From assembly GCA_922989275.2 (NCBI GenBank), contig OV277871.1, positions 62,765,848-62,829,847 on the forward strand: 64,000 nt of DNA. Reading direction: 5' to 3'. How positions within the stretch are numbered: the first letter of the stretch is position 1; the number at the start of each line of letters is the position of its first letter. Under the pieces are notes generated by a model. The model did no database searches and had not been told where the DNA came from. It saw nothing but the letters and a program-made list of their open reading frames with translations. Origin of the DNA: Gari tellinella (taxonomy: Eukaryota; Mollusca; Bivalvia; Cardiida; Psammobiidae). This document shows positions 1-64,000 of this stretch, piece by piece. The translations under genes and the position numbers were made by a program.

Positions 1-61
1 TAATGGTGACTGCAGCTAGGAGGCATCCTATGTGTCACTAATACAGCCACAGCTCTAGTTG

Positions 62-2827
62 TTTTTAGCTCACCTGGCACGTAGTGCCAAGGTGAGCTAT
101 TTTGATTGTGATGTGTCCTCCGTCGTTCGTCGTCCGTCGTTCGTCGTTCGTCGTTCGTCGTCAACAATTTCTTCAAACGACTTCTCCTCCTAGACTACTG
201 GATGGATTTTCACCAAACATGGCAGGAATGATCCTTATATGGTCCTCTTTCAAAGTTGTTCAAACATTTCCGGTCCATTGTATTTATAGGTCACAGGAGC
301 TAAAAATAGATTTTCCAATGAAAACTTAAAAAATCTTCTTGTCTGAAACCACAGTACCCTGAGCTTAGATATTTGGCACAAAGCATCATCTTCAAGTCCT
401 CTATCAAGATTGTTCAAATGATGCCCCTGGGGTTAAAAATGACCCCGCCCCGGGGGTCGTAATTTTACATAGAGTTATATAGAGAAATCTTCAAACATCT
501 TTTTCTCTGAAACTGATATTGCCAGAGCTTTGCTATTTGGCATGGTGACACTTCTGGAAGCCTTTAACCAATATTGTAAATATGGTTCCGGTCCGTTGCA
601 TATCTAGGTCACAGGAGCTAAAAATAGATTTTTTTTCCAATTAAAACTTAAAAAATCTTCTTGTCTGAAAACACAGTACCCTGAGCTTAGATATTTGGCA
701 CAAAGCATCATCTTCAGGTCCTCTATCAAGATTGTTCAAATTATGTCCCATGGGTAAAAATTGACCCTGCCCCAGGGGTCATAATTTTACATAGAGTTAA
801 ATAGTGAAATCTTCAAACATGTATTTCTCTGAAACTAATATGGCCAGAGCTTTGATATTTAGCATGGTGACATTTCTTGAAGCCCTTAACCAATATTGTA
901 AATATGGTTCCGGTCCGTTGCATATCCAGGTCACAGGAGCTAAAAATAGATTTTTTCAATGAAAACTAAAAAAAAATCTTCTTGTCTGAAACCACAGTAC
1001 CCTGAGCTTAGATATTTGGGACGAATCATCATCTTTAGGTCCTCTTTCAATTTTGTTCAAATTATGTCCCTGGGGTCAAAACTGCCAAGGCCCTAGGGGT
1101 TGCAGTTTTTAGCTCACCTGAGCTAGCTCAGGGTAAGCTTTTGCAATCCGATCGTCCGGCGTCAACAATTTTAGTGTTTACACTCTAGAGGCCACAATAT
1201 TTATCCAATCTTTCTCAAACTTGCTCAGATGGTATATTGCCATAAAAGTTCGGATGAGTTTAATTATGGTTGAAATCGGACAAATAGGTCATGAGTTATC
1301 TACCTTTGAACTGCTGAAAATGCCATATTTAACAGTGTTTACATTCTAGAGGCCACAGTATTTACCTAATCTTTCTAAAACTTGCCTAGATTGTATATGA
1401 CCATAAGAGTTTGGATGAGTTCGATTTTGGTTGAAATCGGACAAATAGATCAAGAGTTATCTACCTTTGAATTGCTGAAAATGCAATAATTAACAGTGTT
1501 TACACTCTAGAGGCCACAGTATTTATCCAATCTTTCTAAAACTTGCCCATATTGTATATGACTATAAGATTTCGAATGAGTTCGATTTTAGTTGAATTCG
1601 GACAAATAGATCAGGAGTTATCTACCTTTGAATTGCTGAAAATGCCATATTTAACAGTGTTTACTTTCTAGAGTTCACAATTGTAATCCAATCTATCTAA
1701 AATTTTCTAAGATTGTATAAGACTATAAGAGTTAAAATGAGTTTGATTATGGTTGAATTCAGACTTATAGGACGAGAGTTATCTACCTTTGAATTGCTGA
1801 AAATGCCATATTTAACGATGTTTACACTCTAGAGGCCACAAATTTTATCCAATCTTTCTCAAACTTACTCAGATTGTATATTGCCATAAGACTTCGGATG
1901 AGTTTAATTATTGTTGTAATCGGATCAATAGGTCAAGACTTATCTACCTTTGAATTGCTGAAAATGATATATTTAACAGTGTTTACGCTCTAGAGGCCAC
2001 AATATTTATCCAAGCTCTCTCAAACTTGCCCAGATTGTATATGATCATAGGAGTTCGAAAAAGGGTGATTATGGTTGGAATCGGACAAATAGATCAAGAG
2101 ATATCTACCTTTGAATTGCTGAAAATGCCATATTTTACAGCGTTTACACTCTTGCAACTACAGTTTTGAATGGATTTTGATTATACTTGTACACAAAGGA
2201 TGTAGCTATACATTCTCAAAGGAGTGCAATTATTGTTGAAATGTAATCATTGTGGCAATAGTTACCTGCCCTTGATATACTTTGAAATGCTAGAAAAAGG
2301 CTTCATTTCAGTATTGTTTAGGCTCTAGTTAGCTGCCTTTGATGTACTTTACCTATACTAAAGTAGGTCGACAAACTTGAATGGATTTAGAATAAAACGG
2401 GTGAAATTGAAAGGTAAAGCTATCAGGCTTCATTACAAATGGTGAGCGATATCAGGGCCTTCAGGCCCTCTTGTACATAGAGTTATACAGTGAAATCTTC
2501 TTCTCTGAAACTATTATGGCCAGACCTTTGATATTGAGCATAGTGACACTTTTTGATGTTTCTTTTACCAATATTGCTGAAATGGTTCGGGTCTGTTGCA
2601 TATCTGGGTCACATAAGCTAAAAATAGATTTTTTTCAATGAAAAGTCTTCCTGTCTGAAACCATCCATGTACAAAATATTTGACAGAACACTTAATTTTC
2701 AAGTTCATCAGCAAGATTTTTGAAATTATGCCTCTGGGGTAAAAAATGATCTCACCCCAGGGGTCATGTGACCTTTGTGTTGGTTTTTCCAGGTGAGCGA
2801 TATTTAGGCCTGCATGGGCCTCTTGTT
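62..2827 (+). mobile_element. Helitron-like TTTTTAGCTCACC element, interrupted
   Basis: The element opens with TTTTTAGCTCACCTGGCAC, which folds back on AGTGCCAAGGTGAGCT. It holds imperfect internal repeats (the phrase GGTCACAGGAGCTAAAAATA recurs every few hundred bases). It ends in AGGTGAGCGA followed by the small hairpin GGCCTGCATGGGCC and TCTTGTT. No coding capacity is seen. A second element (1106-2474) sits inside it. Its right end lies only about ten bases before the splice acceptor of the STING exon at 2838. The 5' hairpin, 3' hairpin and T-rich target suggest a non-autonomous Helitron/Helentron-type element; that assignment is inference. Confidence 0.7.
1106..2474 (+). mobile_element. 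Nested Helitron-like element with ~160-bp tandem core
   Basis: It begins TTTTTAGCTCACCTGAGC and ends GGTGAGCGATATCAGGGCCTTCAGGCCCTCTTGT, so the 3' end is again a short hairpin followed by TCTTGT. The body is a tandem array of about six units of roughly 160 bp, each opening near GTGTTTACACTCTAGAGGCC (about 1171, 1330, 1493, 1651, 1815, 1976, 2136). It lies inside the element at 62-2827. Sequence resuming at 2475 (acatagagttat) is what follows 'aatttt' in intact copies such as the one near 40610. Confidence 0.7.
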
Positions 2828-2837
2828 TACTTTTCAG

Positions 2838-3045
2838 ACTAGATGTTTCATCTGTGAATACTCTACACCAATTAACTGCCTGCATGAGATGGCCAATAGT
2901 TATCCATTTGCTGGTCTTCACAAGGAGGACATGTACAGACAGGCAGAGGAGTTTGTCAGAATGTTCCCATCTATTGTAAGCCGAGAAGCAGTGAAGAAGA
3001 AGCTAGGAGATGTGAGCAGCCTTGTGCAGCTGATATACTATGATG
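2838..3045 (+). CDS. STING gene 1, penultimate exon (end of ligand-binding domain)
   Basis: The exon has 208 bases and 69 full codons. It starts at TRC and ends at LIYYD, with one base left for the next exon. By hand, ungapped, about 24 of 69 residues match the exon at 63219-63426, mainly EYxTP, LHEMAN and PFxGLxKExM. The acceptor abuts the end of a mobile element. Confidence 0.85.
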
Positions 3046-5577
3046 GTACGATCTCTGTCAAATGTTTCACCCTTTATTCTATCTATACGCATTAAAACAC
3101 ATTTAATTCATTCCTCCACTGAAGAAAATAGTTCTGTTTTATACGGTCATGAATATGTATCATATTAAGAAATATTTTCTATTTTGTAACAGACAGTAGC
3201 TTAAAGCAGGCTGAAAGTAAAACAGAATGTGCCTTAAGGGGTATTCTGTTTTATTTTCAACCTGCTTTAAGTTGTCACATATCTTCAGTATAAGAAACAA
3301 GCTATGGAGTGAAGGGTTAAATTACTCAAATAAAATATTCATTGATGTTGTTCAAGAAAGGTGCCAGGATGAAAGTACTTTACCTTACACTTTTATTGTC
3401 ATCTTGCTGTAAGCACCCCTCTGCCTTTAACATTGAAAAACTACTTGTTCATGAGACTGCCTGCTCCATCTTTATGTCAGTCCATCTAATTGTTTGTCAT
3501 CTTTATAACCCCTACATCGAGTTGTCTATGGGGAAGGTTATACTGGAATCACTCTGTCCATCTGTCTGTCTGTCTGTTCGTTCCTGTGAACATTTGACTA
3601 TTGTGTGGCTAGGAGAACAATAGAAATCCCTGTCACTTAAGAGAAGAAAGTTATTATGTCCATTTTGTAACATAAACCAGGCCATAATTTGGAGTGGGGT
3701 AAGGGTTAGGTTTTAGATCATTACATTCCAAAGTTAGAGCAAAAATAAGTTTCTTTTATTGGGCAAACAACACAAAAAGAACAAAAGAATTAGCCACGCA
3801 AAGGTCAAATGTGTATGTCCACCCGTCTGTCCATCCTCGTAAACGCAACTCCTCTTAGCTACATGAACCATTAATCAGATTTTTGTTAGATGTTTTACAT
3901 GTATTTACTTACTGTGCTGGCGGTCTTTTTGATTATAAGGTTGTGGAACAGGGTTTATATTTTATGTACACTGTTCGTCTTTATAGGTGAATATAGGAGA
4001 TAAGAGTGAGGTTGGGCGCCCCTAAACCCAGGTTTAACCCCCCAGTGGTTGTTAATAATTAATTTATAATTGATTGTTGATTGCTGCTGACCGTACCAAG
4101 GCGGGCTCCTATATTCACTTTGCTTTATGTTTGTCTTGCGTGTTGTTTTCTATTTAGTGTGTAGATGAGGGAATGGGATTGCGTGTGTGTGTGTGTTTGT
4201 TTGTTTGTTATGGTATGACTGTGTGTGTGTTCTGCTTGAGAGGTGGGTGTATTGTTTGTGTTGCGTTTCCTGCTTGAGTCTTTCGTATTTATTTGGGGGA
4301 AAAAAACATTGCAGGTTGATAGAGTACCTTGGAAAGATGTGCATGAATAAATATCTTTTCACTCCACCATTTCTAAGGGGAGATAATTCAAAGGGGGAAG
4401 ATAATCTAGTTTTGTTTCATGCCTTATGGGTTATAAGTGCTTGTAAGCGCAACTAATCCTACACTGTTCATTGGATTTCAACAAAACAGTACAAGTTGAT
4501 ATATAATGCTCCCTGTCTACAACGGCCCTCCCAACAACGACTCCCTCCTTACAACCACACTTGTGGTAATTCTCAAACAGGATAATTAAGTCTAACTCTT
4601 TTACTGTTGCAATAGCGTCTGCTTAAGTTGTTGTCTGCTGTTTTCTCTCACAGTTACATATAAGTTGAGATTTTGATAGAATACATATATTGAACAGTGA
4701 CAAACAGCTTGAATCCTGATCAGGATTCAAGCTGTTTGCAAATGTAAGCCAAGTCTTAATTGTCCCTCTCTATAACGACTCTCTCGGAACAACAAACACA
4801 ATATGTGTCTCAGATTGGATGTTGTTGTAGAGAGGGAGCGCAGTAGTACCATCTACAGATCTGCATGAAGAAGTATTTTTCCATTCCTCTATGTCAAAGG
4901 GGAGATAATTGAATTGTAATATTTCATGCATTATAGGTCAAAAACACTTGTAAGTGCAACACCCCTTATTATGATTTTGCGTTAAAGTCTGTCCCTTGCA
5001 GGAGGTGAGCTTGGTAATCTTTGATTACCCATTCACGTTTATAAATCATGTAAACCAAGTTAATCCTGATGATGAGTATATTTGTAATTTTCAAACAGTG
5101 TAGGGAACACTAGTCCTATTCAAACAGTGTAGCCCAGCCTCTAGGAGCCCTCTGAGTCTGTACTGTTTGTGATACTGAAACATATTGTAAATAATATCTC
5201 TTTATGGTCTACATCTACATTTAAACATTACTGACCACCTGTATCAAGTTAAAGATTATGTTAGAGTTGTGTGCAATTACGCAAAACGGGTGACAAGGCC
5301 GTTAGTTGAATACTAGTAAACTGATTGATGATTTAAAATCAACTGTTGATTGGATTGACAAGATATCAGGTGGTAAAGAATTCCAGTCAATTTGAAGTTT
5401 TAGGGATGAATGAGTTGACTGTTGCTGATGCCGACACATTAACCTGTTTATTTCTTCCTGTTTACAGATGAAAATGAACCACTGCTGATGGCACTGAAGA
5501 GGGAAATCAATTTAGACACTGAGGGGCCATCCAGTCTGGTGTACGCTGCATCACCAGAAAAAATGGTGTTAGATTAG
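2838..5577 (+). CDS. STING1: STING-family gene, 3' end only (two last coding exons)
   Basis: This is the C-terminal part of a STING (cyclic-dinucleotide receptor) homologue whose 5' part lies left of the window. Exon 2838-3045 starts in phase 0 after TTTTCAG and ends ...TATGATG|GTACG in phase 1. It encodes CEYSTPINCLHEMAN..., matching the STING ligand-binding strand and helix (EYATP in vertebrate STING), so the Glu and Thr that contact ligand there are present. Exon 5468-5577 follows TTTACAG and completes a GAT codon. It encodes 36 residues ending SLVYAASPEKMVLD, with stop TAG at 5575-5577. No TBK1-binding PLPLRT or pLxIS motif is seen, as expected of invertebrate STING without the vertebrate C-terminal tail. 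The N-terminal architecture (TIR or transmembrane) cannot be seen. The 208-base exon length equals that of the homologous exon at 63219-63426. Confidence 0.85.
3085..3321. mobile_element. Palindromic TTAACCC-type MITE
   Basis: The core is an inverted repeat: TTAAAGCAGGCTGAAAGTAA near 3200 pairs with the complement around 3255-3280. It ends agtgaagggttaa. It belongs to the foldback family that recurs throughout the introns and lies in the last intron of STING gene 1. Confidence 0.65.
3330..4150. other. Intron sequence without recognised genes
   Basis: The stretch holds a short GTCT-rich run near 3555-3575 and degraded repeat-like text. No exon-like frame with plausible splice sites is visible. 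Confidence 0.5.
4181..4232. repeat. GT/GTTT microsatellite
   Basis: Runs of GTGTGTGTGT, GTTTGTTTGTTTG and again GTGTGTGTGT. They give rise to spurious cysteine/valine-rich open frames. Confidence 0.8.
4701..4738. mobile_element. Perfect 38-bp palindrome (GATCAG foldback family)
   Basis: CAAACAGCTTGAATCCTGAT is followed at once by its exact reverse complement. It is the core of the second foldback family of the window, recognised by CAAACAG...TGATCA...CTGTTTG. Confidence 0.75.
5200..5410 (-). mobile_element. 3' end of a non-LTR retrotransposon, antisense
   Basis: The stretch around 5215-5400 reads, in reverse complement, like the 3' end of the LINE remnant at 16690-17425. Shared blocks are GTGTGCAATTACGCAAAACG, TTTAAAATCAACTGTTGATT (rc) and the part encoding IQSTADFKSS. 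It is a short truncated copy in the last intron of STING gene 1. Confidence 0.65.
5468..5577 (+). CDS. STING gene 1, terminal exon with stop
   Basis: The acceptor is CTGTTTACAG. The first two bases (AT) join the G left by the previous exon to give Asp. The peptide starts DENEPLLMALKREI, which matches the last helix of the STING ligand-binding domain, then a short acidic, Ser-rich tail. No canonical AATAAA was found close downstream, so the 3' end of the transcript is open. Confidence 0.8.
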
Positions 5578-5821
5578 ACATACCCATATACCTTCATTTT
5601 AATGAAACCCCACCCTCCCCCCTCTAGTGCTTAAGGAGCATTCTGTTTTCCTACCAGTGTGCTTCAAGCTACCATGCATTTGACACCATATAGAACACTT
5701 ATGATGGTGCATATTCCTGACAGTACAAAATGGAACAATATCTTAGTGAGAACTGGTTTGGTATGTTGTCACAACAGGGTAGAAGAAGAACAAGACTTAA
5801 TCCATTATCCCATAAATACAC

Positions 5822-6190
5822 TTTTTAGCTCACCTGAGCCAAAGGCACAAGGTGAGCTGTTGTGACCGCCCGCCGTCCGTCTGTCCGTCTGTTCAAATTT
5901 ACATCAAGCAACTCTGATACAGAGTAATGGAGGGAGATGTTAACTTGCTCATGATGTTCCTTGGATGCCTCTCTACAGAAATTGTTCAAATGAAATGGAA
6001 AAGTTTTTAACTTAATGAAATTTACTAAAAAAAAGTGAAAAACTTTAAACAATCATCTTGTCAAAAACAACTATTCCCACAGCTAAGATATGTGGTGTAT
6101 AGTATCTTCTACTAGATCAAAATTGTTAAAATCAAAACCCTAGGGTCAAATTTGACCCAACCCTAGGGATTTCCAGTGCCACTTGATGCA
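5822..6190 (+). mobile_element. Truncated TTTTTAGCTCACC element
   Basis: It opens TTTTTAGCTCACCTGAGCC with the pairing arm GGCACAAGGTGAGCT, followed by a CCGTCTGTCCGTCTG stretch. No 3' hairpin end is found. Confidence 0.65.
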
Positions 6191-6275
6191 AGTCTGACAG
6201 TGTAATGATCTGTTTCTATACAGACTCACTGTACCTTCCTGGCTAAGAAGCTACCCTTATACTAAAGGCAACATT

Positions 6276-6352
6276 TTAGCAAACAGTTTGGATCCAAGTC
6301 AGATGCCACATAATGCTGCATCTAATCTGGATCCAAACTATTTGCCACTCAT
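6276..6352. mobile_element. GATCAG-type foldback MITE core
   Basis: AAACAGTTTGGATCCAAGTC pairs imperfectly with ATCTGGATCCAAACTATTTG. It is a degraded member of the foldback family. Confidence 0.6.
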
Positions 6353-6495
6353 TTACATAGTTTCTTATATTTAGAAAATATAAATTATGTTGTTTTTTTT
6401 TTACATATTTCACATTCAAACATTTGGAGCAGACAACAGTTCAGCATGATAATAGCAATTTGCCCTAGAGAACACCTGCTATTACATAACTGACC

Positions 6496-6770
6496 GGGGC
6501 CTCCGTGGCCTAGGGGTATAGTCACTGTGACTTATATCACTAAGCTCCTCATCGCTGTGAGTTCGAATCACAGTAGGGTCGTTCGGATTTTTCATGTGGG
6601 GAAGCCTTCCAGCTGGCTTGCGGAAGGTCGGTGGTTCTACCCAGTTGCCGATTTGTGCCTGAAACAGTGCATAAAGGACTTCTGGGGTCTTCCTCCACCT
6701 GTAATTAGCTGGACGTCGCGATATGACTGAAATACTGTTGAAAGCGACGTAAAATCAAAAACAAAACAAA
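6496..6770 (+). mobile_element. tRNA-derived SINE
   Basis: A tRNA-like head has an A box (TGGCCTAGGGGTATAGTCAC) and a B box (GAGTTCGAATCAC), i.e. an internal RNA polymerase III promoter. A conserved body follows (GGAAGCCTTCCAGCTGGCTT, GGTCGGTGGTTCTACCCAG), and the copy ends in an A-rich tail (AAAACAAAACAAAAAAAAC). It looks close to full length. A 3' fragment of the same family lies at 7982-8050. Confidence 0.8.
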
Positions 6771-6822
6771 AAAAACATAACTGACCTGTCACTGAGATAC
6801 ACAACAGATGATGTTTGCTACA

Positions 6823-7230
6823 TTTTTATGCCCTGGCACAACTTAGTTGGGGGCATATTGTTTTTGGTCTGTCTGTTTGTTTGTTTGTTTGTCTTTCTGT
6901 CAGTCCACAATTTAATCTTGGCCATAACTTTGGAACTACATAAGATAGAAACTTTACATTTGGTATATCGATGTACTCACCTCAAGAAACTCTTCAGCTC
7001 AGTACAATTTGGGCCATGTCCGAATAAAGGTCAAGATCATCTAGAGGTCATTTAGATTTAAAATGGGGTAATTTAACAATAGCCATAACTTTAGAACTGC
7101 ATGTGATAGAGACTATATATTTGTAATGTGTACTAAACTCAAGAAGCTCTTTTAAAGCTATGTACAACTTGGTTCATGTCCAACAAAGGTCAATGTTATT
7201 TTTGGGGGTTATTTCCCCTTGTCATATTTT
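6823..7230 (+). mobile_element. TTTTTATGCCC-type element fragment
   Basis: It begins TTTTTATGCCCTGGCACAAC, pairing with GTTGGGGGCATA, followed by a GTCTGTTTG run and two degenerate units (CATAACTTTGGAACT / CATAACTTTAGAACT). It resembles the better preserved element at 41422-42026. Confidence 0.5.
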
Positions 7231-7267
7231 CTTGTCCGGGAGATAACTCCAAATCTACTGATGTTAA

Positions 7268-7571
7268 TTAACCCATTACCCCATATATATGCCGTTTTTA
7301 AGCCTTTAATTTATTCCTGCACTGAAGTAAATAATTTCACTTTATACAGTTATAAAAATGTAAGAAATAGTATCTATATCTTAGTAGATGATAGCTTAAA
7401 GCAGGTTGAAAGTAAAGAAGAATGTGCATTAGATATCATATATGGAAATAGCTTGATAATAGGAAGTGTAATGGATAAGGGCCATAACCCTGCCTACAAA
7501 CAATATTATTTTACTTATTTCTCTTTGTAATATTTCTTGTCTTTATGGCGTCATTGAGGGTGAAAGGGTTA
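7268..7571. mobile_element. Palindromic TTAACCC-type MITE
   Basis: It starts TTAACCCATTACCCCATATA and carries AGCTTAAAGCAGGTTGAAAG near 7390. It ends in an inverted gggttaa. This is a long-arm, partly degraded member. Confidence 0.6.
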
Positions 7572-7669
7572 AGATCTATTGTTAGTTATATCATATGAGT
7601 CTCATCACTCATTCTGAAAATGAATACAGATGAAGACCAGATGTCAACCTGCAGTGGTAGTTGATCCTT

Positions 7670-8472
7670 TTTAGCTCACCTGGCACAAAGTGCCAAGGTG
7701 AGCTATTTTGATCGTTCTGTGTCCTGTGTCCGTTCGTCCGTCGTCAACAATTTCTTTAAACGACATCTTCTCCTAAACTACTGGATGGATTTTAACCATA
7801 CTTGGCAGGAATCATCCTTATATAGTCATCATTGAATGTTGTTCAAAATATTTCCGATCTGTTGCATATCTAGGTCACAGGAGCTAAAAGTAGATTGTTT
7901 CAATAAAAACTTAAAAAAATCTTCTTCTCTGAAACCACCCTGAGCTTAGATATTTTGCACAAAGCATCATCTACAGGTCCTCTAATTAGCTGGACGTCGC
8001 GATGTGACTGAAATACTGTTTAAAGCATCGTAAAATCAAAACAAATCAAAATCTATCAAGATTGTTCAAATTATGTCCCTGGGATCAAAAATGGCCCCAC
8101 TCAGGGGTCACAAATTTACATATATATTTATATAGTGAAATCTTTAAACCTCTTCTTCTGAAACTTATATGACTAGAGCTTTGATATTTGGCATAGTGTA
8201 ACTTCTAGAGGTACTTTACCAATATTGTTCAAATGGTTTGGGTCCGTTGCATATCAAGGTCACAGGAGCTAAAAATAGATGTTTTCAATAAAAAATTAAA
8301 ATATCTTCTCCTCTGAAACCACAGTACCCTGAGCTTAGATATTTTACACTCAGCATCATCTTATCAGCAATTGGCACAATCATATTGTCATAATTTCTCA
8401 GCTTTCCAAGATATGTTACATTTACATCAACGACTCCCGGTGAGCGATTTAGAGCGGTATACGGCTCTTGTT
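7670..8472 (+). mobile_element. TTTTTAGCTCACC element carrying a SINE fragment
   Basis: The 5' hairpin TTTTTAGCTCACCTGGCAC and the 3' end GGTGAGCGATTTAGAGCGGTATACGGCTCTTGTTT are both present. A SINE 3' end is inserted at 7982-8050. Confidence 0.75.
7982..8050 (+). mobile_element. 5'-truncated SINE insert
   Basis: TAATTAGCTGGACGTCGCGA and what follows match the 3' third of the SINE at 6496-6770, including the A-rich tail. It interrupts the sequence 'ggtcctct...atcaagattg' of the host element. Confidence 0.75.
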
Positions 8473-8599
8473 TCCATAGTATTTTATCAGTCTTTAAGAG
8501 GGTGGTTGCTTGGAGAAAGCTGAAAGTGAATAAAAAAAGTTCACTGAACCCATAACCCCATAGCCAGGTTATAGTTAAATTGTGAAAAAAGGGAACAAC

Positions 8600-8786
8600 T
8601 TTCAACCTCCTTTAGCTATCATTTGCTAGAGTATAGAAACTATTTCTTTATGAAACATATTTATGACTCTGTAAATTGGAATTATTTACTTGAGTGAATT
8701 AGTAAATTAAAGAGCGCTATATAAATCTGGTATAATAATAATAATAATAAAGGTGTAAAAAGGCATATTTATGGGGTAATGGGTTA
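8600..8786. mobile_element. Palindromic TTAACCC-type MITE, right part
   Basis: It has the typical long arm (ACTATTTCTTTATGAAACAT, then TATTTACTTGAGTGAATTAG) and ends TATTTATGGGGTAATGGGTTAA. An ATA microsatellite sits at 8732-8750. Confidence 0.6.
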
Positions 8787-8814
8787 AAAACTCCCTGCTT
8801 TTTAACAAACTGCT

Positions 8815-9064
8815 TTAACTCTTTCCTCCCTGAAACTTTAAATGGACAATTCCAGTTTCCATTTTAGTCCAGTCCATTTCTGACTTTTAAGGGTTGTTTT
8901 TGTCAATGTTTGGCATTGTGACAAACAGTGAAGACCCTGATCAGAGGGCTCCTTTCGGAGCCCTCTGATCAGGGTCTTCACTGTTTGCATAGGACAAGTG
9001 TACTGTTCACATGTACACTGTTTGAAAAGCCTGCCTATATGCGGGACTAGGGTTCAAAGAGTTA
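8815..9064. mobile_element. GATCAG foldback MITE, complete
   Basis: It has inverted ends (TTAACTCTTTCCTCC... and ...CAAAGAGTTAA) and a 66-bp central palindrome at 8922-8987 around GGAGCCCTCTGATCAGGG. The same element in opposite orientation is at 31847-32094, and a third copy at 37778-38025. Confidence 0.8.
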
Positions 9065-9201
9065 AGCATTCGCCTGTCAGGATACAGAAACATTTTTTTC
9101 AATACAGGTGACAGCTTAAATTTGTATAAAACCAAATTAAGAAGAGGTTTCTGCTTTACATGTGTTATGCATTTAAAATTCACCTAATTTTACAGAGTCT
9201 G

Positions 9202-10576
9202 TTTTTAGCTCACCTGGCACAAAGTGCCATGGTGAGCAATTTTGATCTTCCTGTGTCCTTCGTCGTCCGTCCGTCCATCCATCCGTCATCCGTACGCCGT
9301 CAACAATTTCTTTAAATGACATCTCCTCCTAAACTACTGGATGGATTTTTACCAAACTTGGCAGGCATGATCTTTATATGGTCTTCTTTCAAAGTTGTAC
9401 AAATAGTTTCGGTCTGTTGCATAATTATCTAGGTCACAGGGGCTAAAAATAGATTGTTTCAATGAAAACTTAAAAAAAAATCTTGTCAAAAACCACAAGG
9501 GCCAGAGCTTAGATATTTGACACATGGCATTATCTATAGGTCCTCTATCAAATTTCTTCAAATTTTGCCCCTGGGGTTAAAATTGGCCCCGCCCCGTGGG
9601 TCACCAATTTACATAGAGTTATATAGTGATCTTTTCAAAGATCTTCTTCTCTGAAAGAAGTACAGCCAGAGCTTTGATATTTGGCATGGGGACACTTCTA
9701 GATATTTGGCATGGGGACCCTTCTAGATATTTGGCATGGGGACACTTCTAGATATTTGGCATGGGGACACTTCTAGATATTTGGCATGGGGACACTTCTA
9801 GATATTTGGCATGGGGACCCTTCTAGAGGCCCTTTACTAATATTGTTGAAATCTTTCCAGTCCGTTGCATATCTAGGTCACAGGGGCTAAAAATAGATTG
9901 TTTCAATGAAAACTTAAAAAATCTTCTTGTTTAAAATGACAAAGAGCAAGGGCTTAGATATTTGGCACATGGCATCATCTACAGGTCCTCTATCAAGATT
10001 GTTCGAACATTTTCCCCTGGGGTCAAAATTGGCCGCGCCCCAGGGGTCCCGATTTACAAAGGGTTAAATATTGAAATCTTCAAATATCTTCCTTTCTGAA
10101 ACAAATTTGGCCAGAGCTTTGAAATTTGGCATGGTGACACATCTAGAGACCCTTTACCAATAATGTTGAAACAGTTCCGGTCCATTGCATATCTATGTCA
10201 CAGGAGCTAAGCATCATCTACTTGTTCTCTAACAAGATTGTTCAAATTATGCCCCTGGGGTTAAAATGACCTTGCCCAGGGGGTTGCAATGTTACATTAA
10301 GTTATATAGTGAAATCTTCGAACATCTTCTTTCGAAACTGATACTTGGCATAGTGACACTTCTAGAGGTCCTTTAATTACCAGTATTGCTGAAATGGTTC
10401 TTGTCTGTTGCATAAGTCACAGGAACTTAAATACATTTTTTTTCAAAATCTGTTGTGGAGCAAATTCCTCAACTCCTATCAAGTTAATAAACATATTATT
10501 CCCCTTTGGTGAAAAATGACCCAGCAGAGGATGTCTTTTTCCATGTGAGCGATTTAGGGCTGAAAGCGGCTTTTGT
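9202..10576 (+). mobile_element. Full-length TTTTTAGCTCACC element
   Basis: The 5' end is TTTTTAGCTCACCTGGCAC with its pairing arm; the 3' end is TGTGAGCGATTTAGGGCTGAAAGCGGCTTTTGTT. Internal units recur with GGTCACAGGGGCTAAAAATA. A 25-bp tandem expansion lies at 9677-9835. Confidence 0.75.
9677..9835. repeat. 25-bp tandem repeat
   Basis: About six near-identical copies of GATATTTGGCATGGGGACAC plus TTCTA stand in a row inside the mobile element, a local expansion of a phrase present once in other copies. Confidence 0.9.
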
Positions 10577-10755
10577 TAAACTGCTTGGTGCATTTTAACT
10601 GTACATATTTATGTGGTTGCTAATAAATGGTTGTGTTGTTAATGATATGTGATAATATTTAAAGATTCAACACATCACTACACATAAGTGTCTGGGGTTG
10701 TCTTTACGTGTTCCTCTATATAAACTTATGTTTGGTATTAAATAAAGGTTACAGT

Positions 10756-10938
10756 TTAACCCTTATCATGCTAAGCGCGACCTAGCTATTTTTGCAAACC
10801 ATTTGGATCCAGATCAGACGCTGTGTAATATGGCATCGGATCTGGATCCAAACTCACTCATTTTCATAGTTTCTTCCATTGAAGTATACATTTTTCGCAG
10901 ACTGGAAGCAGACAAAAATTCAGCATGATAAGGGTTAA
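10756..10938. mobile_element. GATCAG foldback MITE with TTAACCCTTATCATGCT ends
   Basis: The inverted termini TTAACCCTTATCATGCT and AGCATGATAAGGGTTAA enclose a weak palindrome with GGATCCAGATCAGACGC and its complement. Confidence 0.8.
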
Positions 10939-10989
10939 AGCAAGATCAAAGTAAAGCAGAACGCTCCAAATGAATATTAACATTGGTAT

Positions 10990-11060
10990 CACAAACAGTT
11001 TGGATCCTGATCAGATGTTACATTATGTGGCATCTGATCAGGATCAAAGCTTTTGCAAAT
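10990..11060. mobile_element. GATCAG foldback core
   Basis: CAAACAGTTTGGATCCTGAT and ATCTGATCAGGATCAAAGC pair across a short loop. Confidence 0.65.
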
Positions 11061-11291
11061 GAAAAATTGAAGTATATTACCCAACAAAGCAGCTTCACAT
11101 CTGTCTCTTGCAAGTGAAGGAAGTTTCAGTTACAACACCATTGTTTCGGAATAATACTTAAATGCTTTATCTGCATCTAGATATGCTGTAACATGTTTGT
11201 CATAAGTCAATGATTCAAGGGTTAAGAAAGATGACTGCTTAAAGTAAGATAAAAGTAAAAATCAGCTTCTTTAGGAGTTTTCTGCTTAATT

Positions 11292-12250
11292 ATGGCTTCC
11301 ACCCCACCCCCCCCCCCCCCCCCCCCCTTTAGGGGAGGGAGACATATTGGTGTTGTGCTTTCTGTCTGTCCGTCTGTCTGTTAAAATTCTTGTGCAGCTA
11401 ACTCCTCCTACACTATATGAGGGATTTACTTCAAACTTTGACAAATGAACTAGCTATATGTGAGGATGGTCATGTGGTTTGGAATTTTGGCTGCAACAAT
11501 TTTAACAGAAGTTATAGCCATTTGTAGTTTTTCCTTATATATAGAGTATATAGCGAATAAGTCTTGTGCAGCTAACTCCTCCTACACTATTTGAGGGATT
11601 TACTTTATACTTTTACACATGTACCACCTATATGTGAGGATGGTCACGTGGTTTGGAATTTTGGCTGCAACAAATTCAATGTTAACAGAAGTTATGGCCC
11701 TTTGTAGTTTTTCCTTATATAGAGTATATAGCGAAACATTCTTGTGCAGCTAACTCCTCCTACACTATTTGAGAGATTTACTTCAAACTTTTACACATGT
11801 ACCAGCTATATGTGAGGATGGTCATGTGGTTTGGAATTTTGGCTGCAACAATTTTGACAGAAGTTATGGCCCTTTGGAGTATTTCCTATATATAGATTAT
11901 ATAGCAAAAAAGTATTGTGCAGCTATATCCTCCTATACTATGTAAGAGTTTTCATTCAAACTTTTACATATGGACCAGCTATATGTGAGGATGGTCATGT
12001 AGATAGGCATATGGGCTGCAACAATTATGACAGAAGTCACACAGTAAGTACACACACAATTTTAATCTGAAAATAAATTGCTTACAATTTACAATGTCAG
12101 TATTTTGACATATGAATTTATTCCTCTTATAGGTGCCAGGGTGGAGGTTGCCAGGGGATGAATTTATTCCTCTTATGGGTGCTGGGACGGGGTACCGGGG
12201 GGGGGGGGGGGGGGGGGACATGTGTTTTTCTCAAAAACAAGCTCTAGTTT
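11292..12250 (+). mobile_element. Element with ~185-bp tandem core between C- and G-runs
   Basis: A homopolymer C run (about 11297-11327) opens the block and a G run (about 12196-12218) closes it. Between them lie about 3.5 units of roughly 185 bp (each with CTTGTGCAGCTAACTCCTCC and AGCTATATGTGAGGATGGTC). The opening GGGAGACATATTGGTGTTGT plus CTGTCTGTCCGTCTG is typical of the GTCC-rich starts of other elements in this window. It ends CTCAAAAACAAGCTCTAG. Homopolymer lengths may be assembly-dependent. Confidence 0.65.
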
Positions 12251-12420
12251 TCCTCCCGCCTTAAGCTGTTACATGGATTTAACCCCATCAGTATGTACTT
12301 ATGACTTAAGTGTTATATGGAATAGGTAGACAAAGGCATGCAAGTGCACCCCTGGAGGGAAATTATATTAAAGTTTAAATAATCATGTTTTATTATAATT
12401 GTAATCGTTCAGGTGGCCAT

Positions 12421-12913
12421 CTTAGCTCACCTGGCACAAAGTGCTAAGGTGAGCTTTTAAGATCGCTTGATGTCCGCTGTCCATTTGTTCGTCCATTCAC
12501 AATTGGTTTGTTAACACTATAGTGGCTACAAATTTCATCCAATCTTTATGAAACTTGATGACAATATTTTTCTTGAAAATATCTAGGTTAACTTTGAATG
12601 TGGGTTATGTCGGGAAAAAAGCTAGGTCACTTGGTCAAATAAAAGAAAAACAGTGGTAACCCTCTAGAGGCTACACATCTCATTAGATCTGAATGAAATA
12701 TTGTCAGAATGTTTTCCTACATCAAATTTAAGTCAGAATCAAATGTGGATTGTTTCTGGTCATAATCTAGGTCACTAGGTCAAATCATTGAAAAATCGTG
12801 TTAACACTCTAAAGGTTGATTGTGGGTCATGTCCAGTCGTAATCTAGGTTACTATAGGTTAGGTTTTACATGGTGTACAAGGTGAGCGACTTAGGGAAAT
12901 TGTGGTCTTTGTT
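12421..12913 (+). mobile_element. Short TTAGCTCACC element
   Basis: The 5' hairpin (TTAGCTCACCTGGCACAAAG / TGCTAAGGTGAGCT) and a 3' end GGTGAGCGACTTAGGGAAAT...TCTTTGTT are present; the interior shows two to three degenerate repeats with AACACTCTAAAGGTT-like text. Confidence 0.65.
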
Positions 12914-13072
12914 AAACAAATGCAGCGTCACTTGCTTTTATGTGATTTGTTTCCCTAGATGCAGTTTGCAAATGTCATTACAAAATGTATATTATATGTT
13001 CTTAAATAAATGGGCTACAAACATTGAATATACAGTATACACATTACCAATTGGATGTGTGATATATGTCGA

Positions 13073-13176
13073 TGTATTCAGCTCGTGGCGTTCTTGGCGG
13101 ATAAAGCCAATCTGGCGAGTGCCTTGGCTTGAGTCTGTCCGGTTGTTTCCGCCTAGAAAATCGAGAGCTGAATACA
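13073..13176. repeat. Imperfect foldback
   Basis: GTATTCAGCTC at the left and GAGCTGAATAC at the right flank GC-richer sequence (GGCGTTCTTGGCGG / CCGCCTAGAAAATCG). It is probably a small inverted-repeat transposable element; ends not established. Confidence 0.5.
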
Positions 13177-13453
13177 ACGCCCAATAGCGCACCCAAACCG
13201 GTGATGTGTTTAGTATATATCTTCAATATACACCAACAACAACTAAATAGTTGCTTAAATCATTTTATATTCCTAAAATTTTGATATTTAATGCAGAACA
13301 AGAATTTTCTTATGCCACTAATGCCGAACAATGCTGTTCTTGTACATGTATATACATGACAACATGGCGACATGCTAATCGAAAACGAGGTTGGAGTAAA
13401 ATACAAGGAGGAAGATTATACACAGACTCTTGTATTACTGTGCAGATACATGC

Positions 13454-14935
13454 TTTTTAGCTCACCTGGCACTTTGTGCCAAGGTAATTTTGATTGCCCT
13501 GTGCCCATCGTCCGTTGTCAACAATTTATTTAAACGACATCACGTCCTAAACTACAGGCTGGATTTTACCAAACTTGCAAGGAATGATCTTTATAACGGT
13601 CCTCTTTCAAAGTTGTTCAACTAGTTCCGGTCTGTTGCATATCTACACCACAGGAGCTAAAACTTTTTTCAATGAAAACTTAAGCAATAGTCCTGTCTGA
13701 AAACACAGCACCCTGCCCGGCTGTACTTTTTCCTAGGTTTTATGAAAAAAAAACATGGAAAAAACCACGGAGTATTCGGACGGTCATATTACAAAAACCT
13801 TGGAAAAAAGACGAGAAAACCTTAGAAAATACAAGACCTTGGTTTTTACATGGTTTGACAAAATACCTCGGAAAAGTTTACGAGGAATCCTTGTAAAATA
13901 TTTAATTTCCAAGGTTTTCTCCAAAAAACCACGGAAAAGTTTACGAGGAATCCTTGTAAAATATTTAGGAAAAAACCATGGAAATATTAGAACCATTTTA
14001 CGTGGTTTCGACAAAATACCATGGAAAAGTATATATATACGAGGAATAGTTAACTACTAGTGGGTGGGGTACCACATGCTTTTGTTTGTATCATGTAAAT
14101 ATCCAAAATATATTATGATCATGATAAAATTGTATTTATGTAAGTTATGTAACTTACCATGAATCTTTTGTCAGGAGTCTGAACTGGTTTGGAGTCTTTA
14201 ATTTTTGCCACATTCACATTTTAAAGTATAGATAAACAGACAACTTAAATCTCTGACCTCTGATTGTTGTGAGCTGGTGTCCTGGGTGTGTATAATATTC
14301 ACTGTTTTGTGAAACTTACAATTGTAGCAAATATTACTTATATTTATAATTCACTAAGTTGTACTTCCAAGGTTTTTCCGTGCTGGAAAATGTCTAAGTA
14401 CAATTTTTACGAGGTGCAAATTGTTTAAGTTATTATTTTACAAGGATTTTCCGTGCTAAAAAATGGTTAAGTTCTTATTTCCGAGATTGTTCCGTGTTTA
14501 TTTTTGCCAAAGTCCAATTTTTCCGAGCTTTTGCCAAGGTTTTAAGAGTTTCCAAGGTTTTTTCTTGATATTTACGTGGTTTTTTTGTTCATAAGCATGC
14601 ATAAACCATGGAAATTTTGGTGACTAAACAAAAACCTTGGAAATTGTTACGAATAACCATGGAACTTTTAGAATTCCATGTAAATTCCACGTAAATTATT
14701 CATATTCCATGGAAATTTTACACTGAACCTTGGAATAAGTACAGCCGGGCGAGCTTAGATATTAGCATGGAGAAGTCTGCTCCGTGGTATTAGGTACAAA
14801 GCATCATCTACATGCCCTCTAAAAAGATTGTTCAAATAAAGTCTCTAGGGTAAAAAATGACCCATCCAACGAATTTACATAGAGTTATATATAGTGACAT
14901 TTTCAAACATCTTCTTCTCTGAAACCAGGAGCTCT
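13454..14935 (+). mobile_element. TTTTTAGCTCACC element interrupted by a foldback element
   Basis: The 5' end TTTTTAGCTCACCTGGCAC is at 13454. The body reads up to CAGCACCCTG, is broken by the element at 13715-14750, and resumes GAGCTTAGATATT. The 3' hairpin end is not found; homology fades near 14935. Confidence 0.65.
13715..14750. mobile_element. Foldback element with GCCCGGCTGTACTT termini
   Basis: The termini GCCCGGCTGTACTT (13715) and AAGTACAGCCGGGC (ends 14750) are exact inverted repeats. The arms are made of degenerate short phrases: ACGAGGAATCCTTG, CCATGGAAA and their complements. A unique core at about 14048-14345 is shared with the different-armed element at 27240-29125. The long open frame within the left arm is repeat sequence, not a gene. 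Confidence 0.75.
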
Positions 14936-15148
14936 TAAATATAATTTAGTGCACGATGAGACACTGGTATGAATTAATAAATCATTCTAACGCTTCAATT
15001 TAACTACAATTTATAATACATTCGCATTATCACCACCGTACTGTCGAGTTATAAACACCTTAATTGTATATTAAACAATTTATTTGCCGTAATAGAGAGG
15101 TTTTACGGTGAAATAACCACTATAAAGAAGTCTACATAATTTCAATTA

Positions 15149-15355
15149 ACCCTTAGCCTGCCAGTCACGACTAGCTCCATATGCAAACAGCTTGGATCCG
15201 GATGAGACGCCGAGTAACTCGGCGTCTCATCCGGATCCAAGCTGTTTGACACTCGGACAACATTTTCAACAATTTTGAGCAACTTTGAAGCACTTTGAAA
15301 CTTGAAGCAGACGAGAAATATAGCAGACGACAATTTATTTGGCGGGCTAAGGGTT
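15149..15355. mobile_element. GATCAG foldback MITE
   Basis: The ends TTAACCCTTAGCCTGCCA and GGCGGGCTAAGGGTTAA are inverted. The core GCTTGGATCCGGATGAGACG folds on its complement with the loop at GAGTAACTC. Confidence 0.8.
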
Positions 15356-15562
15356 AAGACAGATGGCAGATTAAAGCAATATGAACGTAAATAGAAACCT
15401 CCTAAAGTCGTCGGTTTGTCTTAAATACTTGATAATTAACACAATTTAATGGCCGTAATAGAGAGGTTTATTTCTACGACACTGGAGTAAGTACCAGGGG
15501 ACTTTGGTCTTTCATTTGAACAAACTTTAATCTCTTGCCTTACAATCAATTTCTTGTGATTC

Positions 15563-15778
15563 AGGGTCCCGTCTTACGACAAAAACGGTCACAAGTTTAG
15601 ATACATTTAATTTCCTATTTCCCCGTAGAATCCAGTATTGTAACATCTCCTTGGAATCGTCTTTTTTAAGGCGATTCCAAAGAGATATCACAAGACAGGA
15701 TTAGATGGTGAATTGAGAATTTTAGAATCTGACTTACGACCATTTTTGTCGTACAACGTTTCGTAAGACGGGTCCCAG
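15563..15778. mobile_element. MITE with GGGTCCCGTCTTACGAC termini
   Basis: GGGTCCCGTCTTACGAC at the left and GTAAGACGGGTCCC at the right form inverted ends. A central palindrome pairs GGAATCGTC with GGCGATTCC. It is related to 49748-49992, which has the same core. Confidence 0.75.
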
Positions 15779-16159
15779 GAATTTGGTTTGTAAATTTACC
15801 ATTGTAATTCTATGTAAAATTAATAGCTTCGAGGTTAGGCCATTCTAACCAGGATTTAAATAATCTTGGTAAAGCATCCCGAGTCAATGTTAACCTATTT
15901 ACCATTTTAAATCTTGCTTAATAGTTTTGAAATCGATTTTTAAGTTTCAAGTTTGCAAATTTTATTCAGCTTTGTCAGATCCAAGTGGCCACAGACCTGC
16001 ATGTGAGGACACAAACTGGTGGTTTGTTGTGTGTCAGTGTTCTCATCTTACAACAACACCCAGTGAGAGACAAATAGTGTGTGTCTTGTTCGGAGGAGGT
16101 TGTTATAGAAAGGGAAACTTACAACCCTTATAGTGCGAAGTATAACTTAAATTGGCTTG

Positions 16160-16345
16160 CACATGCAAACAGTTTGAACCGAGATTGGACACCACGTTAC
16201 GCGGCGTCTGATCTGGGTTCAAACTGTTTGCCACTCGTCTTTATGTTTCTTCTGTCAAAAATTTGAATGTCCATGGTAACTTTGAGAAAAACAGCAAACA
16301 ACAATTTTACGCAGAAGACATTGTAGCAGTTAAAACGTTAGACTT
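16160..16345. mobile_element. Degraded GATCAG foldback MITE
   Basis: CAAACAGTTTGAACCGAGAT pairs with ATCTGGGTTCAAACTGTTTG around GCGGCG. Confidence 0.6.
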
Positions 16346-16689
16346 ACTTGTCTTGTTTGGGGAACAGCGGCAAGAGTTTGTTGTAAGGAGGGAATCGTTG
16401 TTCAATGAGTCGTTGTAGGGAAGGATGTATGTGAATAGATAAAACCGTTATGGACAGAGGAAACTGTTTCGTTCATCAAGCAAAAATTACAACGACTTTG
16501 CCAAATGTACAAAAACAGCCAGGGTGCCAAACACAGATACCACGGTCCAGTGAAAATGTATGCACTGGTAACTATTATTATAGATTGGCGAATACAGTAG
16601 AACACTTTTGAGGAGGGAAACAAGGTTGAACATTTAATAAATGGCAGAAAATTATAATTCTGCCTTTTATTGTGACGGTTGGTATTTTC

Positions 16690-17111
16690 AAACAGTCATA
16701 CACTCTTCATGGAAAACCCTTACAGCATATTGATCAAGCTAAGTACCTGGGCATAACCATACAGCCCAACTTAAAATGGGAGTCACATTGCAAACATCTG
16801 TAACAAAGCAAACTCCACCCTTGGCTTCTTGCGGAAGAATCTAAAGATAAGCTCCAGTTCCACCAAAGAGATGGCATACAAGACCCTGGTCAGACCAACC
16901 CTCATACCGAGTCTGATATAGACAGGATTGAGATGGTCCAAAGAAGAGCAGCCAGATATGTAACAAATAAATTTCGAAACACCTCCAGTGTTGGCAACAT
17001 GTTAAACAACCTGAACTGGCAGTCACTTAAAACCAGAAGACGTAACGCACGGCTTACAACTTTTCATTTAAATAGTCCATAACGAAATTAACAATAGAAA
17101 AGATCCTCTTT

Positions 17112-17143
<32 letters not shown>

Positions 17144-17425
17144 ACGCCACACAAGACATGCCCATCCAAACACCTTCCGAACACTCCCTTTTAGAACCCA
17201 GACTCGAAAATACTCATTCTTTCCTAGAACTATAGTAGATTGGAATTCTTTGCCACCTGATATCTCGTCAATCCAATCAACAGCAGATTTTAAATCATCA
17301 ATCATCAATCAGTTTATTAAACTAACGTCCTTGTCATCCGTTTTGCGTAATTGCACACAACTCTGAGATAATCTTCAACCTGATGAAGGTGGTCAGTAAT
17401 GTTTAGATGTAGATGTTTGGCTCGA
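16690..17425 (+). pseudogene. Non-LTR retrotransposon reverse transcriptase, 3' remnant
   Basis: Conceptual translation, with frame changes, gives pieces typical of the C-terminal part of LINE reverse transcriptases: QAKYLGITIQPNLKWESHC, VQRRAARYVTNKF, then TIVDWNSLPPDISSIQSTAD. A poly-C run at about 17112-17141 interrupts it. In-frame stops and frameshifts show it is dead. The family (CR1/jockey-like) is not resolved. A second copy of its 3' end is antisense at 5200-5410. Confidence 0.75.
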
Positions 17426-17429
17426 GATC

Positions 17430-18478
17430 AGACACGGGCGTCGCGGAGTAGGTATCAAAGCCTGGCAGGACCTAGTTTCAATGTCGCTTATTCCAGATTA
17501 AGTCCCCTTATTTACTCGGTGAGTGAAAGCGAATATTTTGTCTTTTACTGAACTGCTAGTTGTTATTACTATATCGCACGGAATGCAGCGAGCATTTATC
17601 AATTGCCAGTTAACCAATTTGATAACTCTCAGAGTCCTGCTTTTTCAAACACTTCAACACAATATTCGTGTTCACAGCTTGCAGACATAATGAACACTAT
17701 TTTGGGTACACGTATATATATTTTTTTATTCCAAAGGGTTGTTTTCACGTATGTTATACGAAATGGAAGAATACGATGTTACACGATACATTCATGTTGA
17801 TATAGTGAACAATGTGAGTCTAATGAAGCTTATGATTACTAGAAAAGTGGTGTATTACACATGCAACCCTGTCCGTGTGCCACAGAAATTGACCCCCATT
17901 GCGACCTATAACCTTGTCCTGAAGTGTTTGAGAAACCAGGACATTCTGAGTTATCAAATTAGTAAGCTGGCAATAGTTAATGATTGCTGAATGTCGCTTA
18001 AACACTAACACCTCGTGCGACACATCACCGCTCCCCCATGTATGATGCGTTATACACGGTGAGTATATATATATGCATACCAAAGTTCGTTGGAATCAGA
18101 CACTATAACACCTGGATTGGAGCTTACACTCAGTAGCTTGGTACCATAAACTTGAACCTAAATCCAACACTTTTAATCCAAAAAAAATCGCACAAAATAG
18201 TTCAAGTTGTTACTAATAGAATAATGCTACAATAAACATAATATCAAACAGAAACTGTGTCAAAGAAAGTGAAAGACAGATGCCTCAAAAGCGTTGTTGG
18301 GCATTGAAATGGATTTTGTTGTGTGCAAACCAGAAAATTTACCTTACACATTTTCAAAAGTCATCGCATAAATGTCAAGACCAATGTCATAGAAGCCTTT
18401 TAAAATGTTACGGGACCATGATTGCGAGTTCCCACAATGACTCCTCACCATAGCTCAATGTCGACTTGGCTAACGGCA
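17430..18478. other. Intergenic stretch without recognised features
   Basis: Short open frames exist but show no family resemblance, splice context or repeats that I recognise. Confidence 0.5.
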
Positions 18479-18479
18479 T

Positions 18480-19026
18480 TTAAAGCGACTCGCAACCAGA
18501 TGGTGCATTAAAAATAGTGATTTGTAAATATGTGTCAAACGCTTATATAAATGGTAAAGAATTAGGTGAGGAAAAGAAATTCTGTTTAAAAAAAATGTAT
18601 TTCAATAAAAAAAAAATTGGTCTCTGGTGGGATTCGAACCCGGGGCCCGGCATTGGCGGACAGAAGGCAAAATAGGGGAAACCGCTTAGACCAATGGACC
18701 ACGGAACTATCCGTTTATCTCGGATCGATTTAACGTATTTCAATGTGTAGCGATCGTAAGTGATACAACTTCGTAATTCGGCTCGTGTTTATGTCTGACC
18801 CCGTGTAGAGAAGCAACAACAACAACAACTATACCGTTAGCTAACGCTATGGAAAAACGATGGAAAGTATCTAAAAAACTAAGATTCGGTGACGATTCTT
18901 GAGACGTTTTTTGGACTGCTCATATTTTTTTAATGTCAAAAGCCAAATAATGCCACAAATTTGCTTTTATTTGAGTATTTTATTTTATTTTGACAAAAAC
19001 ACCATCCGGTTGCGAGTCCCTTTAAG
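18480..19026 (-). mobile_element. tRNA-containing inverted-repeat element, copy 1
   Basis: TTAAAGCGACTCGCAACCAG at the left and CCGGTTGCGAGTCCCTTTAA at the right are inverted ends over about 27 bases. Internally, at about 18619-18712 on the minus strand, is a tRNA-like segment with B box GGGTTCGAATCCC and an A-box-like TGGTCCATTGGTCTAAGCGG. A second copy, 546 bp, lies inverted at 51789-52334. Confidence 0.8.
18619..18712 (-). tRNA. Degenerate tRNA-like segment (pseudogene or pol III promoter)
   Basis: The segment has a strong B box (GGTTCGAATCCCACC) and an A-box-like region, with spacing long enough for a Leu/Ser-type variable arm. The T stem pairs for only three bases and I find no matching acceptor stem, so a functional tRNA is unlikely. 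Confidence 0.4.
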
Positions 19027-19029
19027 CAA

Positions 19030-20450
19030 AATAAACAAATTCCATGAATCGCGCTAGCAGTTCATTTTTTATCTTAACAATATATCTGCTGTAATTGCTG
19101 ATATTAAATGAACATTTTATTAGTATGCATGTATGTTTAATCCATATTTGAGGTTGGAAACACGAATAATGTGTATCCTGAAAGGAACAGCCAAAACCGC
19201 ATTTCTGAAACTGTACATTCGAACGCAATAAAATAATTTCCATTGTAAACAATAAACGCCATTAAATTTTCTTGAAAAGTATCTTATTAATAAAGAAGAT
19301 TGTGGTCGATAATTATGGTTTCCTATAGGAAGGCATACATCGGTCAGGAAGCATATTTGAAACAATCCGCCAAATGTATGCACCCTCGAGCAATTGTGTC
19401 TGTACGAATTAAACGTCAATTTTTTCAATGGAATTGAATGGAGCGAATGTAAATATTTGTTCATATCACCACCACTTGTCCTAAATGTAACAGACATACA
19501 ACACTGGTTTACAATACACTGGCCTCGCGAAGTGGGCGGCCAGGATTTCTAGTTACTTACCACATTCGATAATTATACATTAACATTGCCGCAAAGTCTA
19601 CACCAAGGCGGGGCTAGTAGGGCGGAGCTCCACGTAGACCTGTCACACTAAGCCTTGCAATGATGTGTTGAGCAGACATGACAAATTCCGGTTTTTCCAT
19701 TGGAATCTACGATGGAAGTTTTAACCTTTACCGTGCTATATAAGTCCAAACTTACTGATATGTATACACGCAACCAGTTTGAGTATCTACATCCAATCAG
19801 GATCAAAACTGTTTGTCACTTGCACCAAGGTTTCTACGGTAAAAAAAATACGTTAAAAATGTCAAAAATCAAATACAGACTAATTTAGAGTATAAGTTTT
19901 CATAGCAAAATAAGGTTTTATTTGTTAAATGGTTTACTGACAACTCATTGACTATTGTAAACATTGATAGTACGGTCGTTTATACTTAGGTCCGGATATA
20001 GTTTTCATTTCTTTCAAGGATGTGAGTCGCATACTTGTATCATATTTTTGTTTTGAGCTTTATTTCATTTTTAACGCATTGAATTGCAAATTAATGTGTT
20101 ATCATTTGTTAGGGGAAATGTCTGCAAAATTCAAATTGATTTCAAGTATTTTTACAGGGTTAGCTATTTGATCACTTTGCGAATATGGTTTTAGCCCGGT
20201 GAACTTTGCATATTTTACAGGCAGATTATAATAAGTATATCGTACTCGAAGCTGTAGTTTGCACACTATTTGCTGGTAAGTGGAGAAAGATTACTAGCAA
20301 GTGATTGAAAATGATAATGTAACATTATTTACGGCATTTGAAACAGGCTATGTCAAAGGTACGTATAGATCACTGTTGCAGTGAAGAAGACGTTATTGTT
20401 TTCCTTAAAAACACAAATGATACGAGAGACGAAATTTACATAAAAAATGT
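19030..20450. other. Intergenic stretch, mostly unrecognised
   Basis: Only a weak foldback (CAACCAGTTTGAGTATC...GATCAAAACTGTTTG, about 19768-19816) is visible. No gene is supported. Confidence 0.5.
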
Positions 20451-20463
20451 AAAGATTGATTTT

Positions 20464-20542
20464 AGTCTGTGTGGCAAACAGTTTTAACTGATTTAACGCC
20501 GGTGTACCCGGCATCGGAGCTGACTCCAAACTGTTTGCAATG
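20464..20542. mobile_element. GATCAG-type foldback core
   Basis: GGCAAACAGTTTTAACTG... pairs imperfectly with ...GACTCCAAACTGTTTGC. Confidence 0.55.
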
Positions 20543-20639
20543 AACGTCCAGTTTGTTAGCCCAGACATGTTGGTTGGGGAAGAATAACGTTTTCTCCACT
20601 GAATTAAAAATGTGTTTGTTTTCGAAATTTCTCAACATA

Positions 20640-21720
20640 TCGTAAATCACGTTTTGCAAATGTTTTTGATAATCCCAGTTTTGCAAATGTTTTGATGATC
20701 TGTTTGCAAATGTTGAAGGTCTTTGAGTTGCAAATGGCAATGTTTAGACGATCTTATTTTTGATTTTTTTTTATGATCTTTGAGGTGCAAATGTTTAAAT
20801 ATCTCAGTTTTGCAAATGTTGATGGTCTTTTAGATGCAAATGCAATTGTTTTGACGATCTCAGTTTTGCAAATAATGTGTTGCAAAAGCAAATGTTTTAA
20901 CGATCTCAGTTTTGCAAATGTTGATGGTCTCTGCGTTGGAAATGCAAATGTTTTGGAAATGCAAATGTTTTAACGATCTCAGTTTTGCAAATGTTGATGG
21001 TCTCTGCGTTGGAAATGCAAATATTTTAACGATCTCAGTTTTGCAAATGTTGATGGTCTCTGCGTTGGAAATGCAAATGTTTTAACGATCTCAGTTTTGC
21101 AAATGTTTATGGTCTCTGCGTTGGAAATGCAAATGTTTTAACGTAGTTTTGCAAAGTTTAATGATGATGGTCGGTCAGTGCAAATGCAAATGCTGTTGAC
21201 GATTTAATTTTTGTAAATGTTGAAGGTCTTTGAGATGTAAATGAGCCGTACCATGAGAAAATCTGTCTTATTGCATAGCAACATTGTACAGACCAAGCAC
21301 CGTAGTCATCCCAGGCTCTATATATGAGTTTGGTCTACATTACCAAATACCATATATTATACAGCTACATAAAATATTTAAGTTGCATGTGGGTGTCAAA
21401 CAGTGCAGATCAAGACCAGCCGCCGTGTCTTTGACGCGGTGCCTGCGGCTGGACTTGATATACACTGTTTGCAATGCAATAAGACAGGTTTTTTCATGGC
21501 ACGGCTCAAATCTTTTTTACGATCTCAGTTTTGTAAATGTTGATGGTCTTTAAGTTGCAAATGCAAATATATTTTTTTATCTTAGTTTGAAAATAATGAC
21601 GGTCTTAGTTTGTGTAAATGTTGATAGTCTTTGAGTTGCAAATACAAAATTAATGTGCTGGCAATTTTAGTTTAGCCAATATTGATGGTCGTTATGTTGC
21701 AAATACAAATGTTTGGGCGA
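20640..21720. repeat. ~57-bp degenerate minisatellite
   Basis: Units of about 57 bp carry CAGTTTTGCAAATGTTGATG, TCTCTGCGTTGGAAATGCAA and ATGTTTTAACGATCT. The best copies are at 20880-21130; they decay at both edges. The array is interrupted by a MITE at 21243-21508 and resumes after it. Confidence 0.85.
21243..21508. mobile_element. MITE inserted in the minisatellite
   Basis: The inverted ends GAGCCGTACCATGAGAAAAT and ATTTTTT-like TTTTTTCATGGCACGGCTC (extended by TGTCTTATTGCAT / ATGCAATAAGACA) give terminal repeats of about 33 bp. A central palindrome pairs CAAACAGTGCAGATCAAGAC with its complement near 21450-21475. Confidence 0.8.
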
Positions 21721-21936
21721 TCTCAATTTTGGATTCATGAAGGCCAATGCCCTATGCTGATCGAAATTATGCAAACCGTGGCCTATTGCCAGAATCCAAA
21801 CCTTGTTACCGCCGTATTCTTCAGGTTCTTCAGTCAAAATGCTAAACATTTATTTAAGACAAGATGCAGACAATAGTATTTCAGCAGACAATATGGTGAC
21901 GGTGAAATAGTGGCGATTATATGCGTCCTTTGTGTA

Positions 21937-22045
21937 TAATTCCTCCATGATGAATACAATAAATATTCGAATTATTCCTTAAATGAAAACATTAATTGTT
22001 CATTTGATCAGGGACATTCAATATGTTATTGAATGTCCCTGAGTT
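21937..22045. repeat. Palindromic repeat fragment
   Basis: ATAATTCCTCCATG matches the end of the 33276-35579 element. ATACAATAAATATTCGAATT and beyond recurs inverted at about 38223-38260. CAGGGACATTCAATA and its complement form a palindrome at 22010-22043. Confidence 0.55.
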
Positions 22046-22230
22046 GATGTTCAATTGATGAATCCGCTTTTATGCCTTTTTAAAGTAACGACGATTGTGA
22101 TAAGGGCCACATGTACTTGACACATTTTTTTAAAAAATTTTTTTACTATCTATGCATAATCTATACTGTATATCTATTATATGGCAGATAGTTATAAAAA
22201 AAGATTTTTTCAAAATGTGTCAAGTTCGGC

Positions 22231-22532
22231 TTAACCCTTTCACACCGAATGACGTCATAGAGCGCAAATGGTTTTGATCCTGATCAGACGCCGCGTAACG
22301 CAGCGTCTGATCAGGATCAAACATTTGTGCCACTTGTTTTGAAATCACGTCAGTTATAGGCCTATTGCCTTAAATCCAACTTTGAAACGATAATGCAGGC
22401 AACAATATTGAAGCAGACGACAATGTGGCGACAGGAACGTATATATATACTTCTATATATATTATACGTTCCTGATGGCGATGAAAGAAGGTGTAAAAAC
22501 CTCACGATAAATTTGATCAGTGAAAGGGTGAA
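22231..22532. mobile_element. GATCAG foldback MITE with TTAACCCTTTCAC ends
   Basis: The ends TTAACCCTTTCAC and GTGAAAGGGTGAA are inverted. The core TTTTGATCCTGATCAGACGC folds on its complement around GTAACGC. It carries a second, tiny palindromic insert at 22432-22474. Confidence 0.8.
22432..22474. mobile_element. 43-bp palindromic micro-element
   Basis: CAGGAACGTATATATATAC...TATACGTTCCTG stands between two copies of TGGCGA (22426-22431 and 22476-22481). A 35-bp relative with the same ends is at 25751-25785. Confidence 0.6.
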
Positions 22533-22629
22533 ACAGCCATTTTTCGTAGTGAGAGCATCGTTTTATACTTTCTTTTTCTAAATGATTCTTAATGACAATT
22601 GGGTATTATTAATATTTTTATTTAAAAGA

Positions 22630-22672
22630 TAATGATGATGATGATGATGGTGGTGATGGTGATGATGATAAA
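22630..22672. repeat. ATG/GGTGAT microsatellite
   Basis: ATGATGATGATGATGATGGT and related units lie just before the SINE. Confidence 0.8.
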
Positions 22673-22704
22673 ACTGGTGCATACTATTTGCACTAATTTC
22701 AGTT

Positions 22705-22950
22705 TAGAAGTAGATCTAGTAGTGGCCCAATGGTTAACACCTTGGACTACGGTACCAGGGGTCGTGAGTTCGATCCCCCGCTGGACCAGCGGTCTGACTA
22801 GGGGATTTTTTCGGAATCCCTTATGATGTACAGGAATGTCCTTGAGCAAGACATGTACCGCGAATTGCTCCTCTCCACCCAGGGGTTAACATGGGTACCT
22901 GTGAGGGTCTGAGCCGGTACTGCGGCTGCTATAGCGCCATATGTTAGCAG
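22705..22950 (+). mobile_element. tRNA-derived SINE, second family
   Basis: An A-box region (GTGGCCCAATGGTTAACACC) and B box (GAGTTCGATCCCC) form a tRNA-like head. The body continues CCTTGAGCAAGACATGTACC and GGTACTGCGGCTGCTATAGC. The 3' boundary is uncertain; T-rich sequence follows near 23045. Confidence 0.7.
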
Positions 22951-22989
22951 TGCTCAATATTGTAGGCAAGATGGCTCAATGATCAGGGG

Positions 22990-24195
22990 GTAAATGTACA
23001 GTCAGCTGAGCGGTCATTCGGACTGAAAGTAGACTTTAACTGGTACTTTTTTTTTTACTTTTAATTGGCTTTTCTCGACGATTCCTACATTAATTTTACG
23101 AAACAAAGTCAAAAATTGTTCTACATCTATGTACAGATACGTTGATTCAGTTACTTTTGACTATTAGATCTACTAAATGTTGGAATTGCAATAACAAGTG
23201 AATGTAGACATCTTATATCTGGGCTTAAAGTAATTTAACCGTCTAGCTGCAACAGTTTAATATAATAAATTCACCAGTTATTTACAGAACGTTAGTTAAC
23301 TATTCCCCCTGAATTATGCTTCTTGTCTGGGTCCAGTTTTTACGGCAATCGAATTTTCTGTCGTGAAAAAGAGTTCCAAAATTGAAGAAAATTATCTTGC
23401 AAGCAGGAAATCCTGGTGCTGTAAAGTTTCTGTTTATTGTCACCAAATATAAATGGCATATGATTATTGACATATTCCAGTTTTAAAAGATCTATCGAGA
23501 CCATAAAAAACAACTTGAAACCAACTTTTATTTTGCTTAGCCTTGGAAATTTCGCTGGTCTTTTCCTTACTGCTACGAAGGTGCAGCTGGTTCCCTGTCT
23601 CTGGCCTTCGTATTAGATTGAACTCGGTATCCAGTTATGTTTTCGGCCCGTTGATTGGTCGGTATTTACATAACACACGTTGAATTCATATCTATAATTA
23701 GCATGGAGTTTCCGAAGGAATTTACGCCGATCAAATAGAACTCTGGATATTTCGTGGGCTAGATCTATTAGATGTCGTGCATATAAAACCGTACTTTCCA
23801 GTGGAAATAACATTTTCCAAAGTGTCTAATAATTAGAAAGGGGTAAGTGTGTTCTGCATGCACGCATAGCGATGATCAACTGTACACGGTGTCCTTATTA
23901 GAATTGCTATGAAAATGTGTACCTACGTACAAGCAATTTAAAGCCTTCACAGTAATTGTAATTCAAGCTTTTGCAACATCGGTCACTTTAAGGATTTCTT
24001 TGTTTATTTTCGAAGAATTGTTCATGCTCGCAGATTTGTAGCTATCTTCTTACGCGTACCTGGATGATGCATTGCATTTGCCTACATGTATAAATGCTGG
24101 TAGTTGTAAATTAAGGCCACACAAAACAACTATGTGCTCTAAATAACACATTCAGCCCTGAAACCTTTGATGGAAAAATCTAATTTCAAAAGAAG
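22990..24195. other. Intergenic stretch without recognised features
   Basis: I see no coding, RNA or repeat signal beyond short AT-rich runs. Confidence 0.5.
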
Positions 24196-24205
24196 TCTAG
24201 TCCAT

Positions 24206-25132
24206 GTTAAACTCACCTGGCTTTTGTGATCGCCCTGTGTCTGCCCGTCCGCCCGTCAGTCGTCAAACTTTTTCTTTAAAGTTCTTCTTCTTGGAAACCA
24301 CTGGGCCAATTTCTTCAAAACTTCATAGGATTGTTCCTTGTAAGATACTCTCTCAGATTTATCCAAATATAGGTCATCCAATAGAAATTGTGGTTGCCAT
24401 GGCAACCAATTGAAAAAACTTTAAAAATCTTCTTGTCAAAAACTACTGATCCGAATTGAAAATAATTTTACCCAAATGTGCCATTAGTAACCCTCTATCA
24501 GATTTCGTAAAATAATTTTCCTATCTTAAAAAGGGTGAGGCAGATTTTCCTTAAATGGCTATATAGTGAAAACTTTAAAAACTTTCTTGTCTGAAACAGC
24601 TGGTCCGATTTGAAAATAATTTCACACAAATGATCCATGGGTGAACCTCTACCAGATTTCTTAAAATAATTTTGATATAAAAAAAACATGGACGCCGGTT
24701 GGTGGGGCACATTTTCCTTTTGTCACTGTATAGTAAAAAAAACTTTAAAAATCTTCTTCTACATTTGTATGAAACTACTGGTCCAAATTGAAAATAATTT
24801 TACACAAAAGATCCATTTATGATTTAAAATCATGTTGTTGTCTTTAAAATTATGGCCGCCAGTGGGTGGGGCAAGTTTTCCTTAAATTTCTGTGTAGAAA
24901 ATCTTTAAAAATCTTTTTCTCTGAAACTATTGGTCTGATATAAGGATATTTTTACACAAATAATGATTCATGGGTGAACTTTCATCAGTTTTCCTCAAAT
25001 AATCTTCCTAGCTCAAACATGGCTACCAGTGGATGGGGTGAATTTACTGATGATGGCCTATAGTGAAAACTTTACCATGATCGTAACGATGGGTACCAGG
25101 TGAGGGATTTAGGGCCGCATGCGGCTCTTGTT
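24206..25132 (+). mobile_element. Helitron-like element, worn 5' end
   Basis: The 5' end is reduced to AAACTCACCTGGCTTTTGTG. Repeating units contain CTTTAAAAATCTTCTTGTC. The 3' end is intact: CCAGGTGAGGGATTTAGGGC, the hairpin GCCGCATGCGGC, then TCTTGTTT. Confidence 0.7.
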
Positions 25133-25312
25133 TATTTCTCAGATGTGCACTTCAGGACCTTAAACTTTGCTCATAATGGACAAGTAGTGAATACATTTTT
25201 GAGTCACCTGCTCACAGTAGGCAGAGGTATTTAACACTTTGATTTAGGATCACTTTTCCATAGACTGTCTGTTCAACCATCTGCCCGTCTGTCTTTCTGT
25301 TTGTCTGCCATC

Positions 25313-26580
25313 CTTTTTAGCTCACAGGTTTGTCACTTGTGCGTCCTCTGTAGTTGTTGACAGGTCAAATATGTCTTTCCAAATTGATAAAGTATTTAAA
25401 AACAATGCAGTAACCAAAGTGAAAAAATAAGGAAATCTTTAAAAAATCTTCCTGAAAAAAACTACAAGGGTAAGAGCTTAGATATTTGGCACATAATAAG
25501 TACTTAGTATCATCTACTATTTCTCTATCAAGATTGTTCAAATTTTATTGCCCCTGGGGTCAAAATTAGCCCCACCCAGAGGGTCAAAATTTACATAGAG
25601 TTAAATAGTAAAATTGTCAAACTTTTAATTTCTTCTCTGAAATTGATATGGTCAAAGCTTTTATATTTGGATTGGTGAAACTTCTAGGAGCGGCAGCCCT
25701 TTGCCAATATTGTAGAAGTGGCTCAGGTTGGTTGCATATCTAGGTCACAGCAGGAACGTATATAGATATAAAATATACGTTCCTGGTCACAGGAGCTAAA
25801 AATAGATTTTTTTTCAGTGAAAACTTTAAATTTATTTAAATTTCTTGTCTGAAATCCTAGTATACAGAGCTTAGATATTTAGCACATAGCATTATCTACA
25901 GGTTTTCTGTCTACATTGTTCAAATGATGCCCCATGGGGTCAAAATTGGCCAAATCCTAGGGGGTGACTGTTTTACATAGAGTTATAGAGTGAAGTTTTC
26001 AAACAAGTATTCCTCTGAAACTAATATTGCTAGAGCTGTGATATTTTGTATTGGCCAATATTGAAGAAATGCTTCCGGTTTGTTGCATAGCTAGGTCACA
26101 GGAGCTAAAAATAGATTTTTTTCAATGAAAACTTTAAATTTATTAAAAATAATTGTCTGAAATCCTAGTACACAGAGCTTAGATATTTAGCACATAGCAT
26201 TATATACAGGTTTTCTGTCTACATTGTTCAAATGATGCCCTTGGGGTCAAAATTGGCCAAATCCCTGGGGTGACCGTTTTACATAGAGTCATAGAGTGAA
26301 GTTTTCAAACATCTTCTCCTCTGAAACTGATATTGCTATAGCTGTGATATTTTGTATTGTGACACTTCTAGAAGATGTCATTGACCAATATTGAAGAAAT
26401 GGTTCCGGTCAGTTGCATATCTAGGTCTCAGGAGCTAAAAATAGAATTTTTTTCAATGAAAGCTTAAATTTGAATTAATGCTCCTTGGGTCAAAAATGAC
26501 CCTGCCCAGAGACATAAATCATTCTCTCCATTTTGTCAGCTATTCTCAGGTGAGCCAAATATGGCTCATGGGCCTCTTGT
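25313..26580 (+). mobile_element. Helitron-like TTTTTAGCTCAC element
   Basis: It begins TTTTTAGCTCACAGGTTTGT and ends TCAGGTGAGCCAAATATGGCTCATGGGCCTCTTGT in pieces: the hairpin GAGCCAAATATGGCTC precedes CTCTTGT. It holds three internal units with GGTCACAGGAGCTAAAAATA and a 35-bp micro-element at 25751-25785. Confidence 0.7.
25751..25785. mobile_element. 35-bp palindromic micro-element with 7-bp duplication
   Basis: CAGGAACGTATATAGATATA...TATACGTTCCTG is flanked by GTCACAG on both sides (25744-25750 and 25786-25792). Uninterrupted copies of the host element read GGTCACAGGAGC once, so the duplication was made by the insertion. Confidence 0.75.
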
Positions 26581-26924
26581 ATTATAAATTATTTTGACTT
26601 CAACTCCTGTTGTACTGAAGCTTTTAAGATAAATTTCATTTATGAAAAGAGCTTAATAGACATGAAGGAAGTGGAACTTGTGGAAGTGACTGAAGTGTCT
26701 TGCACAAGGGTTCTTAACTCTTGAATCAATACTGTCAGAGTTGTCTTACTAATTTCCACATTTTCTTTTCCTGCAGATTACTTCGTTTATACTGAAGCTT
26801 TTGAGATGAAATTTCATAAATAGAAGAGACTCATGATGAGTGAAAGTGTCTTGCACAAATTGTCAATTTTGTAAGTCATCTATGGTGGATCTAGATAGCC
26901 TTCATTACCGAAACTGAAAGTAAA

Positions 26925-27131
26925 GGGGAATGATACTTACATTACATCTTGCTTTATTTTAGCTAATGTTTATTTTACGCTTCCATTTGTAAGGATATCA
27001 TATAGGAAATATTTCTTATGATGCATATTCATGACTTTATAAAGTGGAACTTATAACTTTCTTTAGCTGATGGATTAATTAAAGGGGTAAAAGGGCATAC
27101 TGTATTTAAGGTTATGGGGTAACCGGTTAAC
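26925..27131. mobile_element. TTAACCC-type MITE, long-arm fragment
   Basis: It has the usual right arm (ATTTCTTATGATGCATATTC, AAGTGGAACTTATAACTTTC, GGTTATGGGGTAACCGGTTAA). The central palindrome is worn. Confidence 0.55.
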
Positions 27132-27239
27132 CCTTATAATGTAGTGCTGGGTCCAGATATAGGCACTCTTTGCAAACAGTGTAGACCTAGTTCAGAGGTT
27201 CTTGATGCAGCCCTTAATTTAGTCAGGATCTGCACTCCC

Positions 27240-29125
27240 CAAACAAAAAAAATGTGGGAATAAAACACTACAACAAATTACTAATGTATGATCCTTAATT
27301 AAGTGGGCAATTATAGTGATACAAATGCCATGCAAATGAGCTAATGACTCACTATCAATAAATCACAAATGAATCACCCTTTGTGTGCCGTTAATAAATC
27401 ACTAATGTTTCACTATTCAATAAATCACCAATGAATCACCCTTTGTGCGCAGTTAATAAATCACTTATGTTTCACTATCAATGTAGTACTAATGGCTCAC
27501 TGTGCTTAATGAATCACTAATGTATCACTATCAATTTAGTACTAATAATCTACTGCACTTTAACCCATATCCTGAGTTTTGAAAATAGGTGACCATGTGA
27601 TCTGAACTAGACATCATATTTCCAAATTAATACAAAGTTAAGTAAAAAAAACCTATCAAGCTCAAGTAACAGAAACACTTTTAAACTGGTTTCTAAACTG
27701 GCATTAGTATTTTGCTTGCAAAGGCATACAATTTAAAATCATGTGTAATATAGTACTTAATGTGTCATAGTAAACTACTAGTGGGTGGGGTAGCACATGT
27801 TTTGTTTGTGTCATGTAAATATCTAAAATATATTATGCTCATGATAAAAATGTATAAATGTCAGTTTTGTAACTTACCATAAATCTGTTTTCAGGAGTTT
27901 GAACTGGTTTGGAGTCCTTAATTTTTGTCACATTCACATTATAAAGTATAGATAAACAGAAAACTTAAAATCTGTGACCTTGATGACTGTGCATATCAGG
28001 TGTCCTGTGTGTATGTATAATATTCACTGTTTTGTGAAACTTACAATTATAGCACATATTACTAATATTCTGTATGTCACATTTTTTTACCAGAAGATAT
28101 CTCCTATTCTACTGATGCTTATAGGGATATGAACTTTCATGTTTGGAGAGAACTTGATCAGAGGAAGTGCCATTTGCAAGGGTCATAACTCTGGTATCAA
28201 TATTTAGGGATCAAGTTATTTCCCTTTGTCATTTGTTCTTAGACTGCAGATAACTCAATTTCTACTGATGCTAATGAAATTTCATATATAAACAGAGTTT
28301 GAAGAAAGAAAGTGTCTTATAAAAGGGTTATAACTTTGGCATCAACATGTTTTGAGTTATTCTCCTTTGTCATAGTTTCTTCTCAAGAGGATAACCCCAG
28401 TACTCCAGTTCTAAAGATGCTATGAAATGAGTTGGATAGAGAAAGGGCCACTAAAAAGGGCCATACCTCTGGCAACAATTTTGTTGTCCAGAGTTATTTT
28501 CCTTTGTAATCTCTTGTCCTCAAGATAACTCTAGTTCTACTGAATCTATTGAAATGAAATTTTATATATGGAAAAAGTTGGATGAGAGGAAATGCCATTC
28601 ATGGTGCCATTACTCTGGCATCAATGTTCTTTGAGTTATTTCCCTTCATCATATTTTCTTATATGGGAGATAAATCAAGTACAACTGATTCTAGTAAACT
28701 GAAATTCCATATACATGTATATAAATAGTTTGATGAGTGTCACATGGAAAGGCCATAACTCTGGCATCAATAACTTTGAATAATTCCCCTTTGTCAAGTG
28801 TTACCTACATTTTGGTGTTTTCAGATAAACCAGAATAAGTCCTATTTCAATATTTTATACTATGATCTACCCTGTGATCTCACAATACATTTTCTCTGGG
28901 GAATGGATCACTAAAAAAACACTATCTGAGAATGTTAAGTGTAATGAATCACTAATTGGTCACTCTGAGATTTGTAAGTGTAATGCAGCACCAATAGATC
29001 ACTTTCTAAAAGTTTAAGTTCATTAGTGATACATTAAATGTACTACCAATGGACCACTACAACTTGCTACTAAACAGTGATATATTGATGATAAATTGAT
29101 GATACATTAGTGATTTAATAAAATA
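27240..29125. mobile_element. Foldback element with TCACTAATG arms
   Basis: The left arm (27275-27545) and right arm (28900-29120) consist of degenerate phrases such as AATCACTAATGTATCACTAT and, inverted, ATACATTAGTGATTTAATAA. The core at about 27770-28075 is the same as at 14048-14345. A further block of about five ~135-bp units (28090-28800) lies before the right arm. Confidence 0.6.
28090..28800. repeat. ~135-bp tandem repeat
   Basis: Units share TTCTACTGATGCTA..., GGCCATAACTCTGGCATCAA and TTATTTCCCTTTGTCATATT. About five degenerate copies. Confidence 0.7.
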
Positions 29126-29140
29126 TCTTTTTTTTTGGGA

Positions 29141-29155
29141 GGGGGGGGGGGGGGG
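29141..29155. repeat. Poly-G run
   Basis: A G homopolymer just upstream of the TIR exon; its length may be unreliable. Confidence 0.7.
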
Positions 29156-29284
29156 TCTTGGTCATATATTTGTTTGTTTGTTGACATAGCCCTTGAAAAT
29201 CTAGCTACCAGTGTCAATTATCAGAAAATAGTTGAATTCATTTGAAAATCCAGCATTATAAGAGTTTTTTGTTTTTGCTTTCAG

Positions 29285-29310
29285 TGTGAATGCCAAACCA
29301 CTAACTGACA
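29285..29310 (+). promoter_or_regulatory. 5' UTR part of the first coding exon, after an acceptor
   Basis: TTTTGCTTTCAG ends at 29284 and is followed by 26 bases before ATG at 29311. The pyrimidine tract and AG suggest that at least one non-coding exon, not identified, lies upstream in the repeat-rich intergenic region. Confidence 0.55.
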
Positions 29311-29746
29311 ATGGCAAGCTCTGATCCAGCGGGGAAGTATGATATATTCCTGGTTCACAGTACAGATGATGGACCTGTGGCCATGCAGATCAACGAAGCG
29401 CTCAAAGCTCATAAATACAAGACCTGGGCACACTATAAGGAAGGCAACGAGTTTGATTTAGGGAAACCCATCTTCGATAACATTATTGGTGCTGTGGAAC
29501 TCTCTAAAATCATACTTATTTTGGTCACCAAAAATGCACTCAAGTCAGAATGGGTAACGTTTGAAATGCTGCTGGCGTTTGAGAAATCTCATCGAGAGGA
29601 TTCGTTGTGTGCACGCCTGGTGTTCGAGGGAGTGTCAGAAGAGGAGAAGAAGAGTTTCTTGACGGGAGATCTGGAGCTGATTCCCTCAGTCACTGTAGAC
29701 TTTAACAAAGACAACTGGTTTGATGGGTTGAAAGAGACAATTGATG
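29311..29746 (+). CDS. Exon: start codon and TIR1
   Basis: It encodes a complete TIR domain in one exon. Strand A is YDIFLVHSTDDG (10-21), the BB region follows YKTWAHYKEGNEFD (36-49), strand C is KIILILVTKNAL (66-77), then SEWVTFEMLLAF with Glu85 at the position of the catalytic Glu of SARM1-like and bacterial TIR NADases. It ends ATTGATG|GTACGG, phase 1. Reading through the donor would stop five codons later (TVNSL), which would give a TIR-only product. Confidence 0.9.
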
Positions 29747-32700
29747 GTACGGTCAACTCTCTTTAAAGACATTTCTTCAGTCCTTTGATGGACTGGACCC
29801 CCCACCCCTAGTTCTTGATAGGCATGAAAGTAACTGTAAAAGCATGCAGCATAATCTTTACCTATCTCAGTTTACCTGGTAAGACCCATACAAACTCATA
29901 CTCTAGAGGTTTTTCAATGGTTGTTTCTAGCCAAACTATCAATCATAAAAGTCTGGCCTCAAATGAGACACTTCATTGGCTTTATGCTATTGGCATGTAC
30001 ACTCAGTAGACCTATGAGTATTACATGGGAAATGCCTGGATAGGTACGTGATATCACCGAAAGTAGGTCAGGTAATGTCTTTAACCCTCTACTCCATAGC
30101 TTGTTTCAAGTATTGAAGATAGGTAATTATAAACACTTAAAGCAGGTTGAAAGTAAAGCATAATGCTAGAATACCATCTGCTAGACTATAGAAAATATTT
30201 CTCATGATCTACACATATTCAATTATTTATCCATCATCATCATCATAATCATCAGTATTTATATTAACGTGCAGGAGTGGGAGTGTTGTCCACATCGGTG
30301 GGCCCCCTTCCAGGCAGCTGGCTAACTGCACGCATAGCAGATCTCACATTGGATCTCCACATATCCCTGTCACAAGGGTCGACTTCAGAAAGTTTCCACT
30401 CTCAGTCTATCTCTCTCTGCTAATGTCTTCCATGTCATCTTGGGCCGCTCTGGACCACATCTTCCCTCAATCTGTATGGTGCAGACTGTCTTAATTGCGC
30501 CACTTGAGGCTGTCTTGAGCCTATTAATTCATAACTGTATAAATTGGAACTTATAATTTTCTTAAGGGTGTATCAATGTCATGAATTTGGGAACTTTTCA
30601 AAGTATATGAAAACACTCTATGATGGTTTTCTATTGAAGAGCTATTTAAGATGAATGAAAAAATAGAAAAAGTGTACATTTTGGTGAACAACAGTTGGCT
30701 CTACGGCCATGTAAAATTTACCCCACCCACTTCCTCTTATTTTGTCCTTTTAAAACAGCCCGCTTCAATAAAACCCATTTTAAATGAAAACAAATATGAT
30801 AATTTGGGTTTGTGTTATTTATTTCCTATCTATGGTAGTATTTCTTCATACAAAAACTAATTTAAGAAAAATAAGGCACCAAATGTGAAATTTATAAAGC
30901 TCTAAATATCATCGATATGGTACTTTTTTGTAAATTTTGTAAGGGGTGATAACTCTTTTTACTTTAATAACTCAAAATTTTCAACACTGACCTTTCAATT
31001 TCTTTTCATATTTTGAACTGCCTTAGTATGGGCTTTCATCTGGTAGAATATAAGAAAAAGTTAAATACTAGAACTATTTCATTTTCAAACTTTTTTACTT
31101 TTTTTCATAAAATAAAAAAATCTAATAAAATCATGCCCTATATCAAGCATATTTTTGATATTCAAGGATCAATATTGTTCAAACCTGGTGCCTGCTTTGT
31201 CTAAATTTGGTTTATATATGTGAACATACCACCATAGACATGAAATAAATAAAGAAAACCCAAATTACCATTTTTGTTTTGTTTTGATATAGATTTTACT
31301 GAAGCTTGTACTCTGAATGGGTAAAATTTGAATTTTTTTTTCCAAATTTGACATACCTTTTTCAAATCGCTGTAGCTCAAAAAAAAGGACACCACCATAT
31401 ATATTTTTTTTCATTATTTCATTCATCATAAATAGCTCTTCCAAAAAAACAATGATAGAAAAAAAGTTTAATACTTTGAAAAAAATGGCTCATGACATTG
31501 ATACACCCTTAAGTGCAGTAATAAATAGAATACATAAATGAATATCTATAGAGAGTATTTTTTTTTTTTATCTGGTCTGACTTGGTGTTATTGTTTTTGC
31601 AGAGAAAGTTACCATGACGACACTGTTACCAGCAGGAAATGTGGCAGTTGGCCTCGTCTACAACTACTTTGTGGGTTATCTGAGGATTATTCTACCAGGT
31701 TTGTTGATTGTAGGAAAATAGCAACATTGTTACAGATGAAAACTTTAAAACTTTCAATGTCATGACATAATCTGCTTTAATATACATGTACAATTATTGT
31801 CTGCTTTTACTTTTCAAATTTATATTTTGGGTACATTGAGTGTTTAACCCTTTAAACCCTAGTCCCGCCTATAGGCGTCCTTTTCAAACAGTGTACATGT
31901 GAATAGTACACTTTTCCTATGCAAATAGTGAAGACCCAGATCAGAGGGCTCCGAAAGGAGCCCTCTGATCAGGGTCTTCACTGTTTGTCACAATGCCAAA
32001 CATTGACAAAAACAACCCTTAAAAGTCAGAAATGGACTAGACTAAAATGGAAACTGGCATTGTCCATTTAAAGTTTCAGGGAGGAAAGAGTTAATATATT
32101 ATTGTAATGAGTCAAAACAGTTTGATCCTGTATAGAATGATCTTGGTCTACACTGTTTTCAAAAAAGTGTTTTTCAACTGTTGCGGTGCATAAGAAGGGT
32201 TAATGAATACCGTAATAATAATAATAATAAATTCTTCATTTCAAGAGGGTTACACAATTATTACAAATAAGCAGCTTATCTCCCTTTTGGCCCTCTAAAT
32301 AATTTAATATTAATTTACAGAAAATGCACAATAGATCTAATTTGAAAAATAGCAAAATTAATACAGTTTAACCCCTCTATTTGTAACGATGATCAAACTG
32401 TGGTTATGACAGAATGAGATGACAGCTTAAAACAAGGTGACAGTGAAACAGAAAGCTTATTAAGAAGCTTTCTGTTTTACTGTCACCCTGTCTTGAGCTG
32501 TCACCTCTCTTTTATTCATCAGTTAGTTTTAATTTTAATGGTTGTAACAGAGCCTTATATAAGGGGAGTATTTCATAAACTAAAATTGTTTTTTCTTCTT
32601 AAAACCCTATGATGTCACTACTCATTATAATCGTCTCAAAAAGACGATTTTAATGAGTAGTCACACCACAGGATTTGTTGCTAAAATGAGTGAGAAAATG

Positions 32701-32936
32701 TTGGATTTGTTCAGTTTACTCCCTCTTATCTGGAGCCCTAGGTTTTACTGTAGAAGCAAGCTAATAGCAACAAAGACAACAAATCACTTGAGATTAGAGA
32801 GCTTCATCAGAAACCCTTGTCACCATGCATTTGTATAGATTACAATGGTTATGAACAAGGGTCCAGATAAGAGGGAGTGAACCAGACAAATCCAACATTT
32901 GCTCACACATTTCAGCAACAAATCTTATGGTGTTAC

Positions 32937-32971
<35 letters not shown>

Positions 32972-35900
32972 TTTAGTTTAACCAGGCCATTGATTAATCC
33001 TTCTTATAAGGGTGAGGCCTGGCTGTCCAGTCTGGAACGAAGTCTCTCTCTCCAAGCTTGGGATACTACTCTTTAGAATTGTCTCAAAGAGACAATTCTT
33101 ATGAGTAGTGACACCATAGTGTTTAATCCATAAATATAGGTTTTAGATTTTGAAATACATGTACTCCCCTTATCTGGAGCTCTATATGAATGTAAACTAT
33201 AGATTGTTAAAGTTCATTCACAGTACAATTGGTACAATTCTGTAATAAAGGTTTGTTTATGATGTTAACCCATTACATGGAGGAATTATACCCTGGAGAA
33301 GTATCCGGCCGGCTCGCGATTTATCGTGTCGTCCAAAATCGGTCAATCAGCGGCGCTCGCTGGCGGCTAGAAAACAATGTTTTTCCGAAAGTTAGGTGTT
33401 AATAGAAATGCTTTTAATGTCATCTTTTCGTTATAAATTTTAATACAGATGTTTTATTAGACTATAATCTTACGCGTAGTACAAAATTTGAGGCGATAGC
33501 TTATAAATTGTTAGTTAAGTGAGGTTTTGAAAATGAGAGAAAAACGTATTTTTTCGTTTACCTAAGAAGTTTGGTGTTTAATAGAAATGCTTTTAATGTC
33601 ATCTTTTCGTTATAAATTTTAATACAGATGTTTTATTAGACAATGATCTTACGCGTAGTACAAAATTTGAGGCGATAGCTTATAAATTGTTAGTATAGTG
33701 AGGTTTTGAAAATGAGAGAAAAACGTATTTTTTCGTTTACCTACGAAGTTTGGTGTTAATAGAAATGCTTTAAATGTCATCTTTTCGTTATAAATTTTAA
33801 TACAGATGTTTTATTAGACCATGATCTTACGCGTAGTACAAAATTTGAGGCGATAGCTTATAAATTGTTAGTAAAGTGAGGTTTTGAAAATGAGAGAAAA
33901 ACGTATTTTTTCGTTTACCTACGAAGCTTGTGTGTGTCTATATTTCTCTGCCACTGTCTGTTTGCCTCTTGTCTGTCTCTCTGTCTGTCTGTTTTTCTCT
34001 TATCTCTGTCTGTCAGTCTCTCGTTTCTTCTTTTCTGTCTCCATCTTTCTGTATGAATGTCTGTCTGTCTGTCTCTCTCTCTGATGATCCTCATGCGGAA
34101 AAAAGGTAAAATGTGTCATAAAGAGCTTAATTTGAAAAAGGGGTAAACTATATTTCAAGAGACATACTCTATGAATCCGACATTTTTGCAGCCTGGTCTG
34201 GATTACAACTGTTTGCAATTGCAATAGTCATCATGTTACTGGTATTCAGTAATGAGAGGGTTAATCCAGTCATCAACCAAACCAGGTGCATTGATGTTGG
34301 GTTTTTTTCAGTTTTTTTTTTCAATTCAATTCTATTATCTTTATTTTTTGTGATTTGTATAATATATAAAAATCATGCGGTTACAGAAGTCAAAAACACA
34401 TGTTCAAGTTACACGCACGGGTAGCATTGATCTTTTTTATTAAAGAGGAAACCCCCTGGTGTCCAGTTCCCTAACATGCACTTCATAGATAATCGGCATG
34501 TTCAAGAAGCATGGACTTCATGCTGGGAGAGTTTTATGACGCTTATAAATGGCCTGCTAATTGTGTAGGGTTACGTAATGTGTCACATTCCTTTGTGATG
34601 TGTAATATGGTAGACATGTAGTTTACAGATGAATAGCCCTAGTTCATTATTTAACCACAATTTCTTGATGATTTTATTCTTAAATAAACGTCTATTACCT
34701 TTGTAGGTCATCATTACTTTTTTCGCTTCAAGAAAACCCCTGGTATTTTTACAACCGAAAGATAAGTGTCACGGCTTTATATCAAGACCTTTTTTTTAAT
34801 ATATATATATATATATTTAAAAGAAAGAAACTCAGAACGAGTAAATTAAGTAAAAAAAGTTGAAGACATTCACTGGATTTTTTAAACTTTTATTTCCCAA
34901 CGCGTTTCGTTTAATACTCATCAGGGGAATAAATACAATATGATCATGGTAACAACGTGATGACGTTAACATACTGTTTTTGAAACGGGACGTTGTATTT
35001 ATTTCGCGATCGCCTGCTCTCGTTTATCGACTATTTCATTTGGCAATCGCTCTTTAACTCGCCATAAAATTTGTTGATTTAAAAAATAAACACTGGCATT
35101 TTCTACAACTGAAAGAAAAATATCTTAGCTGTCCTTTAAGACCATTGTTATGGAAATCGGCCTACAATTGAGGATTTTATGAAAGGTTTTGTAACAGGGC
35201 GTGATATATTTTTGAGCGAGCGCTTGCTCCCTTTTATTGGCAAATTCATTTGGTAACCGCTCTTTAACTCGCCATAAAAATGATCAATGTAAAAATTAGA
35301 TTATGTTATTTTCACAAGTGAAAGATAAATATCTTAGCCTTTTTTTAAGATCATTATAATGAAAATCGGGTAAAAATTAAGAATTTTATGTAACTTAAAC
35401 TAACAGTAGGTAACCATTCAACATGATAAAAAAATGCGATAGCCCGCTATCGGCGTACCGGTGCAGTTGAATTATCGATCGATTAAGCGTTATCGCGCAT
35501 ACAGGTATTGGACGACAACATTTTCGGGAAAATGCAGATTTGTGTATATGATTCTTCTCCAGGGTATAATTCCTCCATGCCCATTATAAAGACACATTTT
35601 TATGCACCTGATTTATTCCTCCATTGAAGAAAATGCTTGAGATTTACACAATCATAAAAATACATTATAAGAAATATTTTCTATATTCTGGCAGATGATG
35701 GATTAAAGTAGGCTGAAAGAAAAGCAGAATGTGCCTTAAGGCACATTCTGCGTTACTTTCAACCTGCTTTAAGTGATCACCTATATTCAATATTAGAAAT
35801 ATGCTGTGGGTTAATAGGTTAAGACAGAATGATTGATGCTTTCTGCTGTATGTTTAATGTGATTTTTGCTATCATCTGTCAACACAAGTGATTAATCCAT

Positions 35901-38900
35901 TACCACATAGCCTGTTTCTAGTTTTGCAGACCGGTGACCACTTAAATGATTGTAAAAATTGGAATTATTTTCTTGAGTACAGGAATAAAATTTAAAGCAT
36001 GAAAATGGGGTAATGGGTTAAAGACACATATATCCAACAAAGCTAGAAGAATCCTAATATGCTTCTGTGGAGGAAAAGGATGTTATTACCCATTACCCCA
36101 TAGCCTGTTTCTAGTGTTGAAGACAGGTAACCACATAAAACAGGTTGAAAGTAAAGCAGAATGTGCCATATTGAGCCTGCTGTAAGATACCAGCTATTTA
36201 TTTCTGTATAAAATAGAACTATTTGTTTCCATGAAGCAATGAGTAAGATGCATAAAAAGGACCTATCTTTGGTGTACAGAACATGGGTAATGCATGTGCA
36301 GCCAGCTGTTTTGGAAGTGTTGAAATTCTCCTCTTGTTCTGCAGTGTTCCATATATAAGAGGGAGGAAACTAGAGGTTTTTAACAGTTAATTTTACAACA
36401 GATGTAAGACTTTTGTGAGACATATAGTATACAACCAAGATGTAAGACTTTTGTGAGACATATAGTATACAACCAATTTCCATTTCACAAGCAAAGCCTT
36501 TGTTAACTATTTATTTATGTAACACATATTTTGTAGCTCTACAAGATGCTGCTAAAGACAGTGATTACAATAAAGAAAACAAGATGTTTCCACGACTCCT
36601 GCTTCTGATACCCAAGTCCAGCAAAGTGCCTGTGATTGAGGGTCAGCACAGGGACTATTGTATCAAAAAGATGGAGAAGAGTCTTGCCATAGAGGCCACA
36701 CATGGGGATAAAAAGAGATCATACAATCCACCAGTGTACAGTATTTCCTACAAGGATTCCGAGGTAAACATCACTGTTATAGATATTAAGATTAATGACA
36801 GTGGAACTAGGTTTGCTACTTTACAATCAATTTTTTTAACCCTTACCCCATTAATACACCTTTTTACGCTTTTAATTTATTCTCCTACTGACGAAAATAG
36901 TTTCACTTTATTGTCACGAAGATGCAGCATAAGAAATGTTTTCTATATGCTAGCAGGTGGTAGCTCAAAGCAGGCTGAAAGTAAAGCAGACTGTGCCTTA
37001 AACCATTACCCCATAGCCTATTTCTAGCTTTAAAGACACGTGATCATTTAAAGTAGGTTGAAAGTAAAGCAGAATGTGCCTTAATGCTCATTCTGCTTTA
37101 CTTTCAGCCTGCTTTAATATATTATCTGCTAGGGCATAGAAACTATTTCTTATGATACATATTTATGCCTGTCTAAATAAGAACTATTTTCAGTTGAAGA
37201 ATAAATTAAAGGTGTAAAAAGGCGTATTTATGGAATAACGGGTTATGGTTGATTTGATATGTATCACAATATTGGCATTTTGATAATTTATTATTCAATA
37301 CAGTAATATCTGCATTGTGCACCCAGATTAGCACAAAAGTATGTGTAAAAACATTTTTGCTACCCTGATAAAGAAATAAGCAATGAAGAACAAGATTTTC
37401 TGTGCAAAACTTTCAAATGTTAACTTTGAACAGCCTTCATAGCTGCCTCATACATCTAATAAAGATAATAACTGGTTGCCAATGATTTCATATGCTACCA
37501 TTCATGATATCAAAGTGATTTGTACAAGTGTTTTGTTTAAATTTAGTCATTTGATGTGTATATTTTGGTTGTATTTCAGCCGTATTATTTTGTGGGTGAG
37601 TGCCCATTTATCCTGGAAACAATGCACAAGATCAATGAACACCAGTTCTCCAACATTGACCTGAGGTTCCAGGTGAAGAGATTCAGCCTGACATTGATGG
37701 AGCTTGTCAATCATCGACACAATGAGCAGTGTCACAACACGGTCCATCTCATCAGTTATGATGGTACGTAACATCATCAACTCTTTGAACCCTAGTCACC
37801 TAATGCATTATTTGCAAACAGTGTACCTCTGAGGAGTACACTTATTCAATGCAAACAGTGTAGACCCTCATCAGAGGGCTCCTTAAGGAGCCCTCTGATC
37901 AGGGTCTACACTGTTTGTCATTTTGACATATATTGTAAAAATCAGCCCTAAGAAGTCAAAAATCGACTAGACTTAGTTGAAAACTAGAATTGTCAATTTG
38001 AGGTTTCAGGGAGGAAATAGTTAAGCAGTGTTTTGCCTTTGTTCAGCTCCATTCCACTCACTTTAACCTATTACCCCATAGCCTGTTTCTAGTCACATAA
38101 TTATGACTACTTAAAGCATGGGTTAAAAAAAGCAGAATGTGCCTCAAGGTGCATTCTGCTTTACTTTCAGCCTGCTTTAAGCTACCATCTGCCAGGGTAC
38201 AGAACATATTTCTTATGATATTTAAGGAATAATTCGAATATTTATTGTATTCATGGAGTTATGAAACAAAAATTACAGCCAATCACAGCTAACCAAATGT
38301 AATGAAAACAAACACTATTAAATCATATATAGATATATCCAGAAATACTTAACGAAGTACGAAATTACCTTCCGATACTGTACAGAGATGAGGTCATGTC
38401 AAAGTCATTAGAAAACTTTAAATTCATAAAAAAGTAGGAGACAAATGCCAAACCTTAAAAAATCATTAACACAACCAAGATTTTATGATTCAATACTAAG
38501 GCACAAACACAATATTTAATGTAACACGATGCGGTCTGTGCAAGTATCTCTTAGAGGGTTTACATTTTTATTTCAAAGGTAAGATTTTCTATGTCAAACA
38601 AAATATGTAATGTGATGTTCAAAACCTTTTATACACAATGGTTTGTAACAGATGCAAAAAGTACTACATAAGTCAAACAATCGATAGGTAATGCAACAGC
38701 CGTACTGTTCATGCTCAGCATTTACGCGACCTTGACAACAAAACAACTACTCCTAAGCGCACACATAAACATATGTTGCTCATCCCATCCTAAAGTTTAT
38801 GTTTCCATTTTACAAAATGAACACAAACAGTACGTTGGCTAGGTTGATAAAAGAAACATATTTTATAAAATGTTTTAAACTGGATTTAGATACTAACGCT

Positions 38901-41900
38901 TAATGATTTTTTTCTTTCAAAATTACACTATCACAAGAAATAAGACGACTACGCGTCATGACGTCAAATGACGTATTGGTAGTGACTACATGACGCGACG
39001 TCGTTACCATGATACCATATAACACTGAAGAGCGGTAATGGCGAAACATGTTTGCTTCTAGTTTATTAGATTAAAAATTACATATAAAGGCATGTGAAGT
39101 CATTTTATTTAGTTTTCGGATATAGATATTTATATATAGACAGAGAAAGTAAAATATTCAAGCAAAAGCCGGAGCGGCAAATGTATCAATAATTATCAAG
39201 ATAAAAACGACCTAACACGCCTTCTATATATCTATGGAGTAAAGGGTTTTACTCATATACATTTTCAGAGGCCGAGGGGTTTCCTGCAGAAGCCATGTGG
39301 AAAACATTTCATGAGGAACTGAGGCAAGGCAAGAGTCCACCAGTAAGTGCTTTATATCCCTTTACCCCATAGACTGTTTCTAGTTTTGAAGACAGCTAAT
39401 CGCTTAAAGCAGGCTGAAAGTAAAACAGCCTGCTTTAAGCACCATTTTCTAGAATATCGATTAAAAGGTTTTTATCTCCATATTCACGCATGTATAAATT
39501 GAGATATTTTTAAGAGGAGGAATAAGCGTAAAAATGTATAAGGGTTAATATAATTAGACAAGTCAGTTTAGTCTTTTCATTGCTGATTAACCTTGTCCAC
39601 CATAACCATACATGCAATTAACATTTATTCAGCTCTGTTTAACTCATTTCTTAATAGTCTGTTTCTAAAATTGAAGTCAGATGACCATTTAAGGCAGTGT
39701 GAAATTAAAGCAGAATGTTGCTTAAGGTGCATTCTGCTTAACATTCTCCCTGCTTTAAACTACCATCTATATGAATACAGAAATTATTTCTAACGGTACA
39801 TATCAATGACTGTTTAAAGTGGATTTATTTTCTTCAGTGGAGGAATATATTTTCGTAGTTTTTAGCTCAACTGGCACGTAGTGCCAAGGTGAGCTATTTT
39901 GATCGTCCTGTGTCCGTCGTCGTCCGTCGTGCGTCGTTCGTTCGTCGTCAACAATTTCTTTGAACAACATCTCCTCTGAAACCACTGGATGGATCTTTAC
40001 CAAACTTGGTAGGAATGATCCTTGTATTGTCCTCTTTCAAAGTTGTTCAAATATTTCCGGTCCGTTGCATATCTAGGTCACAGGAGCTAAAAATAGATTT
40101 TTTCAATGAAAACTTAAAAAATCTTCTTGTCTGAAACCACAGTACCCTGAGCTAAGATATTTGGCACAAAGCATCGTCTTCAGGTCCTCTATCGAGATTG
40201 TTCAAATGATGTCCCTGGGGTCAAGATTGTTCAAATGATGTCCCTGGGGTCAAGAATGACTCCGCCCCGGGGGTCATGATTTTACATAAGAGTTATATAG
40301 TGAAATCTTCAAACATCATTTTCTCTGAAACTAATATTGCCAGAGCTTTGATATTTTGCATGTGGACCTTTTTAGAAGCCCTTAACATATATAAAAATTT
40401 TGTAAATATAGTTCCGGTCCGATGCATATCTAGGTCACAGGAGCTAAAAATAGATTTTTTCAATGAAAACTTAAAAAATCTTCTCGTCTGAAACCACTGT
40501 ACCCTGAGCTTAGATATTTGGCCCAAAGCATCGTCTTCAGGTCCTCTATCAAGATTGTTCAAATTATGTCCCTTGGGTAAAAAATGACCCGGCCCGGGGG
40601 TCGTAATTTTACATAGAGTTATATAGTGAAATCTTCAAACATCATTTTCTCTGAAACTAATATGGCCAGAGCTTTGATATTTTGCATGTGTACACTTCTA
40701 GAAGCCCTGAACCTATATTGTAAATATAGACCCGGTCCGTTGCATATCTAGGTCAACGGAGCTAAAAATAGATTTTTCCAATGAAAACTTAAAAAATCTT
40801 CTTGTCTGAAACCACAGTACCTATAGCTTAGATATTTGGCACAAAGCATCGTCTTCAGGTTCTCTATCAAGAGTGTTCAAATTTTGTCCCTGGGGTAAAA
40901 AATTATCCCGCCCCGGGGTTCGTAATTTTACATAAAGTTATATATAGTGAAATCTTCATACATCTTCATCTCTGAAACCAATATGGCCAGAGTTTTGATA
41001 TTTGGTATGATGACATTTCTAGAATCCCTTAAACAATATTGTAAATATGGTTCCGGTCCGTTGCATATGTAAGTCACCGGAGCTAAAAATAGATTTTTTC
41101 AATGAAAACTTGAAAAATCTTCTTGTCTGAAACCACAGTGCCCTGAGCTCAGATATTTGGCACAAAGGATCTTCTTTAGGTTTTCTTTCAAGATTGTTCA
41201 AAATATGTCCCTGGGATAAAAAAAATGATCCCGTCCTGGGGGTCATGTGACGCTTGTGTTTTTTTTTTTCAGGTGAGCGATATTTAGGCCCGCATGGGCC
41301 TCTTGTTGGAATTGGCATCATTACGCTTTACTCCATAATATGTTTCTAGTTATGAAGCTAGGTTACAACATAAAGCAGGATGAAAGCCTGCATTAAGCTT
41401 TTATTTGGTAGAATAGCGAGCTTTTTATGCCCCCGGCATCGACAGATGCGGGAGCATATAGTAATCGTCCTGTCTGTCCGTAACCAGGTTAAGTAGATTT
41501 TACCGTTTCGTCTAGCATCAACACCGCTTATTCAAATGCTTGGATACTTATACAGTTGTTGCCTTGGACCATTCCCTAGCCACCAATAATACCTAACCTT
41601 GATTTTGACCTTGACCTAATTTGGACTTAGAATATTTTGAATGGGCTATTTCTTGGTTAACTAGATTTTACCGTTTCATCTAGCATCAACACCGCTTACT
41701 CCAATGCTTGGATACTTATACAGTTGTTGCCTTGGACCATTCCCTATCCACCAATAGCACTCAACCTTGATTTTGACCTTGACCTAATTTGGACTTAGAA
41801 TATTTTGAAAAGGCTATTTCTTGGTTAACTAGATTTTACCGTTTCGTCTAGCATCAACACTACTTACTCCAATACTTCTATAACTATAGTTATTGCCTTA

Positions 41901-44900
41901 GACCAACCCACCAGTAATACCCAAGCTCAGTTTGACCTTGACCTAATTTGGACTTAGAAAAGATTCAAAATATATTGTCAAGGATGCCACCGGGGGCATA
42001 AGCGTTTATTGAACGCAGTCTTGTTTCCTCATGAAACAAAGTAATGACTTTATATATTTGAACTATTTTCTTCAGTGGAGGAATAAATTTAATGCATTGA
42101 AAATAAAATGTGTATCTATGGAGTAATGAGATCTAAACATTTCCCTGTCTCACATAGCTTGTTGTCAATGTCTAACGATGTGAACACTGTTGTAGGTGTT
42201 TATATTAAGATGTTTTAAAAGACACTTCTTTAGGGGTATGGTTATAAGTTATCCCATGTTGGATTGTTTGTTCACAATTCCACAGGTACAGAAGAAACTG
42301 ATCAACAAAGAAGGAAAACTGGATGGCACTGTAAGTTGTGTTTACTTCATAAAACATACATGTGCTCAGATTAACCCTTTACTCTATAGCCTGGGTCTAG
42401 CCTTTAGAGACATGTGACCACTTAAAGCAGGCTGAAAGTGAAGCAAAATGCTGTATTGATCAAAGGGTTAATATATATTAGCTTAACTATTACAATGGCT
42501 GAAAAAAAAAAAATATCCAGGAATGAATGCAGATTCAGTCAGACAGATTTTTTTAAGAAAACTTTTATAGGATCGTGTCTAATCTGGTTCAACATTATTT
42601 TCACAAACATCAATGTATGCTTATAGGAAAAGAGGGATTAAGATACTGAAATCTTCATGTCTCTACAAAAACATATGGTCTCACTACTTGCTAGAATTGT
42701 TTCTTCATCTGATTTGTAGGCTGATCAAGAATCCAGTGTATATATCACTAACATAGATACTGAGGCCGACAAAACAACAGCTGATCAAGTAATTCAGTTC
42801 TTAAAAGAAAAGAAGGTGCACTTTACCAATGGGGACGGAGACCTTACGTTGCAAGGCATGAAGAAAGCCAGTTTCTATGTGTTTATTGTATCAGAGGAGG
42901 CTATCAGAGATAAAACCTTCAAAATGCAATATGACAGTGCCTTGAAGGACGGAGTCTCAGACAATGAAGTGAAGGTAGGCAGGACTGAGTTCCAGATAAG
43001 AGTGAGTAAATCAACCATCTCCAACATTTTCTAATTTCAATACCAAATCCTATGGTGTAACTACTCATTAGAATCGTCTCTTTGAGACGATTAAAGAGAC
43101 GATTCTAATGAGTAGTAACAACATAGGGTTTAATTGAGAAATAAAGATTTTAGGTTTTGAAATACTCGCCTTATCTGGTGCCGTGCAGTAGGACTCCCTG
43201 TATGCCCACATTCGTTTTATAACTTCTTTCACCCCTTACAATGTCTTTGAACAGTGTCCACTCAATAATACTACACAGTGACCACTCAATAATACCACAC
43301 AGTGACCACTCAATAATACCACACAGTGACCACTCAATAATAACACACAGTGACCACTCAATAATACCACACAGTGACCACTCATTAATACCACACAGTG
43401 ACCACTACACAGTGACCACTCAATAATACCACACAGTGACCACTCATTAATACCACACAGTGACCACTCAATAGTACCACACAGTGACCACTCAATAATA
43501 CCACTCAATAATACCACACAGTGACCACTCAATAGTGCCACACAGTGACCACTCAATAATACCACACAGTGACCACTCAATACCACACAAGCGACCACTC
43601 AATAATACCACACAGTGACCACTCAATAATACCACACAGTGACCACTCAATAGTACCACAGTGACCACTCAATAATACCACACAGTGACCACTCAATACC
43701 ACACAAGCGACCACTCAATAATACCACACAGTGACCACTCAATTAATACCACACAGTGACCACTCAATAATACCACAAAGTGACCACTCAATAATACCAC
43801 ACAGTGACCACTCAATAATACCACACAGTGACCACTCAATAATACCACACAGTGACCACTCAATAATACCACAAAGTGACCACTCAATAATACCACACAG
43901 TGACCACTCAATAATACCACGCGGTGACCACTCAATAATACCACACAGTGACCACTCAATAATACCACATGGTGACCACTCAATAATACCACACAGTGAC
44001 CACTCATTAATACCACACAGTGACCACTACACAGTGACCACTCAATAATACCACACAGTGACCACTCATTAATACCACACAGTGACCACTCAATAATACC
44101 ACATGGTGACCACTCAATAATACCACACAGTGACCACTCAATAATACTACACAGTGACTACTCAATAGTACCACACAGTGGCCACTAAATAATACCACAT
44201 GTGACCACTCAATAATACCACACGGTGGCCACTCAATAATACCACACAGTGACCACTCAATAATACTACACAGTGACCTTCCAATAATACTACACAGTGA
44301 CTACTCAATAGTACCACACAGTGTCCACTCAATAATACCACAGTGACCACTCATTATACCACACAGTGGCCACTCAATAATACCACACGTGACCACTCAA
44401 TAATACCACACAGTGACCACTCAGTAGTACCACAGTGACCACTCAATAATACCACACGGTGACCACTCAATAATACCACACAGTGACCACTCAACAATAC
44501 CATACAGTGACCACTCAATAATACCACACAGTAATACCACACAGTGACCACTCAATAATACCACACAGTGACCACTCAGTAGTAACACAGTGACCACTCA
44601 ATAATACCACACGGTGACCACTCAATAATACCACACAGTGACCACTCAACAATACCACACAGTGACCACCCAATAATACCACACAGTGACCACTCAATAA
44701 TACCACACAGTGACCACTCAATAATACCACAAAGTGACCACTCAATAATACCACACAGTGACCACTCAATAATACCACACACAGTGACCACTCAATAATA
44801 CTACACAGTGACCTTCCAATAATACTACACAGTGACTACTCAATAGTACCACACAGTGGCCACTCAACAATACCATACAGTGACCACTCAATAATACCAC

Positions 44901-47900
44901 ACAGTAATACCACACAGTGACCACTCAATAATACCACACAGTGACCACTCAATAATACCACACGGTGACCACTCAATAATACCACACAGTGACCACCCAA
45001 TAATACCACACAGTGACCACTCAATAATACCACACAGTGACCACTCAATAATACCACAAAGTGACCACTCAATAATACCACACAGTGACCACTCAATAAT
45101 ACCACACACAGTGACCACTCAATAATACTACACAGTGACCTTCCAATAATACTACACAGTGACTACTCAATAGTACCACACAGTGGCCACTCAATAATAC
45201 CACACAGTGACCACTCAATAATACCACACAGTGACCACTCAATAGTACCACAGTGACCACTCAATAATACCACACAGTGACCACTCAATAATACCATACA
45301 GTGACCACTCAATAATACCACACAGTGACCACTCAGTAGTACCACAGTGACCACTCAATAATACCACACGGTGACCACTCAATAATACCACACAGTGACC
45401 ACTCAACAATACCATACAGTGACCACTCAATAATACCACACAGTAATACCACACAGTGACCACTCAATAATACCACACAGTGACCACTCAATAATACCAC
45501 AAAGTGACCACTCAATAATACCACACAGTGACCACTCAATAATACCACACAGTGACCACTCAATAATACCACAAAGTGACCACTCAATAATACCACACAG
45601 TGACCACTCAATAATACCACACAGTGACCACTCAATAATACCACGCGGTGACCACTCAATAATACCACACAGTGACCACTCAATAATACCACATGGTGAC
45701 CACTCAATAATACCACACAGTGACCACTCATTAATACCACACAGTGACCACTACACAGTGACCACTCAATAATACCACACAGTGACCACTCATTAATACC
45801 ACACAGTGACCACTCAATAATACCACATGGTGACCACTCAATAATACCACACAGTGACCACTCAATAATACTACACAGTGACTACTCAATAGTACCACAC
45901 AGTGGCCACTAAATAATACCACATGTGACCACTCAATAATACCACACGGTGGCCACTCAATAATACCACACAGTGACCACTCAATAATACTACACAGTGA
46001 CCTTCCAATAATACTACACAGTGACTACTCAACAGTACCACACAGTGTCCACTCAATAATACCACAGTGACCACTCATTATACCACACAGTGGCCACTCA
46101 ATAATACCACACGTGACCACTCAATAATACCACACAGTGACCACTCAGTAGTACCACAGTGACCACTCAATAATACCACACGGTGACCACTCAATAATAC
46201 CACACAGTGACCACTCAACAATACCATACAGTGACCACTCAATAATACCACACAGTAATACCACACAGTGACCACTCAATAATACCACACAGTGACCACT
46301 CAGTAGTAACACAGTGACCACTCAATAATACCACACGGTGACCACTCAATAATACCACACAGTGACCACTCAACAATACCACACAGTGACCACCCAATAA
46401 TACCACACAGTGACCACTCAATAATACCACACAGTGACCACTCAATAATACCACACAGTGACCACTCAATAATACCACACACAGTGACCACTCAATAATA
46501 CTACACAGTGACCTTCCAATAATACTACACAGTGACTACTCAATAGTACCACACAGTGGCCACTCAATAATACCACACAGTGACCACTCAATAATACCAC
46601 ACAGTGACCACTCAATAGTACCACAGTGACCACTCAATAATACCACACAGTGACCACTCAATAATACCATACAGTGACCACTCAATAATACCACACAGTG
46701 ACCACTCAGTAGTACCACAGTGACCACTCAATAATACCACACGGTGACCACTCAATAATACCACACAGTGACCACTCAACAATACCACACAGTGACCACC
46801 CAATAATACCACACAGTGACCACTCAATAATACCACACAGTGACCACTCAATAGTACCACAGTGACCACTCAATAATACCACACAGTGACCACTCAATAA
46901 TACCATACAGTGACCACTCAATAATACCACACAGTGACCACTCAGTAGTACCACAGTGACCACTCAATAATACCACACGGTGACCACTCAATAATACCAC
47001 ACAGTGACCACTCAACAATACCATACAGTGACCACTCAATAATACCACACAGTAATACCACACAGTGACCACTCAATAATACCACACAGTGACCACTCAG
47101 TAGTAACACAGTGACCACTCAATAATACCACACGGTGACCACTCAATAATACCACACAGTGACCACTCAACAATACCACACAGTGACCACCCAATAATAC
47201 CACACAGTGACCACTCAATAATACCACACAGTGACCACTCAATAATACCACAAAGTGACCACTCAACAATACCATACAGTGACCACTCAATAATACCACA
47301 CAGTAATACCACACAGTGACCACTCAATAATACCACACAGTGACCACTCAGTAGTAACACAGTGACCACTCAATAATACCACACGGTGACCACTCAATAA
47401 TACCACACAGTGACCACTCAACAATACCACACAGTGACCACCCAATAATACCACACAGTGACCACTCAATAATACCACACAGTGACCACTCAATAATACC
47501 ACACAGTGACCACTCAATAATACCACAAAGTGACCACTCAATAATACCACACAGTGACCACTCAATAATACCACGCGGTGACCACTCAATAATACCACAC
47601 AGTGACCACTCAATAATACCACATGGTGACCACTCAATAATACCACACAGTGACCACTCAATAATACTACACAGTGACTACTCAATAGTACCACACAGTG
47701 GCCACTAAATAATACCACATGTGACCACTCAATAATACCACACGGTGACCACTCAATAATACCACACAGTGACCACTCAATAATACTACACAGTGACCTT
47801 CCAATAATACTACACAGTGACTACTCAATAGTACCACACAGTGTCCACTCAATAATACCACAGTGACCACTCATTATACCACACAGTGGCCACTCAATAA

Positions 47901-50900
47901 TACCACACGTGACCACTCAATAATACCACACAGTGACCACCCAATAATACCACACAGTGACCACTCAATAATACCACACAGTGACCACTCAGTAGTAACA
48001 CAGTGACCACTCAATAATACCACACGGTGACCACTCAATAATACCACACAGTGACCACTCAACAATACCACACAGTGACCACCCAATAATACCACACAGT
48101 GACCACTCAATAATACCACACAGTGACCACTCAATAATACCACAAAGTGACCACTCAATAATACCACACAGTGACCACTCAATAATACCACACAGTGACC
48201 ACTCAATAATACCACACAGTGACCACTCAATAATACCACAAAGTTACCACTCAATAATACCACACAGTGACCACTCAATAATACCACGCGGTGACCACTC
48301 AATAATACCACACAGTGACCACTCAATAATACCACATGGTGACCACTCAATAATACCACACAGTGACCACTCAATAATACTACACAGTGACTACTCAATA
48401 GTACCACACAGTGGCCACTAAATAATACCACATGTGACCACTCAATAATACCACACGGTGACCACTCAATAATACCACACAGTGACCACTCAATAATACT
48501 ACACAGTGACCTTCCAATAATACTACACAGTGACTACTCAATAGTACCACACAGTGTCCACTCAATAATACCACAGTGACCACTCATTATACCACACAGT
48601 GGCCACTCAATAATACCACACGTGACCACTCAATAATACCACACAGTGACCACTCAATAATACCACACAGTGACCACTCAATAGTACCACACAGTGACCA
48701 CTCAATAGTACCACACAGTGACCACTCAATAATACCACACAGTGACCACTCAATAATATCACACTGTGACCACTCAATAATACCACACAGTGACCACTCA
48801 ATAATACCACACAGTGACCACTCAATAATACCACACAGTGACCACTCAATAGTACCACACAGTGACCACTCAATAGTACCACACAGTGACCACTCAATAA
48901 TACCACACAGTGACCACTCAATAATATCACACAGTGACCACTCAATAATACTACACAGTGACCACTCAATAATACCACACAGTGACCACTCAATAATACC
49001 ACACAGTGATCACTCAATAATACCACACAGTGACCACTCAATAATACCACACAGTGGCCACTCAATAGTACCACAGTGACCACTCAATAATACCACAAAG
49101 TGATCACTCAATAATACCACACAGTGACCACTCAGTAGTACCACAGTGACCACTCAATAATACTACACAGTGACCACTCAATAATACTACACAGTGACCA
49201 CTCAATAGTACCACAGTGACCACTCAATACCACACAGTGACCACTCAATAGTACCACAGTGACCACTCAATAATACCACACAGTGACCACTCAATAATAC
49301 CACACAGTGACCACTCAATAATACTACACAGTGACCACTCAATAATACCACACAGTGACACAGTGATGATGGTCAAAGTAATGTATAAAGTTCCTGTAGG
49401 AGACTATGGTGCAGGGAGCTTTCATCTGTCTATCTATATTGACTGTTAATTCAACATCTTTTCAAATGCACCAAACATCCCGAAATGAGAAATAATCCCG
49501 AAATTCAATATTTTACCAAGTCTTGAAACATTCCTATGAGAGTAAAGAGCCATTGGAAAGCCGGACTTTTAAATGCACATTGTCAAACCACGTACCATAT
49601 CACAAAACCTTGATTTCACTGTGACCTAATTTGGACTTAGAGTCAAGCATACTACTAGGGTATATGCCTTGAATGCAGCCTCTTGTTTATTTGTTTGCCT
49701 CTCTGCATGTCTTTTGATACTCCCACGAGGATCACAGCTAGGGGGCACCAGGGCTTGTTTCATAAAACTTTGTACGACAAATGTTGTCATAAGTCAGATA
49801 ATAAAATTCTCAATTATTTTTTATTTCTCCATCTGATCCTGTCTTGTGACATCTCTTTGGAATCGTCTTGAAAAGACGATTCCAAAGAGATGTCACAAGA
49901 CAGGATTCGATAGAGTAATCATAAATTAATTGTATTTTAAAGTTTTGACTTACGACCGATTGTTGTGCAAAGTTTTATGAAACGGTCCCCAGATGTGTCG
50001 TACAGACCCAGCCACATCTCTGGTTTCTGTTTAAAGGTTGTAGGAGTGCTCCCTAAAGGTACCGATGTGAAGCAGCTGCCACAGAACTACTCATGGATTA
50101 CTCTCCTCAAGGAGACGGAGCCTGAATACCTACAGAAACTCTGGATTGCAATTCAATGTAAGGAAAAGCCCTTTGCTCCATACATACACCTTTTTACGCA
50201 TTTAATTAATTCCTCCTCTGAAGAAAATAGGTCCATTTTACATAGTTACAAATATGCAACATAAGAAATATTTTCTATGTCCTAGCAGATGGTAATTTAA
50301 AGCATGCTAGGGTAAAGCAGAATGTGCCTCAATACTAGAAACAGGCTATGGAGTAAAGGGGTAAAGCACCACTGTAAACCTTTTCTCCTATGTCAAACAT
50401 GAAAATCTTGTGTATCCAACTGTATATCAGGCAGGTGACTGCTTAACCCATTCCCCAATAAATAATCCTTTTAACGTCTTTTATTTATTGCTTCTCTGAA
50501 GAAAACAATTCTAATTTATACAGTCTAGAAAATGTTCCATAAGAAATATTGTCTATATCCTAGCAGATAATAGCTTCCCAGTCAGCACACCAATATGGGA
50601 TGGATATCTAAAATGATATCGATCGGATGTCGTTTTGCACATCCTTATCTGGTTGGATTGATATTGTTGTCGGATTGATACCGGCCCACCATCGAATATG
50701 TATCGGACCGATATTAAAGGAAAATGGACAGCTGATGACAATATGGTTTTATATCCTAGATTTTATCCTAACAACAACATTCATGAAGGTCCTGCAATTA
50801 TTACTCATCGATAAGGTACGAAAAAGATCGATTTATTGCATACAGGTAAGCTGTCGCTAATTGGAACGGGTGCCGCCATATTGGCAAAGCTATCATTCGG

Positions 50901-53900
50901 AACCCTCGATTTTTATCCATTTTGTGGACAGAAAGGCCCAAACGCTGATTGGCTCTTTCACTCAACCGCTGTAACTTGGACGGATATTTCACACTTCGTC
51001 AGTAAATGTAACGGCAAGCTTAATTCAATGTCGCATAGAGTTGAAAAAAAAGATAATAGATAGATGGTATATTCATATTAATTATGATGAACTTGAAAGG
51101 CCGTGTAGATCCAGATACGATCAGAAGCTATCGTTAATCGGCTTAGAGAAATGTCCGTTCCAATTCCCAGCTATAGAATCTGGGAAAACAATCCTGCGAA
51201 ATGGCTAACAGTAGAGTATGGGGACATCCATAATACCTTGATTGATGATTATAATTATTAGATCTAGATCTACAATAAAAAAAAAATCTGATAATCAGTG
51301 CGATATTGTGCTGATCTAGACCTAAATGTTGAACTGACTTAGATCTACCAACTCGTTTACAAATCAGCATTTTCTAGCTGGTTTGTCTCGGTTTAGGAAT
51401 TCATCGCTACAGAAATTCTTAATGAAAAAAGTCTCATTACTAGATCTACATATTGTACGAATAGATCTAGATCGTTTTTTTCTTTCTTAATTTAATCATC
51501 GCGATTCTCTAGATCCCGATCTGATAGAGCGATCTTACTTTAGTCCAAAACCGATTTTGATTGGATCTAGTTTTATCGTTCTTATTTCTGGGTGTAGTTT
51601 TACACTCGTCATTTCTGTAGAAAAAAATTCAAACAACTTTAAGATAGGCCTAAATTAATTTTAATTTAAGATTTAAATTCGAGTTTTATGGTAGACTCTA
51701 GCCTTTTTAAAAAAGCAGCATACACATCTAGATCTATACAAAACCACAAGAGCTAGAAGTGTCCAATCTTCTTTTTTTCTTTTCTTTTTTAAAGGGACTC
51801 GCAACCGGATGGTGTACTTGTCAAAATAAAATAAAATACTCAAATAAAAGCAAATTTGTGGCATTATTTGGCTTCTGACATTAAAAAAATATGATCAGTC
51901 CAAAAAAAGTCTCAAGAATCGTCACCGAATCTTAGATTTTTAGATATTTTCCATCGTTTTTCTATACCGACTAGTAGAGGGTATAGTTGTTGTTGTTGCT
52001 TCTCTACACGGGCTCAGACATAAACACGAGCCGAATTACGAAGTTGTATGCACTTTCGATCGCTACACATTTAAATACGTTAAATCGATCCGAGATAAAC
52101 GGATAGTTCCGTGGTCCATTGGTCTAAGCGGTTTCCCCTATTTTGCCTTCTGTCCGCCAATGCCGGGCCCCGGGTTCGAATCCCACCAGAGACCAATATT
52201 TTTTTTTATTGAAATACATTTTTTTTAAACAGAATTTCTTATCCTAAACTAATTCTTACCATTTATATAAGCGTTTGACACATATTTACAAATTACTATT
52301 TTTAATGCACCATCTGGTTGCGAGTCGCTTTAAGATCTTGGCTTTTTTGTTTTGATGTAACCCTTTCCCCCATAAATACGCCTTTTAACGCCTTTAATTA
52401 ATTCCTTCATATACTGCAGAAAATAGTTTCAATATCATACTGTCACAAATAAAAATCATAAGAAATATTTTCTATATTTTAGCAGATAAAAGTTTAAAGC
52501 AGGCTGAAAGTATTTTCAACCTGTTTTAAGAGGTCACATATTTTCAGAAGTAGAAACAGGCTATGGGGTAAAGGGTAAAAGGCTTGTGGCGTGTAATTGC
52601 ATATTTAAGTAGCCAACTAGCTAGCCTGTGTTTAAAATCACAACCCTGTTTGACAAGTTTGGCTAATTAGATTACGTAATATGGATCTTTATGCCCTGCA
52701 GGCCTAAAGCTTCTTGCTTCTTCACAGAGGGGGTCTTAGGCAGAAAAGGGGTTGCGTATAAACATTTCCGGTCCATATCGTACAATTTGCAAGGCAGCTT
52801 AATTGATTAGTGGTTGAAGATGAATGTCAGCATAAAATGCGATCTAGATCAAAGCCGCCTGCTGAAATATGTCCTGAATCTGTTTCGATTATGATTTTCA
52901 TAGATCTTTATATAAGCTCAAGATATATAACGATAAGTAAAAAACGACATTAATACAATAAATGGTCACTCGGGTCACGTTATCTAGAGCGTTCAGTTTT
53001 GACTCAGATCAGAATATTAAATACTTTGTTCAGCAGACAATTAATCAGTTTGGATCTTAATCAGACGTTGCGAGTCTCAATTGCTAGATGATAAATTGAT
53101 ATTCCACATTTGTCATGTCAATGACTGTGCAAAAAGTTCAGCAACAGTTTGGATCCAACTGAGATATTGAGAAACTCTGTGATTGAAAATCCAAACTAGG
53201 GTTTGAATGTATTTAAAAGCTCATTGAAGAAACTTTGATCCATACGAGAGACTGACAAACAGTTAGGACCCAGATCGGAATCAAAACTGACTGTACTTAC
53301 AGGTCAGCAACAGTTTGGATCCAAATGAGATATTGAGAAACTCTGTGATTGAGACCTGGATGTACGAAAGTTCCCGGATGTTGCGATACCAAGAATAAAT
53401 GGTCTATTTTCTAAAAATGTATGTCCGATTGAGGAGCAGAACCGATGTTAAACGTCACGTAAAAAAATTCATAACAGACCAGAAAAATAATTTGATCCCC
53501 CTTATTTTATTAAATAAAAACGTAATACCTCATCCGTTTTGTAATGGATGCAGAGACAGTGTATAGCCATATGGCTATACACTGTCTCTGACTGGATGTT
53601 ATAAAAATCGGCACATGTATTATCGTCTTTATCTGCTCGTGTTTTAGTCGTAGCCCCGTAAAAAAAAGAAGATATCCTAGAGCCGATGTTTATGATTAAT
53701 ATTTACGGAAATATTAACAGATAAGACTAAATATATCGGAGAAACTTTTTTCGAAAGTCACAGGGCTTTGATGCCTTTATTCAGTGAATCACAACCAGTA
53801 TGCAAATATTATCAAGAGTATCCGTGCCCGATTCCGGTGTCCTATGAGATTTGCCTGATATACGCTACCTCAAGTATGGCTGCATTAAGCACTAATAGCT

Positions 53901-56900
53901 CGAAATTTTGATGTTCTGCTATGCACTCATTGTCACCAAGACACCCAATCGTCATTTCATTTGTTCTGCAGCAAGTATTAACCTCCTTTGTAGGCATTTA
54001 AACACAAGTATTGCAGTCGCAAATTCGTCCGGCGAATGCGCTTTCTCTTCGCCCGACCCGACCCGTCGTAGTCTCAGTTTTCTAATATTACATTCTCTGA
54101 TAATTTAGGATCGAAATCGTAACACTGAAGTTCTAAAGTGTTTTTACCTTCCTCCACATGTCCAATTTTTCTCAGTATTTCAGTTTATTAATGTTATCGA
54201 TGTAAATTCCGCGCACTCTACGGCATTCCCGGTTAGACTCGCTATAACCGGAAGGTCGCGGAAGGCCTTAGTTACGTCACACAGGTAAACAAAATGGCGG
54301 CCCCCATGGTCGCTTGCACAGTCATATATCACAAAGTTTAAACGGCTCTAACTACTTCATTTTTTATTATTTTTCAAAATTTCAAAGGCAGAAGGCGATT
54401 TTTTTTCAATTTTCAATATCTTTCATTTAAAAGATATTTATCACCAGCTGTCCATTTTCCTTTAAAACAGATATCAGATTGACATCAAACTGATATAATG
54501 TCAGCTGATGATTGGATTGTCAAAGTTTTGTCCAAAAAAATACTGATCAAATCCGCCCGATGATCCGATTTATATTGGCTTGTCATCAAAACCCCCTGAT
54601 CAAATGCAGATATATATCCAATGATCTGTCCAATGATCGGATTGATATAAATCCAATCATCAGCTGACATTATATTCCTTTGATATCAGACTAATATCTA
54701 TTTGATATCGGTCTGATATCTGTTTGATTGTGGGCCAATATCAATCCGATGACGATATCAATCCAACAAGAAAACGATGTGCAAAACGACATCTGACCGA
54801 TGTGGGACCATATCTGATGGATATCAGGCCGATATCTATCCGATGTAGGTGTGCTGACTGGGTTAAAGCAGGTTGAAAGTAATGCACATTCTGCTTTAAT
54901 TTCAACCTGCTTTAAGTAGTCACCTATATTCAACACTAGAAACATCGGTAATTGGTTAATTAAAGCAAGATGAAGATAAAAAGAAAATTTAAGCTTCTAT
55001 AGGACTAAGGAGTTTGCTGCTTTGCTTTCATCTTGCTTTTAAACTGCCACCTTTATTCAAAACTGTTTTTGTAAGAATATTTCAATTTGTTGTGTTTTTT
55101 GTTAGGAAAGGGTTAGCTGACAATCAGTAAACAATCAAAAGTTAATATGGGGACATGTTGGTTATTGGAATCAGGCCGACAATGGCTACTCACATGACAC
55201 AGGAATTCACATGTATAGTACATGGTATATGTAGCTTTAACACATTTCCATATTAATACGCCTTTAATTTATTCCTTCACTGAAGAAAAATTCTGTACAC
55301 AAACAGGACAACTTATTTATTTGTTTTTTAGCTCGCCTGTACGTAGTACATGACGAGCTATTGCAATACCCCCGGTGTAGTCGTCGTCGTTGTTGTCGTC
55401 GTCGGCGTCGTCGTGAACGGCGTAAACAATTTTAAGAAAATGTCTATAACTTCTATGTCCCTTGAGGTATTGCTTTCATAGTTGGTATGTGTGTGTATAT
55501 GGACAAGACCTTCCCATGCACAGAAAATTTTTGACCCCTGTGACCTTGACCTTGAACTTAAGGCCTGCGTTTAGGTATCGAATTCTGCGTTTAGGTTTCG
55601 AAAAATGCCTTTAACTTCTATATCCCTTAAGGTATTGCTTCCGTAGTCGGTATGTGTGTGTATATGGACAAGACCTTCTGATGCACAGAAAAATTTAGAC
55701 CCCTGTGACCTTGACCTTGAACTTAGGGCCTGCGTTTAGGTTTCGAAATCTGCGTTTAGGTTTCGAAAAATGCCTTTAACTTCTATATCCTTTGAAGTAT
55801 TGCTTTCATAGTTGGTATGTGTGTGTATATGGACAAGACCTTTCCATGCACAGATAAATTTGGACCCTTCTGACCTTAACCTTGAACTTAGGGCCTGTGT
55901 TTAGGTTTTGAAAAATGCCTTTTACTTCTATGTCCCTTGAGGTATTGCTTTCATAGTTGGTTTATGTGTGTATATGGACAAGACCTTTCCAGGCACAGCA
56001 AAATTTAGACCCCTGTGACCTTGACTTTGAACTTAGGGCCCATGTTTAGTTTTCGAAATCTGTGTTTTGGTTTCTCAAAATTTTTATTACTCCTATGTCC
56101 ATTGAAATATTCCTTTCATATACAGTTTGCATGTGTATATGGACAACATCTTTCCTTGCATGCAAAATGTTTGAGCCCTCTGACCTTGACCTTGAACTTA
56201 GGACCTGCGTTTAGGTTTCAAAGTCTGCGTTTATCAATTGAGATATTTCTTTCATATTTGGCATGCATGTGTATATGGACACGACCTTTCCATGCATACA
56301 AAAAAATTAGCCCAGTGTCCTTGACCTTGAACTAAGGTCTCGAAAGGTTTTAGGTTTCGAAATCTGCGTTTAGGTTTATAATTCCTATGTCCCTTTAGGT
56401 GTTATTTTCATATTTGATTTGCCATTGTATATGGACAAGACCTTTCCATGCAGCAAAAAGGTTGACCTCTGTGACCTTGAGTGTGCTTTTAAGTTTCTAA
56501 AGGTGCCGGTGGCGAGCTTTGTTGTCTCTCTGACAACTCTTGTTTAATCCACTTTGCCTTATATGGTTGTAAGTTCCTTTAAGAGGTTTATATCATTTTA
56601 ACAACAGTTTGGTTAAATGGTGACAGCCAGTTTACAGGTAAGGAGGACCCTGTATGGACAATTTTTTCTGTGTATGGAAAAAACAGCATGGATTTTTTAT
56701 GCATAGATTAACATTTTCCTCCATAGCCACAGGGCTGCCATTTCTCCGGATTTTTCCTAAATCTCCGGATTTTTCCCCAGAACATAGTAGCTTAAAGCAG
56801 GCTGAAAGTAAAGCAGAATGTGCCCTAAGGCGCATTCTGCTTTACTTACAGCCTGCTTTAAGTAGTCGCATGTCAACAAAACAAGAAAAAGGCTAATGAG

Positions 56901-59900
56901 TAAAGGTACGATTCGTTAAATCGCACTTGAAAAATGTTAGTTTGGAAATCTTAGGATTTTTCATGTCAACTTATGGCAGCCCTGTAGCCATTGGTGCAAA
57001 TCCCCTATGCCCAGCTATATAGAGTGTTTTATTGTGTAACACTGTACCCCATATCCTGTTACTACATTTTGAAAACATATATTGATCACTTAAAGCAGGT
57101 TGCAAGTAAAGCATAAGGTACATTCTGCTTAACTTTTAGCCTGCTTTAAGGATATAGGAAGTATGTTGCACATGCATTACTGTATACAGTGAAATTATTT
57201 TCTTCAGGAGAAATTGATTAATGTATCTATGGAGTAAAAGGGTGAAAACAAGTGGCTATTTAAAGCAAGATGAAAGTAAAGGAGAAAGATCCTGAAGGAG
57301 CCTTTTGCTTTACTTTCATATTGTTTAAAGAAGTATCATGCCTTTGGCTATATATGTTTGTGATTTGAGATGTTTGCTATGGAGGAAAGGGTTCACCCAT
57401 CTCCCGCTGTTACAATGTTTGCTTAAAGACCTGTCATTTGTAAGACATTCCTAATAGTTGTCAAAATAATTTGTTACATATTTAATTGAAGAAACCTAAG
57501 GAATATCAAGCGTTGAAAAGTTTGGATCTAGATCAGACACTGTGTTACATGGTGTCTGAACATTAAATTTTGTTGTATTGATGAAAGTTCATCAGTTAAT
57601 TGGTTAAAATGTGTGGGTATATCGGTCTGTCTGGTAGTCTTGGTATGTTTGCATCAGTTGAAATATATCTGCCTGACTATTGGTTGATTTTTCTTGGGGT
57701 GTGTGTTTCTGTGTTTTGACTGTCTATCAATCATTCCATCCCCAACATCAACCATGCCTGAAGCCTTTGAACTACAATGTACATGTACTTGCAGTCAGCC
57801 ATGCATGTTTCTCCAGGGCTCCAGATGGGAGTATTTCAAAAACTAAAATCTTTATGTGTGCATTTAACCCTATGGTGTCACTACTCATTAGAATTGTCTC
57901 TTCGAGAAGATTCTAATGAGTAGTAACACCATAGGATTAGGTCTGAAATATATCAAGTGAGAAAATGCTGGATTTTATCATTTTACTCCCTCTTTTCTAG
58001 AGCCCTGTTTCTCTGACTGAGGATCTTGGGCGTACAGTTCTACTACCACTCTCTACTTCCAAACTGTTGCCTACATCAACATTCAAAGTTTTTCCAGAAT
58101 GCGTTTTATACATACATACAGTAATGTATAATAGTCAAGCAAAACTAAACCGCTTGCTAATGATAGTCTAGTGATGATATTTACCTTTTTAATGCTGAAT
58201 TTTGAATTGGACTAATCTGTTTTCTGATCAGTAACTAGTTTAAATTGATGCACAAGGGAATTGCTCCCAAGATATTGTCAAATATGAAAAGCCGTGCAGA
58301 CCCTCTGAGCTGCATCTTTGCTGTTTGCAATGGAGGGATATGATTCCAGCACTTAAAAGCTCAATCCTTTCCTCCTCCGAAGCCCCTGAGAATGCCTTTA
58401 CCTAGTCCTCTGAATAAGTGCCTTATTCCTTCTCTTGCAATTAGCATATAATATTATGTTGATGCTTTTTGAGAACAGTGTAGATCCAGATCAAACAGCT
58501 TCTGAAAGAGTTGTCTTATTAGGATCTAGACTGTTTCTTAAAGGATCTGTCTTGTATGAGTCTTCACTCTTTCCTGGGGATTGTTTTCATTGTTTTATAA
58601 GTTATTTTATGGCATAACTTGTGGCCTGGGAGTGGAATAAAGCAATTATATAAATATCGTAACCCACTAGTGAAATATCGTTTTTGTGCTCCAACCAAAC
58701 CTTTTTGTCCACAAGCGTATGATAGTTAGATGTACAAATGTATGAGATTTGCTAAGGAGGAAAGTGTTAAAGACAAATTTAAATCTATCTAAGTTATTGT
58801 TTCCATATGTATTTGTGTTGTTCAGGCATTGATTTTTTCACCATTTCAGTCCTTGTTAGGCTGTTATTAACTGACTTATACCAAGTGCATTGTTTGACAA
58901 TCATTCTGATTTTTCTTCAGTCAATATGTGCTAAACTCTAAATTTGAGAATCAAAAGGAGACAATAGTTTTGAAACAGAAGATATTTTGGCAAGGGTTAC
59001 AAGATATGAGTCAACCTTTCTCCTGTAATTAAGGTACATGTAAATTGATGCTTTAGATGGAGCTGTTTGGTCAGGGTCCTCACATTTTTCGTAACCCCTT
59101 ACTCCATAGACACACATATTTGTGCATTTGATTTATTCGTACCCTGAAGAAAATAGTTTTAATTTAAACAGTAATGAATACATGCAAGTATCATAAGTAA
59201 TAATTTCTGTATTCTAGCAGAATAATGGTAGCTTAAAACAGGCTGAAGGTAAAGCAAAATGCATTTAAATTAAGGTGCATTCTGCTTTACTTTCAACCTG
59301 CTTTAAGTGGCCACCAGTCTTCAAAACTAGAAATAGGATATTGAGTAAAGGGCTAAAGGATGTTGCTGACATGAGCTTACTCTCTTTGCTGGAGAAGAGT
59401 TTCCTTATTTAATCAGCCAATGATAGTTTAGATGAGATGCACAAAGTGGATGCTGGGCATATGATTACATTGTGTATCTAAAACAAGAAGGCTGAAGTAT
59501 GCTTGTATTTCAGGTAAAAAGACAATGAGTGAGTCTATTCCTGTTGGTAAGGTATTTGAGGGTCTGTCCTACGCCTACTTACTCAACTACCTGGGTCTGG
59601 CAGTGACTGGAACTACAGCGGAGGGCAGAGGTGAGATGGGTTTTCAACAGCTATCACATGATTGGCCATTTAAACAACAATCTTGAATTAACACAAACCC
59701 CCATAGCCAGATTATAGTACTGAAAGTAGGTGACCACATAATGCAGGTTAAAATTAAAGCAGAATGTGCCTAATCCTTTAATGCTTTACTCCATAGCATG
59801 TATCTAGTATCTAAGATTGGTGACCACTTAAAATAGGTTGAAAGTAAAGTAGAAGTTGCAAATTATAGAAATGGACTTTCTTTTGAACAGTGCTCAACCC

Positions 59901-62900
59901 ATTCAGACATCTTAATGAATTGACAATCTCAGTTTCAAAAATGTACTCTATTCTTTACTATCTTGTGATGTTTTTTCAATATATTGCAAAATGAGAAACA
60001 GGGGAATCCCTAGTCAGAGGGGGCATTTAGGAGCCTACTGATCTGGGTGTACCCTGCATGTCTTGGACAACTAGACTCCTCTCTGATTAATGATGTTAAA
60101 ACTCATCGCTACGGTTCAATGTTTTACTTAAGGTGTTAAAGTTTTGCCATGTTTTTCTCTCTTTAACATCATCCAGGCTTTAGACAGAGATTTGAAGATG
60201 CTATGACAAAATTCAGTGTAGAGTGTCCATGCGTACCTCGGGTATTTGTCATTGTCCCAAAAAGTTGCACATTTCCTGGTCCAGGGAGCCAGTTTGCCAA
60301 TGAGGAGCACCTTGGAAGCCTGGAACCAGTGGTGATGGGCTTCAGAAAGTACTTCCTACAGTTGTACCGATTAACACTCAGTGATGGAAAGGTATGTTAA
60401 CCCATTACCCCATAGCCTGTGTCTAGTTTTGAAAACAAGTTACTACTTACAGTAGGTTGAAAGTAAAACAGAATGCTTGACTTTCAGCTTGCTTTAAGTG
60501 AAAATCTGCTAGAATATAGAAAACAATTGTTTTTAACATTATTTGTGACTGTATAAAGAGGAATTATTTTCATCAGTGGATGAATAAACTTGAGGAGTAA
60601 AAATGAGATTTTATGGGTAAAGGGTAAAGGTCATTATGTATATGATGTGTTTGATTCACAGTAAAGTCTTTGAAAACCAAAGCTGAGAGAAAGAAATCAG
60701 TTTATAGATGTTTGAGGATAAGAGAGCTTTAGGGATTACAATTTGTATAGCTAATGTTCCCCGTTGTAAACCGTACTTAAAATAAAGCTTATTGTATCTT
60801 GTATTATTTAACCCATTACCCCCATAGCATGTTTCTTGTTTTGAAGACAGATGACCTCTTAAAGCAGGTAAAATGTAAAGCAGAAGGCACAATCTGCTTT
60901 ACTTTCAACTGGCTTTAAGCCACTATCTGCATGGAAAAAAATAATTATGGTGCATATTCATGACTTAATAAAGTGGAACTACTTTCTCCAGCGAAGTCAG
61001 GAATAAATCTGAGGCATAAAAAGGCATTTCTATGGGGTTATGGGTTAAAAGAAGTTGTATTTGCAGTTGTTTAAGACAGATGACTGCTTCATGTAGCTGC
61101 CACCTGTCTTATGAGCTGTGTATACCATTCTGTTGAAGAATTGGTGAGCAAGTAAAATGGAGAAATGTGTTTGGCATTCATAGGCTTTTGGAGATTTCAC
61201 TGTATTCCTTGTGTTAATTCAAAAAGGGATTATTGTTAATGTTAAATCTATACTAAAAGAAATTAGAAACGCAACTTTTTTAAACGTAAGATATTCATGT
61301 ACAAATATTTTCTCAATATTTTGCACGACTTTTCCGTGTGTGCACCGAGACACTCTTACCCAGTGATGGAAAAACGTCGTCGAACGCCCGTCGATATCAC
61401 GAGTAGCACGGGCTTAGCGTAAACTAAAGGTCACGTGACTACAGGTAATTGTATAGAGTAAACCTGTTCGGTTACATTACAAAATTCATCAGTATTACCA
61501 AGTTAGTAAATTTTAAAAGAAAAAAATCTAATCTGATCAAAGATGGCAATGCCACGCTTACGCAATGATCAACGTTAAGCAGCCGTTCGAGTGCTGATGA
61601 ACGGAAGTTCTCAGAGTAACGTTGTAAATCATCTTACTGTGCAAAAAAGCACTATTTCCAGGCTGTATGATCGTCTGCGTACCATTGGTACAAAGAACGA
61701 CCGTCTTCGACCTGGCCTTCCCCGAGTAACGTCACGTCGTGATAACGTTTTTATAAGGCTGACACACTTACGTCACAGGTTCCAGACACCCGAAGAAACC
61801 GACAGAAATTTTAGAGGTCCTAATAACACCAGACCTTGCGCACAAATTGTGTCAAACAGGCTCTGGATTGGCGGAATCAGAGCAAGAAAACCATACGTAA
61901 GATTGCCGTTAACAAGGCCTCAACGTCGACGTCGTATGAATTGGCTGCAGGTACATCGTCTAGAGTTGATGTTTATACATCGATGGAGGAGTGTGTTGTT
62001 CATTGACAAATACAGCCCCGATCTTTTGCCCCTTGAACATCTATGGAACGTCTTGAGCGGGCGTGTTTTGAGACTTCATCCAACACTGACGACGCATGGC
62101 AAATTGAACCGTGCATTGCAAGAGGAGTAGGAAAACATCCCAATTTGTCAAATTAAAGGACTCATCTACTCTCTGCATAGGCTTATCCGCGCTGCCATGG
62201 CGGCACATGAGGGTCATACCAGATATTGACCATATCGTTAGGACTTTACACTGGCGCGACTTGCTCAACGTCATCTCTCCATCACACTTTTTAAGTATGC
62301 AAAATTTCTTAGGATGCAAAATGTTGATAAATGTTTAACGTTGAAAATGATATATAACTTTAATAACCAAACTATATAAACAAATGCAATATATACATCC
62401 AAAGTTCGAGTTGCGTTTCTAAATTCCTTTAGTATATATATGACAGCCACTCAATAAACAAACCTAGCAAGCTCATTAGAAATGTAGCTTCTAACTCATT
62501 TTAATACATGACAGAGTTAATGCTGAAAGCTCCTTTTGGAGCTTTGTAAATTTATTTTGTTCTTAATTAAGCTGTCACTAATCTAGGTCCCTTTTTTTAG
62601 AGCAGGCGGTTTTGTACCCAATGACAGATGATGGTTTTTCACATTCAATGTGGCGAGTATACTCATTATAGCAGAGTATTTGAGAAGAGTATGCATGCTT
62701 TATGTAAACTGTGTAGATCGAGATTAGAGGTCTCTCAACGGATCCCTCTGATTAGGATTTGTACTGTTTGTCAGTTTGAAATAAATTGTAAAAAGCAACC
62801 TTAAATAATAGACATATTTAGTAGACTTTATTGGAAACTGGAAATTATCTATTTGAAGTGTCAGGGACGATCTGTCTGTATACAAGTGTCAGTGGTGACC

Positions 62901-63426
62901 TGCCTGTACACATACCGGTAGGACTGTTAGTGACAATATATTCAAGTAACTAGTTCTGTAACTTCTGTTCCTACTCTTTTATGTTAGATGCTGAATGTTC
63001 AATTTTGTTTTGAATAGAGTTAATCAGTTCAACCCGTTACGCTATAGCCTGTTTCTAGTTTGAAGACAGGTGACCCTGTAAGGTTGGTTGAAAGTAGGCA
63101 TATTTTCTGCTTTACTTTCAACCTACTTTAAGTGGTCACCTGTCTTCAAAACTAGAAACATGCTATGCGGTAATGGGTTAACTCATGTACACAGTGTTTT
63201 TGTTTTTTCTATTTTCAGAAGGTGTGCTACGCCCGAGAATATGCCACACCAGCTATAACCCTGCATGAAATGGCCAACACTATTCCCTTCTCTGGTTTGA
63301 CCAAAGAAGCCATGAATGAACAGGCCAAAGCATTCTCAGATTTGGTTACCAAACTTATAGATGACGATAAATTCAACCAAAATGTCCAAAAGCTGAAGGA
63401 TAAAGTGACCATGGTATATTTTGATG
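29311..63426 (+). CDS. STING1: Tandem TIR-STING-TIR-STING receptor (3' end beyond window)
   Basis: The gene predicts a fused innate-immune receptor: two units, each an NADase-type TIR fold followed by a STING cyclic-dinucleotide-binding domain. Exons are 29311-29746, 31603-31698, 36537-36763, 37580-37763, 39269-39342, 42286-42330, 42720-42974, 50037-50157, 59514-59630, 60177-60391 and 63219-63426. All have GT/AG borders and matching phases (1,1,0,1,0,0,0,1,1,0,1) and give 659 codons. Domains: TIR1 about 9-145; STING1 about 150-339; linker 340-354; TIR2 about 361-479; STING2 from about 483 on. No transmembrane segments are seen; the TIR stands where vertebrate STING has its membrane helices, as in oyster TIR-STING. 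TIR2 cannot start its own gene easily: the codon before GCT at 42720 is TAG in frame, and the first Met lies deep in the domain. The stop is outside the window. Alternative: an isoform ending after exon 6. Domain calls are by eye. Confidence 0.8.
30079..30240. mobile_element. TTAACCC-type MITE, left part
   Basis: It starts TTAACCCTCTACTCCATAGC. After interruptions by a LINE tail (30236-30525) and a TTAA element (30562-31512), its right arm seems to continue at 30526-30561 and after 31512. Confidence 0.6.
30236..30525 (-). mobile_element. LINE 3' end, antisense, with ATG-repeat tail
   Basis: On the minus strand it encodes pieces such as ERPKMTWKTLAERDR and MWRSNVRSAMRAVSQLPGRG in nearby frames, typical of the C-terminal end of an RTE-like LINE open frame. 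It ends in a (TGA)n tail at its 3' end, the CATCATCAT run at 30236-30258. Confidence 0.6.
30562..31512. mobile_element. TTAA-flanked inverted-repeat element
   Basis: TTAAGGGTGTATCAATGTCA at the left and TGACATTGATACACCCTTAA at the right are inverted. TTAA is at both outer edges, the target duplication of piggyBac-type elements. Internal segments (about 30775-30850 and 31219-31295) are also inverted copies of one another. No transposase frame. Confidence 0.75.
31603..31698 (+). CDS. Exon: start of STING1 domain
   Basis: The acceptor is TTTTTGCAG. Residues 146-177 read EKVTMTTLLPAGNVAVGL then VYNYFVGYLRIILP. This matches the first helix of the human STING ligand-binding domain ([20 protein letters not shown]). 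The Tyr that stacks on the ligand base (human Tyr167) is Tyr171, and Gly166 is kept; Ser162 is Asn. Confidence 0.9.
31847..32094. mobile_element. GATCAG foldback MITE
   Basis: It is the inverted counterpart of 8815-9064, starting TTAAACCCTAGTCCCGCC and ending GGGAGGAAAGAGTTAA. The central palindrome is GGGCTCCGAAAGGAGCCC. Confidence 0.8.
32425..32505. repeat. Palindromic repeat
   Basis: ACAGTGAAACAGAAAGCTTA and its complement TTCTGTTTTACTGT form a hairpin. It is a relative of the AAAGCAGG palindromes. Confidence 0.6.
32598..33200. mobile_element. ACTCATTATAATCGTC foldback cluster
   Basis: A palindrome at about 32607-32675 (CTACTCATTATAATCGTC / GACGATTTTAATGAGTAG) is followed by inverted copies of TTACTCCCTCTTATCTGGA and a second palindrome at 33065-33118. 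A minus-strand LINE tail with a CATCATCAT run (32936-33060) sits between them. Confidence 0.6.
33276..35579. mobile_element. 2.3-kb terminal-inverted-repeat element
   Basis: The inverted ends are CATGGAGGAATTATACCCTG plus GAGAAG and their complement ending at 35579. It is flanked by CCCATTA on both sides (33269-33275 and 35580-35586), a 7-bp target duplication. Inside are three ~180-bp tandem units (33385-33928), a TCTG-rich run (33940-34085) and a short antisense Penelope-like 3' end near 34860-34950. No transposase is seen. It is inserted in a TTAACCC-type MITE. Confidence 0.8.
33385..33928. repeat. ~180-bp tandem repeat, three copies
   Basis: Near-identical units contain CTTTTAATGTCATCTTTTCG, ATCTTACGCGTAGTACAAAA and GAGAGAAAAACGTATTTTTT. 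Unit starts are near 33395, 33573 and 33752. Confidence 0.9.
35580..35821. mobile_element. TTAACCC-type MITE, right part after insertion
   Basis: The left end is GTTAACCCATTA at 33264-33275. The rest follows the 2.3-kb insert and includes the palindrome GAATGTGCCTTAAGGCACATTC, ending TTAATAGGTTAA. Confidence 0.75.
35890..36260. mobile_element. Two adjacent TTAACCC-type MITEs
   Basis: One runs from ATTAATCCATTACCACATAG to ATGGGGTAATGGGTTAA (ends 36019). A second starts TTACCCATTACCCCATAGCC at about 36087 and is worn at its right end. Confidence 0.65.
36399..36476. repeat. 38-bp direct duplication
   Basis: AGATGTAAGACTTTTGTGAG with the following 18 bases stands twice in a row, ending about 60 bases before the exon at 36537. 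Confidence 0.85.
36537..36763 (+). CDS. Exon: STING1 central part
   Basis: Residues 178-253 start ALQDAAKDSDYNKENKMFPR and continue LLLLIPKSSKVP, matching LPELQAR... and RLYILLPLD of vertebrate STING. The strand that carries Arg238 in human STING is PPVYSISYKDSE, with Pro at the Arg position in my alignment. It ends GAG|GTAAAC, phase 0. Confidence 0.85.
36838..37244. mobile_element. TTAACCC-type MITEs, overlapping copies
   Basis: A long-arm copy starts TTAACCCTTACCCCATTAAT. A second starts ACCATTACCCCATAGCCTAT near 37003 with palindrome GCAGAATGTGCCTTAATGCT, ending GGAATAACGGGTTA. Confidence 0.65.
37580..37763 (+). CDS. Exon: STING1 ligand strand and helix
   Basis: Residues 254-314, PYYFVGECPFILETMHKINE... 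to VHLISYD. It corresponds to EYATPLQTL... of human STING. The Glu260 and Thr263 positions read Val258 and Cys261. The exon is 184 bases, 24 shorter than its two homologues at 2838 and 63219. Confidence 0.85.
37778..38025. mobile_element. GATCAG foldback MITE
   Basis: It is a third copy of the 8815/31847 type: CTTTGAACCCTAGTCACC to GGGAGGAAATAGTTAA, with the core GGGCTCCTTAAGGAGCCC. It begins 15 bases after the exon ending 37763. Confidence 0.75.
38060..38235. mobile_element. TTAACCC-type MITE, left part
   Basis: TTTAACCTATTACCCCATAG, then the palindrome AGCAGAATGTGCCTCAAGGT. The right arm breaks at about 38220 where another repeat begins. Confidence 0.65.
38520..38790 (+). pseudogene. Penelope-like element GIY-YIG remnant
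   Basis: Translation gives LCKYLLEGLHFYFKGKIFYV, then NLLYTMVCNRCKKYYISQTI. This resembles the Cys-containing linker and GIY-YIG endonuclease start of Penelope-like retroelements. In-frame stops show decay. The text around 39010-39060 (GAAGAGCGGTAATGGCGAAA) may be its 3' end. Confidence 0.6.
39269..39342 (+). CDS. Exon: last helix of STING1
   Basis: Residues 315-339, EAEGFPAEAMWKTFHEELRQ then GKSPP. It matches the end of the vertebrate ligand-binding domain (SSFSLSQEVLRHLRQ). The acceptor is ACATTTTCAG; the donor CCACCA|GTAAGT is in phase 0. Confidence 0.8.
39355..39548. mobile_element. TTAACCC-type MITE
   Basis: It runs from TTTACCCCATAGACTGTTTC to ATAAGGGTTAA, with the short palindrome AAAGCAGGCTGAAAG / AACAGCCTGCTTTAAG. 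It starts about a dozen bases after the exon ending 39342. Confidence 0.7.
39640..39858. mobile_element. TTAACCC-type MITE, truncated
   Basis: ACTCATTTCTTAATAGTCTG, the palindrome around GCAGAATGTTGCTTAAGGTG, and the long arm to GGAGGAATATATTTTCGTAG, where a Helitron-like element cuts in. Confidence 0.6.
39859..41306 (+). mobile_element. Full-length TTTTTAGCTCACC-type element
   Basis: The 5' end is TTTTTAGCTCAACTGGCACG with pairing arm GTGCCAAGGTGAGCT. Four internal units follow. The 3' end is CAGGTGAGCGATATTTAGGC, hairpin GGCCCGCATGGGCC, TCTTGTT. It interrupts a MITE and lies in the intron between 39342 and 42286. Confidence 0.8.
41325..42130. mobile_element. TTAACCC-type MITE split by a Helitron-like element
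   Basis: The left part (41325-41421) has TTTACTCCATAATATGTTTC and AAAGCAGGATGAAAGCCTGC. The right arm (42027-42130) has GAACTATTTTCTTCAGTGGA and GGAGTAATGAG. Confidence 0.65.
41422..42026 (+). mobile_element. TTTTTATGCCCCCGG element with ~170-bp tandem core
   Basis: It starts TTTTTATGCCCCCGGCATCG, pairing with GATGCGGGAGCATA. Three units share AGATTTTACCGTTTCGTCTA and CCTTGACCTAATTTGGACTT. It ends with GCCACCGGGGGCATAAGCGT, the hairpin GCGTTTATTGAACGC, then AGTCTTGTTT. A related 3' end lies at 49600-49688. Confidence 0.75.
42286..42330 (+). CDS. Exon: 15-residue linker between STING1 and TIR2
   Basis: It encodes VQKKLINKEGKLDGT in phase 0 at both borders, between TTCCACAG and the strong donor ACT|GTAAGT. 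Reading through would add 29 residues and stop at 42415-42417, a possible short isoform with one TIR and one STING. Confidence 0.7.
42372..42470. mobile_element. Short TTAACCC-type MITE
   Basis: TTAACCCTTTACTCTATAGC to TGATCAAAGGGTTAA, with AAAGCAGGCTGAAAG inside. It starts about 40 bases after the linker exon. Confidence 0.65.
42720..42974 (+). CDS. Exon: TIR2, first part
   Basis: Residues 355-439 include SSVYITNIDTEADKTTADQV (strand A, helix A), VHFTNGDGDLTLQGMKKASF (a BB/helix B region several residues shorter than in TIR1) and YVFIVSEEAIRDKTFKMQYD. The last segment aligns without gaps to TIR1 ILVTKNALKSEWVTFEML and puts Gln424 where TIR1 has Glu85, and Thr420 where it has Trp81. Both borders are phase 0. 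Confidence 0.85.
43045..43135. repeat. ACTCATTAGAATCGTC palindrome
   Basis: TACTCATTAGAATCGTCTCT and its complement AGACGATTCTAATGAGTAGT form a near-perfect hairpin. The same family is at 32607 and 57870. Confidence 0.75.
43250..49365. repeat. 24-bp minisatellite, ~6.1 kb, with higher-order structure
   Basis: The unit is CAGTGACCACTCAATAATAC plus CACA, roughly 250 copies. As 24 is a multiple of three, both strands show long spurious frames (SDHSIIPH and VVLLSGHC repeats). Variant units recur in blocks: text from 44007 to about 44550 repeats 1724 bases later (45731-46275) nearly unchanged, and the block with 'ggccactaaataataccacatgtg' also returns near 47700 and 48413. It lies in the 7.1-kb intron between the two TIR2 exons. 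Confidence 0.95.
49440..49688 (+). mobile_element. 3' part of a TTTTTATGCCC-type element
   Basis: It ends GACCTAATTTGGACTTAGAG... GCCTTGAATGCAGCCTCTTGTTT in pieces, like the element at 41422-42026. The 5' end is missing, possibly replaced by the minisatellite. Confidence 0.55.
49748..49992. mobile_element. MITE with GTTTCATAAAACTTTG termini
   Basis: The inverted ends are TTTCATAAAACTTTGTACGAC and GTGCAAAGTTTTATGAAAC in shortened form. The central palindrome pairs CTTTGGAATCGTCTT with AAGACGATTCCAAAG. It ends 44 bases before the exon at 50037. Confidence 0.75.
50037..50157 (+). CDS. Exon: TIR2, second part
   Basis: Residues 440-479, VVGVLPKGTDVKQLPQNYSW then ITLLKETEPEYLQKLWIAIQ. It matches the final strand and helix of TIR1 (LVFEGVSEEE..., NWFDGLKETI). 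The acceptor TGTTTAAAG lies 44 bases after a MITE. It ends CAAT|GTAAGG, phase 1. Confidence 0.85.
50168..50372. mobile_element. TTAACCC-type MITE
   Basis: It has CCCTTTGCTCCATACATACA at the left and CTATGGAGTAAAGGGGTAAA at the right, beginning about ten bases after the exon ending 50157. Confidence 0.6.
51789..52334 (+). mobile_element. tRNA-containing inverted-repeat element, copy 2
   Basis: TTAAAGGGACTCGCAACCGG to TCTGGTTGCGAGTCGCTTTAA. It is almost the same length and sequence as 18480-19026 but in the other orientation. The tRNA-like segment reads on the plus strand at about 52101-52195. Confidence 0.8.
52101..52195 (+). tRNA. Degenerate tRNA-like segment in copy 2
   Basis: TGGTCCATTGGTCTAAGCGG and GGGTTCGAATCCCACC look like A and B boxes. 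Stem pairing is incomplete, as in copy 1. Confidence 0.4.
52357..52583. mobile_element. TTAACCC-type MITE
   Basis: TAACCCTTTCCCCCATAAAT to CTATGGGGTAAAGGGTAAAA, with the palindrome AAAGCAGGCTGAAAG / TTTTCAACCTGTTTTAAG. Confidence 0.65.
53555..53592. repeat. Perfect 38-bp palindrome
   Basis: AGAGACAGTGTATAGCCAT is followed at once by its reverse complement. It lies inside the 4.3-kb element; GGATG-containing flanks extend the pairing weakly. Confidence 0.75.
54235..54340. promoter_or_regulatory. GC-richer patch with CRE-like and YY1-like motifs
   Basis: In AT-rich surroundings lies TTACGTCACACAGGTAAACA directly followed by AAATGGCGGCCCCC. TTACGTCA is CRE/ATF-like; AAAATGGCGGC is YY1-like and could double as a start codon (16-codon frame only). 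It may be a promoter remnant carried by the 4.3-kb element. Speculative. Confidence 0.25.
55323..56545 (+). mobile_element. TTTTTAGCTCGCC element with ~180-bp tandem core
   Basis: The 5' end TTTTTAGCTCGCCTGTACGT pairs with TACATGACGAGCT. Five to six units share TGTGTGTATATGGACAAGAC and CTTGACCTTGAACTTAGGGC. The 3' end is GGTGGCGAGCTTTGTTGTC, hairpin GTTGTCTCTCTGACAAC, then TCTTGTTT. Same plan as the TTTTTAGCTCACC elements. Confidence 0.8.
56787..56912. mobile_element. TTAACCC-type MITE core
   Basis: The palindrome AGCAGAATGTGCCCTAAGGC is flanked by AAAGCAGGCTGAAAGTAAAG and its complement; it lies within other repeat text (inverted CTGCCAT / GGCAGCC on either side). Confidence 0.65.
57040..57395. 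mobile_element. Two adjacent palindromic MITEs
   Basis: The first has CACTGTACCCCATATCCTG to GGAGTAAAAGGGTGAA. The second has AAAGCAAGATGAAAGTAAAG pairing with CTTTACTTTCATATTGTTTAAAG and ends GGAGGAAAGGGTTC. Confidence 0.6.
57400..59090. other. Intron stretch with few recognisable repeats
   Basis: It contains a palindrome of the ACTCATTAGAATTGTC family at about 57870-57950 and a worn GATCAG foldback near 58475-58540. No exon fits between the phase-1 borders at 50157 and 59514. Confidence 0.5.
59093..59356. mobile_element. TTAACCC-type MITE
   Basis: GTAACCCCTTACTCCATAGA to GAGTAAAGGGCTAAAG. The palindrome centres on GCAAAATGCATTTAAATTAA. Confidence 0.65.
59514..59630 (+). CDS. Exon: start of STING2 domain
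   Basis: Residues 480-518, CKKTMSESIPVGKVFEGLSY then AYLLNYLGLAV. It is colinear with the STING1 exon at 31603, down to the shared phase 1 borders. The ligand-stacking Tyr is Tyr505; Gly166 is replaced by Asn504 and Ser162 by Ala500. Confidence 0.88.
59700..59870. mobile_element. Worn TTAACCC-type MITE fragments
   Basis: CCCCCATAGCCAGATTATAG with TGCAGGTTAAAATTAAAGCA, then a second start TTTACTCCATAGCATGTATC. Confidence 0.5.
60177..60391 (+). CDS. Exon: STING2 central part
   Basis: Residues 519-590 start GFRQRFEDAMTKFSVECPCV and continue PRVFVIVPKSCTF, matching the RLYILLP strand. The later strand is FLQLYRLTLSDGK; Gln580 falls at the human Arg238 position. It ends GGAAAG|GTATGT, phase 0. 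Confidence 0.85.
60398..60632. mobile_element. TTAACCC-type MITE
   Basis: It begins TTAACCCATTACCCCATAGC only seven bases after the exon ending 60391, so it contributes the start of the intron. Confidence 0.75.
60808..61050. mobile_element. TTAACCC-type MITE, complete
   Basis: TTAACCCATTACCCCCATAG to TATGGGGTTATGGGTTAA, with the palindrome AAAGCAGAAGGCACAATCTG. Confidence 0.75.
61253..62432 (+). mobile_element. Tc1/mariner element, internally deleted
   Basis: The inverted ends CTAAAAGAAATTAGAAACGC and GCGTTTCTAAATTCCTTTAG are flanked by TA (61251-61252 and 62433-62434), the standard target of the superfamily. It carries a broken transposase. It sits in the intron between 60391 and 63219. 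Confidence 0.85.
61543..62229 (+). pseudogene. Tc1/mariner transposase, decayed
   Basis: The reading starts at ATG 61543 (MAMPRLRNDQR) and meets TAA at 61576. After that come helix-turn-helix text SQSNVVNHLTVQKSTISRLY, a GLPRVTSRRD linker and GIRARKPYVRLPLTRPQRRR. Near residue SVLFIDKY the frame jumps straight to SPDLLPLEHLWNVLSGRV, so the central catalytic part is deleted. TAG at 62128-62130 replaces the Trp expected in QEEW, and the frame ends at TGA 62227-62229. It cannot make an active transposase. Confidence 0.85.
62440..63020. other. Intron stretch with a worn foldback
   Basis: Only a degraded GATCAG-type foldback is seen (about 62695-62775: TAAACTGTGTAGATCGAGAT / GATTAGGATTTGTACTGTTT). 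Confidence 0.5.
63029..63182. mobile_element. TTAACCC-type MITE, compact and fully palindromic
   Basis: TTCAACCCGTTACGCTATAG to GCTATGCGGTAATGGGTTAA. The two halves pair almost along the whole 154 bases. This compact form shows the structure of the family best. It ends 36 bases before the STING2 exon at 63219. Confidence 0.85.
63219..63426 (+). CDS. Exon: STING2 ligand strand and helix
   Basis: Residues 591-659, KVCYAREYATPAITLHEMAN to VTMVYFD. Glu597 and Thr600 match human Glu260 and Thr263. The exon is 208 bases, like 2838-3045. It ends TTTGATG|GTAAGA in phase 1; the last exon lies outside the window. Confidence 0.88.
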
Positions 63427-63507
63427 GTAAGACAAAGTACACACCTAACACACAGTATTTAACCCTTTTTCCTCTGACTTGTTTGCAATGTTTAAGACAA
63501 AAGGTTT

Positions 63508-63790
63508 CATAACCCATTACCCCATGTTTCTAGTTTGAAAACAGGTGACCACTTAAAGCAGATTGAGAGTAAAGCAGAATGTGCCTTAAGTCACATTCTA
63601 CTTTACTTCCAGCTTGCTTTAAGCTTCCATCTTCTAGAATTAAGGAGCAATTTATGTAACTTATAAAGCATACTCATGACTGTATGAAGTGACGCTATTT
63701 TCTTCAGTGGAGGCATAAATTAAAGTACAGTCAAACCTGTCAAATGTAGTTCAAATGTGTATCTTTGGAGTTGTGGCTTAAAGGAGGCTG
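63508..63790. mobile_element. TTAACCC-type MITE, long-arm form
   Basis: It begins ATAACCCATTACCCCATGTT. The palindrome is AAAGCAGAATGTGCCTTAAG, and the long arm runs through TATTTTCTTCAGTGGAGGC. Confidence 0.7.
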
Positions 63791-64000
63791 AAAGTAAAGC
63801 AGAGAGCTCCTTTCAGGATGCAGAAACTTTTTGCCAATGTCGCTATAGATCATGGTAGAAACAGGAAAAGGCATTGCACATGAGGAATAGGTAATACAGT
63901 GCTCTTTCCCAACAACAATTTCCTCCTTACAACAATGCTTTCCGCTCTTCCAAAAAGCAAGACAATTATGCTCCAACTTTTTCATGGATGTAATGTCTCT

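Follow-up and report, generated by a model that had tools for sequence, protein, structure and literature searches.

A predicted gene for a TIR-STING-TIR-STING receptor in the bivalve Gari tellinella, and its paralogues

In known TIR-STING fusions, a TIR domain precedes a STING ligand-binding domain. A locus on contig C16 of the Gari tellinella genome raises the question of whether two such units can be carried by a single polypeptide. The 64,000 nucleotides analysed here, hereafter the window, had been read in a preliminary description as containing one gene for TIR-STING-TIR-STING. Our own answer is that a single gene would encode a 689-residue receptor with the domain order TIR_A-STING_A-TIR_B-STING_B. 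Taken whole, together with the mechanism proposed below for its A and B units, this reading has a probability of about 0.62 in our estimation.

The eleven exons proposed between 29311 and 63426 are present with the borders given for them (Table 1). They are separated by ten GT-AG introns, have matching phases and yield 659 codons without a stop; the junctions 39342/42286, 42330/42720, 42974/50037 and 50157/59514 are exact in the sequence. All eleven exons are indeed in the window, but the gene is not complete there, as its twelfth exon reaches 747 bases past the end. Exon 12 (window-frame 64656-64747) supplies the last helix region of STING_B and the stop codon TAG, which ends at 64747, giving a protein of 689 residues. 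The flanks examined comprise 90 kb downstream and 100 kb upstream of the window, a 254-kb region in total. At the other end of the gene, an in-frame TAA is located at 29302, two codons ahead of the ATG, so the coding part starts at 29311. Exonic GC content is 0.44, compared with 0.37 for the window, and every one of the eleven exons exceeds its own flanks in GC. The 304 codons of exons 7-11 would be open by chance with P ~7e-10 at the intronic stop rate. According to a crude splice-site score with untrained matrix values, all eleven donors are within the top 5% of the GT sites of the region and eight of the ten acceptors within the top 11%, those of exons 3 (top 50%) and 9 (top 37%) being weak.

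Table 1. Exons of the window gene, and of the upstream paralogue, located inside the window.
Feature	Position	Strand	Content
Exon 1	29311..29746	+	start ATG, TIR-1 (TIR_A), phase out 1; Pfam TIR_2 48.3 bits
Exon 2	31603..31698	+	first helix of STING-1, phase 1/1
Exon 3	36537..36763	+	STING-1 middle, phase 1/0; R238/Y240 equivalents
Exon 4	37580..37763	+	STING-1, phase 0/1; E260/T267 equivalents
Exon 5	39269..39342	+	STING-1 end, phase 1/0, without stop
Exon 6	42286..42330	+	charged linker, 15 residues, phase 0/0; weakest exon
Exon 7	42720..42974	+	TIR-2 (TIR_B) first part, degenerate, phase 0/0; in-frame TAG at 42717
Exon 8	50037..50157	+	remainder of TIR-2, phase 0/1
Exon 9	59514..59630	+	first helix of STING-2, phase 1/1
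Exon 10	60177..60391	+	STING-2 middle, phase 1/0; R238/Y240 equivalents
Exon 11	63219..63426	+	STING-2, phase 0/1; E260/T263/P264/T267 equivalents
Exon 11' of upstream paralogue	2838..3045	+	STING-B, phase 0/1
Exon 12' of upstream paralogue	5468..5577	+	terminal, stop TAG; chosen by strong acceptor and alignment position

The window gene appears to be one of at least three genes of this kind that the genome carries. An upstream paralogue (window-frame -37971 to 5577) adjoins it and has the same order, TIR-STING-TIR-STING, in 716 amino acids; its model consists of 11 exons and ten GT-AG introns, with the last two exons inside the window. End to end, the two genes are 31% identical over 673 aligned codons. 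Their differences amount to 0.54 at the first, 0.41 at the second and 0.66 at the third codon position, a third-position maximum such as coding sequence should show. This holds for ten of the twelve exons, the exceptions being exon 6 (0.67, 0.67, 0.60) and exon 12, where there is a tie. Nine of the ten introns of the upstream paralogue match window-gene introns in phase and lie within two alignment columns of them. The linker exon 6 has 7% identity to the paralogue, no third-position excess and no counterpart in either paralogue. Gene 3, with the same domain order, is encoded 22 Mb away on the minus strand of C16 (40299460-40273883). Its model has 11 exons with ten GT-AG introns between them and gives 692 residues without the terminal exon, which was sought and not found. 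Borders of several paralogue exons (E5', E10b', E12', E1a'', E3a'' and the TIR_B exon of gene 3) were picked with set phases, mostly also by similarity, so part of the phase agreement there is by construction; this includes E5', which was sought as a 1/0 exon. E5'' was located by simple tblastn (E 0.18 to 0.30), and its borders were taken straight from the sequence.

Searches of the 1.6-Gb genome (80 contigs) at E up to 0.01 gave 10 matches for unit A and 7 for unit B at the same three loci, these counts being lower bounds. The unit A search also gave weak matches to the TIR part only, on C7 and C9. A PF15009 family search of the genome hit a single place, an exon of the upstream paralogue, and missed the window gene; a human STING query gave no match in the genome at E up to 1. 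Since these queries missed known loci, exon-by-exon genome searches are insensitive and more STING genes may exist.

The region is also rich in repeats: two or more self matches cover 41% of its 254 kb. Intron 7, between the two TIR-2 exons, contains a six-kilobase minisatellite (43251-49359) with a 24-base unit, ACAGTGACCACTCAATAATACCAC, and 48- and 72-base multiples; its reading frames give spurious long ORFs. Other intronic tandem arrays, with units of 145-321 bases, are found at 33389-33935, 40221-41244, 41487-41959 and 55437-56377. Intron 10 carries a Tc/mariner-like transposase remnant (61579-62130) with weak matches to HTH_Tnp_Tc3_2 and DDE_3, below cut-off. A short repeat whose halves are inverted, CCCATTACCCCATAGCCTGTTTCTAG ... 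AAAGCAGGCTGAAAGTAAAGCAGAATG, is scattered over many places (e.g. 36086-36180, 37025-37125 and 38060-38200) and is probably a miniature transposon. A conserved stretch of ~37 bases, GAGGTGAGCTT.GTAAT.TTTGA.TACCCAT, is present at 4998-5034, ahead of the last exon of the upstream paralogue, and at window-frame 65608-65644, past the stop of the window gene. Of its first four differences, three are spaced as the third bases of a single reading frame. Its two copies (4998 and 65608) were considered as last exons and dropped when exon 12 was found nearer.

Both STING domains of the window gene are recognized by the Pfam STING_LBD model (84.6 and 41.6 bits, cut-off 27), and PF15009 is matched by all six STING domains across the three genes. 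The prokaryotic STING family PF20300 matches only one domain, with 13.1 bits, below its cut-off of 27.1. As the preliminary description had noticed, the text of STING helix 1 occurs twice in exons of equal phase (exons 2 and 9); in fact, the series 1/1, 1/0, 0/1 is common to exons 2-4 and exons 9-11. In human numbering, and counting over the six domains, Y167 and R238 are invariant and Y240 is present in five, with M in STING_A of the upstream paralogue. E260 is found in four domains, namely, in all three STING_B and in one of the three STING_A (E, D, Q). T263 and T267 are each present in two of six, G166 is replaced by N in all three STING_B, and an R232 equivalent is seen in one of six in a poor alignment column. 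Y167, R238, E260, T263, T267 and R232 are presumably pocket residues, R232 belonging to the lid. Judged by these residues, both STING types look like ligand binders or close derivatives of differing chemistry. Because E260 is kept in only one of three STING_A and R232 in one of six domains, the ligand may be different and STING_A may not bind. A simple split in which A senses nothing and B senses was rejected, as STING_B of gene 3 is without T263/P264 and STING_A of the window gene has E260 and T267.

The two TIR domains differ in preservation. The TIR on exon 1 is confirmed, scoring above the Pfam TIR_2 cut-off of 28 bits. For the second TIR, its place between the STING domains, a fold model from the paralogue and the comparison with the oyster TIR uphold the assignment, but it is not a clear TIR by sequence: against the same cut-off, TIR-2 scores 19.5 bits alone and 16.5 bits within unit B, and alone it has no match among PDB sequences up to E 10. 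The Pfam cut-off is passed by TIR_A in all three genes and by TIR_B in none. The W/E motif has the same distribution, three of three versus zero of three; in the window gene it reads SEWVTFE at residue 79, and its Glu, residue 85, is taken here to be the SARM1-type catalytic Glu. Thus, of the 'two complete TIR-STING units' described previously, both are present, but TIR-2 is not complete. TLR2 also carries the W/E motif, so its presence is no proof of an NADase TIR. From the first strand to the strand before the W/E motif position, TIR_B is 9-12 residues shorter in two of the three genes; shortening in all three was ruled out, since gene 3 is nearly full length (61 versus 62 residues). TIR_B is split over two exons, 7 and 8, in the window gene only and is encoded by a single exon in both paralogues. 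TIR-2 resembles the partial TIR row of the oyster TIR-STING (z 6.8 versus shuffles), and TIR_A and TIR_B of the window gene show no significant direct similarity to each other (z 1.0). Structure prediction gives a TIR fold for TIR_B' of the upstream paralogue. MAL/TIRAP is the closest structural match of this model and MyD88 is among the best, at only ~18% identity; this is a likeness of fold only and shows no function. The AlphaFold model of TIR_A alone is uninformative (pLDDT 39.5). Given that TIR-2 is without the W/E motif in all three genes and shortened in two, TIR-1 is the only TIR that could be an enzyme, and the NADase activity suggested for it would be by analogy with bacteria.

The relationship between the A and B units was considered in two phylogenies of 12 and 7 short sequences, some partial, which support one point only, the order of the A/B split. 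In the STING tree, the three STING_B domains are grouped (99.6/100), the three STING_A domains branch apart from all others (93.1/94), and the oyster domain, a partial row, is outside both clusters. The three TIR_B domains group at 98/99 in the TIR tree. This supports a scenario in which A and B would have diverged before the three genes did, neither being a recent copy of the other. Both TIR-STING introns of the window gene are at the same position (18 residues, up to and with a conserved GL) and the linkers are alike; a TIR-STING unit that was duplicated would explain this better than two independent fusions.

That TIR-STING fusions exist in oyster and bacteria, as had been stated, is borne out: the whole window protein finds its best PDB sequence match in TIR-STING of Crassostrea gigas (6wt6, 6wt7), and bacterial fusions are described in PMC10732462. 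The oyster protein also has an N-terminal TIR followed by the STING ligand-binding domain, with a similar linker (TWESLLPVGN versus TMSESIPVGK and TMTTLLPAGN). By contrast, it is a 415-residue chain, aligned over one unit, whereas the window gene has two units with a degenerate second TIR. A TIR directly N-terminal to a PF15009 STING is found by Pfam in unit A of all three genes, and in unit B by exon position and the TIR_B' fold model. The gene models have two TIR and two STING domains per chain, where the solved oyster protein has a single one of each. In PMC10732462, the role of the oyster TIR is called unclear, this TIR is grouped with TICAM1, TICAM2 and other animal TIRs, and the animal and bacterial fusions are concluded to be convergent. 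Bacterial CBASS TIR-STING proteins, e.g. of Sphingobacterium faecium (PMC9402430), have the same TIR-STING order and likely share with the window gene the logic of ligand-driven assembly, but the STING domains here are of the animal PF15009 rather than the prokaryotic PF20300 family. Vertebrate STING has the same ligand-binding domain family, and Y167, R238 and E260 are found in most domains of these genes. Unlike vertebrate STING, the gene model has, by hydropathy, no transmembrane bundle, a TIR in its place and two STING domains per chain. A hydropathy scan (windows >=1.6), which is not a dedicated predictor, gave two transmembrane-like windows in the window gene, each within the TIR_A core, and none in the paralogues. 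In a literature search covering mostly titles and the beginnings of abstracts, no report of a chain with two TIR-STING units was found; the 'two STING domains' in a passage of one bacterial STING paper (PMC12421889) are a dimer, and the wording also occurs in a second such paper (PMC8748872). Annotated examples of two-unit chains may exist.

STING is described as a symmetric two-chain dimer. In the receptor proposed here, which is predicted to have no transmembrane-like stretches outside the TIR core, the two STING domains would bind cyclic dinucleotides as a fixed pair, either within one chain or with two chains side by side. Ligand binding would rearrange the STING stems and thereby bring together the TIR_A domains of neighbouring molecules. 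TIR_A would be the sole TIR left with a catalytic-type site, and TIR_B would be a non-catalytic spacer or scaffold that sets the geometry and may limit TIR_A assembly. The idea of a covalent pseudo-dimer, raised in the preliminary description, would fit this anatomy of two differing but recognizable pockets. In its specific form, a covalent pseudo-heterodimer with two unlike half-pockets, one effector TIR and one conserved pseudo-TIR would pre-date the divergence of the three paralogues and would have been kept since; we put this forward tentatively, and are inclined to doubt it. In a parallel homodimer, each STING domain would instead pair with its own counterpart, A with A and B with B, on a second chain, and nothing would be covalently pre-paired. 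The STING structures described in passages of PMC9402430 and PMC12421889 are dimers of separate chains. Moreover, the two STING types of the window gene have strongly diverged, with identity in 46 of 199 alignment columns, and may therefore lack matching dimer surfaces. This arrangement has a real chance of being correct, albeit one somewhat short of even.

The proposed receptor also presupposes that both units belong to one gene, which is well supported by the two paralogues of the same layout. In all three genes, STING_A ends in an exon that lacks a stop and exits in phase 0, and the TIR_B exon is entered in phase 0 and has no ATG at its start. The acceptor TAG of the TIR_B exon is an in-frame stop in the window gene and in gene 3. 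One gene could still have alternative ends, with a short TIR_A-STING_A isoform beside the long four-domain form. The introns around exon 8 are long (7.1 and 9.4 kb), and in-frame stops follow soon after the donors of exons 5 and 6 (39370 and 42415), both in favour of such isoforms; we regard this alternative as unlikely.

Alternatively, each locus could represent two adjacent genes, TIR-STING (A) and TIR-STING (B), copied as a pair, whose proteins may heterodimerise. With the intron after exon 5 retained, the stop at 39370 would be followed by ATTAAA hexamers at 39460 and 39704, and the paralogue interval contains three polyA-like hexamers; however, there is no polyA hexamer between exons 6 and 7. 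Two separate genes are also difficult to reconcile with the absence of a starting ATG from the phase-0 TIR_B exon and of a stop from the phase-0 end of STING_A in all three genes. The first in-frame Met within the TIR_B exon is at residue 47 in the window gene, 26 in the upstream paralogue, where it is within the first strand and might serve a separate gene, and 86 in gene 3; initiation at any of these would remove part of the TIR. The interval 42331-42719, where a separate first exon was to be expected had the preliminary description been wrong, holds no alternative phase-0 first coding exon, the chance expectation being only 0.16. Likewise, no single phase-0 ATG first exon is present in the corresponding interval of the paralogue (914 nt) or of gene 3 (3260 nt). 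Candidates were required to have a donor no weaker than the weakest one of the gene model. Random intron segments of 389, 914 and 3377 nt contain on average 0.16, 0.37 and 0.87 such exons, so the zeros remove candidates and carry little statistical weight. The wider interval of the window gene, 39343-42719, yields five first-exon candidates. Four of these start from just two ATGs (42238 and 42256), and for each ATG one version reads in frame into exon 6. A transcript could begin there and give the window gene an internal start, but this alternative has no counterpart in the paralogues. Altogether, we consider a pair of genes at each locus improbable. Finally, that the B unit is decaying and functionless, as the degenerate TIR_B might indicate, is scarcely tenable, since none of the three models has an interrupted STING_B frame (the terminal exon of gene 3 not having been found), identity to the upstream paralogue is 35-36% in exons 9-11 versus 31-38% in exons 1-4, and pocket residues are retained in STING_B.

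If the four-domain receptor is real, a chain with both unlike halves could recognize an asymmetric ligand in a single orientation, and its stoichiometry would be fixed. The conserved pseudo-TIR beside an intact TIR would then provide a testable case of the tuning of TIR assembly in animals. With three diverged copies in the genome, the arrangement looks like a family rather than an accident.
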